Shown in pieces: positions 1 to 64,000 of a stretch of DNA of 64,000 bases. Every line of letters begins with the position of its first letter. Positions within the stretch are counted from its first letter, which is position 1. A program made the position numbers and the translations under genes. Under the pieces are notes generated by a model, which was not told where the DNA came from, did not search any database, and saw only the letters and a list, made by a program, of their open reading frames with translations. Origin of the DNA: Phytohabitans rumicis (lineage in GTDB: Bacteria; Actinomycetota; Actinomycetes; Mycobacteriales; Micromonosporaceae); NCBI RefSeq assembly GCF_011764445.1, contig NZ_BLPG01000001.1:4278001-4342000 (forward strand). The letters run 5' to 3'.

Positions 1-575
1 CGGCCGCTTCCACGGAGAGGCCGCCGGGGGCGTCGATCAGGCCGTCGAGGATCGCGGCCGCGCCGAGCAGGTCCTCCACGCACGGGCGCAGCGTGCCGTC
101 GGGCCACTGCTCCCCGGACGCGATCACGCCGATGGGGGCGTCCAAACTTCCGTACCCCTGGCTGAGGAGCCAGCGCGCGACGGCGGGTGCGTTGCGGAGG
201 CAGCCGGCGAGGACCGGATGGCCGGTGGCACTGGCCGCGGCCGAGATGGCCGAGCCGTTCGGCGAGGGCAGCACCAGGTCGGGGACGACCGGCGCGGACC
301 GCAGGCTGGCCGGCGACAGCGACCACGGCCGGTCGGCGGTCACCGCTCCGCGACCGACGGCCGCGACCGCGCCCACCCGGCGGGCGTAGTCGTCGGCCTG
401 GGCGCCCCACGGAAACGGGTGGACCCGCATGCCGCGCCCGGCCGCGACGTCGACCGAGGTGGTGAAGGAGAGCACGTCGACCACGACGAGTACGGCGCAG
501 ACCCGGCCCAGCTCAGCCGCGCCGGCCAGACCCCACTCGAACCGGACCCCTGCCCCGGACTGGGCGTAGACCGAC

Positions 576-583
<8 letters not shown>
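1..583 (-). CDS. 2-phosphosulfolactate phosphatase (ComB) family protein, 3' end cut by window edge
   Basis: The minus strand is open from a GTG at 583 to the window edge, giving about 194 residues. ComB-type features are visible: [13 protein letters not shown] near the N-terminus (compare DVLRATTT in ComB), [10 protein letters not shown] in the middle and [19 protein letters not shown] further on. Characterised ComB enzymes remove phosphate from 2-phosphosulfolactate, but in actinobacteria without coenzyme M synthesis the real substrate is unknown. The GTG overlaps the purL stop by 8 bases, so the gene is probably translated as the last member of the purS-purQ-purL operon. Family assignment is fairly secure; the substrate is not. 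Confidence 0.75.
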
Positions 584-2920
<2,337 letters not shown>

Positions 2921-2924
<4 letters not shown>

Positions 2925-3622
2925 GTCGTGGCCCCCTGGTCGGCCGGTACGCCGGCGAGGAACTTGAGTACCGAAGTGAAGAACCCGAGCCCGTCGACGG
3001 ACGGCCCGGTCAGCAGGTCGACGGCGTGCTCGGGGTGCGGCATGATGCCGACGACGTTGCCGGTCGAGTTGCTGATCGCGGCGATGTCGTGCAGCGAGCC
3101 GTTCGGGTTGCCGTTGATGTAGCGGGCCACGACCTGGCCGTTGGCCTCCAGCTCGTCCAGCGTGTGCTGGTCGGCGACGTAGCAGCCCTCACCGTTCTTG
3201 ACCGGGATCAGGATCTCCTGGCTGTCGGTGAACGCGTTTGTCCACACCGGCTGCACCGCCTCGATCCGCATCCACTGGTCGCGGTTGCGGAAGTGCAAGT
3301 GCTGGTTGCGGGTCAGCGCGCCGGGCAGCAGGTGGGCCTCGCAGAGGATCTGGAAACCGTTGCAGATGCCGAGCACCGGCAGCCCGTCGCGGGCCGCCAG
3401 CGCGATCGTCTCCATCACCGGGGCGAACCGGGCGATCGCACCCGCACGCAGATAGTCGCCGTACGAGAAGCCGCCGGGCAGGATCACCGCGTCCACCCCG
3501 TACAGCTCGGGGTCGGCGTGCCAGAGCCGGACGGCGTCACCGCCCGCCAGGCGCACACCGCGGGCCGCGTCTCCGTCGTCAAGCGATCCGGGGAACGTGA
3601 CCACGCCCACGCGAGTGCTCAT
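2921..3622 (-). CDS. purQ: Phosphoribosylformylglycinamidine synthase I (PurQ, glutaminase)
   Basis: PurQ hydrolyses glutamine and passes ammonia to PurL. The class I glutamine amidotransferase core is clear: [11 protein letters not shown] at the N-terminus, [16 protein letters not shown], the nucleophile Cys in [10 protein letters not shown] (about residue 88), and the His/Glu pair in MPHPEH (about 204-209). Length is 233 residues, normal for bacterial PurQ. An open frame continues upstream, but [12 protein letters not shown] at 3622 is the correct start because the extension is out-of-frame purS sequence. The start overlaps the restored purS stop as ATGA, and the end overlaps the purL start. 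Confidence 0.97.
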
Positions 3623-3914
3623 GCCGGCGCCTCGGCGGGCTCGCTCTCCCGCCCAGCCGGCTCGACGGCCTCGGGGCCCGGCTCGGACAGGTGCACCGCG
3701 AAGTCTTCGATCACCGGGTTGGCCAGCAGCTTGTCGGCGATCTCGCGGGCCCGGTCGAGGTCCGGCTCCCCGGCGAACTCGATCTCGATGCGGCGGCCGA
3801 TCCGGACGGAGGTGACATCGCTGACGCCGAGCCGGGCAGGGCATTGGCGACCGCCTGGCCCTGCGGATCAAGGATCTCCGGCTTGAGCATGACGTCGACA
3901 ACGACGCGAGCCAC
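3619..3914 (-). CDS. purS: FGAM synthase subunit PurS, frame broken by an apparent 1-base deletion
   Basis: PurS bridges PurQ and PurL in the FGAM synthase complex. The frame opens with [20 protein letters not shown], a clear PurS N-terminus, from a GTG at 3914 with AGGAG 7 bases upstream. Near 3831 the frame fails: adding one base next to the GGGC run restores [16 protein letters not shown], an ordinary PurS body of 98 residues with an acidic tail. The restored stop overlaps the purQ start as ATGA. Because this complex needs PurS and the rest of the operon is intact, a sequencing error is more likely than true loss. It is the first gene of the operon. Confidence 0.9.
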
Positions 3915-4043
3915 GGGTCACTCCTGACTGTGTACGCAGATTTTGTCGCTGCCTTGCACCCTAACCGCGGGGGCCCGGACAATGAGGCGAGCGTTGCCCA
4001 GCGTACCTGGTAGGACGTGACCAGCACGCACCGGCTACGGGCC

Positions 4044-4649
4044 TCAGGCGACCACCCCGATCACGGTGACCACGGCCAGAAGTGCGCAGACAGCGGCGGC
4101 GACGTACCGGACGACGGCCAGCCGGACGTGCCGCAGCAACCAGCGCCCCAGAAGGACGGCCGCGCCGGACACCGTGACCAAGGCCACCCATGATCCAACG
4201 AACACCGGCAGCGCCGGCTTGCCGCTCGCCACGAGGCCGGCGGTCAGCAGTTGCGACAGATCGCCCCACTCGGCGGTAAAGAGGACGAGGAAGCTGGTAG
4301 TGGCCGCCCGCCACCCTCTCGCGCCGTTGGTGAGGCGCTGGGCGTACTCCTGCTCATGCTTTTTCTCCTCGGCGTCGGCCCGCCGTGCGCCGCGGAGCAG
4401 GACCACCGCGCCGGTCGCGAAGAGTGCGGCGGCGACCAGCGCGACCGGCTGCTGCGGCAGCCGGGACAGCAGGTGGCCGGCGCCGACGGCGACGCCGCAC
4501 TGGACGGCGAACGCGGCGATCACGCCGAGCCAAACCGGCAGGGCGGGGTAGCGCGTGCCGAGCACGAGGGTGGCGACGAACGTCTTGTCCGGGAGTTCGA
4601 CCGGCAGGACCATCGCGAACGCGGTCAGCGCGACGACCAGGTATTCCAT
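4044..4649 (-). CDS. UPF0016/Gdt1 (TMEM165) family cation transporter
   Basis: A 201-residue membrane protein with about six predicted helices in two homologous halves. Each half carries a version of the family signature E-x-G-D-K/R-S/T: ELPDKT near residue 15 and EWGDLSQ near residue 135. Bacterial members such as Mn2+ exporter MneA export Mn2+, and eukaryotic Gdt1/TMEM165 moves Ca2+ or Mn2+; the ion here is inferred from family only. The first motif has LP in place of xG, a common variant. The ATG at 4649 is preceded by GGAAAGGATCC. I looked for a Mn2+ (yybP-ykoY) riboswitch upstream and did not see its conserved core. Confidence 0.88.
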
Positions 4650-4773
4650 CGGGATCCTTTCCCGGCCGGGCCGGGAGCCGAGCATACCGATCTTATGACC
4701 CTGATGTGATTTGTAGACCATCTTCGATATCTCTAGCGTGGGGCGACAAACCACCTCACAAAGGAGTTTGTCC

Positions 4774-5451
4774 ATGCGCATCCGCCTCGCCGCAGCGGCC
4801 ATCGCCGCCACGGTCACCGGCGCCCTCGTCGTTCCCGGCACCGCGGTCGCCGACCCCACTCCGATGATCATTGGCGGCGGCACCGTCTCGTCCGCCCCAT
4901 GGGCCGCCGCCGTCTTCAGCAACGGCTCGTTCACCTGCTCCGGCACGATCATCGCGCCGACCTGGGTGCTCACGGCCCGGCACTGCGTCAGCGGCACGAT
5001 GTCGGTGCGTGTCGGCAGCGTCTACCGCGCCTCCGGCGGCGTCACCCGCACCGTGACCGCCTCGTATGCCCGCTACGACCTCGCGCTGATGCAACTGAGC
5101 AGCGCGGTGAGCACCACGTACGTGACACTCTCCGGCAGCTATCCGCCGGTGGGCTCAACCAACTCGATCTACGGCTGGGGCATGACCTGTTACAGCGGCT
5201 GCTCCGCCTCCAGCCAGCTCAAGACCGCGAACGTCCGGGTGACCAGCACCAACGTCACCGACGCCTACGGCGGCCGCGCCATCCGGAGCACCGAGATCAA
5301 CGGGAACGCCTGGCGCGGCGACTCCGGCGGGCCGCAGTTCTACAACGGCGCGCAGGTGGGCGTGGCCTCGACCGCGGACGGCGTGAGCATCCAGAACTAC
5401 GGCAGCGTCGCGTACAACCGGTCCTGGATCACCTCGGTCGCGGGGGTCTGA
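4774..5451 (+). CDS. Secreted trypsin-like serine protease (S1 family)
   Basis: The 225-residue product starts with a Sec signal peptide (MRIRLAAAAIAATVTGALVV, likely cut after AVA at about residue 28) followed by MIIGGGTVSSAPWAAAV, typical of a short propeptide and mature N-terminus. The catalytic triad is present: His in LTARHC, Asp in YDLALMQL, Ser in GDSGGPQF. Six mature cysteines are visible and could form three disulfides. The ATG at 4774 is preceded by AAAGGAG at 4759-4765; the ATG at 4738 lacks this and would bury the signal peptide. The protein should act outside the cell; its natural substrate cannot be told from sequence. Confidence 0.93.
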   Translation: MRIRLAAAAIAATVTGALVVPGTAVADPTPMIIGGGTVSSAPWAAAVFSNGSFTCSGTIIAPTWVLTARHCVSGTMSVRVGSVYRASGGVTRTVTASYARYDLALMQLSSAVSTTYVTLSGSYPPVGSTNSIYGWGMTCYSGCSASSQLKTANVRVTSTNVTDAYGGRAIRSTEINGNAWRGDSGGPQFYNGAQVGVASTADGVSIQNYGSVAYNRSWITSVAGV

Positions 5452-5533
5452 GCGCGGTGCGCGGTTTTGCAGAACACGGGGACGTCTCACGTTTTGCGGC
5501 GCGCCTTCATCCGCTAGGTCCTAATTTGTCATA

Positions 5534-5848
5534 GTGCTCGTCGTCACGACGGACGGCCTACCCGGCTACCAGGTGCATGCGGTGTTGGGTGAAGTGATCG
5601 TCTCGCTTCCCCGGACCCGCAACGCCTTCGCCGAGGGCGTCAAGTCCCTGAGAGGCGGCGCGTACGACCCACGCGCCGGCGAACACCTGCTCCGCTGGCG
5701 CACCGAGGCGGTGGCCCGGCTAGGGCACGCCGCCCGGCAACGGGGAGCGAACGCGGTGGTCGGGATGCGCTTCGACCACCGGGAGGTCGGGACCATGTGG
5801 ATGGAACTGTGTGCGTACGGGACCGCGGTCGTGGTCACCAAGACGTGA
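5534..5848 (+). CDS. YbjQ/UPF0145 family protein
   Basis: A 104-residue protein starting at a GTG (5534) with the UPF0145 layout: a conserved N-terminal MLVVTTDGLPGYQVHAVLGEV, a middle stretch rich in Arg and Ala, and the GANAVVGMRFDHREVG segment typical of the family. YbjQ-like proteins form pentamers in crystal structures and are sometimes called putative heavy-metal-binding; no function is established. It stands alone, downstream of the protease and upstream of the repeat-rich 5.9-7.0 kb gap. No Shine-Dalgarno sequence is obvious, so the transcript may be leaderless. Confidence 0.82.
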   Translation: MLVVTTDGLPGYQVHAVLGEVIVSLPRTRNAFAEGVKSLRGGAYDPRAGEHLLRWRTEAVARLGHAARQRGANAVVGMRFDHREVGTMWMELCAYGTAVVVTKT

Positions 5849-6023
5849 AAGTGGAACAGATCACCATATTGAGCCCGCGTCCTGCCGGAGGCCGTACCTG
5901 TTCGCGGTGGGCGCTCGCGTTGGGCCGGGGAGGTTCTCCCCGGCCCAACGCGTTCCCCCGCCCCACGCACCCCGCTTGCCCCCGCGCCGCCGCGCGTCCC
6001 ACGCCCGCCCTCCCGCCTTTCCC

Positions 6024-6106
6024 CGTCGATCAAGGGCATATGGTCGTGCTTTGATCTCCGATCCACGACCGTTGCCCTTGATCGACGATGTTTCCCTTGA
6101 TCGGCG
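6024..6106. repeat. Palindromic repeat family 1, copy A
   Basis: Inverted arms beginning GTCGATCAAGGGCATATGG and ending TTGCCCTTGATCGAC flank an asymmetric centre (GTGCTTTGATCTCCGATCCAC). A partial outer arm, TTTCCCTTGATCGGCG, follows on the right only. Four further copies lie in the window. The surrounding 5849-6170 contains no credible gene; the open frames there are out-of-phase GC-rich shadows. Confidence 0.85.
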
Positions 6107-6258
6107 AGGCTGGCCGGGTGCGGAGGGCGGGGTTGGGGTTCGGGTTCGGCAGGGCGCGCTACGCGTAAGTAGGGCGCCCCCAAGGCCGGGTAGTTAAGGA
6201 TTCCTGGGCGCTGTCAAGCCGCGCGGCTGATCGCTTGCCCAGCGTTGGAGCCGCCGAA

Positions 6259-6307
6259 TCGATCTAGGAGTTGTCGTGGGTTATACCCACCACGACTCCT
6301 AGATCGA
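6259..6307. repeat. Hairpin inside the MITE-like element
   Basis: Outer arms TCGATCTAGGAGT (6259-6271) and ACTCCTAGATCGA (6295-6307) pair perfectly. An inner GTGGG/CCCAC stem closes a TTATA loop. The four bases between outer and inner stems do not pair. Confidence 0.8.
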
Positions 6308-6312
6308 CGCCA

Positions 6313-6384
6313 GCCTGCGGTGATCATGAAGTTGGCGGCAGGGAAAGGGCTCTCCCCAGGCGTCAACTTCATGGTCACCGCAGG
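6313..6384. repeat. Palindromic repeat family 2, copy inside the MITE-like element
   Basis: Arms CCTGCGGTGATCATGAAGTT and AACTTCATGGTCACCGCAGG form a long near-perfect stem. The TGATCATGAA end is shared with the hairpins at 20969 and 22001. Confidence 0.8.
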
Positions 6385-6535
6385 AGCCGGGTCACCGTCC
6401 GGGTGAACGGGAACGACGCGGTCACCTGACCCTGATGACACCCCCCGGTCACCGGATAGCGCATAACAGGGGCGCCCTCAAGGCCGCAACATCAGGGGGT
6501 CGGCGCGGACGTCAAGGCCGCGACGACGAGGCGGG

Positions 6536-6588
6536 GTAGATCTAGACGAGTTACGGCTGACATCGAGCCCTAACTCGTCTAGATCTAC
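6536..6588. repeat. Hairpin inside the MITE-like element
   Basis: Arms GTAGATCTAGACGAGTTA and TAACTCGTCTAGATCTAC pair perfectly over 18 bases around a short loop. It is the third hairpin in the interior of the element. Confidence 0.8.
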
Positions 6589-6942
6589 CACCAGCTTCGA
6601 CCTGGCAAGGGATGGGCCGAGCCCGCACCCGGATGTATCCGACACAACCAGCCACTGGATCCCGGTCCACCCACCGGGCCGGCGATGTGATCGACGGCAG
6701 GGCCGACCTACGCCGCGACCGTGGCGAACAGTTGCCCCTGGGAGGGCAACTTCTCGACACAGTCACCAAAGTCAAGGGCGATGACCGCATCACATCAGCG
6801 CTCGACATGGACCTGATTCCCTTAACTACCCGGCCTTGAGGGCGCCCCACTCACGGGTAGTAACCGCTCACACCCGCAGACGTCGTCGCGCCCCACCGCA
6901 CCCTGCCCCGCGACCGGGGCAAGCCCGCACGCCTCGCCCACC

Positions 6943-7030
6943 GCATCGATCAAGGACTTCACCGTGGATCAAGGGCAAACGGTCGTGGTTTAGAGATCAA
7001 AGCACGACCATATGCCCTTGATCGACGGGG
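6943..7030. repeat. Palindromic repeat family 1, copy B
   Basis: Arms GATCAAGGGCAAACGGTCGTG and CACGACCATATGCCCTTGATC surround the centre GTTTAGAGATCAAAG; an outer half-arm GCATCGATCAAGGACTTC lies on the left. As the sequence stands, the purB frame runs into this repeat and takes its stop codon there. Confidence 0.85.
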
Positions 7031-7071
7031 AGAGGCGGAGAGGAGCGGGGAGACGGCGGAGAGGGAGGGGC

Positions 7072-8494
7072 TCAGAGGATGGGGGTGGGGTGTAGGCGGC
7101 GGCTGTGGGGTGGGCGGTTACTACGGTGGCGACCCGGTCGACTACGGACTGGACCTGGGCTGGTGCGGCGCCCACGAACGCCTCCCGGTCCGCGACCAGC
7201 GCGTCGATCTCGGCGCGGCTCAGGCCGAGGCGCGGGTCAAGGGCGAGCCGGTCGAAGAGGTCGTTTTCCACGGCGCCCTTCTCCCGCATCGCCAGCGCCA
7301 CCGCCACCGCGTGCTCCTTGATCGCCTCGTGGGCGGCTTCCCGGCCGACGCCCCGGCGTACGGCGGCGACCAGGATCTTCGTGGTCGCCAGGAACGGGAG
7401 GTAGCGGTCCAGCTCCCGGGCGATCACCGCGGGGTACGCGCCGAACTCGTCGAGCACGGTCAGGAACGTCTGGAAGAGTCCGTCGGTGGCGAAGAAGGCG
7501 TCCGGCAGGGCGACCCGGCGTACGACGGAGCAGGAGACGTCGCCCTCGTTCCACTGGTCGCCGGCCAGCTCACCGACCATAGACAGGTACCCCGGATGAT
7601 CACAGCGAAGCCGTTGACGCGTTCGCTGGAGCGGGTGTTCATCTTGTGGGGCATGGCGGACGAGCCGACCTGGCCGGGCCGGAAGCCCTCGGTGACCAAC
7701 TCCTGCCCGACCATCAGCCGGATGGTTGTGGCCAGCGAGGATGGGCCGGCGGCGAGCTGTGCCAGCGCGGCCACCACCGCGAAGTCGATGGAACGTGGGT
7801 AGACCTGCCCGACGCTGTCCAGCACCCGGGTGAAGCCCAGGTGCGCGGCCACCTGCTTCTCCAAGACAGCCAGCCGATCAGAAGAGTGGAGAAGCAGGTC
7901 CAGCTGGTCCGCCGCCGTACCGACCGGGCCCTTGATGCCGCGCAGCGGGTACCAGGCGATGAGGTCGTCGAGTCGCTCGTACGCGATGAGCAGCTCCTCG
8001 GCCGCCGACGCGAACCGCTTGCCGAGCGTGGTCGCCTGCGCCGCCACGTTGTGCGAGCGGCCGGTCATGACCAGGTCGGAGTGCTCCACAGCGAGCCGGG
8101 CGAGCCGGGCCAGGGCGGCCACGACGCGGTCCCGGACCAGCTCCAGGGACCGCCGGATCTGCAACTGCTCGACGTTCTCGGTCAGGTCGCGCGAGGTCAT
8201 CCCCTTGTGGATGTGCTCGTGCCCGGCCAGCGCGCTGAACTCCTCGATGCGCGCCTTCACGTCGTGGCGGGTCACCCGCTCGCGGGCCGCGATCGACGCC
8301 AGGTCGACCTGGTCGAGCACCCGCTCGTACGCCTCGACGACGCCGTCCGGCACCTCGATGCCCAGGTCGCGCTGGGCCCGGAGCACGGCCACCCACAGGC
8401 GCCGCTCCAGCCGTACCTTTTCTTCCGGCGCCCAGAACGCGACGAGTTCGGGTGAGGCGTACCGGGCTGCGAGCACATTCGGAATCACGGGCAA
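7072..8494 (-). CDS. purB: Adenylosuccinate lyase, frame broken by two apparent 1-base deletions
   Basis: PurB cleaves SAICAR and adenylosuccinate, each time releasing fumarate. Residues 1-280 carry family landmarks: KARIEEFSALAG, HKGMTSRDLTENV, MTGRSHNVAAQATTLGKR, and the catalytic-loop signature GSSAMPHKMNTRSSERVNG. At about 7591 a C/G run is one base short; restoring it continues YLSMVGELAGDQWNEGDVSCSVVRRVALP. A second one-base gap at 7081-7085 would restore an ending TPPPIL and the stop at 7072; without it the frame extends into repeat copy B. Start may be the TTG at 8494 or the GTG at 8488. Both lesions are in homopolymers, so sequencing error is likely. Confidence 0.9.
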
Positions 8495-8500
8495 ATTGTC

Positions 8501-9768
8501 TCAGCGTTCCAAGATCGCGACGACACCCTGCCCCCGGCAGCGCAGATGGAGATCAGGCCACGCCCCGAGCCGCGCTGGGCGAGCAGCTTCGCCAGGGTCG
8601 CCACGATGCGCCCACCCGTCGCGGCGAACGGGTGCCCGGCGGCGAGCGACGAGCCGTTCACGTTGAGGCGGGAGCGGTCGATCGAGCCCAGCGGCGCGTC
8701 GAGGCCCAGCCTGGACTTGCAGAACTCGGGCGACTCCCACGCGGCGAGCGTGGCCAGCACCTGGGACGCGAACGCCTCGTGGATCTCGTAGAAGTCGAAG
8801 TCCTGCAGGGTCAGCCCGTTGCGGGCGAGCAGCCGGGGCACGGCGTACGCGGGTGCCATGAGCAGGCCCTCGCCGCCGTGCACGAAGTCGACCGCGGCGG
8901 TCTCGGCGTCGACGAACCGGGCGAGCACCGGCAGGTTGCGCGCGGCGGCCCACTCCTCGGATGCCAGCAGCACCACGGCGGCCCCGTCCGTGAGCGGGGA
9001 AGAATTGCCCGCCGTCATGGTGGGATCCGCAGATTTGTAGACGGTCTTCAGAGAGCCCAGCTTCGATAGCGACGTGTCGGGCCGCAGGTTCTGGTCCCGG
9101 GTCAGCCCGAGGTACGGCGTGAGCAGGTCGTCGAAGAAGCCCTGGTCGTACGCGGCCGCGAGCTTCTGGTGCGACTCCAAGGCGAGCTCGTCCTGGGCGG
9201 AACGGGAGATGCCCCAGTCCAGAGCCGTGATCGCCGCGTGGTCGCCCATCGACAGCCCGGTACGCGGCTCGGCGTTCCGCGGAATCTCCGGCCGGAACGG
9301 CTGCAGCGGCCGCAGCCGGGCGACCGCCCGCAGCCGCGCGCCCAGCGAGCGGGCCGAGTTGAGCTCCAGCAGGGCGCGGCGCATGTCCTCGTTGAGCTGC
9401 AGCGGCGCGTCGGAGGTGGTGTCGACCCCGCCCGCGATACCGGCCTCGATCTGGCCCAGTGCGATCTTGTTGGCGACCAGGATCGCCGCCTCCAGGCCGG
9501 TGCCGCACGCCTGCTGCACGTCGTACGCCGGGGTGTGCGGGTCGAGCCGCGAGCCGAGCACGACCTCGCGGGTCAGGTTGAAGTCGCGGGAGTGCTTCAG
9601 CACCGCCCCCGCGACCACCTCGCCGAGGCGCTCACCGGCCAGGCCGTACCGGGCGACCAGGCCGTCCAGCGCGGCGGTCAGCATGTCCTGGTTGGCCGCC
9701 GTGGCGTACCGGCTGTTCGACCGGGCGAACGGGATCCGGTTACCACCGATGATCGCGACACTCTGCAC
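8501..9768 (-). CDS. Thiolase, acetyl-CoA C-acyltransferase (FadA2/FadI-like)
   Basis: Thiolases cleave 3-ketoacyl-CoA or condense two acyl-CoAs. The active-site Cys lies in QQACGTGLEAA (about residue 90), the His motifs in EIHEAFASQ and NVNGSSLAAGHPFAATG, and the second Cys in ICAAGG close to the C-terminus. After ICAAGG the frame breaks at a 5-base G run (8531-8535); one added base gives QGVVAILER and a stop at 8501, the normal thiolase ending, for about 422 residues. It is divergent from a FabG4-like gene, with an HtdX-like dehydratase next, matching the M. tuberculosis Rv0241c-Rv0243 set (htdX, fabG4, fadA2). A fatty acid or cholesterol side-chain substrate is inferred. Confidence 0.9.
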
Positions 9769-9788
9769 GACTTCCCCTCCCAGCGAAA

Positions 9789-9804
9789 CCTACTCGTGAG
9801 TAGG
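9789..9804. promoter_or_regulatory. Probable TetR operator in the thiolase/FabG4 divergent promoter
   Basis: CCTACTC-GT-GAGTAGG is a 7-2-7 palindrome between two divergent starts (9768 and 9813). Its TACTCGTG core is the same as in the longer palindrome upstream of the tetR gene at 12655-12682, suggesting one regulator binds both. Confidence 0.65.
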
Positions 9805-9812
9805 ATACGCCT

Positions 9813-11125
9813 ATGAGCGATCGGTATGCGACCTTCGCCAATTCCGCCCCGGGCCGAGCCGTGGTCAAGCGCCTCGGTCTGCCCGCGCCGCCCCGGCTGC
9901 GCCGGTACAAGGCCGGCGAGAAGCTGGGTCCGGTGCTACTCGACGCCGCGCCGGGCGGTCGACTACGCGAGCCCGTCAGCGAAATTCTCAAGGGTGTCGA
10001 GGAGCAGGCCGAGAAGTACAGCGCCCTGATCTTCGACGCCACCGGCATCAGCGACTCCACCGGACTGCACACGCTCTACGACTTCTTCCACCCGCACGCG
10101 CGCTCGCTGCACGCCTCCGGCCGGGTGATCGTGCTCGGCACCCCGCCCGAGGCGTGCGAGACCCCACGCGAGGCCACCGCCCAACGCGCCATCGAGGGGC
10201 TGACCCGCAGCATCGGCAAGGAGTTCGGCCGCGGCACGACCGCGCAGCTCGTCTACGTCACCCCGGCGCCGAAAACGCCATCGAGTCGACCGTCCGCTTC
10301 CTGCTGTCCGGCAAGTCGGCGTACGTCTCCGGCCAGGTCATCCGCATCGGCCCGGCGGCCGCCGTCAACCCGCCGGCCGACTGGGACCGCCCGCTCGACG
10401 GCAAGGTCGCCCTGGTCACGGGCGCGGCGCGGGGGATCGGCGCGGCGATCGCGCGGGTCCTGGCCCGCGACGGCGCGCACGTCGTCGCGCTGGACGTGCC
10501 CGCCGCCGGCGACGCGCTCGCCGCTGTCGCCAATGACATCAGGGGTACGTCGTACCAGCTCGATTTGACCGCGGAGGGAGCACCTGACCGGCTCGCCGAC
10601 CACATCGGCGGTCGGCACGGGCGCATCGACATCGTGGTGCACAACGCGGGCATTACGCGAGACAAGACGATCGGGCGGATGGACGCCGACCGGTGGGACT
10701 CCGTGCTCGACGTCAACCTCTCCAGCCAGGAGCGCATCAACGACGTACTCCTGGAGCGCAGCCTGATCCCGGACGGCGGGCGACTGATCGGCGTGGCCTC
10801 GATCGCCGGCATCGCCGGCAACCGCGGCCAGACCAACTACGCGACCAGCAAGGCCGGCGTGATCGGGCTGGTCCAGTCGATGGCGCCGGTGCTCGCCGAG
10901 CGCGGCATCACGATCAACGCGGTGGCGCCCGGGTTCATCGAGACCCGGATGACGGCGAAGCTCCCCGTGATGATCCGCGAGGCCGGCCGCCGGATGAACA
11001 GCATGTCCCAGGGCGGGCTGCCGGTGGACGTGGCGGAGACGATCGCGTGGTTCGCCTCGCCCGCGTCCGGCGGCATCACCGGCAACGTGGTACGAGTCTG
11101 CGGCCAAAGCCTCCTCGGCGCCTGA
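9813..11125 (+). CDS. 3-oxoacyl-ACP/CoA reductase, FabG4-like, frame broken by an apparent 1-base deletion
   Basis: A two-part SDR of about 437 residues in the restored frame, the size of mycobacterial FabG4. The N-terminal half (about 1-200) is a degenerate Rossmann domain without a cofactor motif. The C-terminal half has the full SDR signature: [13 protein letters not shown] (NAD(P) binding), [10 protein letters not shown], catalytic Ser in [15 protein letters not shown] (Tyr/Lys), and the GFIETRMT region. The two halves are in different frames; one base added near 10264 joins ...[18 protein letters not shown]. Expected role is NADH-dependent reduction of 3-ketoacyl-CoA, working with the divergent thiolase and convergent dehydratase. 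It ends at the large palindrome at 11119. Confidence 0.9.
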
Positions 11126-11190
11126 GTGCAAGGAAGGGCCCCTTGTTATGCAAAAAGCGATAACAAGGGGCCCTTCCTTGCACTCAGGCG
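11119..11190. terminator. Perfect 31-bp-arm palindrome between convergent genes, bidirectional terminator
   Basis: Arms at 11119-11149 and 11160-11190 are perfect complements around a 10-base loop GCAAAAAGCG. The TGA stop of the fabG4-like gene (11123-11125) and the TGA of the dehydratase on the other strand (11184-11186) are both inside the arms, at mirror positions. The inner arm includes AAGGAAGGGCCCCTTGTTAT. Stability and position argue for transcription termination from both sides. Confidence 0.85.
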
Positions 11191-11984
11191 GTGATTGTGC
11201 CGGCTAGGTGGGGTTTGCCGGAGCCGGCGTTGTGGAGGGCGAACGTCCACTGTGGCTGAGCGCTGAAGGCCACGGTGGACGGGAGCAGGATCGGCAGCTT
11301 GAACTCCACGTCCACGGCGTACGCCTCGGGCAGCCGGCCCTCCAGCGCGGCCAGGCAGCGGGCCTTGCTCCACATGCCGTGCGCGATGGGCCGGGGAAAC
11401 CCGAAGAGGCGGGCGCCGAGGCGAGAGGTGTGGATCGGGTTGTGGTCGCCGGAGACGCGCGCGTAATCCGTACCCGCGCGGGGTTGGACTCGCCAGCGAG
11501 CCGACGGCGCCGGCGGCTCCGGGCGGTCGCCGCCGCGCGCGGACCCGCCCTTACGCTCCTTGCGCAGGTACGTCGAGACGCCCCGCCACACCTCTTCGCC
11601 GCCCGCCGAGGCGGTGGCGACGACGTCGAACTGCCGCCCGCGCTCGTGCTCGCGCAGGTCGACGGCCCGGACCGACAGGTCGAGCGTCTCCCCGGCGTCG
11701 ATCGGGCGGCGCTGCTCGATGCGGTTGGCCACGTGCACGACGCCGACGACGGGGAACGGGAAGTTCGCGGCGGACATCAGCTTCGTCGCCAGCGGAAAGG
11801 CGAGGATGTGCGGGTACGTCGGCGGCAGCGCGTCGGTGAGCCGGAAGCCGCACACCCGGTTGTAGCCGGCGAGCCGGCCCCGGTCGACGGCGACGCCGCG
11901 CCGCTCCAGCTCGGTGTCGGGCAGGTGGTCGGGCCGGGAGAAGACCGGCACCAGGCCGATCGCGGCCTTGAGGTAGGGCGCCAT
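11184..11984 (-). CDS. MaoC-like (R)-hydratase, HtdX-type
   Basis: A 266-residue protein with two hot-dog-like halves. The C-terminal half carries the hydratase signature around YARVSGDHNPIHTS (about residues 175-188) with catalytic Asp and His, followed by GFPRPIAHGMWSKA. The N-terminal half (PPTYPHILAFPLATKLM) resembles a decayed hot-dog domain, as in M. tuberculosis HtdX. Predicted reaction is reversible hydration of 2-enoyl-CoA/ACP, completing the reductase-dehydratase pair with the convergent FabG4-like gene. The open frame continues upstream but AGGAG sits 5 bases before the ATG at 11984; GTG 11990 and ATG 11987 are alternatives. It follows the tetR gene by 8 bases, so the two are likely cotranscribed. 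Confidence 0.85.
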   Translation of the reverse strand: MAPYLKAAIGLVPVFSRPDHLPDTELERRGVAVDRGRLAGYNRVCGFRLTDALPPTYPHILAFPLATKLMSAANFPFPVVGVVHVANRIEQRRPIDAGETLDLSVRAVDLREHERGRQFDVVATASAGGEEVWRGVSTYLRKERKGGSARGGDRPEPPAPSARWRVQPRAGTDYARVSGDHNPIHTSRLGARLFGFPRPIAHGMWSKARCLAALEGRLPEAYAVDVEFKLPILLPSTVAFSAQPQWTFALHNAGSGKPHLAGTITA

Positions 11985-11992
11985 CATCACTC

Positions 11993-12651
11993 CTATTCGC
12001 CCGATGGGTGCCAGACGTCGCCGCGCAGCAGTTGGGCGGCGCCGAGCCAGGCCACATTCATCATCCGGGTCGCGGTCTTGTCGGGGTCGGCTTCCGGGTG
12101 ATCCGCCAGCCAGTCGGCGAGCGACTCGGAGGCGCCGACCAGCGCGTACGCCATGACCTCCAGGTCGGTGTCGCGGATCTCTCGGCCCTCGGCGGCGAGC
12201 GCCTGCGCGAGCATCACGCCGACCACCCTGACCATGCGCTCGCGCATCTCGGCGAGGTTGTCGGCGAACGGCTGCTGGGCGCGCGCCTGCCGGTAGAGCA
12301 CCCCCCAGCCGTCCCGGTGCGCGCCGACGAACCGGAAGAAGGCCCGCAGCCCGCTCCACAGCTGCCCGTCCGGCGTCAGGTCGGGCGCGACGGCCTCGGC
12401 GATCGCCTCCATCAGCCGGGTGCCCTCGCGGTGCAGGCAGGCGACGAAGAGCTCCTCTTTGGTGCCGAGGTAGGCGTACACCATGGGTTTGGAGATGCCG
12501 GCGTCGTCGGCGATCTCGTCCATGCTCGCGGCGTGGAAGCCGCGCCGGGAGAAGACCCGGACGGCGGCGTCCAACATTTGCTGCTCACGAACCGCCCGTG
12601 GCAGTCGTTTGAAGGTCGGGGGGCGGAATAGCCTGTCACCCTTGTCAGCAT
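11993..12651 (-). CDS. TetR-family transcriptional regulator of the lipid module
   Basis: The N-terminal helix-turn-helix is clear: QQMLDAAVRVFSRRGFHAASMDEIADDAGISKPMVYAYLGTKEELF. The rest is an all-helical ligand domain; total length is about 219 residues if the N-terminus starts at ATG 12651 (GTG 12639 is an alternative). From ATG 12577 alone the HTH is complete, but upstream residues RLPRAVREQQ are in the same frame and join a VTGYSAPPTFK start only if one base is added to the 6-base G run at about 12617-12622. A 13-2-13 palindrome 4 bases upstream is the likely operator, so autoregulation and control of the divergent SCP2/acyl-CoA dehydrogenase/ligase operon are expected. The effector is probably an acyl-CoA, by analogy. 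Confidence 0.88.
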
Positions 12652-12654
12652 ACC

Positions 12655-12682
12655 TACTCGTGCGTAAGGTTACGCACGAGTA
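12655..12682. promoter_or_regulatory. TetR operator, perfect 13-2-13 palindrome
   Basis: TACTCGTGCGTAA, a GG spacer, and TTACGCACGAGTA lie between the divergent tetR and SCP2 genes. The TACTCGTG half repeats the operator at 9789-9804, and TACTCACGG follows at 12690. This is the strongest regulatory palindrome in the window. Confidence 0.8.
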
Positions 12683-12709
12683 AGTTCTCTACTCACGGAG
12701 GCTCAACCC

Positions 12710-13162
12710 ATGACCGACTTCGATTTGTCCGACTTTGCCAGTGTGGACCCGAAGCAGTTCGCGAAGATCGTCAAGACCGCACCGGACTCACAGATCAAGG
12801 AGGTCATGCAGAGCGACATGCGTGGCAAGGTCCTTGACGAGGTGTTCGGCCGGATGCCGTCGCTCTTCCGGGCGGACCGGGCCGGCGGGACCAACGCGGT
12901 CATCCACTGGACTGTCACCGGCCGCCCGGACGGCGGCGCCGACACGTACGAGGTCGTGATCGAGAACGGCACCTGCACGCTCTCGCCCACGCCCGAGCGC
13001 GACCCCAAGCTGGCGCTGACGATGGGGCCCGTCGAGTTCCTCAAGGTGGTCTCCGGCGCCGGCAACCCGGTGATGATGTTCATGACCGGCAAGCTGAAGG
13101 CAAAGGGCGACCTGGGCCTGGCCGCGAACATCGCCAACCTGTTCGACATCCCGAAGGCTTGA
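12710..13162 (+). CDS. SCP2 sterol-binding domain protein
   Basis: A 150-residue single-domain protein resembling the sterol carrier protein 2 fold: an N-terminal helical part with VMQSDMRGKVLDEVFGRMPSLF, then beta-rich AVIHWTVTGRPDGGADTYEVVIENGTCTLSP, and the terminal MMFMTGKLKAKGDLGLAANIANLF, a hallmark of the family (the hydrophobic tunnel helix). Such proteins bind acyl chains or sterols and may present lipids to partner enzymes. GGAGG lies 8 bases upstream of the ATG. The next gene starts one base after the stop, so it forms an operon with the acyl-CoA dehydrogenase and ligase, probably under the adjacent TetR operator. Confidence 0.9.
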   Translation: MTDFDLSDFASVDPKQFAKIVKTAPDSQIKEVMQSDMRGKVLDEVFGRMPSLFRADRAGGTNAVIHWTVTGRPDGGADTYEVVIENGTCTLSPTPERDPKLALTMGPVEFLKVVSGAGNPVMMFMTGKLKAKGDLGLAANIANLFDIPKA

Positions 13163-13163
13163 T

Positions 13164-14378
13164 ATGCCGGAGTTCTCGCTCGACCTGAACGAGGAGCAGC
13201 GGGACCTCCGGGACTGGGTGCACGGCTTCGCCAAAGACGTCGTGCGCCCAGCCGCCGGGGAGTGGGACGCCCGCGAAGAGACGCCCTGGCCGCTGATCCA
13301 AGAGGCGGCAAAGATCGGGCTCTACGGCTTCGAGTTCCTCGCCAACTGCTGGGCGGACCCGACCGGGATCTCGCTGCCGATCGCCAGCGAGGAGCTTTTC
13401 TGGGGTGACGCGGGCATCGGCCTGGCCCTCTTCGGCACCTCCCTGGCGGTCGCCTCGATCTACGGCTCGGGTACGCCGGAGCAGATGGTCGAGTGGGTGC
13501 CGCGGTGCTTCGGCACGGTGGACGAGCCGGCGGTGGCGGCGTTCTGCAGCACCGAGCCGGAGGCCGGGTCCGACGTCGGTTCGATGCGCACCCGCGCGGC
13601 CTATGACGAGGCCACCGGCGAGTGGGTGCTGAGCGGCCAGAAGGCGTTCGCCACGAACGGCGGGATCGCCGCGGTGCACGTGGTGACCGCCACGGTCGAC
13701 CCGGACCTGGGCTCGCGCGGGCAGGCGGCGTTCGTCGTACCGCCCGGGACGAAGGGGCTCTCCTCGCCGGGCAAGCTGAAGAAGCTGGGCCTGCGCGCCT
13801 CGCACACGGCCGACGTGTTCCTGGATGACGTACGGGTGCCGGGCCGGTGCCTGCTCGGCGGCCGGGATGCCCTGCTCGAACGGCTCGACCGGGCCCGCTC
13901 CGGACAGCGAGCCGCCGGGCAGGCCGCGATGCGCACCTTCGAGCTGTCCCGCCCGACCGTGGGCGCGCAGGCGATCGGCGTCGCCCGAGCCGCGTACGAG
14001 TACGCCCTGGAGTACGCCCGCGGGCGCGTCCAGTTCGGCCGCCCGATCATCGAGAACCAGGCCGTCGCGTTCGCGCTCGCCGACATGAAGACGGAGATCG
14101 ACGCCGCGCGCCTGCTGGTGTGGCGGGCCGCGTGGATGGGCCGCAACAACCGCGCCTTCGAGGCCGGCGAGGGCTCGATGTCAAAGCTGAAGGCCGGCGA
14201 GGTGGCCGTGGCCGTCACCGAGAAGGCCGTGCAGATCCTCGGCGGGGCGGGCTTCCTGCGCGAGCACCCGGTCGAGCGCTGGTACCGCGACGCGAAGATC
14301 TACACGATCTTCGAGGGCACGTCGGAGATCCAGCGTCTGGTGATCTCCCGGGCCATCTCCGGGATGCAGATCAGGTGA
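13164..14378 (+). CDS. Acyl-CoA dehydrogenase
   Basis: FAD enzyme that inserts a 2,3 double bond in an acyl-CoA. The 404-residue product shows the three-domain layout: helical N-terminus, a middle beta domain with AFCSTEPEAGSDVGS (flavin contact) and LSGQKAFATNGG, and a C-terminal helical domain with RVQFGRPIIENQAVAFALADM and YTIFEGTSEIQR, where the Glu is the usual catalytic base. It starts one base after the SCP2 gene and overlaps the ligase start as GTGA. In context it should supply the enoyl-CoA that the HtdX-like hydratase, FabG4-like reductase and thiolase process further, making a beta-oxidation set. Chain-length preference cannot be read from the sequence. Confidence 0.94.
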   Translation: MPEFSLDLNEEQRDLRDWVHGFAKDVVRPAAGEWDAREETPWPLIQEAAKIGLYGFEFLANCWADPTGISLPIASEELFWGDAGIGLALFGTSLAVASIYGSGTPEQMVEWVPRCFGTVDEPAVAAFCSTEPEAGSDVGSMRTRAAYDEATGEWVLSGQKAFATNGGIAAVHVVTATVDPDLGSRGQAAFVVPPGTKGLSSPGKLKKLGLRASHTADVFLDDVRVPGRCLLGGRDALLERLDRARSGQRAAGQAAMRTFELSRPTVGAQAIGVARAAYEYALEYARGRVQFGRPIIENQAVAFALADMKTEIDAARLLVWRAAWMGRNNRAFEAGEGSMSKLKAGEVAVAVTEKAVQILGGAGFLREHPVERWYRDAKIYTIFEGTSEIQRLVISRAISGMQIR

Positions 14379-15925
14379 TCACACCGTTCGTCGTGGCGAC
14401 GTTGACCCGGCGTGGGCTACTCACGCCCGGGTCACCGGTCCGGGTGGCTGCCCAGCTCAACGCGCTGCGCCGGTGGGGCTTCAGCCTCTCCGGCGAGCTG
14501 CGCCAGGCGGCCGCCCGCGACCCGGACCGGATCGCCGTCATCGACGAACAGCGCGGCGCGCTGACCTTCCGCACCCTGTTGGGCAACGCCGAACGCCTGG
14601 CCCGCGCGCTGCGCGGCACGGCCGGGGTCGGCGCGGGCGACCGGATCGGCCTGCTCTGCCGCAACCACGCCGGCATGGTCGAGGCGATGATCGCCGGCAA
14701 CCTGCTCGGCACCGACACCGTGCTGGTCAACACCGGGCTGTCGCCGGCCCAGCTCGAAGCGGTCGCCGAAGAGCAGCAGCTGCGGGTGCTGATCCACGAC
14801 ACCGAGTTCGCCGAGAAGGTGGTGGCCGTACCGGCCACTGTGGAGCGCATCGACGAGACGCGCCTGCTCGCCTTGGCCGCCGGCGCGCCGCCCGGCCACC
14901 TGCGGCCGCCGGAGCGCGACGGCCGGACGATCGTGCTCACCTCCGGCACCACCGGCACGCCCAAGGGCGCGCGCCGCCGTACGCCCAGCGGCTTCGGGCC
15001 GCTCGTCTCGATCATCCACCGCATCCCGCTGCACGCCCGCGACCGCATCATGATCGCCGCGCCGCTCTTCCACACCTGGGGGTACGCCGCGCTTCAGGTC
15101 GCGTTCGCCCTGCGGGCCACCGTCGTGCTGCAGCGCCGCTTCGAGCCCGCCGGCTGCGCCGACCTGGTGGCCCAGCATCGGGTACGCGCGCTCTTCGCCG
15201 TACCGGTGATGCTGCAGCGGCTGCTGGAGGCGCCGCCGCCCGACCCGAACCCGCTGCGCATCGTCGCGGTCAGCGGTTCCGCCCTCCCCGGCGGCCTGGC
15301 CACGAAGTTCATGGACGCGTACGGCGAGGTGCTCTACAACCTCTACGGCTCCACCGAGGTCTCCTGGGCGTCCATCGCCACCCCCGCCAACCTGCGCAAG
15401 GCACCGCAGACCGCCGGCCACCCGCCGCACGGCACCCACCTGGCGATCCTCGACCCGGACGGCCAGCCGGTCCCCCGCGGCCAGGTCGGGCGGATCTTCG
15501 TGGGCAACGAGATGCTCTTCGAGGGGTACACGTCCGGCGCGACCAAGGAGTCGCACGACGGCCTGATCGCCACCGGCGACCTCGGCCACGTCAACGCCGA
15601 CGCCCTGCTCTTCGTCGTGGGCCGCGAAGACGACATGATCATCTCGGGCGGCGAAAACGTCTTCCCCTCCGAGGTGGAAAACCTGCTCGCCGAGCTTCCG
15701 CAGGTGCGCGAGGTCGCGGTGATCGGCGTCCCGGATCCCGAGTACGGCCAGCGCCTGGCCGCCTACCTCGCCCTGCACCCAGGCGAGACGCTCGACGCCG
15801 ACGCGGTACGCGAGTACGTCCGCCGCTACCGCGCCCGCTACTCCGTACCGCGCGACGTGGTCTTCCTCCCGTACCTCCCGCGCAACGCCACCGGCAAGAT
15901 CGTCACCCGCAACCTCCCCCGCTGA
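14375..15925 (+). CDS. AMP-forming acyl-CoA ligase (FadD-type)
   Basis: A 516-residue adenylate-forming enzyme that activates a carboxylic acid as acyl-AMP and then acyl-CoA. Motifs in order: P-loop TSGTTGTPKGARR near residue 190, LYGSTEVSW near 325, TGDLGHVN near 395, GREDDMIISGGENVFPSEVE near 415, and the terminal RNATGKIVTRNL with the catalytic Lys. An open frame extends far upstream but overlaps the dehydrogenase out of phase; the GTG at 14375 shares GTGA with the dehydrogenase stop and is the coupled start. As the last gene of the SCP2 operon it likely activates the substrate used by the neighbouring beta-oxidation enzymes. Confidence 0.93.
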   Translation: MITPFVVATLTRRGLLTPGSPVRVAAQLNALRRWGFSLSGELRQAAARDPDRIAVIDEQRGALTFRTLLGNAERLARALRGTAGVGAGDRIGLLCRNHAGMVEAMIAGNLLGTDTVLVNTGLSPAQLEAVAEEQQLRVLIHDTEFAEKVVAVPATVERIDETRLLALAAGAPPGHLRPPERDGRTIVLTSGTTGTPKGARRRTPSGFGPLVSIIHRIPLHARDRIMIAAPLFHTWGYAALQVAFALRATVVLQRRFEPAGCADLVAQHRVRALFAVPVMLQRLLEAPPPDPNPLRIVAVSGSALPGGLATKFMDAYGEVLYNLYGSTEVSWASIATPANLRKAPQTAGHPPHGTHLAILDPDGQPVPRGQVGRIFVGNEMLFEGYTSGATKESHDGLIATGDLGHVNADALLFVVGREDDMIISGGENVFPSEVENLLAELPQVREVAVIGVPDPEYGQRLAAYLALHPGETLDADAVREYVRRYRARYSVPRDVVFLPYLPRNATGKIVTRNLPR

Positions 15926-16004
15926 GCGCCGTACCTGCGCGCCGCGTCGCACAGGAGCCGCACAGGAACGCCACAAGGACTCTCCAGTCCGCCCCGCCAA
16001 CCTG

Positions 16005-16277
16005 ATGGACATGGCTTACGTGTCAGCAGTGCGGGAGAGCGGACAGCGGCGGACGATGGCTGTCACGGGCGGGCTTGTGGCGGCGAGCCTGGTCGGCTCC
16101 CTGGTGGTCGCAGCGGTTGTGGCGTCCCCTACCACGGAGTCGACCTCGACGTCCTCATCGGACAGCAGCTCCTCGTCCTCCTCATCCGGGAGCAGCTCAT
16201 CCTCTTCTGGGAGTAGCAGCAGCGGGGTCACCAGCAGCAGCGACGGCGGGGCGCAGGCCACGTCGGGCGGGTCCTGA
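16005..16277 (+). CDS. Small Ser-rich membrane-anchored protein upstream of ApbE
   Basis: A 90-residue protein with a charged start (VSAVRESGQRRTM), one hydrophobic helix (about residues 19-41, VTGGLVAASLVGSLVVAAVV) and an extracytoplasmic tail made almost only of Ser, Gly and Thr. It sits 5 bases before apbE, where related operons usually encode an FMN-binding-domain protein that ApbE flavinylates. No such domain is present here; the end SSDGGAQATSGG only loosely resembles a flavinylation motif (D-x-x-S/T-G-A-T/S). Whether it is a flavin carrier, an assembly anchor or a remnant is unknown. Composition is low complexity but the frame is intact. Confidence 0.7.
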   Translation: MDMAYVSAVRESGQRRTMAVTGGLVAASLVGSLVVAAVVASPTTESTSTSSSDSSSSSSSSGSSSSSSGSSSSGVTSSSDGGAQATSGGS

Positions 16278-16282
16278 CGGTC

Positions 16283-17194
16283 ATGCCGCTGCTGGAGAAC
16301 CTGCCGGTCGGGGTCGACACCGCCCAGTGGCCGGTCTGGAGCACGACCGCACGGCTGGTCGTGACCGACCCGGCCGTCCTGCCCACCGCGCGCCGCCTGG
16401 TCGAGGCCGAGTTGCTCGCCGTCGAGCTGGCGTGCAGCCGGTTTCGGGAGGACTCGGAGCTGCGCCGGCTGCGCCCCGCCGCCGGCCGGCCGGTACGCGT
16501 CAGCCTCCTGCTCGCGGAGCTGATCGAGGCCGCCCTGTGGGCGGCCGAGCACAGCGACGGCGACGTCGACCCGACCGTGGGGGCGGCACTGTACCGGCTG
16601 GGCTACGACCGTGACTTCGCCGACCTGCCGGCCTACCGCGCGGAGCTGCCGATCGTCGTCGTCCCCGCCCCCGGCTGGCATCAGGTCAAGCTGGAGGGCC
16701 AGGAGCTGACCATCCCGCCGGCAATCAAGCTCGACCTGGGGGCAACCGCCAAGGCGTTCACCGCCGACCGTTGCGCCCGGCTGGTCGCCGAGCGTTGCGG
16801 TGTCGGCGTACTGGTCAGCCTCGGCGGCGACATCGCCACGGCGGGTCCGGAGCCCGACGGCGGCTGGCGGGTGCTGGTGCAGGACGGGCCGGACCAGCCG
16901 CACTGCACGATCGCGCTGGCGGCCGGCATGGCGCTGGCCACGTCCAGCACGATCAGCCGGCGCTGGCTCGCGGACGGCCGGACCCTGCACCACATCCTCG
17001 ACCCGCGCACCTGCCAACCGGCCGACCCGGTCTGGCGCACCGTGACGGTGGCGGCGGAACACTGCCTGGAGGCGAACATGTTGAGCACCGCCGCGCTCGT
17101 CCGCGGCCACCACGCCCCGACCTCGCTGCACAAGCCGGCGCGACTGGTGACGGCCAGCGGCGAGGTTCTCACGCTGAACGGCTGGCCGGCATGA
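16283..17194 (+). CDS. apbE: FAD:protein FMN transferase (ApbE)
   Basis: ApbE covalently attaches FMN from FAD to Ser/Thr of target proteins, normally outside the membrane in a Mg2+-dependent reaction. The 303-residue product has SRFREDSELRRLR near residue 52, HSDGDVDPTVGAALYRLGYDRDF (about 91-113), KLDLGATAKAFTADR (about 150), SLGGDIATAG (about 180) and HHILDPRTCQPA (about 237), all ApbE landmarks including the metal-ligand region. No signal peptide is visible, unlike typical exported ApbE, so it may act in the cytoplasm. It overlaps the next membrane gene as ATGA in an operon of redox proteins. Confidence 0.92.
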   Translation: MPLLENLPVGVDTAQWPVWSTTARLVVTDPAVLPTARRLVEAELLAVELACSRFREDSELRRLRPAAGRPVRVSLLLAELIEAALWAAEHSDGDVDPTVGAALYRLGYDRDFADLPAYRAELPIVVVPAPGWHQVKLEGQELTIPPAIKLDLGATAKAFTADRCARLVAERCGVGVLVSLGGDIATAGPEPDGGWRVLVQDGPDQPHCTIALAAGMALATSSTISRRWLADGRTLHHILDPRTCQPADPVWRTVTVAAEHCLEANMLSTAALVRGHHAPTSLHKPARLVTASGEVLTLNGWPA

Positions 17195-17736
17195 GCACGG
17201 ACGCCCTCTGGTACCTGGCTCGCGGCACCGGCGTGGTTTCGCTGGTCCTGCTCACGGTCGTGGTCGTCCTCGGCGTCGGCAGCCGCTCCGGTCGCCCGGT
17301 GTTCGGGTTGCCCCGGTTCGCCGTGGCGACGGTGCACCGCAACGCCTCGCTGCTCGCGGTGAGCCTGCTCGCGGCGCACGTGCTCACCCTCTTCTTCGAC
17401 CCGTACGCCCAGCTGAAGCTCGTCGACCTCGTGGTGCCGTTCCTCGGCGCGTACCGGCCGATGTGGCTGGGCCTCGGCACGCTGGCGCTCGACCTGATCA
17501 TCGCGTTGGTCGTGACCAGCCTGCTGCGGCACCGGCTCGGCCTGACCGCCTGGCGGGCCATGCACTGGCTCGCATACCTCACCTGGCCCATCGCCGTCCT
17601 CCACGGCCTGGGCACCGGAACTGACCGCAGCGAGGCGTGGCTGTGGGTGATCACGGTCGCCTGCGTGGCGGCGGTGGTCTCCGCGCTCGGCTGGCGGCTG
17701 TCCGACCGCTTCGCACCCGTAGGGAGCCTTCGATGA
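17191..17736 (+). CDS. Ferric-reductase-like transmembrane protein
   Basis: A 181-residue protein with about five hydrophobic helices and histidines suited to haem ligation (VATVHRNASLLAVSLLAAHVLTL; WRAMHWLAYLTWPIAVLHGLGTG). This pattern matches the ferric-reductase-like/YedZ haem-b membrane domain. It should pass electrons across the membrane between a cytoplasmic donor and an outer flavin or metal acceptor. The ATG at 17191 overlaps the apbE stop as ATGA and its stop overlaps the NuoF-like start, so the three genes are translationally coupled. The open frame upstream of 17191 is out-of-phase apbE sequence. Confidence 0.88.
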   Translation: MSTDALWYLARGTGVVSLVLLTVVVVLGVGSRSGRPVFGLPRFAVATVHRNASLLAVSLLAAHVLTLFFDPYAQLKLVDLVVPFLGAYRPMWLGLGTLALDLIIALVVTSLLRHRLGLTAWRAMHWLAYLTWPIAVLHGLGTGTDRSEAWLWVITVACVAAVVSALGWRLSDRFAPVGSLR

Positions 17737-18884
17737 CCGTCACCACCGTCGACGCGGCCGGCCTGCTCGCCGGGCACGACCACGGCCCGGCGCCGATCCT
17801 GGGCCGCGACCTGATCGCGCTGGCCCAGGAGGCCGGGCTCACCGGCCGGGGCGGGGGAGGCTTTCCCACCTGGCGCAAGCTCGCCGCCGTGGCGACCGCC
17901 GCCGGCCGGCCCATCGTGATCGGGAACGGCGCCGAGGGCGAGCCGGGCAGCGACAAGGACCGGACCCTGCTCACCCGGTCACCGCACCTGGTGCTCGACG
18001 GCCTGCGCCTGGTGGCGGCGGCGGTCGGCGCCTCGCAGCTGTACCTTTACGTCCCCGCGGACCTGGCCGGTCGGTTGCGGCCGCTGGCCCCGGACGTCAC
18101 CGTCGTCGACGCGCCGGACGCGTTCATCGCGGGCGAGGAGTCGGCCGTGGTGTCCCGTGTGGAGGGTGGCGCAGCGCTGCCCCGCGACAAGCGCAAGCGC
18201 GTTGTGGAGCACGGCGTGAAGGGCGCACCGACGCTCGTCCAGAACGTGGAGACCCTGGCCCACCTGGCACTACTCGCCCGGTACGGCCCGCGGTGGTTCC
18301 GCCGCCGTGGCACGCCGGAGGAGCCCGGCACGTTCCTGGCCACGCTCAGCGGCGCGGTGCGGCAACCCGGCGTCTACGAGGCCCCGTACGGCATCCCGCT
18401 CGCCGAGCTGGTCGCCATGGCGGGTGGCCCGTCGCAGTCGCTGCAAGCGGTGCTCATCGGCGGCTATCACGGCGCGTGGCTTCCGGCCCGTCCCGAGGTG
18501 CCGGTGTCTCGGGCGGGGCTGCGGCCGTACGGGGCCTCGCCCGGGGCCGGCGTCGTGATCGCGTTGCCCACCGATGCCTGCGGGCTCGTGGAGAGCGGCC
18601 GCATCGCGAGCTACCTGGCCCGCCAGACCGCCGGGCAGTGCGGCCCGTGCGTGAACGGGCTGCCCCGGCTCGCCGACACGCTCACCCGGTTGGCCCGCCG
18701 CGAGCGCCACGCCGGCCTGCCCGCCGAGGTGGAACGCCTCATCGGCCTGGTCACCGGTCGCGGCGCCTGCCACCACCCGGATGGCACCGCGCGCTTCGTA
18801 CGCAGCGCGCTCCAGACGTTCGCACCGGAGGTGCGCGCGCACCTCGCCGGCACCTGCGTCACCGAGGGAGGACACCGTGGCTGA
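17733..18884 (+). CDS. NuoF-like NADH-binding flavoprotein (51-kDa/SLBB type)
   Basis: A 383-residue relative of the NADH-oxidising subunit of complex I. Visible parts: GRGGGGFPTWRKL (about residues 35-47), NGAEGEPGSDKDRTLL (FMN/NADH site), GEESAVVSRVEGG, the SLBB segment GAVRQPGVYEAPYG, and a C-terminal Fe-S region. That region is reduced: QCGPCVNGLP plus GRGACHHPDG gives three cysteines where NuoF has CGxCxPC and a fourth Cys, so the first ligand seems replaced. It probably feeds electrons from NADH into the neighbouring ferredoxin and membrane haem protein. Its ATG overlaps the preceding stop, and the ferredoxin start overlaps its end by 8 bases. Confidence 0.88.
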   Translation: MTVTTVDAAGLLAGHDHGPAPILGRDLIALAQEAGLTGRGGGGFPTWRKLAAVATAAGRPIVIGNGAEGEPGSDKDRTLLTRSPHLVLDGLRLVAAAVGASQLYLYVPADLAGRLRPLAPDVTVVDAPDAFIAGEESAVVSRVEGGAALPRDKRKRVVEHGVKGAPTLVQNVETLAHLALLARYGPRWFRRRGTPEEPGTFLATLSGAVRQPGVYEAPYGIPLAELVAMAGGPSQSLQAVLIGGYHGAWLPARPEVPVSRAGLRPYGASPGAGVVIALPTDACGLVESGRIASYLARQTAGQCGPCVNGLPRLADTLTRLARRERHAGLPAEVERLIGLVTGRGACHHPDGTARFVRSALQTFAPEVRAHLAGTCVTEGGHRG

Positions 18885-19089
18885 TCAGCTGCACATTGAC
18901 TGGACCGCCTGCCGGGGCCGCGGGGTGTGCTCCGAACTGATCCCGGAGCTGCTCGACCTGGACGAATGGGGCTATCCGCTGCCCCGCGCCGGCCTCGACG
19001 TACCCCGGGAATTGGCACCGCACGCCCGCCGCGCGGTCGCGCAGTGCCCCCGGCTCGCGCTGAGCCTTCAGACCGTGGCCACCTCGTAG
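18877..19089 (+). CDS. Ferredoxin, [3Fe-4S] type
   Basis: A 70-residue acidic protein. Cysteines occur as C-x5-C (CRGRGVC, residues 13-19) and a single C-P near the C-terminus (AQCPRLAL), the pattern of actinobacterial single-cluster [3Fe-4S] ferredoxins. The GTG at 18877 lies in the end of the NuoF-like gene, and GGGAGGA precedes it. It is the last gene of the ApbE redox operon and probably carries electrons from the NADH-binding protein to the membrane haem protein or a separate acceptor. The 3' end overlaps the convergent lipoprotein gene by 22 bases. Confidence 0.88.
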   Translation: MADQLHIDWTACRGRGVCSELIPELLDLDEWGYPLPRAGLDVPRELAPHARRAVAQCPRLALSLQTVATS

Positions 19090-19649
19090 ACCTCGGCCGA
19101 CGCGCTGAGCGTCTTGGACTTCACGTCTCCGCCGCCAACGGTCTTCAGCTTGTACGTGTGCGTGACCTCCTCGCCCGGCTGACCGTCACCGCACGGGAAG
19201 TAGATCTCGTCCCAGCCCTCGGTCTCGTACGTCTTGTAGACGCCGTCACCGTCCACCGAGATGGTCACCTCGTGCGCGCCGGTGACCTTCCACTCCAGCT
19301 TCACCGGCACGCCCTCGACCGGGTACTCGGAGGTCCCCTGCGGGCACTTGGGCCACTGCGTGATCTTGAAGTACTCGATCTTCGGACCGGTCTCCGGCGC
19401 CCTGGTGGTCCGGCGCGGCGCCGGCTTGGTGGTCCGCGGCGTCTCGGGCTCGGCCGCGGTCGCCTCGGCCGACGGGCTGGCGCTCGCGGTGACCGTAGGC
19501 GTGCCGAAGGTCTCCGTAGCCCCGGCACCTAGATTGGCGCCGCTGCCGCCGCGCTCCAGCGACAGGCAGCCGGCCACCGCCCCGATGGAGCTGGCAAACA
19601 CCACAGCTCCGGCGAGAACAAGCATTGCCGTCCGGTTCCTCATGTCCAC
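19068..19649 (-). CDS. Putative lipoprotein with Ser/Thr/Pro linker and Ig-like domain
   Basis: A 193-residue exported protein: hydrophobic N-terminus ending in GAVAGC (likely lipid-modified Cys near residue 28), a low-complexity Ala/Ser/Thr/Pro/Arg linker (about 40-90), and a folded C-terminal domain with KIEYFKITQWPKCPQGTSEYPVEGVPVKLEWKVTGAHEVTISVDGDGVY that looks beta-sandwich-like. Two Cys in the domain could pair. I do not recognise a named family. Start could be GTG 19649 or ATG 19643. It is convergent with the ferredoxin gene and lies just upstream of purD on the same strand, with a 48-base gap, but a functional link is not implied. Confidence 0.75.
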   Translation of the reverse strand: MDMRNRTAMLVLAGAVVFASSIGAVAGCLSLERGGSGANLGAGATETFGTPTVTASASPSAEATAAEPETPRTTKPAPRRTTRAPETGPKIEYFKITQWPKCPQGTSEYPVEGVPVKLEWKVTGAHEVTISVDGDGVYKTYETEGWDEIYFPCGDGQPGEEVTHTYKLKTVGGGDVKSKTLSASAEVYEVATV

Positions 19650-19697
19650 ACGGTAGGAGCTTGGAACACGGACGGTAATCCCGAGATCGTGCCGTCG

Positions 19698-20947
19698 TCA
19701 CTCTGGCAGGACGACTCGCCGCTGCACCGCCGCCAGCGCGATGTCCGACCGTCGGTGCGCGCCGTCCAGGGTCACCCCATCCAGCAAGGTGTACGCGGCT
19801 GCGCGTGCGCCCGCCAGGTCGGGGCCTGTCGCCGTACCACAGAGAACCCTGCCGCCCGCGGAGACGAGGGCACCGTCGGCGGCCCGGCGCGCGGTGCCGG
19901 CGTGGATGATGCCGGCGCGCTCCGCGCCGGTGATGACATCCCCGGTACGCGGTGCCGCGGGGTAACCGTGCGCGGCGAGCACCACGGTGACCGCCGCGCC
20001 GGGACGCCACCGCAGCGGCGGGTGCTCCGCGAGGGTGCCGGTCGCGGCCGCGTGCAGCAGCCCGGCGAGCGGCGTCTCCAGCAGCGCGAGCACGACCTGG
20101 GTCTCCGGGTCGCCGAACCGCGCGTTGAACTCGATCACCCGCGGGCCGGCCGCGGTCAGCGCCAGCCCGACATAGAGCAGCCCGGCGAACGGGGTGCCCC
20201 GGCCACGCATCTGCGCCAGCGTGGGGCGCACGACGCTGCTCATCACCTCGTCGACCAGGTTGGGTGGCGCCCACGGCAGCGGGGCGTACGCGCCCATGCC
20301 GCCCGTGTTGGGCCCGGTGTCGCCGTCGCCCACCCGCTTGAAGTCCTGCGCCGGCAGCAGCGGCACGGCCGCCTCTCCATCGGTGACCACGAAGAGTGAC
20401 ACCTCGGGCCCGGCCAGGTACTCCTCGATGACAACCCGGCCACACGCCTCGGCGTGCGCCAGCGCGGCGGCCCGGTCGTCGGTCACCACCACGCCCTTGC
20501 CGGCGGCGAGCCCGTCGTTCTTGACCACGTACGGCGCACCGAACTCGTCGAGCGCCTTCGCCGCCTCGTCCACCGTGCGGCACGCGTACGCCCGAGCCGT
20601 CGGCACGTTGCCGGCCGCCATGATCTCCTTGGCGAACGCCTTCGAGCCCTCCAACCGGGCGGCGGCGGCCGACGGCCCGAAGCACGGAATCCCCTTGGCC
20701 CGCACCGCGTCCGCTACCCCGGCGACAAGCGGCGCCTCCGGCCCCACGACCACGAGATCAGCCGCCGCCTCGACCGCCAACGCGGCGACCGCGTCCGGAC
20801 TATTCCCATCAACCTCAAGGACGGACGCGACCGCCGAAATCCCAGGATTCCCCGGCGCCACAATAACCCGCTCAACGGAGGGATCCGCGGAAATCCCCAG
20901 GGCAAGCGCATGCTCCCGCCCCCACCCCCAACAACTACAACTCGCAC
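19698..20947 (-). CDS. purD: Phosphoribosylamine-glycine ligase, frame broken by an apparent 1-base deletion
   Basis: PurD joins phosphoribosylamine and glycine with ATP, the second step of purine synthesis. Most of the ATP-grasp protein is in one frame from VAPGNPGISAVAS onwards: GPEAPLVAGVADA, FGPSAAAARLEGSKAFAKE, KNDGLAAGKGVVV, NTGGMGAYAP and FNARFGDPETQ. The N-terminal VRVVVVGGGG (GTG at 20947) is in another frame; adding one base to the C run at 20919-20923 joins it through REHALALGISADPSVERVIVAPG, the standard PurD start, for about 416 residues. The lesion is again in a homopolymer. Family 2 palindrome follows upstream at 20969. Confidence 0.92.
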
Positions 20948-20968
20948 GCCGCCCACCCTAGCTTTCCC

Positions 20969-21032
20969 CGTTGATCATGAAGTTATCCGCACTTTGGGGC
21001 CCACTTCCGGGTGACAGGTTCATGATCACCGG
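20969..21032. repeat. Palindromic repeat family 2 between AbiEi-like gene and purD
   Basis: CGTTGATCATGAAGTTATCC and GGTTCATGATCACCGG form imperfect inverted arms around GCACTTTGGGGCCCACTTCC. The right arm contains the stop codon of the AbiEi-like gene (21026-21028). It may serve as the terminator of that gene. Confidence 0.75.
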
Positions 21033-21946
21033 ATGCGGGACAGGAGCGCGGCGCGCACGACGTAGGGGATGTAGCCGGGGTCCAGGGTGTCTTGCCAGGT
21101 GAATCGCAGGATCAGCCAGCCGGCGTTCGCCAGGCGGTTTTGCCGACGCCGGTCCTGGAAGACAGCGTCCGGCAGGCTGTGCGGGGCCTTGCCATCGGCC
21201 TCGCCGATGATCCGAGCACGCAACCAGGCCAGGTCGCCAACGCCGAGGATGTAGCCGTCCTCGTCGCAGACCGCGTGTTGCAGGGCATCGGGGCGGACCC
21301 GCCCGTCAACGCAGCGCAGCCGCACCCGAGTCTCCAAAGGGGACTGTGCGCGGCCATCGGCCTCGGTGAGGTGCACGCGAGCAGCGACCGCGCCACGCCG
21401 TCCCCGGATCAACGCCGGGATTGCCGCCAACTCCTCGGGCTGGATCAGCTCTCGGTTCAGCGCCGAGTCAAGCACCGATACGGCCACATACCGGTCCACC
21501 CGGAGGATGAGATCAGCCGCGGTACGCACCGGCGTCGTCGTCGGGATGCCACCGACCGCACAAACCTCCTCCGGTAACACCGCCAGTTGATGGATCACGA
21601 GCGCGGGATCGGTGCGGCGATGCGGTTTGGCCGCCGAGCCGGCCACCGTCACGTGTATGGCCTGCGACTGCCTGAGGCCGGCGATCCCGTGCAGCTCCGC
21701 CGCGGTGCCCAGCGCCGCCACCGCCCCGGCGCCGGCCGACGCCACAGCCGCGCGGATCCGGGCCCGGCGCGGCGCGACGGCCTGCGGGTCCACTAGGTAC
21801 GCGCCGCGCGCCAGCCGCTGCCACCGACCTGCACGGCACAACCGATCGACGTCGTGCGCTGTCAACCCCGCCTCGCGCGCCTGCGCCAACGTAACTACGC
21901 CGTCCTGCCCTTGCGCGACCAGCCGAACAACCTCGACCCCATCCAC
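21026..21946 (-). CDS. AbiEi-type antitoxin-domain protein with C-terminal endonuclease-like (DUF559) domain
   Basis: About 306 residues from the GTG at 21946 (a TTG at 21979 is possible). The N-terminus LVAQGQDGVVTLAQAREAGLTAHDVDRLCRAGRWQRLARGAYLV is a winged-helix of the AbiEi_4 type. The middle (GTAAELHGIAGL, VHQLAVLPEEVCAVGGIPTTTPVRTAADLI) is the usual linker region. The C-terminus GEADGKAPHSLPDAVFQDRRRQNRLANAGWLILRFTWQD resembles the DUF559/Vsr-like nuclease fold (Glu, Asp, then RQ and W). Such proteins are common in actinobacteria as single genes without a toxin partner; none is adjacent here. Role unknown. The IS at 22099 is inserted upstream of it. Confidence 0.82.
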   Translation of the reverse strand: MDGVEVVRLVAQGQDGVVTLAQAREAGLTAHDVDRLCRAGRWQRLARGAYLVDPQAVAPRRARIRAAVASAGAGAVAALGTAAELHGIAGLRQSQAIHVTVAGSAAKPHRRTDPALVIHQLAVLPEEVCAVGGIPTTTPVRTAADLILRVDRYVAVSVLDSALNRELIQPEELAAIPALIRGRRGAVAARVHLTEADGRAQSPLETRVRLRCVDGRVRPDALQHAVCDEDGYILGVGDLAWLRARIIGEADGKAPHSLPDAVFQDRRRQNRLANAGWLILRFTWQDTLDPGYIPYVVRAALLSRIR

Positions 21947-22000
21947 GCCCCCACGGTGGCCCCACAAGGAGATCGACAAAACCCCCTGTGGATAACTACC

Positions 22001-22083
22001 CCCACCTCCCCGTTGATCATGAACTTGTCCGCCGCGAGAGCGCGTTCTCCTGGGGACAAGTTCATGATCAACGGGGAGGTGGG
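22001..22083. repeat. Perfect 30-bp-arm palindrome (family 2), likely purA terminator before the IS insertion
   Basis: Arms 22001-22030 and 22054-22083 are exact complements; the outer part is CCCACCTCCCC, the inner part GTTGATCATGAACTTGTCC. The loop is 23 bases. It ends 5 bases before the target duplication of the IS. Before the insertion it would have been about 15 bases downstream of the purA stop, where a terminator is expected. Confidence 0.85.
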
Positions 22084-22088
22084 GGACC

Positions 22089-24982
<2,894 letters not shown>

Positions 24983-25005
24983 TTACGGCCAGGTCAGAGC
25001 TGGCC

Positions 25006-25862
25006 ATGGAGATCAGCAGGGGGTCACCGCCGGTGTACGACGTGGTGTTGCTCACCCTCGGCGGTGGCTGCGGCGCGCCGCGCGTCCCCGTGCTCGCCTG
25101 CGCCGACGCGCTCAGCGCCGCCGGCGCCCGCGTGGAGACCGTCACCGCCGAGTCCGATGCCGACATCGACGCCGCGCTCGACGGGCGCCGGCTCATCGTC
25201 GCCGCGGCCACCGACGGCCAGCTGCGCGCCGTCGTGCGCCGCCTCGTCCGCCGGTACGCCCCGGCGCCCAGCAAGCGCCCCGCCGACCTCCCGCCCGACC
25301 GGACGGTGCCCGACCTCCCGCCGATCGGCGTACTCCCCCTCGACCCCACCGCCAACGACCTGGCCGCCCAGCTCGACCTCCCGCGCGCCCCCGCAGACGT
25401 GGCGGCTGCGGCGCTCGGCGAGAAGGTGCGCCGGCTTGACCTGCTTCGCAACGATGGCGGCTCGGTGACCTTGGACGGGGCTCTGGTCGGGGGCAGGAGT
25501 CGCCCTGGCACGCGCGGGTGGAGGTCGACGACGCCGTACTCAGCGACGGCGCCGACCCCATCCTGGCCTGCGCGGTCGGCAACGGTGCCGGCTACGCGCG
25601 GTACGACGGCCTGCCGCTGCTTACCGCGCCCGATCCGGCCGACGGCATCGTGGAGGTGGCGGTGGCCGTGCCGGTGCTCGCGCGCCGCGCCCTGCGCCGG
25701 CCCCGCGTCCGCATCGAGGTCCGCCGAGCGCGCGGCCGCGCGGTCGCCATCACCCCTCGGCAGCAGGAGATCGGGTACGTCGACGACGGGGTCACCGCCA
25801 CCCTCAGTCACAAGCGGTCGTGGTGGGTCGAGCCCGGCGCCTGGGCGGTGTACGTCCGCTGA
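25006..25862 (+). CDS. Diacylglycerol-kinase-like protein with degenerate nucleotide site, frame broken by an apparent 1-base deletion
   Basis: About 285 residues in the restored frame. VYDVVLLTLGGG, RRLIVAAATDGQLRAVVRRL and IGVLPLDPTANDLAAQLDLPRAP follow the layout of the diacylglycerol/lipid kinase catalytic domain, but the defining GGDGT is reduced to AATDG and GTGNDFA to DPTANDLA, so kinase activity is doubtful. One base added to the 5-G run at 25489-25493 joins the halves via QESPWHARVEVDDAVLSDG. The C-terminal half is beta-rich, ending RSWWVEPGAWAVYVR. Start may be ATG 25006 or GTG 25034. Two-fold divergence from purA across a 100-base gap. Confidence 0.7.
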
Positions 25863-25900
25863 CTCCTGTGCGAGGCTGCGGGTTGCGAGAGGGGAGGGTG

Positions 25901-28230
25901 ATGGTGGACGAGGATCGGGGACACGCGTCGCGGCAGACGCCGGTCGGGCCCAACCGCGGCGTGAAGCCGTTGTGGCCCACGGACGGCTACGTCCCGGACG
26001 ATGACCCGACGCCCGCGCCGGCCGCACCCCCACCACCGCCACCACCGCCCCCGGTCTTCGCGCCCGAGCCGGCTCCGCAGGTGTACGCCGAGCCGCCCCC
26101 ACCCGCCGCCCAGGGCTGGGCCAACGGGGCCGACAACCTCCCGCCCGGCGTCTGGCACCTGGCGGGCGGCGGCCCGGATCCCAGCGAGCCGCTCACGCCG
26201 GTGCACAACGGCCCGCCGATCGCCACCACGCCACCCGCCGGCATCCCGGTCTCCTCGGGCCACTCCGGTGGCATCCCGCTGCCGCCCGCGCCCCCGGTCC
26301 CGCCGGTCTCCTCAGCTCCGCCGGCCATGTCGACCCCGCCCGTCGTATCGGCACCCCCGGTCGTCTCAGCCCCGCCGGTCGTCTCGGCCCCGCCGGTCGT
26401 CTCAGCCCCGCCAGTCGTCTCAGCCCCGCCAGTCGTCTCAGCCCGGCCGGCTGTATCGGCGCCCCCAGTCGCGTCCGCGCCGCCGGTCGCCTCGGCGCAC
26501 CCGATCTCGCCGGGACCGCCCGTGGCGTCGGCGCACCCGGTCTCGCCGGCCCAGCCATATACGCCGATCTCCCCCGGGCCGGCGTCGTCCGCGCCGGACT
26601 CGCCTGCGCCGGTCAGGTCAGCGCCGCCAGCGCAGCAGCCGGGCTGGGGCGAGCCCAGCGCGGACCAGCCACTCCCGGACCAGCCGGCCTGGGCCCAGCC
26701 CGCCCCGGACCATGGCCAGCCGCCTGCGGACCAGCCGGGCTGGGGCCAACCCGCCCCGGACCACCACCAGCCCGCCGCGGACCAACCGGGCTGGGGGCAA
26801 CAACCCGTTCCGGACCACGGCCGGCGAGCCGGCCAGCCGGGCTGGAGCCAACCGCCCGTGGGCCCTCCGGCCGGCGCCCAGCCCTCGAGCCAGCCGGCGA
26901 CGAGCCAGCCCGGTTGGCGGCCGCCGCCGGCGAACATGGCGCACATGCCGGGCCCGCCCCGCCGGGGCACGCGCACCCGCCCGGCCCGGCTTGGGGACCG
27001 CCGGCGAACAACGCGCCGACCACCAACCAGCCGCTGTTGCCGCCGGCCGACCCCTGGGCCGGCGCGGCGCCGCTGCCGCACGCACATCTGCCCCACGCCC
27101 CGGGGTCGCCGTGGTCGGCCCCACCGCCGGGCCACGCCGAGCCGCCGACCAACCCGACGCCGCAGGCTCCGGTGCAGCCACCGCGCGAGGTGCACCCCGG
27201 CGTGACCGAGGTGCCACAGCGCCCCCAGCAAGAGGCGCCCGGCGTGTACCGGATGCCGCCGCAGACGTACTCGGAACAGACCTGGACCCCGGAGGCGGCC
27301 GTGCCGACGGCGGAGGAGTTCGCGCGGCGCCGCGCGGCTCGCCCGCCGGAGCCCGTGGCGCGGACCGGCATGCGGGCGGCGGTCAACAAGTCCACGCTCG
27401 GCCTGGTCAAGCTGGCGCCGGGGCGGCACGAGCAGGAGTTCCGCCAGGACGTCGAGAAGGTGCGGCGCAACTTCGGCGGCCTGCGCCAGGTGACCGTGGT
27501 CAACCCGAAGGGCGGCGCCGGCAAGACGGTCGCGGTGCTGCTGCTGGCGATGACGTTCGGGCAGAAGCGCGGCGGGTACGTGCTGGCCTGGGACAACAAC
27601 GAGACTCAGGGCACCCTCGGGATGCGCGCCCAGCAGGACTTCCACACCCGTACGGTGCGCGACATGCTGCGCGACCTGTCCAACTTCCAGGGCGCGCAGG
27701 GACGGGTCGGCGACCTGTCCCAGTACGTGCGCGCGCAGGGCGAGGGCATGTTCGACGTGCTGGCCTCGGATGAGTCCGCGACCGCGGGCGAGATGCTGAC
27801 CGCGCACGCGTTCGCGGAGATCCGCGAGGTGGTCAGCCGGTTCTACAAGTTGATCTTTGTGGACACCGGCAACAACGTGCGCGCGCAGAACTGGCAGGCC
27901 GCGATCGACGCCACCGACCAGCTCGTGGTCACGATGTCGGCGCGTAACGACTCCGCCGAGACCGCCGCCCGGATGCTCGACCACCTGGAGCAGAGCGGGC
28001 GCACCCGGCTGGTACGGCAGGCGGTCACGGTCGTGTCGATGCCGCCCCGCGCGAAAGACATCGACCTGCCGCCGATCCAGCGCCACTTCGCCGCGCGTAC
28101 GCGGGCGGTGCTGCTGGCGCCGTACGAGCGGTTGATCGACACGGGCGAGCCGCTGCGGTACGGCCAGCTCTCGAACCCCACGCTGGACGCCTGGCTGAAG
28201 GTGGCCGGCGCGGTCTCGGAGGGCCTTTAG
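25901..28230 (+). CDS. Proline-rich EspI/ParA-like ATPase, frame broken by an apparent 1-base deletion
   Basis: About 776 residues in the restored frame. The first ~450 residues are disordered: poly-Pro runs, seven near-identical APPVVS repeats (26337-26460) and PGWGQP/DQP repeats. The C-terminal ~300 residues are a MinD/ParA-type ATPase with deviant Walker A NPKGGAGKT (about residue 533), AWDNNETQGTLG, and FVDTGNNVRAQNW as the Walker B region. The architecture is that of ESX-associated EspI (M. tuberculosis Rv3876) and its actinobacterial relatives. One base added near 26951-26960 joins the frames (MPGPAPPGHAHPP). GGGGAGG precedes ATG 25901. No ESX genes are in the window, so the role is open. 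Confidence 0.82.
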
Positions 28231-28237
28231 CCGCGCA

Positions 28238-28264
28238 TGTCGAAGTGGCCGCGCCGGTCTCGAC
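28238..28264 (+). promoter_or_regulatory. Candidate ECF42-type promoter of the DGPF/sigma operon
   Basis: TGTCGA (28238-28243), a 17-base spacer and CGAC(GTA) at 28261 lie about 40 bases before the DGPF gene. TGTCGA as -35 with a CG-rich -10 agrees with what I recall of the ECF42 consensus in Streptomyces, suggesting autoregulation. Confidence 0.55.
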
Positions 28265-28304
28265 GTATCGGGTAAGAAGACGTCGAGACGCGTGGAGGGC
28301 ACCG

Positions 28305-28676
28305 ATGAAGTACCTGATCATGATTTACGGCAACCCGAAGTCCCGCGAGATCTGGGACAGCTTCTCCGAGGCCGAACGGGCGGAGGGCTGGAAGTTCTAC
28401 GCCGCGCTGCACGAGAGCCTGGTCGCCTCCGGCGAGATGATCGTCGCCGAGGCGCTGACCGACCCGTCGCAGGCCCGGCGGGTGCCCGTGACCGACACCC
28501 GGGCCACCCTGACGGACGGGCCGTTTCCCGAGGTCAAGGAGCAGCTCGCCGGCTTCTTCCTGGTCGACTGCGAGAGCTTCGACCGGGCCATGGAGATCGC
28601 CGCCCAGATACCCGAGGCACCGCTGGGCCTGGTCGAGGTGCGCCCGGTGCTCGCCATGACCGGGCCGGACATGTGA
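28305..28676 (+). CDS. DGPF-domain (YCII-related) protein
   Basis: A 123-residue protein of the YCII/DGPF family, with MKYLIMIYGNPKSREIW at the start and the diagnostic TLTDGPFPEVKEQLAGFFLVDCESFDRAMEIAAQIP. DGPF proteins are the conserved genomic partners of ECF42 sigma factors; their biochemical role is unknown, and they show no enzyme motif. The ATG at 28305 is preceded by GGAGGG; an in-frame upstream GTG would add an unsupported Arg-rich leader. The sigma gene follows after 6 bases, so both are on one transcript, probably from the promoter at 28238. Confidence 0.93.
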   Translation: MKYLIMIYGNPKSREIWDSFSEAERAEGWKFYAALHESLVASGEMIVAEALTDPSQARRVPVTDTRATLTDGPFPEVKEQLAGFFLVDCESFDRAMEIAAQIPEAPLGLVEVRPVLAMTGPDM

Positions 28677-28682
28677 GGCGCG

Positions 28683-29882
28683 GTGACCGGCGGTACCGAG
28701 GTCGAGGACCTGCTGCGGGAGCACGCGCCGCAGGTCCTCGCCGCGCTCGTCCGGCACTACGGCGGCTTCGACATCTGCGAGGACGCCGTACAGGAGGCCC
28801 TGCTCGCGGCCGCGAACCAGTGGCCGTCCGAAGGGGTGCCGGACAACCCGCGGGCGTGGCTGATCCGGGTCGCGGCGCGGCGGCGTACCGAGATCTGGCG
28901 CAGCGAAGTGGCCCGGCGCCGGCGGGAGGACGCCGTCGCCCTGCTCGAACCCGCGGAGCCGGCCACGGTGCCGGCCGCCGACGACACGCTGACCCTCCTG
29001 ATGCTGTGCTGCCATCCGTCGCTCACCGCGGCGTCGCAGGTGGCGCTGACGCTGCGCGCGGTCGGCGGGCTCACCACCGCGGAGATCGCCCGTGCGTTCC
29101 TGGTGCCGGAGGCCACGGTGGGCCAGCGCATCAGCCGGGCCAAGCAGCGGATCAAGGCGAGCGGCGCGGAATTCCGGCAACCCTCTTCGGAGGAGGGGGT
29201 CACCGCCGTACTGGAGGTGCTCTACCTGATCTTCAATGAGGGGTACACCGCCAGCTCCGGGCCGACCTTGAACCGCGTCGAACTCAGCACGGAGGCGATC
29301 CGGCTGACCCGCCAGCTCCACGCCGAGCTCCCGGACGACGGCGAGGTTGCCGGGCTGCTCGCACTCATGCTGCTCACCGACGCCCGGCGGCCGGCGCGTA
29401 CCCGCCCGGACGGCGCGCTCGTGCCGCTCGCGGAGCAGGACCGCGGCCGGTGGGACGCGGGTGCCATCGCCGAAGGCGTCGACCTGATCACCAAAACGCT
29501 CGCCACCGCCCCCGTCGGGCCGTACCAGCTGCAGGCCGCGATCGCCGCCGTACACGATGAGGCACCGCACGCCGCGGACACCGACTGGCCGCAGATCCTC
29601 GCCCTGTACGACGGGCTGCGCCTGCTGGCCCCCGGCCCGATGGTCACCCTCAACCGGATCGTCGCGGTTGCGATGGTCGACGGCCCGGAGGCGGGCCTGC
29701 GGCAGCTGGCGAGCGCCGAGGCGGACCCCGCGCTCGCCGGGCACCACCGCGTCGACGCCGTACGCGCGCACCTGCTCGACATGGCCGGACAGCACGACCA
29801 GGCGCGCGCCCACTACCGCCTGGCCGCGCGCCGCACGCTCAGCATCCCCGAGCAGCGGTACCTACAGGCGCGAGGTCGCTAG
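28683..29882 (+). CDS. ECF sigma factor, group ECF42, with long C-terminal extension
   Basis: A 399-residue sigma factor. Region 2 includes RHYGGFDICEDAVQEALLAAANQWPSEGVPDNPRAWLIRVAARRR, and region 4 is LTLRAVGGLTTAEIARAFLVPEATVGQRISRAKQRI. After about residue 165 there is a C-terminal extension of over 200 residues (VLYLIFNEGYTAS..., LALMLLTDARRPAR..., GPYQLQAAIAAVHDEAP) typical of ECF42 and thought to be TPR-like and needed for activity. No anti-sigma factor gene is adjacent, as expected for this group. Its stop TAG and the TAG of the convergent DUF3151 gene share the palindromic CTAG at 29879-29882. Confidence 0.93.
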   Translation: MTGGTEVEDLLREHAPQVLAALVRHYGGFDICEDAVQEALLAAANQWPSEGVPDNPRAWLIRVAARRRTEIWRSEVARRRREDAVALLEPAEPATVPAADDTLTLLMLCCHPSLTAASQVALTLRAVGGLTTAEIARAFLVPEATVGQRISRAKQRIKASGAEFRQPSSEEGVTAVLEVLYLIFNEGYTASSGPTLNRVELSTEAIRLTRQLHAELPDDGEVAGLLALMLLTDARRPARTRPDGALVPLAEQDRGRWDAGAIAEGVDLITKTLATAPVGPYQLQAAIAAVHDEAPHAADTDWPQILALYDGLRLLAPGPMVTLNRIVAVAMVDGPEAGLRQLASAEADPALAGHHRVDAVRAHLLDMAGQHDQARAHYRLAARRTLSIPEQRYLQARGR

Positions 29883-30313
29883 ACGCTCGAAAGGGCGTCC
29901 CCGGCCGCCGGGTCGCAGTCGCGCAGGAACTGGGCGCAACGGGCCGCCTCGTCCGATTCACCGATTTCGTCCGCGGCCCGGGACAAAGCGTGCAGGCAAC
30001 GCAGAAAGCCCCTGTTCGGCCCGTGCGACCACGGCACCGGGCCGCTCCCCTTCCAGCCGCTGCGGCGCAACTGGTCAAGGCCGCGGTGGTAGCCGGTGCG
30101 GGCGTACGCGTACGCCGCCACGGGCTGTCCGGCCGCGAGCGCCCGGCTGGCCAGCATCGCCCATGCGGCGCTAAAGGCCGGAAACCGGGCGGCCACATCC
30201 GCGTACGACTCGTCGGTGTCGACCTGCTCCGCCTCGGCCAAAGCGGCCACGGCCTTGTCGTCGGCGGGCAGCAGGGTGGCGGGCGGTTCGGGCAACAGGT
30301 TCTGCATGGGCAC
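29879..30313 (-). CDS. DUF3151 family protein
   Basis: A 144-residue soluble protein conserved across actinobacteria, starting MPMQNLLPEPPATLLPADDKAVAAL (GTG 30313; ATG 30307 also possible; GGAGG lies about 12 bases before the GTG). Middle: FPAFSAAWAMLASRALAAGQPVAAYAYARTGYHRGLDQLRRSGWKG; end: NRGFLRCLHALSRAADEIGESDEAARCAQFLRDCDP. Helical, tetratricopeptide-like in feel, but I know of no assigned function. In M. tuberculosis the orthologue (Rv0360c) also lies between purA and fba, as here. Confidence 0.88.
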   Translation of the reverse strand: MPMQNLLPEPPATLLPADDKAVAALAEAEQVDTDESYADVAARFPAFSAAWAMLASRALAAGQPVAAYAYARTGYHRGLDQLRRSGWKGSGPVPWSHGPNRGFLRCLHALSRAADEIGESDEAARCAQFLRDCDPAAGDALSSV

Positions 30314-30371
30314 ATTCAACCCGCAACCTCCGCCAGACTGTGCCTGAAAGGCTGAGGGATTCGTCACGCGT

Positions 30372-30474
30372 GCGGCGGGTGTGCGGCGCCCCACACTGGA
30401 CTACAAATGAAAGTCCGGAGCCTCCCCAGGACCCGGTAACGGGAGCCCGGTGGCCATGTGCCACCGGGCTCTCT
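30372..30474 (+). promoter_or_regulatory. Structured 5' leader with terminator-like hairpin before the LOG gene
   Basis: Successive stems are visible: GTGTG/CACAC, GGACT/AGTCC, CCCG-GTAA-CGGG with a GNRA-type loop, and a strong AGCCCGGTGGC/GCCACCGGGCT hairpin (30444-30454/30460-30470) followed by CTCTCTTGTT. The last looks like an intrinsic terminator ending only about 10 bases before the GTG start. It does not fit a riboswitch class I can name. Confidence 0.5.
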
Positions 30475-30483
30475 CTTGTTCCG

Positions 30484-31674
30484 GTGTTGCAGGATGGCTT
30501 GGTGCTCTTCGACCCCTACGACAGCTCGCCGAACGAGATCGAGTCCCGCGAAGAACTGGACCTGCACCTCGCCGCCGGCTCGCTCGCCGGCCTCACCGTC
30601 CAGGGACTGCGGCTCGACGTCGACCCGCCCGATCTCGCCCGCGTCGTCCTGTCCGACACCCTCTTCGTGGGCTGTCACTTCGCGTCGGTGGAGATCGAGG
30701 CCGACCTCGTACGGCGCGGGGCACACGTCGTACCGCCCTTCGACGACCTGCCGTACCCCACCCACCCGGCCCGCCTCTACACCGCCGACGACCTCGCGGC
30801 CGGCTTCGCCGACGGCGGCTTCAAGACGATGTACGACACGGTCGTCTTCGAGCACTTCGTCGCGCACGGCGGGGCGATGCCGGACATCCGGGAGGCGCTC
30901 GCCCAGCGGCTGCACGACGCCGGGATCGACAACGCCCTCACCAAAGCCGTCAACGCCTGGGTCGCCGCGCGCGGCCCAGCGGCGGCGGTGGGCGTCATGG
31001 GCGGTCACGCGGAGCCGCGGGGCACCACGGCGTACCGCCTGGCGGCGGCGCTCGGCCGCGAGCTGACGGTGGCCGGGCGGCTGATCGTCACCGGCGGCGG
31101 CCCCGGCGTGATGGAGGCGGCGAACCTCGGCGCGTACATGGCCGGCAACTCCCGCGAAGACCTCGCCGCCGCGATCGACGAACTGGCCGCGGCACCCAAC
31201 TTCCACGACCACGAGCCCTACACGGGTACGGCCCTGGGAGTGCGCACCGCGTACCCCTTGGAGGCCACCGCGGAGCGCGACGTGGTCACCCGGCTCGCGT
31301 ACGGCGGGCTGGCGCTGCCCACCTGGCTGTACGGCCACGAGCCGGCCAACCTCTTCGCCGGCCAGATCGGAAAATACTTCTCGAACGCCGTACGCGAGGA
31401 CATGATCCTGCGACTGGCCCGCGGTGGGATCGTCTTCGCGCCTGGCCTCGCCGGGACCGTGCAGGAGATCTTCCAGGCCGCCACGAAGACGTTCTACGCC
31501 ACCGACGGACCGTCCGGCCCGTTCGTCTTCCTCGGCACCGAGCACTGGGGACGGCTACCGGTCGAGGCGCTCCTCCGCCCCCTGCTGGCCGCCTCCCCGC
31601 ACGGCGACGTCTCCCACCTCGTGGTAGTCACCGACTCGGTAGAAGAAGCCGTAGCCGTCCTCACCACCTGCTAA
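30484..31674 (+). CDS. LOG family (TIGR00730-like) nucleotide 5'-monophosphate nucleosidase candidate
   Basis: About 396 residues from the GTG at 30484 (GTG 30502 is an alternative). The central Rossmann domain has VGVMGGHAEPRGTTAYRLAAALG and the LOG hallmark VTGGGPGVMEAANLGAYMAGN, with a later PGLAGTVQEIFQAAT in the place of the usual PGGxGTxxE, so the second Gly is Leu here. This longer class resembles the E. coli PpnN-type proteins rather than small cytokinin-activating LOGs. Expected chemistry is cleavage of nucleoside monophosphates to base and ribose 5-phosphate. The N-terminal ~150 residues are specific to this subgroup. A structured leader with a terminator-like hairpin precedes it. 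Confidence 0.82.
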   Translation: MLQDGLVLFDPYDSSPNEIESREELDLHLAAGSLAGLTVQGLRLDVDPPDLARVVLSDTLFVGCHFASVEIEADLVRRGAHVVPPFDDLPYPTHPARLYTADDLAAGFADGGFKTMYDTVVFEHFVAHGGAMPDIREALAQRLHDAGIDNALTKAVNAWVAARGPAAAVGVMGGHAEPRGTTAYRLAAALGRELTVAGRLIVTGGGPGVMEAANLGAYMAGNSREDLAAAIDELAAAPNFHDHEPYTGTALGVRTAYPLEATAERDVVTRLAYGGLALPTWLYGHEPANLFAGQIGKYFSNAVREDMILRLARGGIVFAPGLAGTVQEIFQAATKTFYATDGPSGPFVFLGTEHWGRLPVEALLRPLLAASPHGDVSHLVVVTDSVEEAVAVLTTC

Positions 31675-31711
31675 CCCCGCCCCGCCCGCGCGCCGGCGCC
31701 GCCGGCCTCCG

Positions 31712-31817
31712 CGCCGATCAAGGCTTTCCCCGTCGATCAAGGGCAAATGGTCGTGGATCGGAGATCAAAGCACGGCCGTTCGCCCTTGATCGATGACGAA
31801 AGCCTTGATCGATGACG
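31712..31817. repeat. Palindromic repeat family 1, copy C (full length with outer arms)
   Basis: Outer arms GCCGATCAAGGCTTTC and GAAAGCCTTGATCGATG enclose inner arms GTCGATCAAGGGCAAATGG and CCGTTCGCCCTTGATCGAT around GATCGGAGATCAAAG. It separates two convergent genes, a position suited to termination. Confidence 0.9.
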
Positions 31818-31831
31818 CCCGCCGCGGTGGG

Positions 31832-32350
31832 CTAGGCGATGGGTACGCGGCACCAGAAGCCGACCGGGAGGTCGATCTCCACCGCGTCGGTCAGGCCGTT
31901 CTCGTCCAGGGCGTTGTAGATGGCCAGCCGGCCGCTCTCGAAGAGGAACTCGACCGCGTGCAGCACCCGCGGCCGCCAGTGCGACGGCATGATCCGCTCG
32001 ATCACGTTGACCTCGCGGAGGCGTTGCCCGCGTACCGAGCGGAGCGCCGCGTGGGCGTCGGCACGCCAGTCGAGCATGAGACCGGGCCAGTCCAGCGGCA
32101 TGGACATGTCCACCTGTCCCCAGGTGATCCCGCACTCGTCGAACTTGCGGTGGGTGACCTCGACGTTGACGTCGCCGAAGCCGAGGATCACCGGTCCATC
32201 GGCGAACCAGCGGCCGCGCTCCAGGTCCCACATCAGCCAGGCGCCGTCGAGCTGCCGCCCGACGATCCGATAGAACCGGGAACGGTGCACGGCTGCCAGG
32301 GTCTTACTGCTGTGACACCACTGCGGCTCGTACCCTTCGATGCCGAGCAC
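31832..32350 (-). CDS. Conserved hypothetical protein
   Basis: A 172-residue protein with no family I recognise. AGGAGG is placed 6 bases before the GTG at 32350, which decides the start (LGIEGYEPQWCHSSKTLAAVH). Sequence is rich in Trp (GAWLMWDLERGRWFADG, DWPGLMLDWRAD) and ends FWCRVPIA; it looks like a soluble mixed alpha/beta protein. It is downstream of fba on the same strand but beyond the fba terminator hairpin, so it probably has its own promoter. No catalytic motif is evident. Confidence 0.7.
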   Translation of the reverse strand: MLGIEGYEPQWCHSSKTLAAVHRSRFYRIVGRQLDGAWLMWDLERGRWFADGPVILGFGDVNVEVTHRKFDECGITWGQVDMSMPLDWPGLMLDWRADAHAALRSVRGQRLREVNVIERIMPSHWRPRVLHAVEFLFESGRLAIYNALDENGLTDAVEIDLPVGFWCRVPIA

Positions 32351-32420
32351 GACCGACCTCCTGGGTGGCATTCAGATCGGACGATCGTACCGAAAAGCCA
32401 CCCCAGACCCCCGAACGGCG

Positions 32421-32452
32421 CGCGGCCGGCCCCCGAACGGGGGACCGGCCGC
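32421..32452 (-). terminator. Terminator of fba
   Basis: GCGGCCGG(C)CCCC-CGAA-CGGGG(GA)CCGGCCGC forms a very strong stem just past the fba stop (32466) on the minus strand. Confidence 0.75.
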
Positions 32453-32465
32453 GGATGCTTGATCT

Positions 32466-33491
<1,026 letters not shown>

Positions 33492-33589
33492 GTCAAACGC
33501 TCCTAAGTATGCGGATTGAGTGCGCCGGACCGCGCTGTCCTCCAGCCGGCAGTATCCCGCAGCTCACCCGGGGCGACGTCACCGACCCC

Positions 33590-33976
33590 TTACGCCTTGC
33601 CCTCCCAGCTATCCGGGATCACCAGGCTGATCAGCCAGCTCACCACCGCCATCACGATCGCGCCCCAGAACGCCGGCCAGAACCCGTCGATCTCGAACGG
33701 CAGGTCCAGCACGCCGGCGATCCAGTCGGTGAACAGGAAGAGCAGCGCGTTGACCACCAGCGCGAAGAGCCCCAGCGTGAGGATGTAGAACACGCACCCC
33801 ACGACGTGGATAATCGGCTTGAGTACGGCGTTCACGAGGCCAAATATCAGTGCCACGATGATCAAGGTCAGCGCGTTGCGGCCCGAGGTGCTGCCCGTCA
33901 GGTTGATGTCGGGCACCACCAGGGTGGTGATCCACAACGCGACTGCGTTGATCGCCCACCTGATCAGAAATCCCAC
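33590..33976 (-). CDS. Phage-holin-family small membrane protein (PF04020-like)
   Basis: A 128-residue protein with four hydrophobic helices: FLIRWAINAVALWITTLVVP, ALTLIIVALIFGLVNAVLKPIIHVVG, VFYILTLGLFALVVNALLFLFTDWIAGVL and FWGAIVMAVVSWLISLVIP. This pattern and the NAVLKPI motif match the mycobacterial/actinobacterial family labelled phage holin 4_2, found widely as a chromosomal housekeeping gene with no tested holin activity. Start at GTG 33976 is preferred (GGATGGAA upstream); the open frame further up is not supported. No phage genes are nearby. Confidence 0.85.
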   Translation of the reverse strand: MGFLIRWAINAVALWITTLVVPDINLTGSTSGRNALTLIIVALIFGLVNAVLKPIIHVVGCVFYILTLGLFALVVNALLFLFTDWIAGVLDLPFEIDGFWPAFWGAIVMAVVSWLISLVIPDSWEGKA

Positions 33977-34061
33977 CGTTCCATCCTGACACCACAGCAT
34001 CGGGACATGTGCCGGTTTCCGGCGCCACTGCCTGGGCATATCGGAGGGGAGGGAGGCGACG

Positions 34062-34271
34062 ATGACCGAGCCCGACGAGGACTTCGCTCCCGATGATCAC
34101 CTCGCGCCGGATGAGCGTGACATCGAGGCGCCGGCGGCAGACGCCATGGAGCAGGCGACCCTGGTCGACCCTGCGGACGGCCAGCTCGACGTGCACCGCG
34201 GCCTGGAGGTCGACGAGTGGGACGCGCTCGAGCAGGCCCGAGTTGTCGACCTCGACGACGAGTACCGGTAA
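34062..34271 (+). CDS. Small acidic DUF5709-like protein
   Basis: A 69-residue, strongly acidic protein (MTEPDEDFAPDDHLAPDERDIEAPAADAMEQ... ending VVDLDDEYR) resembling actinobacterial DUF5709 proteins. GAGGGAGG precedes the ATG. Too small and acidic for an enzyme; function unknown. It is 24 bases upstream of the DedA gene and may be cotranscribed with it. Confidence 0.78.
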   Translation: MTEPDEDFAPDDHLAPDERDIEAPAADAMEQATLVDPADGQLDVHRGLEVDEWDALEQARVVDLDDEYR

Positions 34272-34295
34272 ACGAGCAGGGCACCGGTACCCTTT

Positions 34296-35048
34296 GTGCC
34301 CGTGGACACAGCCGAGAAGACCCGCGCGCTCTCCGAGCAGCTGGCCGTCAACCCGCTAGATCCGAAGGAGCTATTGCAGACCTTCGGCCTCGTCGGAGTG
34401 TGGGCGATCCTCTTCGCCGAGACCGGCCTGCTGGTCGGCTTCTTCTTTCCAGGGGACTCCCTGCTCTTCCTCGCCGGCGTGGCCGCCTCCCCGGTGGCCG
34501 ACGCCATGCTGGGCGAGGGCACCAGGCTGTCGCTGCTCGGCCTGGTGATCGGCGCGCCCATCTGCGCGATCGCCGGCGCCCAGCTCGGTCACTTCCTCGG
34601 CGCCCGGTACGGGCAGCGCATGTTCGACCGCCCCGACTCCCGGCTCTTCAAGCGGGAGTACGTGGAGAAGGCCGAGTACTACTTCGAGAAGTTCGGCCCG
34701 GCGAAGGCGGTGGTGCTGGCCCGCTTCATCCCGATCGTGCGGACGTTCCTCAACCCGGTCGCGGGCGTGCTCGGCATGCCGGCGAAGACGTTCTTCCTGT
34801 GGAACGTCGTAGGCGCGATCCTCTGGACCGACGGGATCATCCTCGGCGGATACTTCCTCGCGGACAGCATCTATGACGCGGTCGGCGACCACATCGACCG
34901 CTACATCCTGCCGGTGGTGGCCCTGATCGTCCTGATCTCCGTGCTGCCGATCATCATCGAGATCATCCGGGACCGCCGTGCGAAGCGGCGGGCGGCGGCA
35001 GCCGGGCAGGAATCAACGCCGAGTCACGCCGGACGCGGCCGGCGCTGA
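34296..35048 (+). CDS. DedA family membrane protein
   Basis: A 250-residue membrane protein of the DedA/SNARE-associated family, now linked to lipid scrambling or undecaprenyl-phosphate recycling in other bacteria. Family features: ETGLLVGFFFPGDSLLFLAG in the first hairpin, GARYGQRMF, the conserved YYFEKFGPAKAVVLARFIPIVRTFLNPVAGVLGM with essential Arg residues, and NVVGAILWTDGIILGGYFLA. Four to five helices are predicted and the C-terminus is basic (RDRRAKRRAAAAG). GTG 34296 or GTG 34302 is the start. The M. tuberculosis counterpart (Rv0364) is also beside fba. Confidence 0.92.
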   Translation: MPVDTAEKTRALSEQLAVNPLDPKELLQTFGLVGVWAILFAETGLLVGFFFPGDSLLFLAGVAASPVADAMLGEGTRLSLLGLVIGAPICAIAGAQLGHFLGARYGQRMFDRPDSRLFKREYVEKAEYYFEKFGPAKAVVLARFIPIVRTFLNPVAGVLGMPAKTFFLWNVVGAILWTDGIILGGYFLADSIYDAVGDHIDRYILPVVALIVLISVLPIIIEIIRDRRAKRRAAAAGQESTPSHAGRGRR

Positions 35049-35085
35049 CCGCCAAGATCTTTTGATCAAACCCTGAGCGGACATT

Positions 35086-35148
35086 CGGAAATCGCCCGGT
35101 GTCACCGAGGAGGTGACGCCACCATCCAGTGACGCCGGGCGAATTCCG
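35086..35148. terminator. Bidirectional terminator between DedA and ArsR genes
   Basis: CGGAAATCGCCCGGTGTCAC (35086-35105) and GTGACGCCGGGCGAATTCCG (35129-35148) form long arms with two mismatches. A smaller GTCACC/GGTGAC hairpin is nested. It lies between convergent stops at 35048 and 35156. Confidence 0.75.
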
Positions 35149-35155
35149 CGCTAAT

Positions 35156-35533
35156 TCAGCGAGCCTTCTTCGTGGCCCGCTTACGCGGCGGAGTCAACAG
35201 GTCCGCGATCGTCGCGATCGCGGTCGGCACCAGCCGGTAGTAAGCCCACACGCCGCGCTTCTCCCGCTCCAGCAAGCCGGCCTCGGTGAGGATACGCAGG
35301 TGGTGGCTCACCGTCGGCTGCGAGAGCCCGAGCGGTGCGGTGAGGTCGCATACGCACGCCTCACCCTCCGGAGCCGACTGGATGAGGCTCAAGAGCCGCA
35401 ACCGGGCCGGATCGGCGAGTGCTTTGAGGACCCCAGCGAGGCGCTCAGCATCAGCGCGCTCGATCGGCTCGCCGCCAAGCGGCGAGATCTGAGGCATGGT
35501 CGTTTCAGCCAACGCAGTTCCCACGTACTCCAT
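35156..35533 (-). CDS. ArsR/SmtB-family metal-responsive repressor
   Basis: A 125-residue winged-helix protein: ERADAERLAGVLKALADPARLRLLSLIQ, then GEACVCDLTAPLGLSQPTVSHHLRILTEAGLLEREKRGVWAYYRL. The C-V-C-D motif at the start of the recognition helix is the classic ArsR thiol site for As(III)/Sb(III), close to ELCVCDL. Start ATG 35533 (MEYVGTALAETT) has AGGTGGA 4-5 bases upstream; ATG 35497 would also give a full domain. A small palindrome sits upstream at 35558. No arsenic resistance gene is in the window, so the regulated target is elsewhere or is itself. The basic tail PPRKRATKKAR is unusual. Confidence 0.9.
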   Translation of the reverse strand: MEYVGTALAETTMPQISPLGGEPIERADAERLAGVLKALADPARLRLLSLIQSAPEGEACVCDLTAPLGLSQPTVSHHLRILTEAGLLEREKRGVWAYYRLVPTAIATIADLLTPPRKRATKKAR

Positions 35534-35557
35534 CCTTCCACCTACACCATCGATCCG

Positions 35558-35573
35558 CCTGCATATCAGCAGG
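35558..35573. promoter_or_regulatory. Candidate ArsR operator
   Basis: CCTGC-ATATCA-GCAGG is an inverted repeat 25 bases upstream of the ArsR start, in the gap after pyrE. Autoregulation is inferred from position only. Confidence 0.45.
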
Positions 35574-35597
35574 TCCGAATCGACAAACTTGTTAGGC

Positions 35598-36131
35598 CTA
35601 AAGGCCGAGGTCGCCCAACGTGTAGGCGGCGCGGTAGGGGATTCCCACGTCCCGAACCGCTTCACCCGCACCGCGATCAACGATAACCGCTACACCGACT
35701 ACCTCGGCTCCAGCCTCTCGCAGCGCCTCGACCGCGGTCAGCACGCTGCCGCCCGTCGTCGAGGTGTCCTCCACCGCCAGTACTCGGCGGCCCACCACAT
35801 CCGGACCCTCGATCCGTCGCTGCAACCCGTGCGTCTTCTCGGCCTTACGCACCACGAAGGCGTCCAGCCGCCGCCCCGCCGCCGAAGCGGCGTGCAACAT
35901 CGCCGAAGCCACCGGATCCGCACCCAATGTCAGGCCGCCGACCGCATCGAAGTCCCAGTCCGCCGTGAGGTCGAGCATGACCCGCCCCACCAGCGGAGAC
36001 GCCGCGTGATGCAGGGTCACCCGGCGTAGATCGACATACCAGTCCGCTTCACGACCTGAGGACAGCACCACCCTGCCGTGGACCACGGCTAGTTCAGTGA
36101 TGAATTTACGCAGGTCGTCATGGTCACCCAT
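35598..36131 (-). CDS. pyrE: Orotate phosphoribosyltransferase
   Basis: PyrE joins orotate and PRPP to make OMP in pyrimidine synthesis. The 177-residue protein shows LSSGREADWYVDLRRVTLH, VGGLTLGADPVASAML, FVVRKAEKTHGLQRRIEG (flexible loop Lys) and the PRPP-binding VLAVEDTSTTGGSVLTAVEALREAGA. ATG 36131 (MGDHDDLRKFI) is preferred over an upstream in-frame start because homologues begin there. It is one of several nucleotide genes in the window but not in an operon with them. In M. tuberculosis pyrE is also close to clpB. Confidence 0.95.
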   Translation of the reverse strand: MGDHDDLRKFITELAVVHGRVVLSSGREADWYVDLRRVTLHHAASPLVGRVMLDLTADWDFDAVGGLTLGADPVASAMLHAASAAGRRLDAFVVRKAEKTHGLQRRIEGPDVVGRRVLAVEDTSTTGGSVLTAVEALREAGAEVVGVAVIVDRGAGEAVRDVGIPYRAAYTLGDLGL

Positions 36132-36177
36132 GGCGCAAAGGGTACTGCGCCAACGTGGGTCGTCCACCATCGACCCG

Positions 36178-36965
36178 CTACTGAGAGTCGCGACCTATCC
36201 GTCCGCGGGTGTCCCGGGCGACCGACTGAAGCAGCCCGCGAGGGGCGTGCCGGAGACCGAAGACCGCGAGCTTGTACTTCCAGTCAGGAACGCTGACCAC
36301 CTTGCCCTTACGCAGGTCACGCAGGGCATCGACGACTACCTCATCGGCTTCGAGCCACATCCATTCGGGGTTTTCGACATGTTGATGCCCGCCCGGTCGT
36401 GGAACTCGGTACGGGTGTAGCCGGGGCACAACGCCATTACCCGAACGCCGAAGGAACGCACCGAGTGGGCCACCGATTCACTGAAGTTGGTGACCCACGC
36501 CTTGCTGGCCGAGTACGTCGAGCCCGGCATCACGGCCGCGAAGCCGGCGACCGAAGAGACATTTATCACTGCCCCGTGCCGGCGCTCGGTCATGCCCGGG
36601 AGGGCGGCGAGCGTCAGCCGCATGACGGCGTGCACGTTGAGCCGCAGCAGCCGCTCCTCGTCCGCCACGGCCGAGGAGAGAAACGGCCGGTTCAGGCTGA
36701 TGCCGGCGTTGTTGACCAGCAGGTCTACGGGCTCGGCGAGCGCCTTCTCCACGATGGAGCAGCCGTCGTCGGTGGACAGATCGGCCGGCAGCCCGCGGGC
36801 CGCGACGCCGTGCTTCTCGGCCAACTCTGCGGCCAGCTCGGCCAGCCGCCGCTCGTCGCGGGCGACCAGCACCAGGTCGTACCCGTCCGATGCCAGCCGG
36901 CGGGCGAAGGCCGCGCCGATGCCGGCGGTGGCCCCGGTGATCAGAGCTGTGCGGGAGGCTGCCAA
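36178..36965 (-). CDS. Short-chain dehydrogenase/reductase, frame broken by an apparent 1-base deletion
   Basis: Classical SDR of about 262 residues in the restored frame. [20 protein letters not shown] (NAD(P) loop), [22 protein letters not shown] (catalytic Ser) and YSASKAWV (Tyr/Lys) are all present, then [21 protein letters not shown]. At 36367-36370 a G/C run is one base short; restoring it continues [33 protein letters not shown], the normal C-terminus of this SDR group (DltE/YqjQ-like). Substrate unknown. Four-helix membrane protein genes follow upstream on the same strand. Confidence 0.88.
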
Positions 36966-36975
36966 TCCGTTTCCC

Positions 36976-37593
36976 TCACCTCGGGGGCGGCGGTGGTGGT
37001 TGCGGCACGACGGGCGCCGGCGGGGTCGCGCGGAAGTACGGATGCGACGCCGGCAGGACGAGCAGCAAAGCTACTACAAGGTAACCGAGGGCCTGCGCCG
37101 CCGAAAGCCCACCGTTGAGGCCGATCCACCAGCCCGGGTACGCGTCGGTGAGCGCCTGTGTGAGGTCCTCCGCGACCTGGTCGTCGGCGTTGATGTTCCA
37201 GGACAGCGCGGATTGGGAGATCACCGCGAGGAGGCCGCAGCACCCGCAGAGGAGGCCGAGCGCGCTGACCACCCAGGTGGCGATCCGGGCACCGTTGCGC
37301 CCGCGCAGGTTGCCCAGCGCCAGGACGATGAGGACCACCGCCAGCAGGACGGCGAGCACCGCGGTGGCGATGGCCGTGCCCCAGGCGAACCCGGCCAGCC
37401 CGTCAATGTCGTTCTGGCTGGCCCCGGTGCGCCCCGCCGCCTCGCGGAAACGGTCGACCACCCCGCTGATCCCGGCCAGGGTGACGACCGCGCTGACCAG
37501 ACCGGCGACCCCCATGAAGATCATGAGGGCCGCTGCGGCGGTGACGGTCGCCGGCCGTGGCCGGGACTGCTGCGGGATCGAGACGTCGCTCAT
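36976..37593 (-). CDS. Four-helix membrane protein, paralogue 1 of 3 (Pro-rich tail)
   Basis: A 205-residue membrane protein with four helices ([84 protein letters not shown]) and a loop between helices 3 and 4 of about 40 residues. After helix 4 comes [26 protein letters not shown], a motif plus Pro-rich tail shared with the products at 37624-38358 and 42625-43359. Cys-rich CGCC in helix 3 is also shared. Family not recognised; it may be regulated with the adjacent paralogue, 30 bases away. Confidence 0.72.
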
Positions 37594-37623
37594 GCAAGTA
37601 GAACTACAGCAACGAACGCGAGT

Positions 37624-38358
37624 TCACTGGCCCGGGGGCGGGCTCTGCGGTCCGGGCTGCTCGTTCGGCGGCTCCGCGGGTGGCGGCGGCGTGCTGCCGG
37701 TTGCCGGTGGCGCTCCCGGGGCGGGCGAGGCCGTCGGCGGCGTCGCCGGTGGCGGGTACGCCGGGTAGGCCGATCCGGGCACCGGCGGCTCCCAGGCCGG
37801 GGCGGGCTTGCGGAAGAACTCGTTCGACGGCGGCAGCGCCAGCAGGATCAGCGCCGCCAGCAGCGCGAGCAGCGCCAGCACCGTGAGGGTGATGGACGTC
37901 GGCATGTACCAGCTGGGCAGCGCGTCTTCGAGCCGGCTCTGGATCTCCGACGGGCTCGGCACGTCGCTGTCCGTCGAGCCGAAGTCCATCGAGTTGGTGA
38001 ACGCGGTGCTGGCGAGGCCCACGCCGGAGCAGCACAGCGAGATGCCGCCCAGCACCCAGGTGACGATCCGCGAGGCGTTCTTGGCCCGATTGTTGAGGAC
38101 CGCCAGCACCACGAACGCGACGGCGAACAGGAGACCCACCACCGCGACGATGACCGTGGTGACGGTGACGAACACTTCGCCGCCCTCGGCCGTGGTGCCC
38201 TCGTACGCTTCGCGGTAGACGTCGCTGGTCGTACCGAGCACGGACAACTGCACGACCACGCCGATCAATCCCAGCGCGGCGTAAAGGTAGAGCAGGTAGC
38301 TGGAGATGCTGACGCTCCCCGGTCGCGCGGGGGCGGCCGGGTTCGTGGGATCAGCCAC
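37624..38358 (-). CDS. Four-helix membrane protein, paralogue 2 of 3 (Pro-rich tail)
   Basis: A 244-residue protein from GTG 38358, with AAGGAG 6 bases upstream. Helices: SYLLYLYAALGLIGVVVQLSVL, TTVIVAVVGLLFAVAFVVLAVL, IVTWVLGGISLCCSGVGLAS, ITLTVLALLALLAALILLAL, then LPPSNEFFRKPAPAWEPPVPG and a long Pro/Gly/Ala tail. The signature after helix 4 (P-x-S/N-x-F/Y-F-R) and the helix-3 CC pair match paralogues 1 and 3. It is directly downstream of the spermidine-synthase-like gene with a 73-base gap, so it may belong to the same transcript. No function is known. Confidence 0.75.
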   Translation of the reverse strand: MADPTNPAAPARPGSVSISSYLLYLYAALGLIGVVVQLSVLGTTSDVYREAYEGTTAEGGEVFVTVTTVIVAVVGLLFAVAFVVLAVLNNRAKNASRIVTWVLGGISLCCSGVGLASTAFTNSMDFGSTDSDVPSPSEIQSRLEDALPSWYMPTSITLTVLALLALLAALILLALPPSNEFFRKPAPAWEPPVPGSAYPAYPPPATPPTASPAPGAPPATGSTPPPPAEPPNEQPGPQSPPPGQ

Positions 38359-38431
38359 GACGCTCCTTCCTAGATCAAGAATGAACTCACCGTATCGATA
38401 CCCTGCCAGTACGGCGTCGCAAACGGTGCCC

Positions 38432-39969
38432 CTAGTAGCTGCGCCACTCCGCCCGGGCGTACTCCAGCACTCGCGGCTCCAGCAGTGTCGACGGCCGTAC
38501 GTCGACGCGGCGCCGGTCCGGCGGGAAGACGGTGGCGGCGCGGAGCACCTCCGCGTCCAGGAAGCGCAGCGGCGGTACGCCCGCGGGAATGGCCGGCGTG
38601 GGCGCGGCGCCACCGGACACGGCCAGCACGAACCCCCAGTCGCCGAAGGACGGCACGTCCACGTGGTACGGCGACGTGGCGAACCCGGCCTCCCGGATCG
38701 ACGCCTCGATGCACCAGAACGACCGCGGCGCGAAGTACGGCGAGCCCGCCTGCACGACCATCCGGCCGCCGGGCGCGAGGACGTTGTGCAGCAGCGCGTA
38801 GAACTCGACCGAGTACAGCTTGGCGGTGGCCGTCTCGTCCGGGTCGGGCAGGTCGACGATCACCGCGTCGTAGCGCGCCGCCGCGGTGCGCAGCCAGCCG
38901 AACGCGTCGGTGTGCACGAGGCGTACCCGGGGTCGTCGAACGACCCGCGGTTGAGCGCGCGCAGGTCCGGGAGCGAGCGGGCCAGCGCCACCACCGCCGG
39001 GTCCAGCTCCACCACGGTCACCGTCGCGACGTCGGGATAGCGCAGCGCCTCCCGTACGGCCAGGCCGTCGCCGGCACCGAGCACCAGGACGTTGGCGCGG
39101 CTTCCGGCGAGCGCGGGGTGCACCAGCGCCTCGTGGTAGCGGTACTCGTCGACCGAGCTGAACTGGAGGTCGCCGTTGAGAAACAGGCGCAGGTCGGTCA
39201 CCCCGCCGGAAACCAGCGGCAGCGAACGGGTCAGCACGATCTCCTGGTAACGGCTGCGCTCGGCGTGCACGACGGGATCGCGGTAGAGCTGCTGCCGTGC
39301 GGTCACCTCGAAGTCGTGCGCGACCACGTAGGCGTACCCGAGGCAGAGCGCGACCGCGACGGAGGCGGCGCCGAGCGCGGCGCGCGACCGGCGTCCCAGA
39401 TCGCGGCGGAAGAGCGTGAAGACCAGCGCCATGCCGGCCAGCGCGTTGACCGCGCCGACCACCAGCGCGCCACGAAGCTGCCCGAAGACGGGCATCAGCA
39501 GGAACGGGAACGCCAGCCCGCCGAGAAGCGCGCCGACGTAGTCGGCGGCGAAGAGGTCGGCGACCGCGCTGCCCGCCGCCTGCTCGCGGATCCGCTGCAA
39601 CAGCACCATCAACAGCGGGATCTCCGCGCCGATCAGTCCACCGAGGACGAACGCCGTGGCGATCAGCGCCGGCCCGTAGAGGTCGAGCCAGGCGAACGCG
39701 GCGTAGAGGCCCAGCACGGACAGTCCACCCAGGAGCGCCAGGCACAGCTCGATGGCGGCGAAGGCGGCGGCGGCCTTGTGCTGCAATGGCTTGGCGGCCA
39801 GCGCGCCGATGCCCATCGCGAAGACCATCACACCGAGCACAATGGACGCCTGGCCCACCGTGTCGCCGATCAGGTAACTGCCGAGCGCGACGAGCGCCAG
39901 CTCGTACACCAGGCCGCACGCCGCGCAGACGAAAACGGCGAGGAGTACGGCGCTGCGGGCCAGCCTCAT
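38432..39969 (-). CDS. Membrane-bound spermidine-synthase-like protein, frame broken by an apparent 1-base deletion
   Basis: About 512 residues in the restored frame. The N-terminal ~220 residues form about seven helices starting [31 protein letters not shown]. The C-terminal half is an aminopropyltransferase/SAM-dependent fold: [48 protein letters not shown] (SAM-like site), [11 protein letters not shown], and [28 protein letters not shown]. One base added at 38929-38932 joins ...SFDDP to [13 protein letters not shown]. Such fused proteins end DUF350/DUF4178 operons; whether they make polyamines is untested here. Its ATG overlaps the upstream stop as ATGA. Confidence 0.88.
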
Positions 39970-40658
39970 TGCTGCACGGTCGCCCGCTGGTGGCGGCGGT
40001 CGAACCAACCGATCAGGAAGAAGATCAGCGCCAGCGCGACGAGCATGGCCGTGCCCACCACGAACGAGTAGCGATCCCGCCAGAAGTCGTTGCCGGCGGC
40101 TGGCAACGCGGCCGTCGTGCCGGTTATCGCCGGCGTCGGCACCGCCTTGGCGGCACCGCTCTCGGCCATGAGCAGCGGCAGCGCCAGCGCGGCCTGGCAG
40201 ATCGCCCAGTCCGGCTCGTCGATGAACATCTTTTCGGTGAGGCCGAAGCGGTCCAGTGTGGAGGTCGACAGCCCGCCACCCGACGAGGTCACGGTGACCG
40301 AGGCGTAGTCCGCCATCTCGCTGCTCGATGACCAGTACGTGACCGACGCCTGCACTTCGACCCACTGTGGACACTGGGCCGGGTCGATCGGTGTGGTCGG
40401 GCCCAGGTTGGAGCCTTCGCTGATGGGTGTGCCGAAGTCAGCGAGTTGCCAGCCGTAGCAGACGCCCTGCGCCGCCGTGGCCGCTGCCAGCTTCCTGGAC
40501 GTCTCCTGAGCCATTTCGGCGCTCGGCACCGGGATTTCGGTGCTGTCGTCACCCTCCGACGGGGGATCGATCAGCAGGAGCCCCACCACCAAGACGACGA
40601 CCGCCCCTAAGAGGCCGAACACCTTCCACAGTTTGGCGGTCCGTTTGGTGTTGGCCAT
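39966..40658 (-). CDS. Two-helix membrane protein of the DUF350/speE-like operon
   Basis: A 230-residue protein: one N-terminal helix ([18 protein letters not shown]), an extracytoplasmic domain of about 130 residues with [49 protein letters not shown] and [18 protein letters not shown], then a C-terminal helix ([21 protein letters not shown]) and a short basic cytoplasmic tail. Three cysteines lie in the outer domain. I do not recognise a named family. Start ATG 40658 shares one base with the DUF350 stop, and its stop overlaps the speE-like start, so it is embedded in the coupled operon. Confidence 0.8.
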
Positions 40659-41083
40659 CAGCTGATCGCAGCCGCGATGATGGCGCCGGTGGCGAGGTGG
40701 ATGACCCCGGAGACCCAAGAGGCCGGGTGCGGCTCCGGATCCACCAGGATCTCCCCGAGGCTGCCCGGCGTCACCATGTCCAGCAGCACGAACGCGCCCG
40801 CCATGATGAGCAGACCAAGCAGGCCGTACGCGCCGGCGTCCACGATCCCCTCGGAGAAGTCGTCGTCGCTGGACATGATCGCGGCCACCACGATGATGCC
40901 GACGCCGGCGAGGTTGGACGCCAGCAGCAGGGCGGCGTTGCGGTTGCGGTCGACCCAGATCAGCTCGCGCAACCGGCCCGGCGTCGCCACGTCGACGAGG
41001 ACGTAGCCGATGCCCATCAGCGCGATGCCCACCGCGCCGTACGCGAGGGTGACGAGCAGGTCGGTGGTGAGGTCCATCAGCAT
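40658..41083 (-). CDS. DUF350 family membrane protein
   Basis: A 141-residue protein with two repeats of a two-helix unit: LVTLAYGAVGIALMGIGYVLVDVATPGRLRELI and GAYGLLGLLIMAGAFVLLDMVTPGSLGEIL. The repeated xxDxxTPGxLxEIL motif after each pair is the DUF350 signature (E. coli YjfL). No activity has been shown for the family; it is repeatedly found with DUF4178, DUF4247, spermidine-synthase-like and sometimes PspA-like genes, suggesting a role in membrane integrity. The gene is 10 bases from the DUF4247 gene and overlaps the next start. Confidence 0.92.
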   Translation of the reverse strand: MLMDLTTDLLVTLAYGAVGIALMGIGYVLVDVATPGRLRELIWVDRNRNAALLLASNLAGVGIIVVAAIMSSDDDFSEGIVDAGAYGLLGLLIMAGAFVLLDMVTPGSLGEILVDPEPHPASWVSGVIHLATGAIIAAAIS

Positions 41084-41093
41084 GGCGGGACTC

Positions 41094-41519
41094 CTATTTC
41101 CCGGCGCCCGGGCCGCCGCCGCGGACGCTCGCGCCGCGACCCCAGCCCCAGTAACCGCCGACGATGCCGTAGTAGCGGGGATAGGCCGTGAGCATCCGCT
41201 CCACCAGGATGAGGGAGCCGACGGCGGCCGGGAGGATCACGATCGAGTCGTCGTTGTAGCGCAGGTAGACGCCGCTGCCGTCGACGTACCGGTCGGCCGG
41301 CCGCCACGCGTCGGTGATCTGGTCGGCCACCTCGCTGGGCGCCTTCGCCGACGTGTACGCGACCGCGTCCTGCCCGATGTCGTCGCCCGTCGACCGGCTG
41401 AACTTGTCCGCGACGTAGCCGCGCGGGGAGAAGTTGCCATACAACGTGCCCACGCCGGCCACCAGCAGGCCGACCAGCGCGAGGCCCGCGCCCAGCACAA
41501 ACCATTTCCGGTACTTCAT
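41094..41519 (-). CDS. DUF4247 family membrane-anchored protein
   Basis: A 141-residue protein with one N-terminal helix (WFVLGAGLALVGLLVAGVGTLYGN) and an extracytoplasmic domain: GYVADKFSRSTGDDIGQDAVAYTSAKAPSEVADQITDAWRPADRYVDGSGVYLRYNDDSIVILPAAVGSLILVE, then YPRYYGIVGGYWGWGRGASVRGGGPGAGK. The layout agrees with DUF4247. No catalytic motif is visible. The ATG overlaps the restored stop of the DUF2617 gene as ATGA, so the two are coupled. Confidence 0.88.
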   Translation of the reverse strand: MKYRKWFVLGAGLALVGLLVAGVGTLYGNFSPRGYVADKFSRSTGDDIGQDAVAYTSAKAPSEVADQITDAWRPADRYVDGSGVYLRYNDDSIVILPAAVGSLILVERMLTAYPRYYGIVGGYWGWGRGASVRGGGPGAGK

Positions 41520-41964
41520 GAGGGTGCCCCAGCGTGGTGTGGGTGGTGACGAGCTCGCCGGTCTGCGGATAGGCGTGCCAGGTGCGCCAGCCTGTTTCTT
41601 CGGCCCTCATCGCGGTCACCGCGTCCGGGTCGCCGGGAAAGGCACCGACGAGTGCGTGCGGGTCACGTTCCAGCTGCCGCCACAGCGCCTGCACGGCGGT
41701 CCGGTCCAGGGGCTCCACAGTGGAGTTGAACCGGTACGCGCCGTCGTCGACCGCCCCCGGCAGATGCGGTGCGTGGCCGGGCAGGCAGGCGACCGTCTCG
41801 ACTCCGCCGGGCCAGACCACCTGATGCGAGGCGCCCAGCAAACGGAACTCCATAGTGGACCCCACGTAGAGGACGTGCAGCGCGGGCAACACCGGCAGCC
41901 CGAGGGCGAAGCTCAGGTCACCAGCGGTCGTGTCGGCGTACGGGGTGTCGAGGCGCACCAGCAC
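41516..41964 (-). CDS. DUF2617 family protein, frame broken by an apparent 1-base deletion near the 3' end
   Basis: About 149 residues from GTG 41964 (MLVRLDTPYADTTAGDLSFALGLPVLPALHVLYVGS), with the DUF2617 body MEFRLLGASHQVVW...ETVACLPG and YRFNSTVEPLDRTAVQALWRQLERDPHALVGAFPGDPDAVTAM. At the end the frame runs on past THTTLG; one base added to the 4-C run at 41527-41530 gives ...LGAPS and a TGA that overlaps the DUF4247 start as ATGA. Function unknown; soluble. It starts 5 bases after the DUF4178 stop. Confidence 0.82.
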
Positions 41965-41969
41965 GGCGC

Positions 41970-42590
41970 TCAGCCGCCCTGCGGGTAGATGAGCACCTCG
42001 GCACGGTGCAGCTTCTCGCCCCGGCCGACCTCCCACTTGCCGCTGTCGCCGTACGACTCGAACGACAGCAGGGCCCCGTCCGGTGCGGCGTAGTCCTCGT
42101 ACCGCACGGTGCCGGTGGGGTTGAGCCCGGTCGTGCCGGTCGCCGTGTAGCGGGCCTGGCCGGCCTCGTCGCGGGTGTAGCGCCGGCCGTCGAAGTCGAC
42201 CGTCGGGGCGCCCGGCGCGATGGTGGCGCTCGGCACCTCGGTCCACAGCACCAGCTCCAGGTCGGGATCCTCTTCGACGGAGAGCCACACCTTGCCGCCG
42301 TCCGCGTCGTCGAGCAGGTGCTCGGCCCAGCCCCAGTCGCCCTCGGTGAAGCGCAGCGAGCCGCGCACCGCGTACGACCGGGTGCGGATCTCGACGATGT
42401 CGCCGGGCTTGAGGACGCGCGGGTCACCCCGCAGCGCGTCGGTGTCGGCCGCGCGGAACGGATCGGCCGGCGGCGCCGGGGCTTGTTGGGGGCGGCGGGC
42501 CCGGCGCAGCGCCACCACCGCGATCACCACGCCAGCGGCGCCGATCAGGCAGCCGAGCACGACCACGAGGATTGCCGCGTTCCCGTTCAC
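41970..42590 (-). CDS. DUF4178 family membrane-anchored protein
   Basis: A 206-residue protein from GTG 42590: one N-terminal helix (AAILVVVLGCLIGAAGVVIAVVAL), a Pro/Ala linker, then the DUF4178 domain: LKPGDIVEIRTRSYAVRGSLRFTEGDWGWAEHLLDD, VWLSVEEDPDLELVLWTEVP, VDFDGRRYTRDEAGQARYTATG, RYEDYAAPDGALLSFESYGDSGKWEVGRGEKLHRAEVLIYP. The domain is beta-rich and probably a ligand- or partner-binding module on the cytoplasmic or outer face; its function is not known. It is the first gene of the six-gene operon running down to the spermidine-synthase-like gene. Confidence 0.88.
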   Translation of the reverse strand: MNGNAAILVVVLGCLIGAAGVVIAVVALRRARRPQQAPAPPADPFRAADTDALRGDPRVLKPGDIVEIRTRSYAVRGSLRFTEGDWGWAEHLLDDADGGKVWLSVEEDPDLELVLWTEVPSATIAPGAPTVDFDGRRYTRDEAGQARYTATGTTGLNPTGTVRYEDYAAPDGALLSFESYGDSGKWEVGRGEKLHRAEVLIYPQGG

Positions 42591-42624
42591 GCACGCCCCT
42601 TCCGGCTGTCGCTGGCCCACGAGG

Positions 42625-43359
42625 CTAGCAAGGCGGATCTACGTCCGGCGACGGGTGATCCACTTCCCGTTTCGGCGGCGCCGGCGGTGCACCGTACTGC
42701 GGCGGCGGGTACGCGTAATAGACGGGCACGGCGTAGCCATACGGATACGGCACGTACGCGGGCGGCACCGGCTCCGTGCGGAAGTAACGGTTGGACGGCG
42801 GCACCAGCAGCAACACCCCGACCGCGATCGACAGCAGGAACACCGTCACCGCGGCGAGCGGCACCACCGGGGCGAGCCAGGCCATCGTGCCGCTCTCGTC
42901 CAGTTCGTAGAGCTTTTCGTAGAAGGCGGAGTCCGCCGGCCACACCTCGTCCTCGGCCAGCGCCGGGTCTTCCGGCAGCGAGGCGACGAAGAGGAACATC
43001 AACGAGCCGGCGCCGGTCGACCCGACACAGCACAGCAGCTGGAGTCCCGCGCCGACGCAGGCGAGGACGCGTCCGACGTTGCTACCCCGGCCGAACGGCA
43101 CAGCGGTCGCCACGGACCAGACCGCGAGCACGACCGCGACGGCGCAACCCACGGCGGCGCCCGCCACGTTGGACGCCCGCTCCGACGACACCTCGGCCGG
43201 CTCGGCATTGGTCAGCTCCGCCGCGCGGTCGATGAGGCCGGCGTAGTAGATCGAGTCGACGACGATCAGCGCCACTATGACCATGAGTGCCGCAGCCGCA
43301 CCCAATTGGAGCCAGAACGCCACCGTGACGGTGGCGGGGCGCTGCTTGGGTTCGATCAC
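42625..43359 (-). CDS. Four-helix membrane protein, paralogue 3 of 3 (Pro/Tyr-rich tail)
   Basis: A 244-residue protein from GTG 43359 with helices VAFWLQLGAAAALMVIVALIVVDSIYY, AAVGCAVAVVLAVWSVATAVPF, VLACVGAGLQLLCCVGSTGAGSLMFLFVA and VVPLAAVTVFLLSIAVGVLLLV, followed by VPPSNRYFRTEPVPPAYVPYPYGYAVPVYYAYPPPQYG. The post-helix-4 motif and the CC pair in helix 3 match the proteins at 36976 and 37624. It lies immediately upstream of the DUF4178 operon (34-base gap), so paralogues bracket that operon on both sides. Function unknown. Confidence 0.75.
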   Translation of the reverse strand: MIEPKQRPATVTVAFWLQLGAAAALMVIVALIVVDSIYYAGLIDRAAELTNAEPAEVSSERASNVAGAAVGCAVAVVLAVWSVATAVPFGRGSNVGRVLACVGAGLQLLCCVGSTGAGSLMFLFVASLPEDPALAEDEVWPADSAFYEKLYELDESGTMAWLAPVVPLAAVTVFLLSIAVGVLLLVPPSNRYFRTEPVPPAYVPYPYGYAVPVYYAYPPPQYGAPPAPPKREVDHPSPDVDPPC

Positions 43360-43406
43360 GGCCGGAACCTACCGGCGACCGTCCTATTTGGGCAGCGGCC
43401 GATCGG

Positions 43407-43766
43407 TCAGCGCGCGGTGAGTTGCCCCGTCGCGTACGCGGCGAGGCTGGTGCGGTCGAAGATGCAGCCGTGAAAGGTGGTGAACTCGGCGCTCTCGTGG
43501 CTCAGCGAGCCCCACGCGGCCTGCCCGGCGGCCGGGTCGAACCGGGCGAGCAGCGTGGCCGCGTACGCCTTGCCGGCCGGTGACCCGTTCGCGAGCAGCC
43601 ACGCGAGGTGCGGTCTGATCTCGTCGGCCTGCTCGGGCAGGGCCTTCTCCACCGCCCAGAACGCCTCGGTGACCGGCAGGATCCGGGCGGCGAGCCCTAC
43701 CCCGCCGAACGCGACCACCTCCGCGCTGGCCAGCTCCCGTACCGCGGCGGCGAGTGCCTGGTCCAC
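43407..43766 (-). CDS. Hypothetical helical protein
   Basis: A 119-residue protein from GTG 43766 (MDQALAAAVRELASAEVVAFGG...), helical by composition, with LARFDPAAGQAAWGSLSHESAEFTTFHGCIFDRTSLAAYATGQLTAR at the end. Resembles HEAT-like or immunity-type small proteins that monitor blocks of DNA-encoded repeats, but I cannot assign a family. Lies between the membrane-protein gene and clpB, on the same strand as both, without overlap. Confidence 0.6.
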   Translation of the reverse strand: MDQALAAAVRELASAEVVAFGGVGLAARILPVTEAFWAVEKALPEQADEIRPHLAWLLANGSPAGKAYAATLLARFDPAAGQAAWGSLSHESAEFTTFHGCIFDRTSLAAYATGQLTAR

Positions 43767-43814
43767 CGCCCCATTCTCCTCCTCGATCGCCGCCGCGCGC
43801 CCGCATCCTCGTGA

Positions 43815-46406
<2,592 letters not shown>

Positions 46407-46419
46407 TCTTGCTCCCCAA

Positions 46420-46442
46420 AGTTGAGCGTGGACCACTCAACT
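46420..46442. promoter_or_regulatory. HAIR element (HspR operator) of clpB
   Basis: AGTTGAGC-GTGGACC-ACTCAACT matches the HAIR consensus CTTGAGT-N7-ACTCAAG in spacing and core. It lies 14 bases upstream of the clpB TTG. Confidence 0.9.
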
Positions 46443-46459
46443 CTAGCGCGCCGGACGAA

Positions 46460-47044
46460 CTACCACCGCCAGCGCCAGAACCGGTACTGATGCCGTACGA
46501 CGAGGCTGCCCATCGACTGGCGGCCGGTCACCACGAAGTGGGGCGAACCGCCCGCCTCGGGCACTCCGCGATGCTTGACGCTACCCGCGACGGTCTGCAC
46601 GTCGGTGGCGTCCACGGAGGCGCCCGGCGGCATGACCAGGACGGTGCTGCCGGCGACGACGTCGAGGCTGATCTCCACCACCGGATGGGAGATCACCGCG
46701 TCGGTGAAGTCGAGCTTCACCGAGCCGGCCTTGTTGCTCGCCACGATCCGCCGGGGCACCGCCCAGACACCCTTGCGCTTCAGCTCCGATGCGATCGAAC
46801 GCAGCTCGGCGACCTCGCGGGGTGGGGCCAGCCCGGGCGCCACCGGCAGGTCGGCGACGTACGGCTCGACCTCCCCGTACGTCGCGGCGGCCCACACCCC
46901 GGCGACCCGTTCCTCGAACTCGGCGAGGGTGATCCGCCCCTCGCTGGCGGCGTCGTTCAGCCGCTGCACGATCCGCTCCCGATCCGCGTTGGACATGCGG
47001 AGATCGCGATGGGGCGACGGGTGCTGAGGAGAAAGCTCGCTCAC
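46460..47044 (-). CDS. DUF1707 protein with LiaF-like C-terminal domain
   Basis: About 194 residues from GTG 47044; MSNADRERI (about 46996) is an alternative start. The DUF1707 module is MSNADRERIVQRLNDAASEGRITLAEFEERVAGVWAAATYGEVEPYVADLP. The C-terminal part (VKLDFTDAVISHPVVEISLDVVAGSTVLVMPPGASVDATDVQTVAGSVKHRG) is a beta-helix-like domain of the cell-wall-active-antibiotics-response (LiaF/DUF2154) type. Unlike many relatives it has no transmembrane segment between the domains. The role may be envelope-stress sensing but this is inference. It is divergent from khtT across about 25 bases and lies just upstream of the clpB HAIR. Confidence 0.85.
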   Translation of the reverse strand: MSELSPQHPSPHRDLRMSNADRERIVQRLNDAASEGRITLAEFEERVAGVWAAATYGEVEPYVADLPVAPGLAPPREVAELRSIASELKRKGVWAVPRRIVASNKAGSVKLDFTDAVISHPVVEISLDVVAGSTVLVMPPGASVDATDVQTVAGSVKHRGVPEAGGSPHFVVTGRQSMGSLVVRHQYRFWRWRW

Positions 47045-47068
47045 ACGCAGAAAGGTACCGTGTTGCTG

Positions 47069-47569
47069 GTGCGAGTACGGGTAGAGCAGACGGCACTTCC
47101 GGGCATTGGCGTACGTCACGACATCGTGACCGAGTCGGGCAGGCGGGTAGGCGTGGTGACCCACCGCACCGGGCGCCGCGACCTCGTCCTGTACGACGAA
47201 GACGACCCGGACGCCTGCATCGCCTCGATCCCGCTCAACGACGACGAGGCGGAGGCGCTCGCCGACATCCTCGGCGCCTCGCTCATGCTCGGCCAGCTCT
47301 CCGGGCTGCGCCAGCAAGCCGCGGGCCTGCTCACCGAGCAGATCTCCATCCCGGCCGGCTCGCGGTTCGTCGGCCGGCTCCTCGGCGACACCAAGGCCCG
47401 TACCCGGACGAGCGCCTCGATCGTCGCGGTGCTCCGCGACGGCCAGGTGATCGCATCGCCGGGGCCGGAGTTCGTCTTCGAAGCGGGCGACGTGGTGGTC
47501 GTGGTGGGCACCCGGCAAGGGCTCGACGGCGTCACCGCGATCCTCGCCGACGGCGATCCGGACAGCTGA
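47069..47569 (+). CDS. K+/H+ antiporter regulatory subunit KhtT-like (RCK-C domain)
   Basis: A 166-residue soluble protein: MRVRVEQTALPGIGVRHDIVTESGRRVGVVTHRTGRRDLVLYDEDDPDAC (KhtT N-domain) and a TrkA-C (RCK-C) domain EQISIPAGSRFVGRLLGDTKARTRTSASIVAVLRDGQVIASPGPEFVFEAGDVVVVVGT. In Bacillus subtilis KhtT binds c-di-AMP and controls the antiporter KhtU. GTG 47069 is chosen to match homologues; GTG 47060 has a better AAAGG spacing. The KhtU-like gene follows after 4 bases. Confidence 0.9.
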   Translation: MRVRVEQTALPGIGVRHDIVTESGRRVGVVTHRTGRRDLVLYDEDDPDACIASIPLNDDEAEALADILGASLMLGQLSGLRQQAAGLLTEQISIPAGSRFVGRLLGDTKARTRTSASIVAVLRDGQVIASPGPEFVFEAGDVVVVVGTRQGLDGVTAILADGDPDS

Positions 47570-47573
47570 GCGC

Positions 47574-48782
47574 ATGCACGACACCACCGTCCTACTCATC
47601 GAGGTAGGCGCGCTGCTGTTCGGCCTCGGACTGCTCGGCCGGCTCAGCCGGCGGATCGGGCTCTCGCCCATCCCGCTCTATCTGCTCGCCGGGCTGGCGT
47701 TCGGGCACGGCGGACTGGTGCCGCTGTCGGCCAGCGAGGAGTTCTTCGCGATCGGCGCCGAGATCGGCGTGATCCTGCTGCTGGTCATGCTCGGCCTGGA
47801 GTACACGGCCAGCGAGCTCATCGGCAACCTGCGCAGCAACGCCCCGGCCGGCCTGCTCGACGGGCTGCTCAACGCCCTGCCCGGCGCCGCGCTCGCGCTG
47901 CTGCTGGGCTGGGGCTGGGTGGCCGCGCTGGTACTCGCCGGCATCACCTGGGTCTCGTCCTCCGGCGTCATCGCCAAGGTGCTCGCCGACCTGGGCCGGC
48001 TGGGTAACCGGGAGACGCCGGTCATCCTGTCCATCCTGGTCATCGAGGACCTGGCCATGGCCCTCTACCTGCCGCTGCTGACCGCGGTGCTGGCCGGCGT
48101 CGGGCTGATGGGCGGGGCGCAGACCATGGCGATCGCGGTCGGCACGGTCGGTGTCGTGCTTATGGTCGCGATCCGGTACGGCCACGCCATCTCCGCGTTC
48201 ATCTCCGTCAAGGACCCCGAGGCGTTGCTACTCGGCGTACTCGGCCTGACGCTCTTCGTCGCCGGCGTGGCCGCCCAGCTCAAGGTGTCCGCGGCGGTCG
48301 GCGCGTTCCTCGTCGGCATCGCGCTCTCCGGCCCGGTCGCCCACCACGCGACCGAACTGCTCTCGCCGCTGCGCGACCTCTTCGCCGCGGTGTTCTTCGT
48401 GTTCTTCGGCCTGGCGACAAACCCCGAAGACATGCCGCCGGTGCTGCTGCCCGCGCTCGGGCTCGCGGTGGTCACCATGGCCACCAAGATCATTACTGGG
48501 TACGTCGCGGCGAAGCGCGCCGGCATCGCGGTGCCGGGCCGGCTACGGGCCGGACTGGGACTGATGCCGCGCGGCGAGTTCTCGATCGTCATCGCCGGCC
48601 TGGCGGTGGCCACCCCGGGCATCGAGCCACAACTCGCACCGCTCGCGACCGCCTACGTCTTGATCACAGTGGTGAGTGGACCAATGTTGGCACGGCTGCC
48701 CGACTTCGCCTGGTTCAAGGGGCTTATCCTGCGCCGGAGCAGGGCACGAAGGCGGCCGCAACCCTTGCCCACAACGGACTGA
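47574..48782 (+). CDS. K+/H+ antiporter KhtU-like (CPA2 family)
   Basis: A 402-residue CPA2 transporter with about 12 helices, beginning MHDTTVLLIEVGALLFGLGLLGRLSRRIGLSPIPLYLLAGLAFG. The antiporter core SSSGVIAKVLADL and ILVIEDLAMALYLPLL (conserved ED pair) and GVAAQLKVSAAVGAFLVGIALSG are typical. The C-terminus is short and cytoplasmic, without its own RCK domain, which fits a separate KhtT subunit upstream. It exports K+ in exchange for protons; physiological trigger cannot be read from sequence, but c-di-AMP control is plausible by homology. Confidence 0.93.
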   Translation: MHDTTVLLIEVGALLFGLGLLGRLSRRIGLSPIPLYLLAGLAFGHGGLVPLSASEEFFAIGAEIGVILLLVMLGLEYTASELIGNLRSNAPAGLLDGLLNALPGAALALLLGWGWVAALVLAGITWVSSSGVIAKVLADLGRLGNRETPVILSILVIEDLAMALYLPLLTAVLAGVGLMGGAQTMAIAVGTVGVVLMVAIRYGHAISAFISVKDPEALLLGVLGLTLFVAGVAAQLKVSAAVGAFLVGIALSGPVAHHATELLSPLRDLFAAVFFVFFGLATNPEDMPPVLLPALGLAVVTMATKIITGYVAAKRAGIAVPGRLRAGLGLMPRGEFSIVIAGLAVATPGIEPQLAPLATAYVLITVVSGPMLARLPDFAWFKGLILRRSRARRRPQPLPTTD

Positions 48783-48924
48783 CAGGGGCCGCTTACGTAA
48801 CGGGTTGGCGTATGACACTTTCCGCCTCTTCCGCAAATACCCGGCGGCGCGTTACCGTGTCGCCGCAGATTCCGGGGGTCGGGCCCGGAGCCTGCGGGGG
48901 CAGACTCGCGAGGGGAGCGGGCGG

Positions 48925-49355
48925 GTGACCTTACAACAGTCGATGTTTCGGGGCTTCGCCAACGCTGTCGATCCCTCGGCGGCGGAGCTACGCGCGTGGG
49001 CGTACCAGCCGGATTCCGTGCCGCTGCAGTCGATGCCGCCGGACTGGGACCTGCTGGTCTCCGGCGACCGCCTGATCGGCACGCTCTTCGATCTCGCCAT
49101 GGACCGGTCCTGCCCGGCCCGCCGCTTCGCGCTGCACTGTCTCTACATCTACGCGGCCGACGGCATCCGGACGAACTTCCGCGCGCACCCCAAGCGGCGC
49201 CTGCGCAAGCTGGTGGAGCAGGCCGAGGAGTACGGCGACGAGCTGATGGTCACCTGGGCCCACAACGCGAGGTCCTGCTGTCCAAGCCCGACCTCTTCGA
49301 CTACCACGACTGGTGCGAGGGCGGCCTAGTCCGCCAATCCCGCCGCCTCGCCTAA
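48925..49355 (+). CDS. Conserved hypothetical protein, frame broken by an apparent 1-base deletion
   Basis: About 143 residues in the restored frame from GTG 48925, with AGGGGAG 8 bases upstream. TLQQSMFRGFANAVDPSAAELRAWAYQPDSVPLQSMPPDWDLLVSGDRLIGTLFDLAMDRSCPARRFALHCLYIYAADGIR is followed by a break at about 49268; one base added gives HNAEVLLSKPDLFDYHDWCEGGLVRQSRRLA. It resembles a protein family common in Micromonosporaceae and other actinobacteria that I cannot name; soluble, helical, no motif. The palindromic repeat of family 3 follows the stop by 31 bases. Confidence 0.72.
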
Positions 49356-49386
49356 CCCCCGGCCCCGGCCTCCCCGTCTCTCCCCG

Positions 49387-49445
49387 TTGATCAGGGAGTA
49401 ACTCGGGCGTGTTGCGGCGCGCCCCTGGAGCCGGTCCCTGATCAC
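49387..49445. repeat. Palindromic repeat family 3, copy 1
   Basis: TTGATCAGGGAGTAACTCGGG at the left and GGTCCCTGATCAC at the right enclose CGTGTTGCGGCGCGCC. The same sequence, inverted, occurs at 62792-62848. Confidence 0.8.
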
Positions 49446-49536
49446 GGCGATCTTGCGGGCCCACGCGGACAGCGGGACGGGCGGGGACCCCCCGTGGATC
49501 CCCGCCCGTGCGCTGTCGCCATTTCGCGCCAACGGC

Positions 49537-49740
49537 TCACTTGTTCGAGTCGTCGCCGTCCATCTTGTCGATGTAGTTCGAAGCCGCGTTCTGGCCCTTG
49601 TCGATGTGGTCGGCGTACTTGCCGCCGGTCTTCTCGTCGAGCTTGTCGCCCGCCTTCTCCACGCCGTCCTTGACCCGATCCGCGCCGATCTTGTCGATGG
49701 CCTGCTCGGCCTTCTCCCTGAACGAGTCGGCGATCCCCAT
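49537..49740 (-). CDS. MT0933-like antitoxin-family small protein
   Basis: A 67-residue charged protein: MGIADSFREKAEQAIDKIGADRVKDGVEKAGDKLDEKTGGKYADHIDKGQNAASNYIDKMDGDDSNK. The repeated K(A/V)GDK-DEKTGGKYADHIDKG pattern is that of the MT0933/Rv0909 antitoxin family. AAGGAGGGG precedes the ATG. In M. tuberculosis the partner toxin (Rv0910, SRPBCC fold) is adjacent; no such gene is next to this one, so a stress-protein rather than toxin-antitoxin role is possible. Flanked by the hspR operon on the same strand. Confidence 0.85.
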   Translation of the reverse strand: MGIADSFREKAEQAIDKIGADRVKDGVEKAGDKLDEKTGGKYADHIDKGQNAASNYIDKMDGDDSNK

Positions 49741-49836
49741 TGACCCCTCCTTCGCCTTCCCAATAGCCCGGAATGTGCCGTCCAGGCCAAACGTCAGATT
49801 AGTCGACAGGGCTGGCTGAGGAGCTGAAACGGGCAA

Positions 49837-50277
49837 TTACGACGACCGGCGTGGACGCCAGACCACCAGCGCGTTCGACACCTGGTTGATCGGCACGAGG
49901 TCGGCCCGCGGGTACGTGCCGGCCTCGTACTCGGCCACCCGCTGGTACGCCTCGGCGAGCGCGCCTTCCAGCTCGCTCACCCGGTCCTGGAGCTCCGCCA
50001 CGAGCTGCTCCAGGCCGATGATCCGCTTGATCCCGGCGAGGTTGACGCCGACCTCCTGGCTCAGCCGCTGCACCTCGCGCAGCAGCGCCACGTCACGCGC
50101 GCTGTACCGCCGGCCGCCACCCGTCGCGCGGCCGGCCTGCACGAGCCCCAACCGGTCGTACTGGCGAAGCGTCTGCGGGTGCATGCCCGCCATCCGCGCC
50201 GCCACTGAGATGATCAAGACCTTGGCGTCGGAGGCGGCCTCGACGGAGATCGTGAATTCGGCGTCCATCATGCTCAC
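49837..50277 (-). CDS. hspR: Heat-shock repressor HspR (MerR family)
   Basis: A 146-residue MerR-type repressor: VLIISVAARMAGMHPQTLRQYDRLGLVQAGRATGGGRRYSARDVALLREVQRLSQEVGVNLAGIKRII is a clear winged-helix, followed by a coiled coil LVAELQDRVSELEGALAEAYQRVAE. The C-terminus NQVSNALVVWRPRRSS carries the hydrophobic/basic tail required for HspR function in Streptomyces. It represses dnaK and clpB by binding HAIR sites with DnaK as co-repressor. Start GTG 50277. It is the last gene of dnaK-grpE-dnaJ-hspR, 10 bases after dnaJ, and HAIR sites are visible at both target promoters. Confidence 0.95.
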   Translation of the reverse strand: MSMMDAEFTISVEAASDAKVLIISVAARMAGMHPQTLRQYDRLGLVQAGRATGGGRRYSARDVALLREVQRLSQEVGVNLAGIKRIIGLEQLVAELQDRVSELEGALAEAYQRVAEYEAGTYPRADLVPINQVSNALVVWRPRRSS

Positions 50278-50287
50278 CCCTTACCGG

Positions 50288-51462
50288 CTACCCATATCGA
50301 CGTACCCGTGCGTCAAGATGTTCCCGCGGCGGCGGCGAGGTCTCCGCGGCGAACGTCTCCAGCGCGTCCCGGGCCTTGTCGTTGAGGTCCTTCGGGATCG
50401 TGATCTCGACGGTCACGAGCAGGTCGCCGACCCGCCCGTCGCGCCGGGCCACGCCCTTGCCACGGGCCCGCAGGGTGCGCCCGCTCGGCGTGCCCGGCGG
50501 CACCCGGAGCGTGACCGCGCCGTCCATGGTCGGCACCCGCAGGTCGGTGCCGAGCACCGCCTCCGCGACCGTGATCGGCACGTTCAGCGTCAGGTCGTCG
50601 CCGGACCGGCCGAACAGGTCGTCCCGGCGCACCTTGACCAGCACGTACAGGTCGCCGGCCGGGCCGCCGCGCACACCCGGCTCACCCCGCCCGGCCAGCC
50701 GGATCCGCTGGCCGTCGCCCACGCCGGCCGGGAAGCGGACGTTGATCGTGCGGGTCTTGGTGACCCCGCCGGTGCCCAGGCACTCGGGGCACTTCTCGTC
50801 GACGATCGTGCCGACGCCCTGGCACTCGCGGCACGGCTCGGAGAAGCTGAACGACCCCTGGTTGCGGGTCACCAGCCCGGAGCCGAGACACACCGGGCAG
50901 GCGCGCGGCTGGGTGCCCGGCTTGGCACCGTTGCCGTGACAGGTGTCGCACACGCCCGGCGCCCGCAGCGAGAGCGGCAGCGTGACCCCGCGTACGGAGT
51001 CGCCGAAGTCGAGCACCACCTCGGCCTCGACGTCGCGCCCACGGGCCGGCCCGCGGGCCCGACCGCCGCCGCCACCACCGCCCCCGCCCGAGAAGATCGA
51101 GCTGAAGATGTCCGAGAAGCCGGCGCCGCCGAACCGACGGTCGCCGCCACCGCCGCCGCCCTGGAACCCGCCGAAGAGGTCGGAGGGATCGAACCCGCCC
51201 CGCGCCCCGCGCCGGAACGCGCCCGACCCGAAGAGCGCGCGCATCTCGTCGTACTCCTTGCGCTTGCGCTCGTCGGAGAGCACGTCGTACGCCTCGGAGA
51301 CAGACTTGAACCGGTCCTCGGACTCCGCGTTGCCGGGGTTGTGGTCCGGGTGCAGTTCGCGGGCGAGCTTGCGGTACGCCTTCTTGATCTCGTCGGGGAG
51401 GCGGACTTCGGAACCCCTAGGACGGCGTAAAAGTCCTTTTCCAGCCAGTCCTTCGAACTCAC
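50288..51462 (-). CDS. dnaJ: Chaperone DnaJ, frame broken by an apparent 1-base deletion
   Basis: DnaJ stimulates DnaK ATPase. The N-terminus [22 protein letters not shown] (GTG 51462 with GGAGG upstream; GTG 51471 possible) is in one frame; the rest from [13 protein letters not shown] is in another. One base added to the 4-G/C run at 51395-51398 joins them through a normal J-domain with HPD ([12 protein letters not shown]). Then a Gly/Phe region, four zinc-binding CxxCxGxG motifs ([32 protein letters not shown]) and the substrate-binding C-terminus. About 391 residues. The gene is between grpE and hspR. Confidence 0.95.
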
Positions 51463-51483
51463 CTCATCCACCTCCCCCGGCGA

Positions 51484-52238
51484 CTATTCAGGGTCTGCGA
51501 CGGCGACAAGCGCCGCCCGCAGCAGCCGATCGCCGAGCAGATAGCCCCGGCGCATGACGTTGACGCACGTCGGCTCGCTGACCTCTGCCGAGGTCAGATG
51601 CGCGACCGCCTCATGCCGGGTCGGATCGAAGGGGTCGCCCTTCTCACCGAACGCGGTCAGCCCGAACTTCCCCAGCGCCGCGACCAGCTGCTCGGCCACC
51701 GCGGCGAAGGGGCCCACCAGGTCACCGTGCTCGCGGGCCCGATCCAGGTCATCGAGTACGGGCAAAAGCGCGCTCAACACCTGACCGGTGGTCTGCTCCG
51801 CGGCCAGTCCTCGATCGCGGTCGACCCGTTTGCGGTAGTTCGCGTATTCCGCGGTAACCCGCTGCAGGTCCTTGGTCCGCTCGTCCAGGTCGGCCCGGAG
51901 CGCCTCCAGCTCGGCACCCAGCGCACCGGCGGTCACCTCGGCGAGCTCCGCCTCCACGGCGGACTCGTCCTCGGCGACCTCCGGTGCCGCGTGGTTGGGC
52001 TTGCGCTCCTTCGTGGCGCCCTCCGGCGCGTCCTGCCCCGCTGCGGTGGTTTCCGCCTCGGCTGCCACCGACGCCTCCGTCGCCTTGTCGGTCGTCTCAG
52101 ACCTCTTTGATTTGTCCGCCTTGGCGGCATCGGACTCGGCCGCGTCGGCGGCCTTCACCTTGCCGCCGGACGGATCGATCCTCCGCTTGTCACGGATGAC
52201 GACCCGCTCGGCGGCCTGGTCATCGTCGCGTGCAGGAG

Positions 52239-52242
<4 letters not shown>
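51484..52242 (-). CDS. grpE: Nucleotide exchange factor GrpE
   Basis: GrpE releases ADP from DnaK. The 252-residue product has a long, low-complexity charged N-terminus (about residues 1-90: Lys, Ala, Glu, Asp rich) and a typical GrpE body: [34 protein letters not shown] (coiled coil), [62 protein letters not shown], and [29 protein letters not shown] 52242 shares GTGA with the dnaK stop, so it is translationally coupled to dnaK. The frame is intact. Confidence 0.95.
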
Positions 52243-54122
<1,880 letters not shown>

Positions 54123-54150
54123 GTTCGCTTCCCTCGCTTCTAACGGGTCA

Positions 54151-54173
54151 AGTTGAGTGGACCAGGCTCAATA
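54151..54173. promoter_or_regulatory. HAIR element (HspR operator) of dnaK
   Basis: AGTTGAGT-GGACCAG-GCTCAATA has the HAIR core TTGAGT-N7-GCTCAA, one mismatch from the consensus on the right arm. It lies about 30 bases upstream of the dnaK start. A further half-site, GGTTGAGC, occurs at about 54203. Confidence 0.88.
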
Positions 54174-54270
54174 GTGCCACGCCCACCCTCATCGTCAAAT
54201 CCAGGGTTGAGCGCCCCCCACGCAAGGCTACGCGGGCCGGGCCACCCCCGCGCCACACTGCGCCCCGCCA

Positions 54271-54371
54271 CGCCGATCAAGGCTTTCCGTGTCGATCAAG
54301 GGCAAACGGCCGTGAATCGGAGATCAAACCACGACCGTTTGCCCTTGATCGACGGGAAGGTCCTTGATCGG
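54271..54371. repeat. Palindromic repeat family 1, copy D
   Basis: Outer arms GCCGATCAAGGCTTTCC and GGAAGGTCCTTGATCGGA; inner arms GTCGATCAAGGGCAAACGG and CCGTTTGCCCTTGATCGAC, centre GAATCGGAGATCAAACCAC. It lies in the divergent gap between dnaK and the GTPase operon. Confidence 0.88.
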
Positions 54372-54466
54372 AACGAGGGTGGTGGTCGAGCGGGAAACGG
54401 GCAAACGTTAGCGGAAGCCGCACTGTTTGTGTTGTATGCGATGCGTGGATCGGGCAGTCTTTACCC

Positions 54467-56628
54467 GTGACGTCGCACGGTGACATGCCGGCGGGGAGAT
54501 CTGGCACGCCTACCGCGACCCCCGAGGAGCCGCCGGCCAGCCCGGATCCGGGGTCTGACCAGGACGCCGGAGCCGCGGCCGACGCTGAGCACGGCACGGA
54601 GGCGAAGCCCGCCGAGCTCAAGCGTGCCACGGAGGCGGAGCCGGCCGCGGCTCCCACAGAGACCAGCGCCGAGACACCCGAAGCCGTCACCGAGCCCGCC
54701 GCGAGCGAGCCCGAGGCAGAAACCGAGCCTGAGGCCACCGAGCCCGAGGCCGACGCCGAGCCGGAGAAGGACACCGAGGCCGTCGCCGAGCCGGAGCCGG
54801 AGCCGGAGCCGGAAGAGCCAACCGCCGAGGTGGAGCCGGCCAACCCGGCCAACGAGGAAGCGGCGGAAGAAGACGACGACGGCCCAGAAGACGACAGCGC
54901 CGCGGAGATAGCCGCCGCGCTCACCCGCCTGCGCGGGCGATCGCCGGGTCGCAGTACCCGCTGGTCCTGCACTCGGCCGAAGACGCCCGCCGGATCAGTG
55001 CGGCCCTGCTGGCGCAGCTCGACGACTACCTGCTGCCCCGGCTCGCGCGCCTGGACGCGCCGCTGCTGGTCGTGGTCGGCGGCTCGACGGGAGCGGGCAA
55101 GTCCACCTTGGTCAACAGCTTCGTACGGGCACCGGTGAGCCCGGCCGGCGTGCTGCGGCCGACCACGCGCACGCCCGTACTGGTGTGCAATCCGGCGGAC
55201 TCGCAGTGGTTTCGGCGCGGAGACCTGCTGCCGGGGCTGACCCGTACCACCGAGGCCACCAGCGAACCGGACTCGCTGCAGATCGTCGCCGCGCCCGCGC
55301 TGACCGCCGGGCTGGCATTCCTCGACGCGCCCGACATCGACTCCGTGGTGGACGAGAACCGGGCGCTTGCCGCGCAGTTGCTCGCGGCCGCCGACCTGTG
55401 GCTCTTCGTCACCACGGCCGCCCGGTACGCCGACGCGGTGCCGTGGGAGCTGTTGCAGACCGCGCGCTACCGGGGCACGGTCACCGCGCTGGTGCTCGAC
55501 CGGGTGCCGCCGGAGGCCGCCGAGGAGGTCACCGCCCACCTGCTCGAGATGCTGTCCATCCACGGCCTGGACACCGCGCCCCTGTTCGTACTGCCGGAGA
55601 CCGAGGTCGACAGCCAGGGCCTGCTGTCCGAGTCGGTGACGATGCCGCTGCGCGACTGGTTCGGCCGGATCGCCGCCGACGCGGCCACCCGCGCCGCCGT
55701 GGTCCGGCAGACGCTCGACGGCGCGCTCGCCGCGCTCGAACCGGCGGTCGCGGGGCTGGCCGCCGCCGCGGACGAGCAGGTCACCACCGCGGACGCCCTC
55801 GACGATCGGGTACGCGCCGCGTACCGGGCCGGGCGCCGCACGGTCTCGCAGGGCGTGCAGGACGGCCGGTTGCTGCGTGGCGAGGTGCTCGCCCGGTGGC
55901 AGGAGTTCATCGGCACCGGCGAGTTGCTGCGCACCCTGGAGGCGCGCATCGGCCGACTCCGGGACCGGGTCGTCGCCGCGCTCCGCGGCCGGCCGGTGCC
56001 CGGGCGCGAGCTTCGTTCGGCGATCGAGGCCAACCTGGTCACGCTGATCCGGGGTGCCGCCGCCGACGCGGCCGACCAGGCGTACTCGGGCTGGCAGGCG
56101 CACCCGGCCGGGTCCGCGCTGCTCGATCCGAGCCTCGGCCGATCCAGCGCCGACCTGCCCGAGCGGGCCGAACGGCTGGTACGCGACTGGCAGCGCGGGG
56201 TGCTGGAGATGATCCGGCGGGAGGCGGGCCACAAGCGGGCCACCGCCCGCGGCGCCGCGTACGCCGTGAACGCCACCGGGCTCCTCGTCATGATCGGCGT
56301 GTTCGCGTCGACGGCGTTCATCCCGACCGGGGCGGAGGTCGCGGTCGCCGGTGGCACCACGGTCGCCGCGCAGAAGGTGCTCGAAGCCATCTTCGGCGAC
56401 CAGGCCATCCGTGCCCTGGCCGCGAAGGCCCGCGACGACCTGCTGGCGCGGACGAACGCGATCCTGGACGAGGAGGCCGCGCGCTACGCCGACCGGCTGA
56501 TCGCCGCCGGGATCAGCGCGGATCCCGCCACGGACCTGCGCGACGCCGCCGCCCTGGTGGAGTACGCGCGGGCAAAGGCCGCCCTCACCGACGGCACCAT
56601 GTTGGCCCTGCCGGGGGTTCATCTATGA
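54467..56628 (+). CDS. Dynamin-like GTPase 1 (DynA/DynB-type), frame broken by an apparent 1-base deletion
   Basis: About 720 residues in the restored frame. Residues 1-150 are acidic and low complexity (repeated TEPEA/EPE). The GTPase domain then begins; one base added near 54937 joins LTRLR to AIAGSQYPLVLHSAEDARR. P-loop GGSTGAGKSTLVNSF, G3 LDAPDIDSV, and a weak G4 position (LDRVPPEA) without TKxD. A coiled helical stalk follows, with a hydrophobic segment near the C-terminus (ATGLLVMIGVFASTAFIP). The next gene overlaps as ATGA. Streptomyces DynA/DynB, a tandem pair that stabilises FtsZ rings at sporulation septa, is the closest parallel; direct equivalence is inferred. Confidence 0.85.
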
Positions 56629-58280
56629 GCATTCTCAGCAGGTTGCGGCGCGACGACGAGATCGACGCCGACCGGCTGTCCGACCGGGTCGACGCGATCG
56701 GCCGGTTCATCCGGGTGGTCGACGGCCACCTGCCCGAGCAGCGCCTGATCGCCGCGCACACCGTGGTCGAACGGGCCGGCGCCCGGCTGGCGCTCTCCCG
56801 CGACCACACCGTGGTGGCCCTCGCCGGTGCCACCGGCAGCGGCAAGTCCAGCCTGTTCAACGCGCTGGCCCGGCTCGACCTGTCGCCGGTGGGCGTGCGC
56901 CGCCCGACCACCGGCATGGCCCACGCCTGCGTGTGGGGCAACCTGCAGGGCGCCAACCGCCTGCTCGACTGGGTGGGGGTGCTGCCGCGGCACCGGTTCA
57001 TCCGGGAGAGCGCGCTGGACGGCGACGACGAGCGGGCACTGCGTGGGCTGGTGCTGCTGGACCTGCCCGACTTCGACTCGGTGGAGCGGTCGCACCGGCT
57101 GGAGGTCGACCGGCTGCTGGGCCTCGTCGACCTGGTGGTCTGGGTGGTCGACCCGCAGAAGTACGCCGACCGGGTGGTCCACACGCGATACCTGCAGGAG
57201 TTTCGCAACCACAAGGACGTCACGGTCGTGGTGCTCAACCAGATCGACCGGCTGCCCCCGGACGAGGTCGAGCGGGTCCTTACCGACCTGCGCAAACTGC
57301 TCGACGAAGACCAGCTCGACGGCGTACCGCTGGTGGCCACGACCGCGCTGCGGCAGTCGGCCATCACCGACCTGCGCGGCATGCTCGAGCAAACCGTCGC
57401 CGAGCGGCAGGCATCCCTGCGGCGGCTCGCCGGCGACGTCGACACCGTGGTCGACCAGCTCTCCGACGTGGTGGGCCCGGCCGTGGCCGAGGACGAGATC
57501 GACCGGAGCACCGTGCGGGAGCTGACCGACGCGCTCGCCGTCGCCGCCGGGGTGCCGGCCGTGGCGGAGGCGACCGAGCACGCGTACCGGCATCGGGCGG
57601 CGCAGGCGACCGGCTGGCCGGTCGTGCGGGGCTGGCGCCGGTTGCGCCCCGATCCGCTGCGCCGGCTGCACCTTCCCGAGGGCCCGGTCGAGCCGGGCGA
57701 GCCGGTCGGCGCCACCTCGGTGCCCGACCCGAACGCCGCCCAGCGCGCCGCCGTCGGCCTGGCGCTCCGCACGGTCGCCGACCGCGCCTCGGCACCGCTG
57801 CCCGACCTGTGGTCGACCGCGCTCAACACCGCGGCCCGTTCCCGGCTGCGCGACGTGCCCGACGCGCTCGACCGGGCCGTCGCCAGCACCAACCTGCGGA
57901 TGGACGAGACGCCGGCGTGGTGGCGGGTCGTGGGTGGGCTGCAGTGGCTGGTCACCCTCGCCGCCGTGGGCGGGCTGCTCTGGCTGGCTGCCGGGTACGC
58001 CGTACGCGTGCTCGGGCTGCCCGAACTGGACTACCCGATGGTCGGCGTCGTACCGCTGCCCACGGTGCTGCTCGTCGGCGGGCTGCTGGCCGGGGTGCTG
58101 ATCGGCTTCCTGGTGCGCCCGCTCATCCGGCACGCGGCGCGGCGTGCCCGGCGCCGGGCGGAAAACCGGCTGCGGGCGGCCGTCACCGAGGTGGCGCGGG
58201 AGCACATCGTCGCGCCCGTCCGGACGGTCCTGCACGCGTACGCCGAGGCACGAGAGGCACTGACGTCCGCCGGATCGTGA
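56625..58280 (+). CDS. Dynamin-like GTPase 2 (YfjP-type)
   Basis: A 551-residue GTPase: MSILSRLRRDDEIDADRLSDRVDAIGRFI, P-loop GATGSGKSSLFNALARLDLSPVGVRRPTTG (with switch I Thr), G3 LLDLPDFDSVERSHRLEVDRLLGLVDLVVWVVDPQKYAD, and a proper G4 LNQIDRLPPDE. C-terminal part is helical with two hydrophobic helices (LQWLVTLAAVGGLLWLAAGYAV and VVPLPTVLLVGGLLAGVLIGFLV) and a basic end. It overlaps gene 1 as ATGA and the next gene as GTGA, so the three are coupled. With one degenerate and one complete G4 motif, the two GTPases may work as a heteromer at the membrane. Confidence 0.88.
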   Translation: MSILSRLRRDDEIDADRLSDRVDAIGRFIRVVDGHLPEQRLIAAHTVVERAGARLALSRDHTVVALAGATGSGKSSLFNALARLDLSPVGVRRPTTGMAHACVWGNLQGANRLLDWVGVLPRHRFIRESALDGDDERALRGLVLLDLPDFDSVERSHRLEVDRLLGLVDLVVWVVDPQKYADRVVHTRYLQEFRNHKDVTVVVLNQIDRLPPDEVERVLTDLRKLLDEDQLDGVPLVATTALRQSAITDLRGMLEQTVAERQASLRRLAGDVDTVVDQLSDVVGPAVAEDEIDRSTVRELTDALAVAAGVPAVAEATEHAYRHRAAQATGWPVVRGWRRLRPDPLRRLHLPEGPVEPGEPVGATSVPDPNAAQRAAVGLALRTVADRASAPLPDLWSTALNTAARSRLRDVPDALDRAVASTNLRMDETPAWWRVVGGLQWLVTLAAVGGLLWLAAGYAVRVLGLPELDYPMVGVVPLPTVLLVGGLLAGVLIGFLVRPLIRHAARRARRRAENRLRAAVTEVAREHIVAPVRTVLHAYAEAREALTSAGS

Positions 58281-58672
58281 GGCTCGGGCTGGGGCTGCTC
58301 GGCGCGCTCCACCTGTCCTGGGGCGTGCCGGCGACGCTGGCGCCGCGGTGGTTCTTCGACACGTTCCCCGGCTTCGGGCGGGCGTGGACCGCCGCGTATC
58401 CGCCCTACAACGAGCACCTCGTGATAGATCTGGGCGCCACGTTCACCGCCCTGGGCGTACTCCTGCTGATGGCGGCGTGGCTCGCGGACCGCAAGGTGAC
58501 CGCGGTGGTCCTGTGTGGAGTGCTGGTGTTCTCTTCTTTGCACTTGATCTTCCATGCCCGCCACCATGGCGCGCTGGCCGGTGCGGACCTCGTGGCGAGC
58601 CTGGTGGCGCTGGCGCTCGGGGTGGCCGTCCCGGTCGGCCTTCTCGTGCTCGACCGGCGGCGGCGGGCGTAG
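58277..58672 (+). CDS. Small four-helix membrane protein
   Basis: A 131-residue protein of four hydrophobic segments: [95 protein letters not shown]. His and Phe patterns (HLIFHARHHGAL) recall actinobacterial DoxX-like or DUF4345-like proteins but I cannot assign it. GTG 58277 shares GTGA with the GTPase-2 stop, so it is cotranslated with the GTPases; a membrane partner role is possible. Confidence 0.72.
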   Translation: MRLGLGLLGALHLSWGVPATLAPRWFFDTFPGFGRAWTAAYPPYNEHLVIDLGATFTALGVLLLMAAWLADRKVTAVVLCGVLVFSSLHLIFHARHHGALAGADLVASLVALALGVAVPVGLLVLDRRRRA

Positions 58673-58681
58673 GGTCTGTCC

Positions 58682-59860
58682 ATGACGCCCTACGAGGCGG
58701 TGTTGCGAGCCGCTCGCGACGTTGCCAAGCTCGACTGCGCCCTGGACGCCGAGATGCTCGGGACCGCACTGCTCGGCAGCGTGTACGCGGTCGCCGAGGA
58801 AGACCGGGCCGACGCCGTGCGCGACTTCGTGGGCGGGTTCCTCGCCGCCACGTCGCGGCGCCGCACGGCCGCCGCGACCACGATCCGGGAGGTCTTCGCG
58901 GCGCTCGTGCCCGAGGCGTCCGGCGCCGCCGCGGTCAAGCGCGGTGCCCAGGCGCCGCCGTGGACCGACCAGCTCGGGCAGGTGCGGCTCACCGGCAGCT
59001 ACGCCTACGGAGACGTGTACGGCGACCAGACGTCCTACCTGGCCACCTTCGCCTACGACGACAGCGACTCGGGCGGCCCCGAGCACGCCGTGGTGGCCCT
59101 GGTCGACCACAACATCGGCATCACCAAGGACGTCTTCGTCGGCGGCCCGGCCGAGCGCATCCTGGCCCAGGTGCGGGAGATGTGCGCTGAGGACGAGCTC
59201 ACCTGGTTTCGCGAGGAGGACCCGCGGCGCCTGCGCGGCGAGGTGGCCCGCCACCTGCGGATCACCGACGGGCTGACCAACCTGCCGGCGGACGGCTCGT
59301 TGGCCACCGACCGCGCGCTGGCCGGCGCCCGGCTGTCGCTGCTGCCCACGCCGATGCTGACGGCGGTGCCCGATCCCGCGCCGTTCTCCTCCGATGACCT
59401 GGTACGCCGCTTCCTCGACTCCTCGGAGGCGGCCCGCCACGGGCTGACCCACGTCACCGAGGCGGAGCTGCCGTCGCTGCACTTCTGCATCAGCCTGGTG
59501 CTGGACCATGTGGCCAGCTACGCCGAGCCCGACCCGATGCGGTGGAGTCCCGCCGTGGCCGGCCTCTTCCTGCTCGACTGGGTGCACCGGCGGGCCGTCC
59601 TCGACATGGACGACGCCGCGATGCTGCCCCGCGTGGTCCGCGCCTGGGCCGCGTACGCCAGCCGCCAGCGCGGGCTGCCCGCCTCGGCGGCCGCCCGCAC
59701 GGACGAGGCGATCGAGGAGATGATCCCCGAGTTCGTGCGGCTCTACACGACCGGCGAACGCCGCAGCCCGGCCACGGCCGCCGTGGCCCAGCTGATCGCG
59801 GAAGGCATCGACCCCAGCGACCCCGACGCCCTGGACGCCTGGCTCCGCGACCGCGACTAA
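58682..59860 (+). CDS. Conserved actinobacterial hypothetical protein
   Basis: A 392-residue soluble protein, ATG 58682, 9 bases after the preceding stop. Segments: EAVLRAARDVAKLDCALDAEMLGTALLGSVYAVAEEDRADAVRDFVGGFLAA, VRLTGSYAYGDVYGDQTSYLATFAYDDSDSGGPEHAVVALVDHNIGITKDVFVGGPAERIL, SSDDLVRRFLDSSEAA, and a C-terminal helical half ending DPSDPDALDAWLRDRD. I have seen this layout in many actinobacterial genomes without a known role. It may be in one operon with the two dynamin-like GTPases. Confidence 0.78.
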   Translation: MTPYEAVLRAARDVAKLDCALDAEMLGTALLGSVYAVAEEDRADAVRDFVGGFLAATSRRRTAAATTIREVFAALVPEASGAAAVKRGAQAPPWTDQLGQVRLTGSYAYGDVYGDQTSYLATFAYDDSDSGGPEHAVVALVDHNIGITKDVFVGGPAERILAQVREMCAEDELTWFREEDPRRLRGEVARHLRITDGLTNLPADGSLATDRALAGARLSLLPTPMLTAVPDPAPFSSDDLVRRFLDSSEAARHGLTHVTEAELPSLHFCISLVLDHVASYAEPDPMRWSPAVAGLFLLDWVHRRAVLDMDDAAMLPRVVRAWAAYASRQRGLPASAAARTDEAIEEMIPEFVRLYTTGERRSPATAAVAQLIAEGIDPSDPDALDAWLRDRD

Positions 59861-59951
59861 CCCCGCCCCGCTACCCCACCGCCCCACCTGCCGCGCCCCA
59901 CCTGCCGCGCCCCGCCCGCCCCGCCCCGCCCGCCGCGCCCCGGCGGGCGCT

Positions 59952-60056
59952 GCGTCGATCAAGGACTTTGCCGTCGATCAAGGGCAAATGGTCGTGCTTT
60001 GATCTCCAATCCACGGCCATTTGCCCTTGATCGACGCAGAAAGCCTTGATCGACGC
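59952..60056. repeat. Palindromic repeat family 1, copy E (full length with outer arms)
   Basis: Outer arms GCGTCGATCAAGGACTTTG and AAAGCCTTGATCGACGC; inner arms GTCGATCAAGGGCAAATGG and CCATTTGCCCTTGATCGAC around GTGCTTTGATCTCCAATCCAC. It lies between two convergent genes in a gap that otherwise contains only GC-rich filler (59861-60089). Confidence 0.9.
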
Positions 60057-60089
60057 AGCACGGCGGGCGGTGAGCCGGAGGGGTGAGCA

Positions 60090-61016
60090 CTACGCGGGCT
60101 CGACCAGGCGTAGCCGGCGCTCCGCCAGGGTGATCGTCACCCGCTGACCCCAGGACATGGCGAGGTGGTCGGTTTCCAGGCCGTCGGCGAAGACCACGAG
60201 CCGGTCGCCCTCGGCGGTCACCTCCAGCGCGTCGCCGTCACTCAGCTGGCCGGCCGTCATCGACACCCCCGTCGCCGGTGACGGCCACGCCTCGCGTACG
60301 AACCAGCACAGCGCCGGCTCGTCGGGCTCGGGCAGGTGGGGTGCGCCGGGCCGCTCCCGGGAGATCGAGGCACACCACCCGGTCGCGCCGGTGCCGGTGC
60401 CCGCCACCAGGCCGGACGACGACTGCCGCTCCCGGCGCCCGTCCGCGGTGGACAGGACGTACCGGGCGGACTGGTGGCTGGCGTGCCCGACGTAGATCTC
60501 GTTCAGGCCCAGCAGCGCCTGCCCGTCGTCGAGGGCGGCGCGGGCCATCGTGCGCTCCCGTATCCGCGCCCGACCGGCGACCACCGCCGGCAGCAGCCGG
60601 CCGATGGAGTCTGGTGCGAATCGCACGAGCACGCCCGCGTTGCGCCCCGGCTCCGGGTCGACGCCGATGACCGGCTGCCCGTCGAGGTACTTCGCCGCGT
60701 TTGCCACCAGCCCGTCCTGGCCGACCGCGATCACGATGTCTTCCGGCGCGAACGGGAACCGGGCCAGGTCGTCGCGGTCCGCCCGGCCGCGCCGCCAGTC
60801 CGCCGGGATCGCGGCCCCGACCGCGGTCAGCGCGGCTTGGAGCGCGTCGTGCCGGGCCACGACCTCGGCCATGTCGCGGCCCCGCTGCCGGAGGAAGTAG
60901 CCGGCGGCGGCTTGGGTGCCGTGGTGAGCCAGCAGCTCGTCGAGCTCGCTGTGCCGGCTCACCACGACGACCCGCGGGGCGAGCGTGCCGGTCGCCGCAC
61001 CCACGCTCATTTTCAT
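60090..61016 (-). CDS. NAD-kinase-like protein
   Basis: A 308-residue relative of ATP-NAD kinase. [18 protein letters not shown] takes the place of the family GGDGT, with GQDG; the later [15 protein letters not shown] and [18 protein letters not shown] (NE motif) are typical; [15 protein letters not shown] matches the phosphate-binding region. The C-terminus is a beta-domain. Loss of the first Gly of GGDG may weaken kinase activity. ATG 61016 overlaps the upstream SPFH stop as ATGA; ATG 61010 (MSVGAATG) is also possible. Context with an SPFH protein and a Nudix regulator suggests NAD(P)-linked control. Confidence 0.8.
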
Positions 61017-62035
61017 TTCGAGAGCCGTCCGAGCAGGCTGGTCACCACGTCGGGAGTGACGGTGAGCTGGCCGATCTCGGGGAGCTGCCCCGCGACCTCG
61101 CGCAGCGCCAACGACTGGAGGACGGCCGGGGGCAGGTCCCGGTACGCCGCCAGCTTGGCCGCCTCGGTCTCTGCCTCGGCCAGCCCTACCGCCCGTACCC
61201 CCTCAGCCTTGGCAGCGGCGAGGGTGCGCTCCTTCTCTGCCTCGGCGGCGGCCAGCACCGCGGACCGCTCGGCCTTGCCCTGCGCGACGGCCAGCTCGGC
61301 GGTCGCCTCCAGCTCGGCCTTGCGGCGGGAGTTGGCGCCGTGCTGCTCGACGAGCTGCTGCTCGCGGCGGGCCAGCTCGATCTTGCTTTGCAGCTCGTTT
61401 TCGGCGATGGCCCGCTCCTGCTCGACGGCCTGGGCGCGGCGGGCGTACGTGGCGCGGTCGGCCTCGACCTGCACCGCCTCCCGGGTGGGCGTCTGCAGCG
61501 CGCGCTCCATCTCCGGCTCCGGGCGGACCGCGACGACCCGGGCGCTGACCACGGCCACGCCCACATCGGCGAGCCTTGCCTCGTCGCGGAGCGCCGCCGA
61601 GACCGCCTCGCGTACGGCGGCGATGTCGGTCAGCGCCTCGGCCAGCGGCACCCGGGCGAGCAGGTCGAGCGCCGGCTGCTGGGCCAGCTCGGCGAGGAGC
61701 GTGGCGATCTGGTCCAGCGGCCTGGCCCGGGCGACGCCGCGGTGCGGGTCGACGGAGAAGTCCAGCCGGCCGGCGGCCAGGGCCGGGTCGGCGACCCGGT
61801 ACGTCACGGTGGCCTGCACGGTCACGTCGGCGAAGTCGCTGGTCCGGGCGTGGAAGAGCAGGGGCAGCTCGCGGTCGTCGACCGGCACCTCGCTCAGCAC
61901 GCCGACCAGCGGCCGGTACCAGAAGGACTGCCCGATCCCCTCGTGCTTGACCCGGCCGCGCGCGTGGTGCCGGACCCAGGTCGTCGGGGCACCCCGCAGG
62001 TGCCGCAGGAACAACCGCTTGGTCACGTCCGCCAT
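61013..62035 (-). CDS. SPFH/band-7 domain protein
   Basis: A 340-residue protein from ATG 62035, with GGGAGG upstream. SPFH domain: [48 protein letters not shown], then [93 protein letters not shown], followed by a long heptad-rich coil with [45 protein letters not shown]. No N-terminal transmembrane helix is visible, so it would scaffold peripherally. It is divergent from the Nudix regulator gene and overlaps the NAD-kinase-like gene. Confidence 0.85.
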
Positions 62036-62054
62036 GACCACCCTCCCCTTTTTC

Positions 62055-62069
62055 TCGTCACCATGACGA
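62055..62069. promoter_or_regulatory. Candidate operator between SPFH and Nudix regulator genes
   Basis: TCGTCA-CCA-TGACGA is a perfect 6-3-6 palindrome in the divergent promoter. A related half-site, TCGTCA-AGG-TGGTGA, follows at 62089-62103 just before the Nudix start. NrtR-type autoregulation is inferred. Confidence 0.55.
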
Positions 62070-62110
62070 TAACAGCCGTGATAGATTCTCGTCAAGGTGG
62101 TGATAAAGAG

Positions 62111-62793
62111 ATGTTCGCGGTCACCGTCGACCTGGTGGTCCTGACCGTCCGCGGCGGCGAGCTGTGCGTGCTCCTGGTACGCCGCGGCACCCCGCCCTTC
62201 GCGGGCCGGTGGGCGCTGCCGGGCGGCTTCGTCCTCCCCGCCGAGGACCTCGCCACCGCCGCCGTACGCGAGTTGGCCGAGGAGACCGGCCTACGCCACC
62301 CGGCCGGCCACCTTGAGCAGCTCGGCAGCTACGGCGACCCGGACCGCGACCCGCGCGGGCGGGTGGTCACGATCGCCTACCTGGCCCTGCTGCCGGATCT
62401 GCCCACCCCGGTGGCCGGCACCGACGCGGCGCACGCGGAGTGGCTCCCGATCTGCCGGGTACGCGAGGCAGACCTCGCCTTCGACCACGAAAAGATCTTC
62501 ACGGACGGCCTGGAGCGGGCCCGCGCCAAGCTGGAGTACACGCCGCTGGCGACCGCGTTCTGCCCGCCCGAGTTCACCGTGGCCCAGCTGCGCCAGGTGT
62601 ACGAGACGGTGTGGGGCACCCACCTCGATCCGCGCAACTTCCACCGCAAGGTCACGGGTACGCCCGGTTTTGTCGAGCCGGCCGGCCGCTCGACGACCGG
62701 CGACCGTGGCCGGCCCGCCCAGGTCTTCGTCCGGGCCCGGCCGCCCTGCTACACCCTCCGATGCTGCGGCCGGAACGCCCAAGATCCGCCTGA
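62111..62793 (+). CDS. NrtR-like Nudix transcriptional regulator, frame broken by an apparent 1-base deletion near the 3' end
   Basis: About 227 residues in the restored frame. An N-terminal Nudix domain (VDLVVLTVRGGELCVLLVRRG, PGGFVLPAEDLATAAVRELAEETGL) with the Nudix box G-x5-E-x7-REL-x-EE-x-G modified (GGFVLPAEDLATAAVRELAEETG) is followed by a C-terminal winged helix (LEYTPLATAFCPPEFTVAQLRQVYETVWGTHLDPRNFHRKVTGTPGFVEPAGR). This is the NrtR layout; NrtR represses NAD biosynthesis genes and responds to ADP-ribose. The frame breaks near 62727; one base added gives a FRPGPAALLHPPMLRP ending and a stop at 62791-62793. AAAGAG precedes the ATG. Confidence 0.86.
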
Positions 62794-62848
62794 TCAGGGA
62801 CCCGCTCTCTCGGCACGCCACAAAACGCCCGAGCTATTCCCTGATCAA
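62792..62848. repeat. Palindromic repeat family 3, copy 2
   Basis: TGATCAGGGACCCGCTC and GAGCTATTCCCTGATCAAC form arms enclosing CTCGGCACGCCACAAAACGCCC. It begins in the stop codon of the Nudix gene in restored frame and is the inverse of the copy at 49387. The region 62870-63040 that follows is GGG/GTG-rich low-complexity DNA without a recognisable gene on the plus strand. Confidence 0.78.
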
Positions 62849-62898
62849 CGCGGACGGGAAGGGCACGCACGGAGGTGTGGGCGTGGGCGGGAGGGTGA

Positions 62899-63408
62899 TC
62901 ACCGGGGGCGTGGGGGACGGGGAAGGCGTGGGAGAAGGCGAGGGGGACGGCGTCGGGGTCGGGGACGGGCGGGGGAGACCGAGGCGGACTCCACGGGACG
63001 GGCGGGGCGGGGGTGCGTGCGGATGGGGCGGCGGCGTTGAGGTTCGCGCTTCGCCACGGGGCGCAGAGACTCGGCCACTCCGGCCGGAAGCGGAGGCTCC
63101 TCGGGGAACAGCGTGGGCGGCGGCAACACCACCACCGGTCCCTCCGACGGCGGCGCGATGAACGGGGTCGTACCGCCCGCCGCCGTACTCCCGACGGTCG
63201 CCGAACCGGCGCTGATCGCCGCGATGATCGGGAGTGAGGACATTGTCACAAGCATGATTACGATGACGGTGTAACGCCTGGTGGGGCCGGCTAGGCCCTC
63301 CGCCCGGTGTACGCCGGCCACGCGCCGGTCCGCCACGTGCGTGCCGCCCGTCGGCCGGTGGCGCGCGAGCAGCGGCAGCGGCACCGAACCATCCCCCCGG
63401 TGCGGCAC
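62899..63408 (-). CDS. Hypothetical membrane-anchored Pro/Arg-rich protein
   Basis: A 169-residue open frame with a basic N-terminus, one plausible hydrophobic segment (YTVIVIMLVTMSSLPIIAAISAGSATVGS) and a long Pro/Arg-rich tail encoded by the low-complexity region 62900-63050. The hydrophobic segment and sensible start (GTG) make it more credible than the other open frames here, but the tail may be out of frame, given the frequency of single-base gaps. No family is recognised. Confidence is low. Confidence 0.35.
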   Translation of the reverse strand: MPHRGDGSVPLPLLARHRPTGGTHVADRRVAGVHRAEGLAGPTRRYTVIVIMLVTMSSLPIIAAISAGSATVGSTAAGGTTPFIAPPSEGPVVVLPPPTLFPEEPPLPAGVAESLRPVAKREPQRRRPIRTHPRPARPVESASVSPARPRPRRRPPRLLPRLPRPPRPR

Positions 63409-63517
63409 GGCTGTAGCTCCTCTACGTTGAGGCGGAAGTCCTCACACAGGGTCGCTCATACGGACACGGAGCGCCACCGCTCTAGAGCGTGTCCATGTGC
63501 CATTTTTTCTGCTATAC

Positions 63518-63641
63518 CCGGCCTTTTTGCCACGTCCGCGCCGCCATCGTGGGCGGCCTCCGCACCAGCGGACGCAGCGAATACCGGCCTTTTTGCCACG
63601 TCCGCGCCGCCATCGTGGGCGGCCTCCGCACCAGCGGACGC
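63518..63641. repeat. Two direct copies of a 58-bp unit upstream of pdhA
   Basis: Identical 58-base copies start at 63518 and 63584 (period 66). Each begins CCGGCCTTTTTGCCACG and contains GTCCGC...GCGGAC and GCCGCC/GGGCGGC inverted pieces, so each could fold. No spacer pattern of a CRISPR array is present. The rest of 63409-63892 shows no credible gene. Confidence 0.85.
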
Positions 63642-63892
63642 CGCAACTACTACCCCAGACCGGCATTAGCCACCATTGGCAAGGTGGCACTGTGGAGAGC
63701 CTCCTCACCTCTGCGAATATGGACCCGACGGCAACGCCGCCGTAATCTCCGCCCACCAGCGGTGAGCGGCGGCGCGGGCCGTCACTCCGCCGCGCGGCAA
63801 CCCCAACCCGGGCTAGGCGCGGCACCGGCACCACGAGCTGCGCGTCCCCGGGACACCCCCGGCAGCGCCGCACCGACGACAGGGAGAGACGG

Positions 63893-64000
63893 ATGGCGAA
63901 ACAAGCGGCCGGCGAACCAGCACCGGATTTCGTCCAGTTACTCACCCCGGACGGGGAGCGGATCGAGAGGGCTACCGGCGCCGACGGCGTCGAGTACTCG
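63893..64000 (+). CDS. pdhA: Pyruvate dehydrogenase E1 component alpha subunit, 5' part only
   Basis: ATG 63893 with AGGGAGA 8 bases upstream opens MAKQAAGEPAPDFVQLLTPDGERIERATGADGVEYS, which continues past the window edge. FVQLLTPDGER is typical of the start of actinobacterial PdhA (branched-chain/pyruvate dehydrogenase E1-alpha). E1 decarboxylates the 2-oxo acid on thiamine diphosphate; none of the catalytic motifs is in the window, so the assignment rests on the N-terminus alone. Confidence 0.7.
   Translation, partial: MAKQAAGEPAPDFVQLLTPDGERIERATGADGVEYS

Follow-up and report, generated by a model that had tools for sequence, protein, structure and literature searches.

The window, a stretch of 64,000 nucleotides of a Phytohabitans genome (Micromonosporaceae; G000), harbors GATC-tipped palindromes of three families, which share their tips and differ in their inner arms, as shown in Table 1. 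The ten copies that the first-pass annotation had named were all located within a few bases of where it had put them, once the outer arms are allowed for. Its further statement that every copy begins with GTYGATCA and ends with TGATCRAC was too strong, as both ends are exact in four of the ten (6025, 22012, 54291 and 59973), a single end is exact in five (6964, 20970, 31732, 49386 and 62789), and the copy at 6319 has neither exact tip, reading GGTGATCA/TGGTCACC.

Table 1. Palindromes and neighboring hairpins in the window (positions of the window).
Position	Strand	Feature
6025..6086	-	Family 1, 62 bp, right arm shorter by 1 bp; forms the left half of a facing pair
6944..6963	+	Family 1, 5' outer unit, CATCGATCAAGGACTTCACC
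6964..7026	+	Family 1, 63 bp, left tip GTGGATCA; 3' flank purine-rich
31712..31811	+	Family 1 with both outer units, core 31732-31794
54271..54373	+	Family 1 with both outer units, core 54291-54353
59953..60057	-	Family 1 with both outer units, core 59973-60035
6314..6384		Family-2 hairpin, core 6319-6379, GGTGATCATGAAGTT
20970..21030		Family-2 element, 61 bp
21999..22085		Family 2, core 22012-22072 (61 bp), perfect flanking inverted repeat of 13 bp
49386..49446		Family-3 element, 61 bp
62789..62849		Family 3, 61 bp, with CCTGATCA as its left tip
6259..6307		Additional GATC-tipped hairpin, GATCTAGG / TCGATCTAGGAGTTG
6535..6589		Further GATC-tipped hairpin, GTAGATCTAGACGAG, centre GACATC
6315..7090		Three hairpin types joined in a composite block
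5916..5952		Native terminator-like hairpin, common to G103; a repeat cluster of about 1 kb adjoins
49478..49508		Native hairpin, in 6 of 6 congeneric genomes aligned; adjoins the family-3 insertion

Other hairpin types accompany the three families. The minor type at 6535 begins with GTAG, and two of its relatives in the genome sample possess the centre of family 1 (GAGATC or GATCTC), while a type devoid of GATC, GTGCAAGGAAGGG, lies at 11119. The composite block recurs whole at 2540298-2541015 of the genome (81%), and a part of it, 6379-7052, recurs at 2268223-2267567 (79.5%).

The tips proved commoner than chance throughout the genome, with 527 copies of the exact family-1 pattern against 0 for its reversed-pattern control, and 373 matches of the tip-to-tip pattern against 0 for the reversed pattern. 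Since the arms vary independently, pattern searches with reversed controls sufficed and were used in place of a covariance model. The 400-kb region A contains 60 hairpins, compared with 0 and 1 in a pair of 400-kb sequences generated under a first-order Markov model. A pattern combining the tips with the GATCTC centre gave 566 matches in G000, 397 in its congener G057, 29 in the relative G027 and up to 31 in some genomes of genus g4, and is only modestly specific, most genomes displaying about 1-6 matches per strand, of which those listed resemble coding matches. The G000-specific arm had 0 matches in a pattern scan of genome contigs, a set that may exclude G000 itself.

The family-1 unit is a 63-bp double half-site with arms of about 24 bp and a centre of 15 nt. 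In a 1.24-Mb sample (about 12% of the genome), on which most of the statistics are based, each of the 75 full copies measures exactly 63 bp, where 60-66 bp were allowed; 56 of them show no departure from the degenerate consensus, 16 show one and three show two, and none with 3-16 departures occurs in the sample, up to eight per arm being allowed. Near-absolute conservation was observed in 44 of the 63 columns, beside columns that vary freely. Unpaired half-sites number four in 1.24 Mb (two near-full copies with an indel, one at a locus edge and one decayed). The missing decayed copies are odd for a transposon, and selection fits them equally well. The asymmetric centre occurs both ways round (37 copies on the plus and 38 on the minus strand), and the nested outer arm is real, both as first annotated; the latter is a 20-bp unit, CGYCGATCAAGGAYTTYYGC, which lies 5' when the element is oriented by its centre, with the columns GATCAAGG holding in 71-73 of the 75 copies and a complementary unit following the core in 39. 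The elements of G000 also possess a G-rich tandem 3' tail; a reverse transcriptase, considered in view of this tail, was set aside, being present in G000 and not in G057.

The observation of one tip over differing inner arms was borne out and extends across the Micromonosporaceae. The tip pair GTTGATCA...TGATCAAC was detected in 58 of 150 genomes and 21 of 44 genera of the family, with 0 in the controls; a few of the 58 have only one or two matches, some of which (G145) resemble chance matches in coding sequence. The inner arms form discrete sets and are clade-specific among the tip-bearing genomes. G027 combines common tips and centre with discrete inner addresses, both arms exhibiting a matching address in all 46 elements examined (123 in the genome); assigned to the nearest of five addresses, these divide into 20, 14, 10, 1 and 1, with one right arm equidistant from two. 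The address is GCAC in G057 versus GGYC in G000, in both arms, and GGYCG is lacking in 13 of the 13 G057 elements listed, one arm of which reads ACAC. Between subfamilies and species the address differs in both arms. Matching of the addresses could come from descent alone.

The placement of the copies follows gene ends. Of the 75 family-1 copies, 69 occupy gaps into which one or more genes run with their 3' end, 36 lying between convergent genes, which account for 15% of intergenic bases, and five between divergent genes, which account for 28% (base percentages from regions A and B only). Such positions would suit mRNA 3'-end stabilizers or transcription terminators with variable stems, the latter a function that the first-pass annotation had considered, and the slot after the orthologue of the window gene 58682-59860 holds a hairpin scoring at least 10 in 25 of 80 loci, GATC-tipped in three Micromonospora loci; however, the idea that this slot always has a hairpin fails in the other 55 loci. 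Moreover, a T-run is missing on either strand, T making up 6% and 13% of the ten bases past the core on the two strands and 6-12% of the 60 bases that come first on the 3' side. The free arm positions exhibit no co-variation between arms, with pairing no better than shuffled, and G·U is not favored over A·C (22 versus 29), which together argue against selected RNA pairing. Native hairpins likewise persist next to the insertions (5916-5952 and 49478-49508), so that the terminator function is weakened and appears very unlikely. Two signs of arm pairing were seen within G000: a compensated change at position 20 in a single copy, and linkers that, directly flanking the core, complement each other above the shuffled level (6 bp in 8 of 75 copies versus 2.4). 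In the window, no match to an Rfam family attained the gathering score.

Comparison with congeners revealed orthologous sites that are empty in relatives. The element at 49386 is absent from its site in five of the five congeners aligned; four congeners lack the one at 54291 in the aligned gap; G077, G103 and G091 lack the one at 31732 in theirs; and the one at 59973 is missing in four congeners where the start of its gap aligns. No exact junction of an empty site was readable. In G031 the gap at 31732 is longer through other DNA, and the 80 kb examined there contain no family-1 hairpin. At 20970, G103 likewise has GTTGATCATGG at the aligned place, and in the gap of 54291 G057 possesses an element of its own type in the opposite orientation; in the one region compared, G000 and G057 both have a copy in just a single gap. 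Four congeners have 0-1 family-1 copies by a stricter pattern and 1-8 by a looser one. In a tree of one 2.4-kb region, rooted on G027, G057 branches off first and G000 next, both basal to the four congeners lacking family 1, a branching order that is consistent with family 1 having been present in the ancestor and lost later.

The shared tips had been taken as a possible sign of a RAYT-type transposase, for which no support was found. The RAYT model PF01797 had 0 matches in G000 and five congeners and was also absent from G027; it was positive in 41 of the 150 Micromonosporaceae genomes, comprising 18 of the 58 tip-bearing and 23 of the 92 tip-less ones, with no association (Fisher P 0.46). 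Given this absence and the failure to track the tips over 150 genomes, RAYT/Y1 was rejected as the present mobilizer. A RAYT (Y1 HUH) that once acted on single-stranded hairpins and whose gene has since been lost would leave orphan REP/REPIN repeats, and the organization here is closely that of the REPINs described in the available text of PMC3116915, while REPs devoid of a RAYT gene are documented in the accessible parts of PMC6006769 and PMC8049555. Nevertheless, such an origin is decidedly unlikely, as PF01797 is missing from G057 and the tip-bearing congeners as it is from G000 and G027, which would require several losses, the copies look young and intact, suggesting recent activity, and families 1-3 lack the GTAG tag (for family 1 by column consensus over 75 copies with 45-bp flanks).

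If the repeats were ordinary MITEs, derived from a DDE-type insertion sequence that has terminal inverted repeats, the long inverted arms, the fixed length and the dispersed insertions would be accounted for. However, direct repeats of 3-10 bp that abut the element show no excess over shuffling, single matches apart, whether in 75 G000 cores, in 34 G000 elements that have outer units on both sides or in 24 G027 elements, and 2-bp repeats stand at chance level, where a 2-bp target duplication would still be possible. The half-sites are almost never alone, so there is no larger element with the same ends in the sample, and a MITE origin is considered unlikely. No mobilizing gene came to light in the Y1 and reverse-transcriptase searches or among the proteins predicted between neighboring family-1 copies, which, judged by eye, look like ordinary ones with no transposase-like product among them. 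Plasmid sequences gave no match to the family-1 pattern; a phage origin was rejected, as the matches in two viral contigs, at 54% and 35% GC and lacking the family centre, were judged to be due to chance.

Along the genome, copies were present in every sample at 2.1-5.6 Mb, amid which lies, at 4.441 Mb, a cluster of four exact motifs that we take to be parS-like, whereas none was seen in the eight samples, of 20 kb each, taken at 0.1-1.6 and 6.1-7.6 Mb. This distribution, the near-absolute columns beside free ones, the sample without decayed copies and the independence of the arms, which suits dimer half-sites, point to genome-wide sites of a chromosome-organizing or regulatory protein, each kept by selection, with species differences reflecting protein-site co-evolution. 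Yet the copy-poor regions are not empty (at least 24 listed copies are located below 1.84 Mb, and six occur in samples at 8.1-9.1 Mb), the four congeners nearly without copies indicate that the set is dispensable, the copies form mosaics with unrelated hairpins and a duplicated composite block, and the single gap occupied in both G000 and G057 holds copies of opposite orientation; selected protein sites are therefore possible, though rather improbable.

The reading that we favor, and regard as probable, is that of REPIN-like repeats moved or maintained by a putative arm-reading protein. The palindromes would represent a Micromonosporaceae-wide superfamily, mostly of 60-64 bp, built like REPINs from two inverted half-sites, each with an outer tip GTYGATCA or close to it and an inner address specific to the clade or family, family 1 and its relatives having the asymmetric centre GAGATC in common. 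The spreading unit would be the whole double site, and copies may settle just downstream of genes, often convergent ones, either singly or in blocks that include other hairpins. Most likely, each arm is read as tip plus address by a sequence-specific protein whose gene lies elsewhere and which would drive spread or turnover, so that a change of address would rewrite the whole set in a lineage. That a protein acts in trans, that it recognizes the arms in double-stranded form and that mobility caused the spread are our inferences. A bolder version, in which double half-sites that combine common tips with an address of 4-5 bp number tens to hundreds in many Micromonosporaceae genomes, and a co-evolving candidate protein keeps every copy intact and lets a lineage re-address its whole set, is put forward tentatively and is doubtful as it stands.

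According to the available text of PMC3733652, the REP-like repeats surveyed are found mainly in Proteobacteria, and those of the GTAG kind accompany RAYT transposases. The present palindromes would constitute a large REP-like group in actinomycetes, with one tip in 21 genera, addresses switching between congeners, hardly any dead copies in the sample and no RAYT, which points to another route for spreading or maintaining such repeats, and the lineage-wide change of address together with the intactness makes the question of selfish or functional repeats directly testable. A literature search by title and start of abstract found nothing on GATC-tipped or Micromonosporaceae palindromes; papers containing the motif strings were, among the matches listed, unrelated by title, and "palindromic" in the available part of PMC5765111 refers to CRISPR only.

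Among the known systems, REPINs, outlined in PMC3116915 as REP doublets that form hairpins in Pseudomonas fluorescens, resemble the palindromes in that an inverted double site of fixed spacing behaves as a unit (75 of 75 at 63 bp; four unpaired half-sites). They differ from the present elements, in which decaying singlets are almost missing (one decayed half-site in 1.24 Mb), the genome has no RAYT gene, families 1-3 have no GTAG tag, and the GTYGATCA ends, the 20-bp outer unit, the G-rich tandem 3' tail (G000) and the actinobacterial host are distinct. The CGTC-tagged REPs of PMC3733652 are likewise palindromes after genes, with no dedicated transposase known in the part of that source available, and family-1 tips usually read CGTCGATC or CGCCGATC, with a preceding C in 73 of 75 copies; their stems, as described there, are 8-9 bp long and start with A-T pairs, with loops of 4-5 nt and CCA-like tails, whereas the arms here are about 24 bp, the centre is 15 nt and GATC follows the tag, outside that stem and loop range. 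Bacterial MITEs share the short, non-coding, dispersed form with inverted ends, but here a target duplication of at least 3 bp and, in the sample, a parent insertion sequence are lacking. The DNA uptake sequences of Neisseria occur in many copies, often as inverted pairs at gene ends and in species dialects, and are alike in copy number, gene-end inverted pairs and dialects, whereas the half-sites here almost always come in pairs.

The core puzzle of these repeats lies in the near absence of decayed copies and in their lineage-specific addresses, the inner arm segments proper to a family or clade. All ten hairpins named in the first-pass annotation are present in the window (G000:C1:4278001-4342000, in the 10.7-Mb, three-contig genome of this Phytohabitans species, family Micromonosporaceae), whereas its description of all of them as having both exact tips applies to four, with five exact at one end and one at neither. 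The excess of tips over chance was confirmed, as the tip-to-tip pattern gave 373 matches in this genome (G000) versus 0 for the reversed pattern. The family-1 pattern GATCAAGGGC-N30-45-GCCCTTGATC gave 527 matches in G000, 339 in the congener G057, 0–1 in each of the other four congeners and 5 in G027, a relative of another genus, with all reversed controls at 0. Full family-1 copies, 75 in 1.239 Mb of G000 DNA, are without exception exactly 63 bp long, and the same DNA holds four unpaired half-sites: two belong to almost complete copies that carry an indel, a third sits at the edge of a locus and the fourth is decayed. Variation is almost wholly confined to 17 columns, 44 of the 63 columns having two or fewer deviants; with 8 mismatches allowed per arm at exactly 63 bp, and indel-bearing copies left aside, 56 copies show no departure from the degenerate consensus, 16 show one, 3 show two and none shows more. 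With copies oriented on their centre (xxxxxGAGATCxAAx), a 20-bp outer unit is found on the 5' side, its GATCAAGG columns kept in 71–73 of 75 copies, the complementary unit occurs on the 3' side in 39, and the other 3' sides pass into G-rich, often tandem, locus-specific sequence; a tandem-repeat score of at least 20 was reached by 17/75 3' sides, 8/75 5' sides and 0/276 control gaps, and C/G skew is absent from ordinary downstream sequence.

Beyond family 1, mirrored GATC occurs in the outer 24 bases of 22 of the 71 other hairpins of the 1.24-Mb sample (19 within the outer 12), followed by the palindromic tetramers GGCC (16) and CCGG (14), whose frequency in the DNA is in each case two to three times that of GATC. 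The tip pattern GTTGATCA-N36-50-TGATCAAC was found in 58 of 150 Micromonosporaceae genomes and 21 of 44 genera, with controls at 0 in all 150, although matches in genomes with only one or two may be due to chance. Most listed elements measure 60–64 bp, and inner arms are genome-specific wherever such elements were listed, such as the 89 copies of 64 bp in G009; G039 holds 119 copies and the congener G103 80, and G057 none of that form. A Micromonospora hairpin (L136), located just after the orthologue of window gene 58682-59860, combines family-2 arms with a family-1-like centre. Further features are collected in the table. Of the 139 hairpins in the 1.24-Mb sample, 7 were assigned to the GATC-less type, and GAGTAGGGCGCCCC hairpins, similar to the arms at 6165-6854, recur next to some family-1 copies elsewhere. 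The outer inverted repeats of family 2 may have arisen because an element inserted into an existing palindrome, or because template switching extended it, and the AGCGCT core often present in family-2 centres resembles LacI-type operators.

Additional features of the window, of G000 and of G027
Location	Feature	Remark
window 6165-6854	inverted arms GTAAGTAGGGCGCCCCCAAGG / CCTTGAGGGCGCCCCACTCAC	around ~690 bp containing three other hairpins
window 11119-11190	GATC-less hairpin type GTGCAAGGAAGGGCCCC	centre TATCGCTTTTTGCATA
window 22012-22072; G000 2509010	family-2 copies	locus-specific perfect inverted repeats, 13-15 bp, outside tips
G000 2446846, 2509010, 4697661; G070 elements	family-2 centres	AGCGCT core frequent, e.g. 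GGGAGCGCTCTCCC
G000:C1:2540953 onward	long GGGGC(G) tandem array	immediately following a family-1 copy
G000:C1:4440959-4443413	GTTTCACGTGAAAC motif, four exact copies across 2.5 kb	DnaA-box-like words nearby
G027 (L243-L265)	perfect 30-bp palindrome GTCGATCATGACCTSSAGGTCATGATCGAC, present 23 times in ~450 kb	often forms an arm of a 61-bp GATCATGA-tipped element

Whether the arms are read separately or as a paired stem was assessed from their co-variation. At the free positions 13, 14, 16 and 19 of family 1, Watson-Crick pairing between arms does not exceed that of shuffled arms (z -0.5 to 1.3), and the two arms are identical from position 13 to 19 in 10 copies where 6.5 would be expected (P 0.10); signs of pairing are one G000 copy with a compensated change at position 20 and complementary 6-bp linkers flanking the core in 8/75 copies versus 2.4 when shuffled. 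The G027 elements, mostly 62 bp (34 of the 46 examined), have tips and centre in common with family 1 and different stems. Among these 46 listed elements of the 123 in that genome, inner arms do form discrete sets, as had been proposed: five addresses, left equal to right in 46/46, with 20, 14, 10, 1 and 1 elements by nearest address and one right arm equidistant from two. Address columns co-vary strongly between arms (z 5.6-9.3), as do the outer A/T position 4 (z 4.7) and position 8 (z 3.4). Within the 46 elements, co-variation is weak at positions 9-12 (z 1.2-2.3) and absent at positions 18-20. Arm mismatches comprise 22 G·U and 29 A·C, and therefore show no RNA preference. In G057 both arms read GCAC where G000 has GGYC, and GGYCG is missing from 13/13 of its elements among the matches listed, one arm reading ACAC. 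Taken together, the arm sequences of the three genomes favour a putative protein that reads the arms individually rather than selection for stem pairing. The matched addresses could also have come about if each subfamily descended from a single palindrome.

The mobiliser proposed in the first-pass annotation, a RAYT-type enzyme (Y1 transposase, PF01797), has 0 matches in G000, and none in G057, G031, G077, G091, G103, G027 or G121. PF01797 is present in 41 of the 150 family genomes and does not track the tips, occurring in 18/58 tip-bearing versus 23/92 tip-less genomes (P 0.46, no association); no other mobilising enzyme was identified, the scan being one for Y1 transposases. REPINs (REP doublets; PMC3116915) are organised like the G000 elements, which differ from them in transposase, tag and decaying singlets, while CGTC REPs (described with GTAG REPs in PMC3733652) likewise have no known transposase and differ in stem and loop size; PMC8266576, PMC6006769, PMC8049555 and PMC5765111 also underlie this comparison.

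Differential occupancy was observed among the congeners. Aligned gaps are empty at 49386 in five congeners and at 54291 in four, site 31732 is empty in the three congeners where a short gap aligns (the gap of G031 is longer through other DNA), and no family-1 hairpin was found in the sampled syntenic DNA of the four congeners other than G057 (36 kb of G091 and 80 kb of each of the other three). The cluster 6025-7026 represents a ~1-kb insertion relative to G103, and window 6315-7090 matches one other G000 place over its whole length at 81% and a second partly at 79.5%. Flanking direct repeats of at least 3 bp do not exceed chance at the elements, whose junctions are placed approximately. The 54291 gap of G057 holds a copy of its own type in opposite orientation, which suggests that the two insertions are independent. 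In a 2.4-kb region rooted on G027, G057 diverges first and G000 next, ahead of the four congeners that lack family 1, so that, judged from this one region, the simplest history is ancestral presence of family 1 and loss in the four-congener clade.

By our own gene calls, the 75 family-1 copies lie in convergent gaps (36), co-directional gaps (33), divergent gaps (5) and inside a predicted gene (1), so that convergent gaps are enriched (P 1.6e-11) and divergent ones depleted (P 7e-6) relative to the intergenic bases of the sampled regions A and B. In 49/75 copies it is the 3' side that is turned towards the nearest gene end (P 0.01), and among 17 neighbouring pairs at most 1.1 kb apart, 5' sides face each other in 11, 6 run in the same direction and in 0 do 3' sides face. 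Copies occur in all samples at 2.1-5.6 Mb of G000 and six times in samples at 8.1-9.1 Mb; the 20-kb samples from 0.1-1.6 Mb and 6.1-7.6 Mb, eight in total, contain none; the copy-poor parts are not empty, because at least 24 copies lie below 1.84 Mb among the matches listed genome-wide. The cluster of parS-like GTTTCACGTGAAAC motifs likely marks the origin region at ~4.441 Mb, which suggests that the replication origin lies in the copy-rich part.
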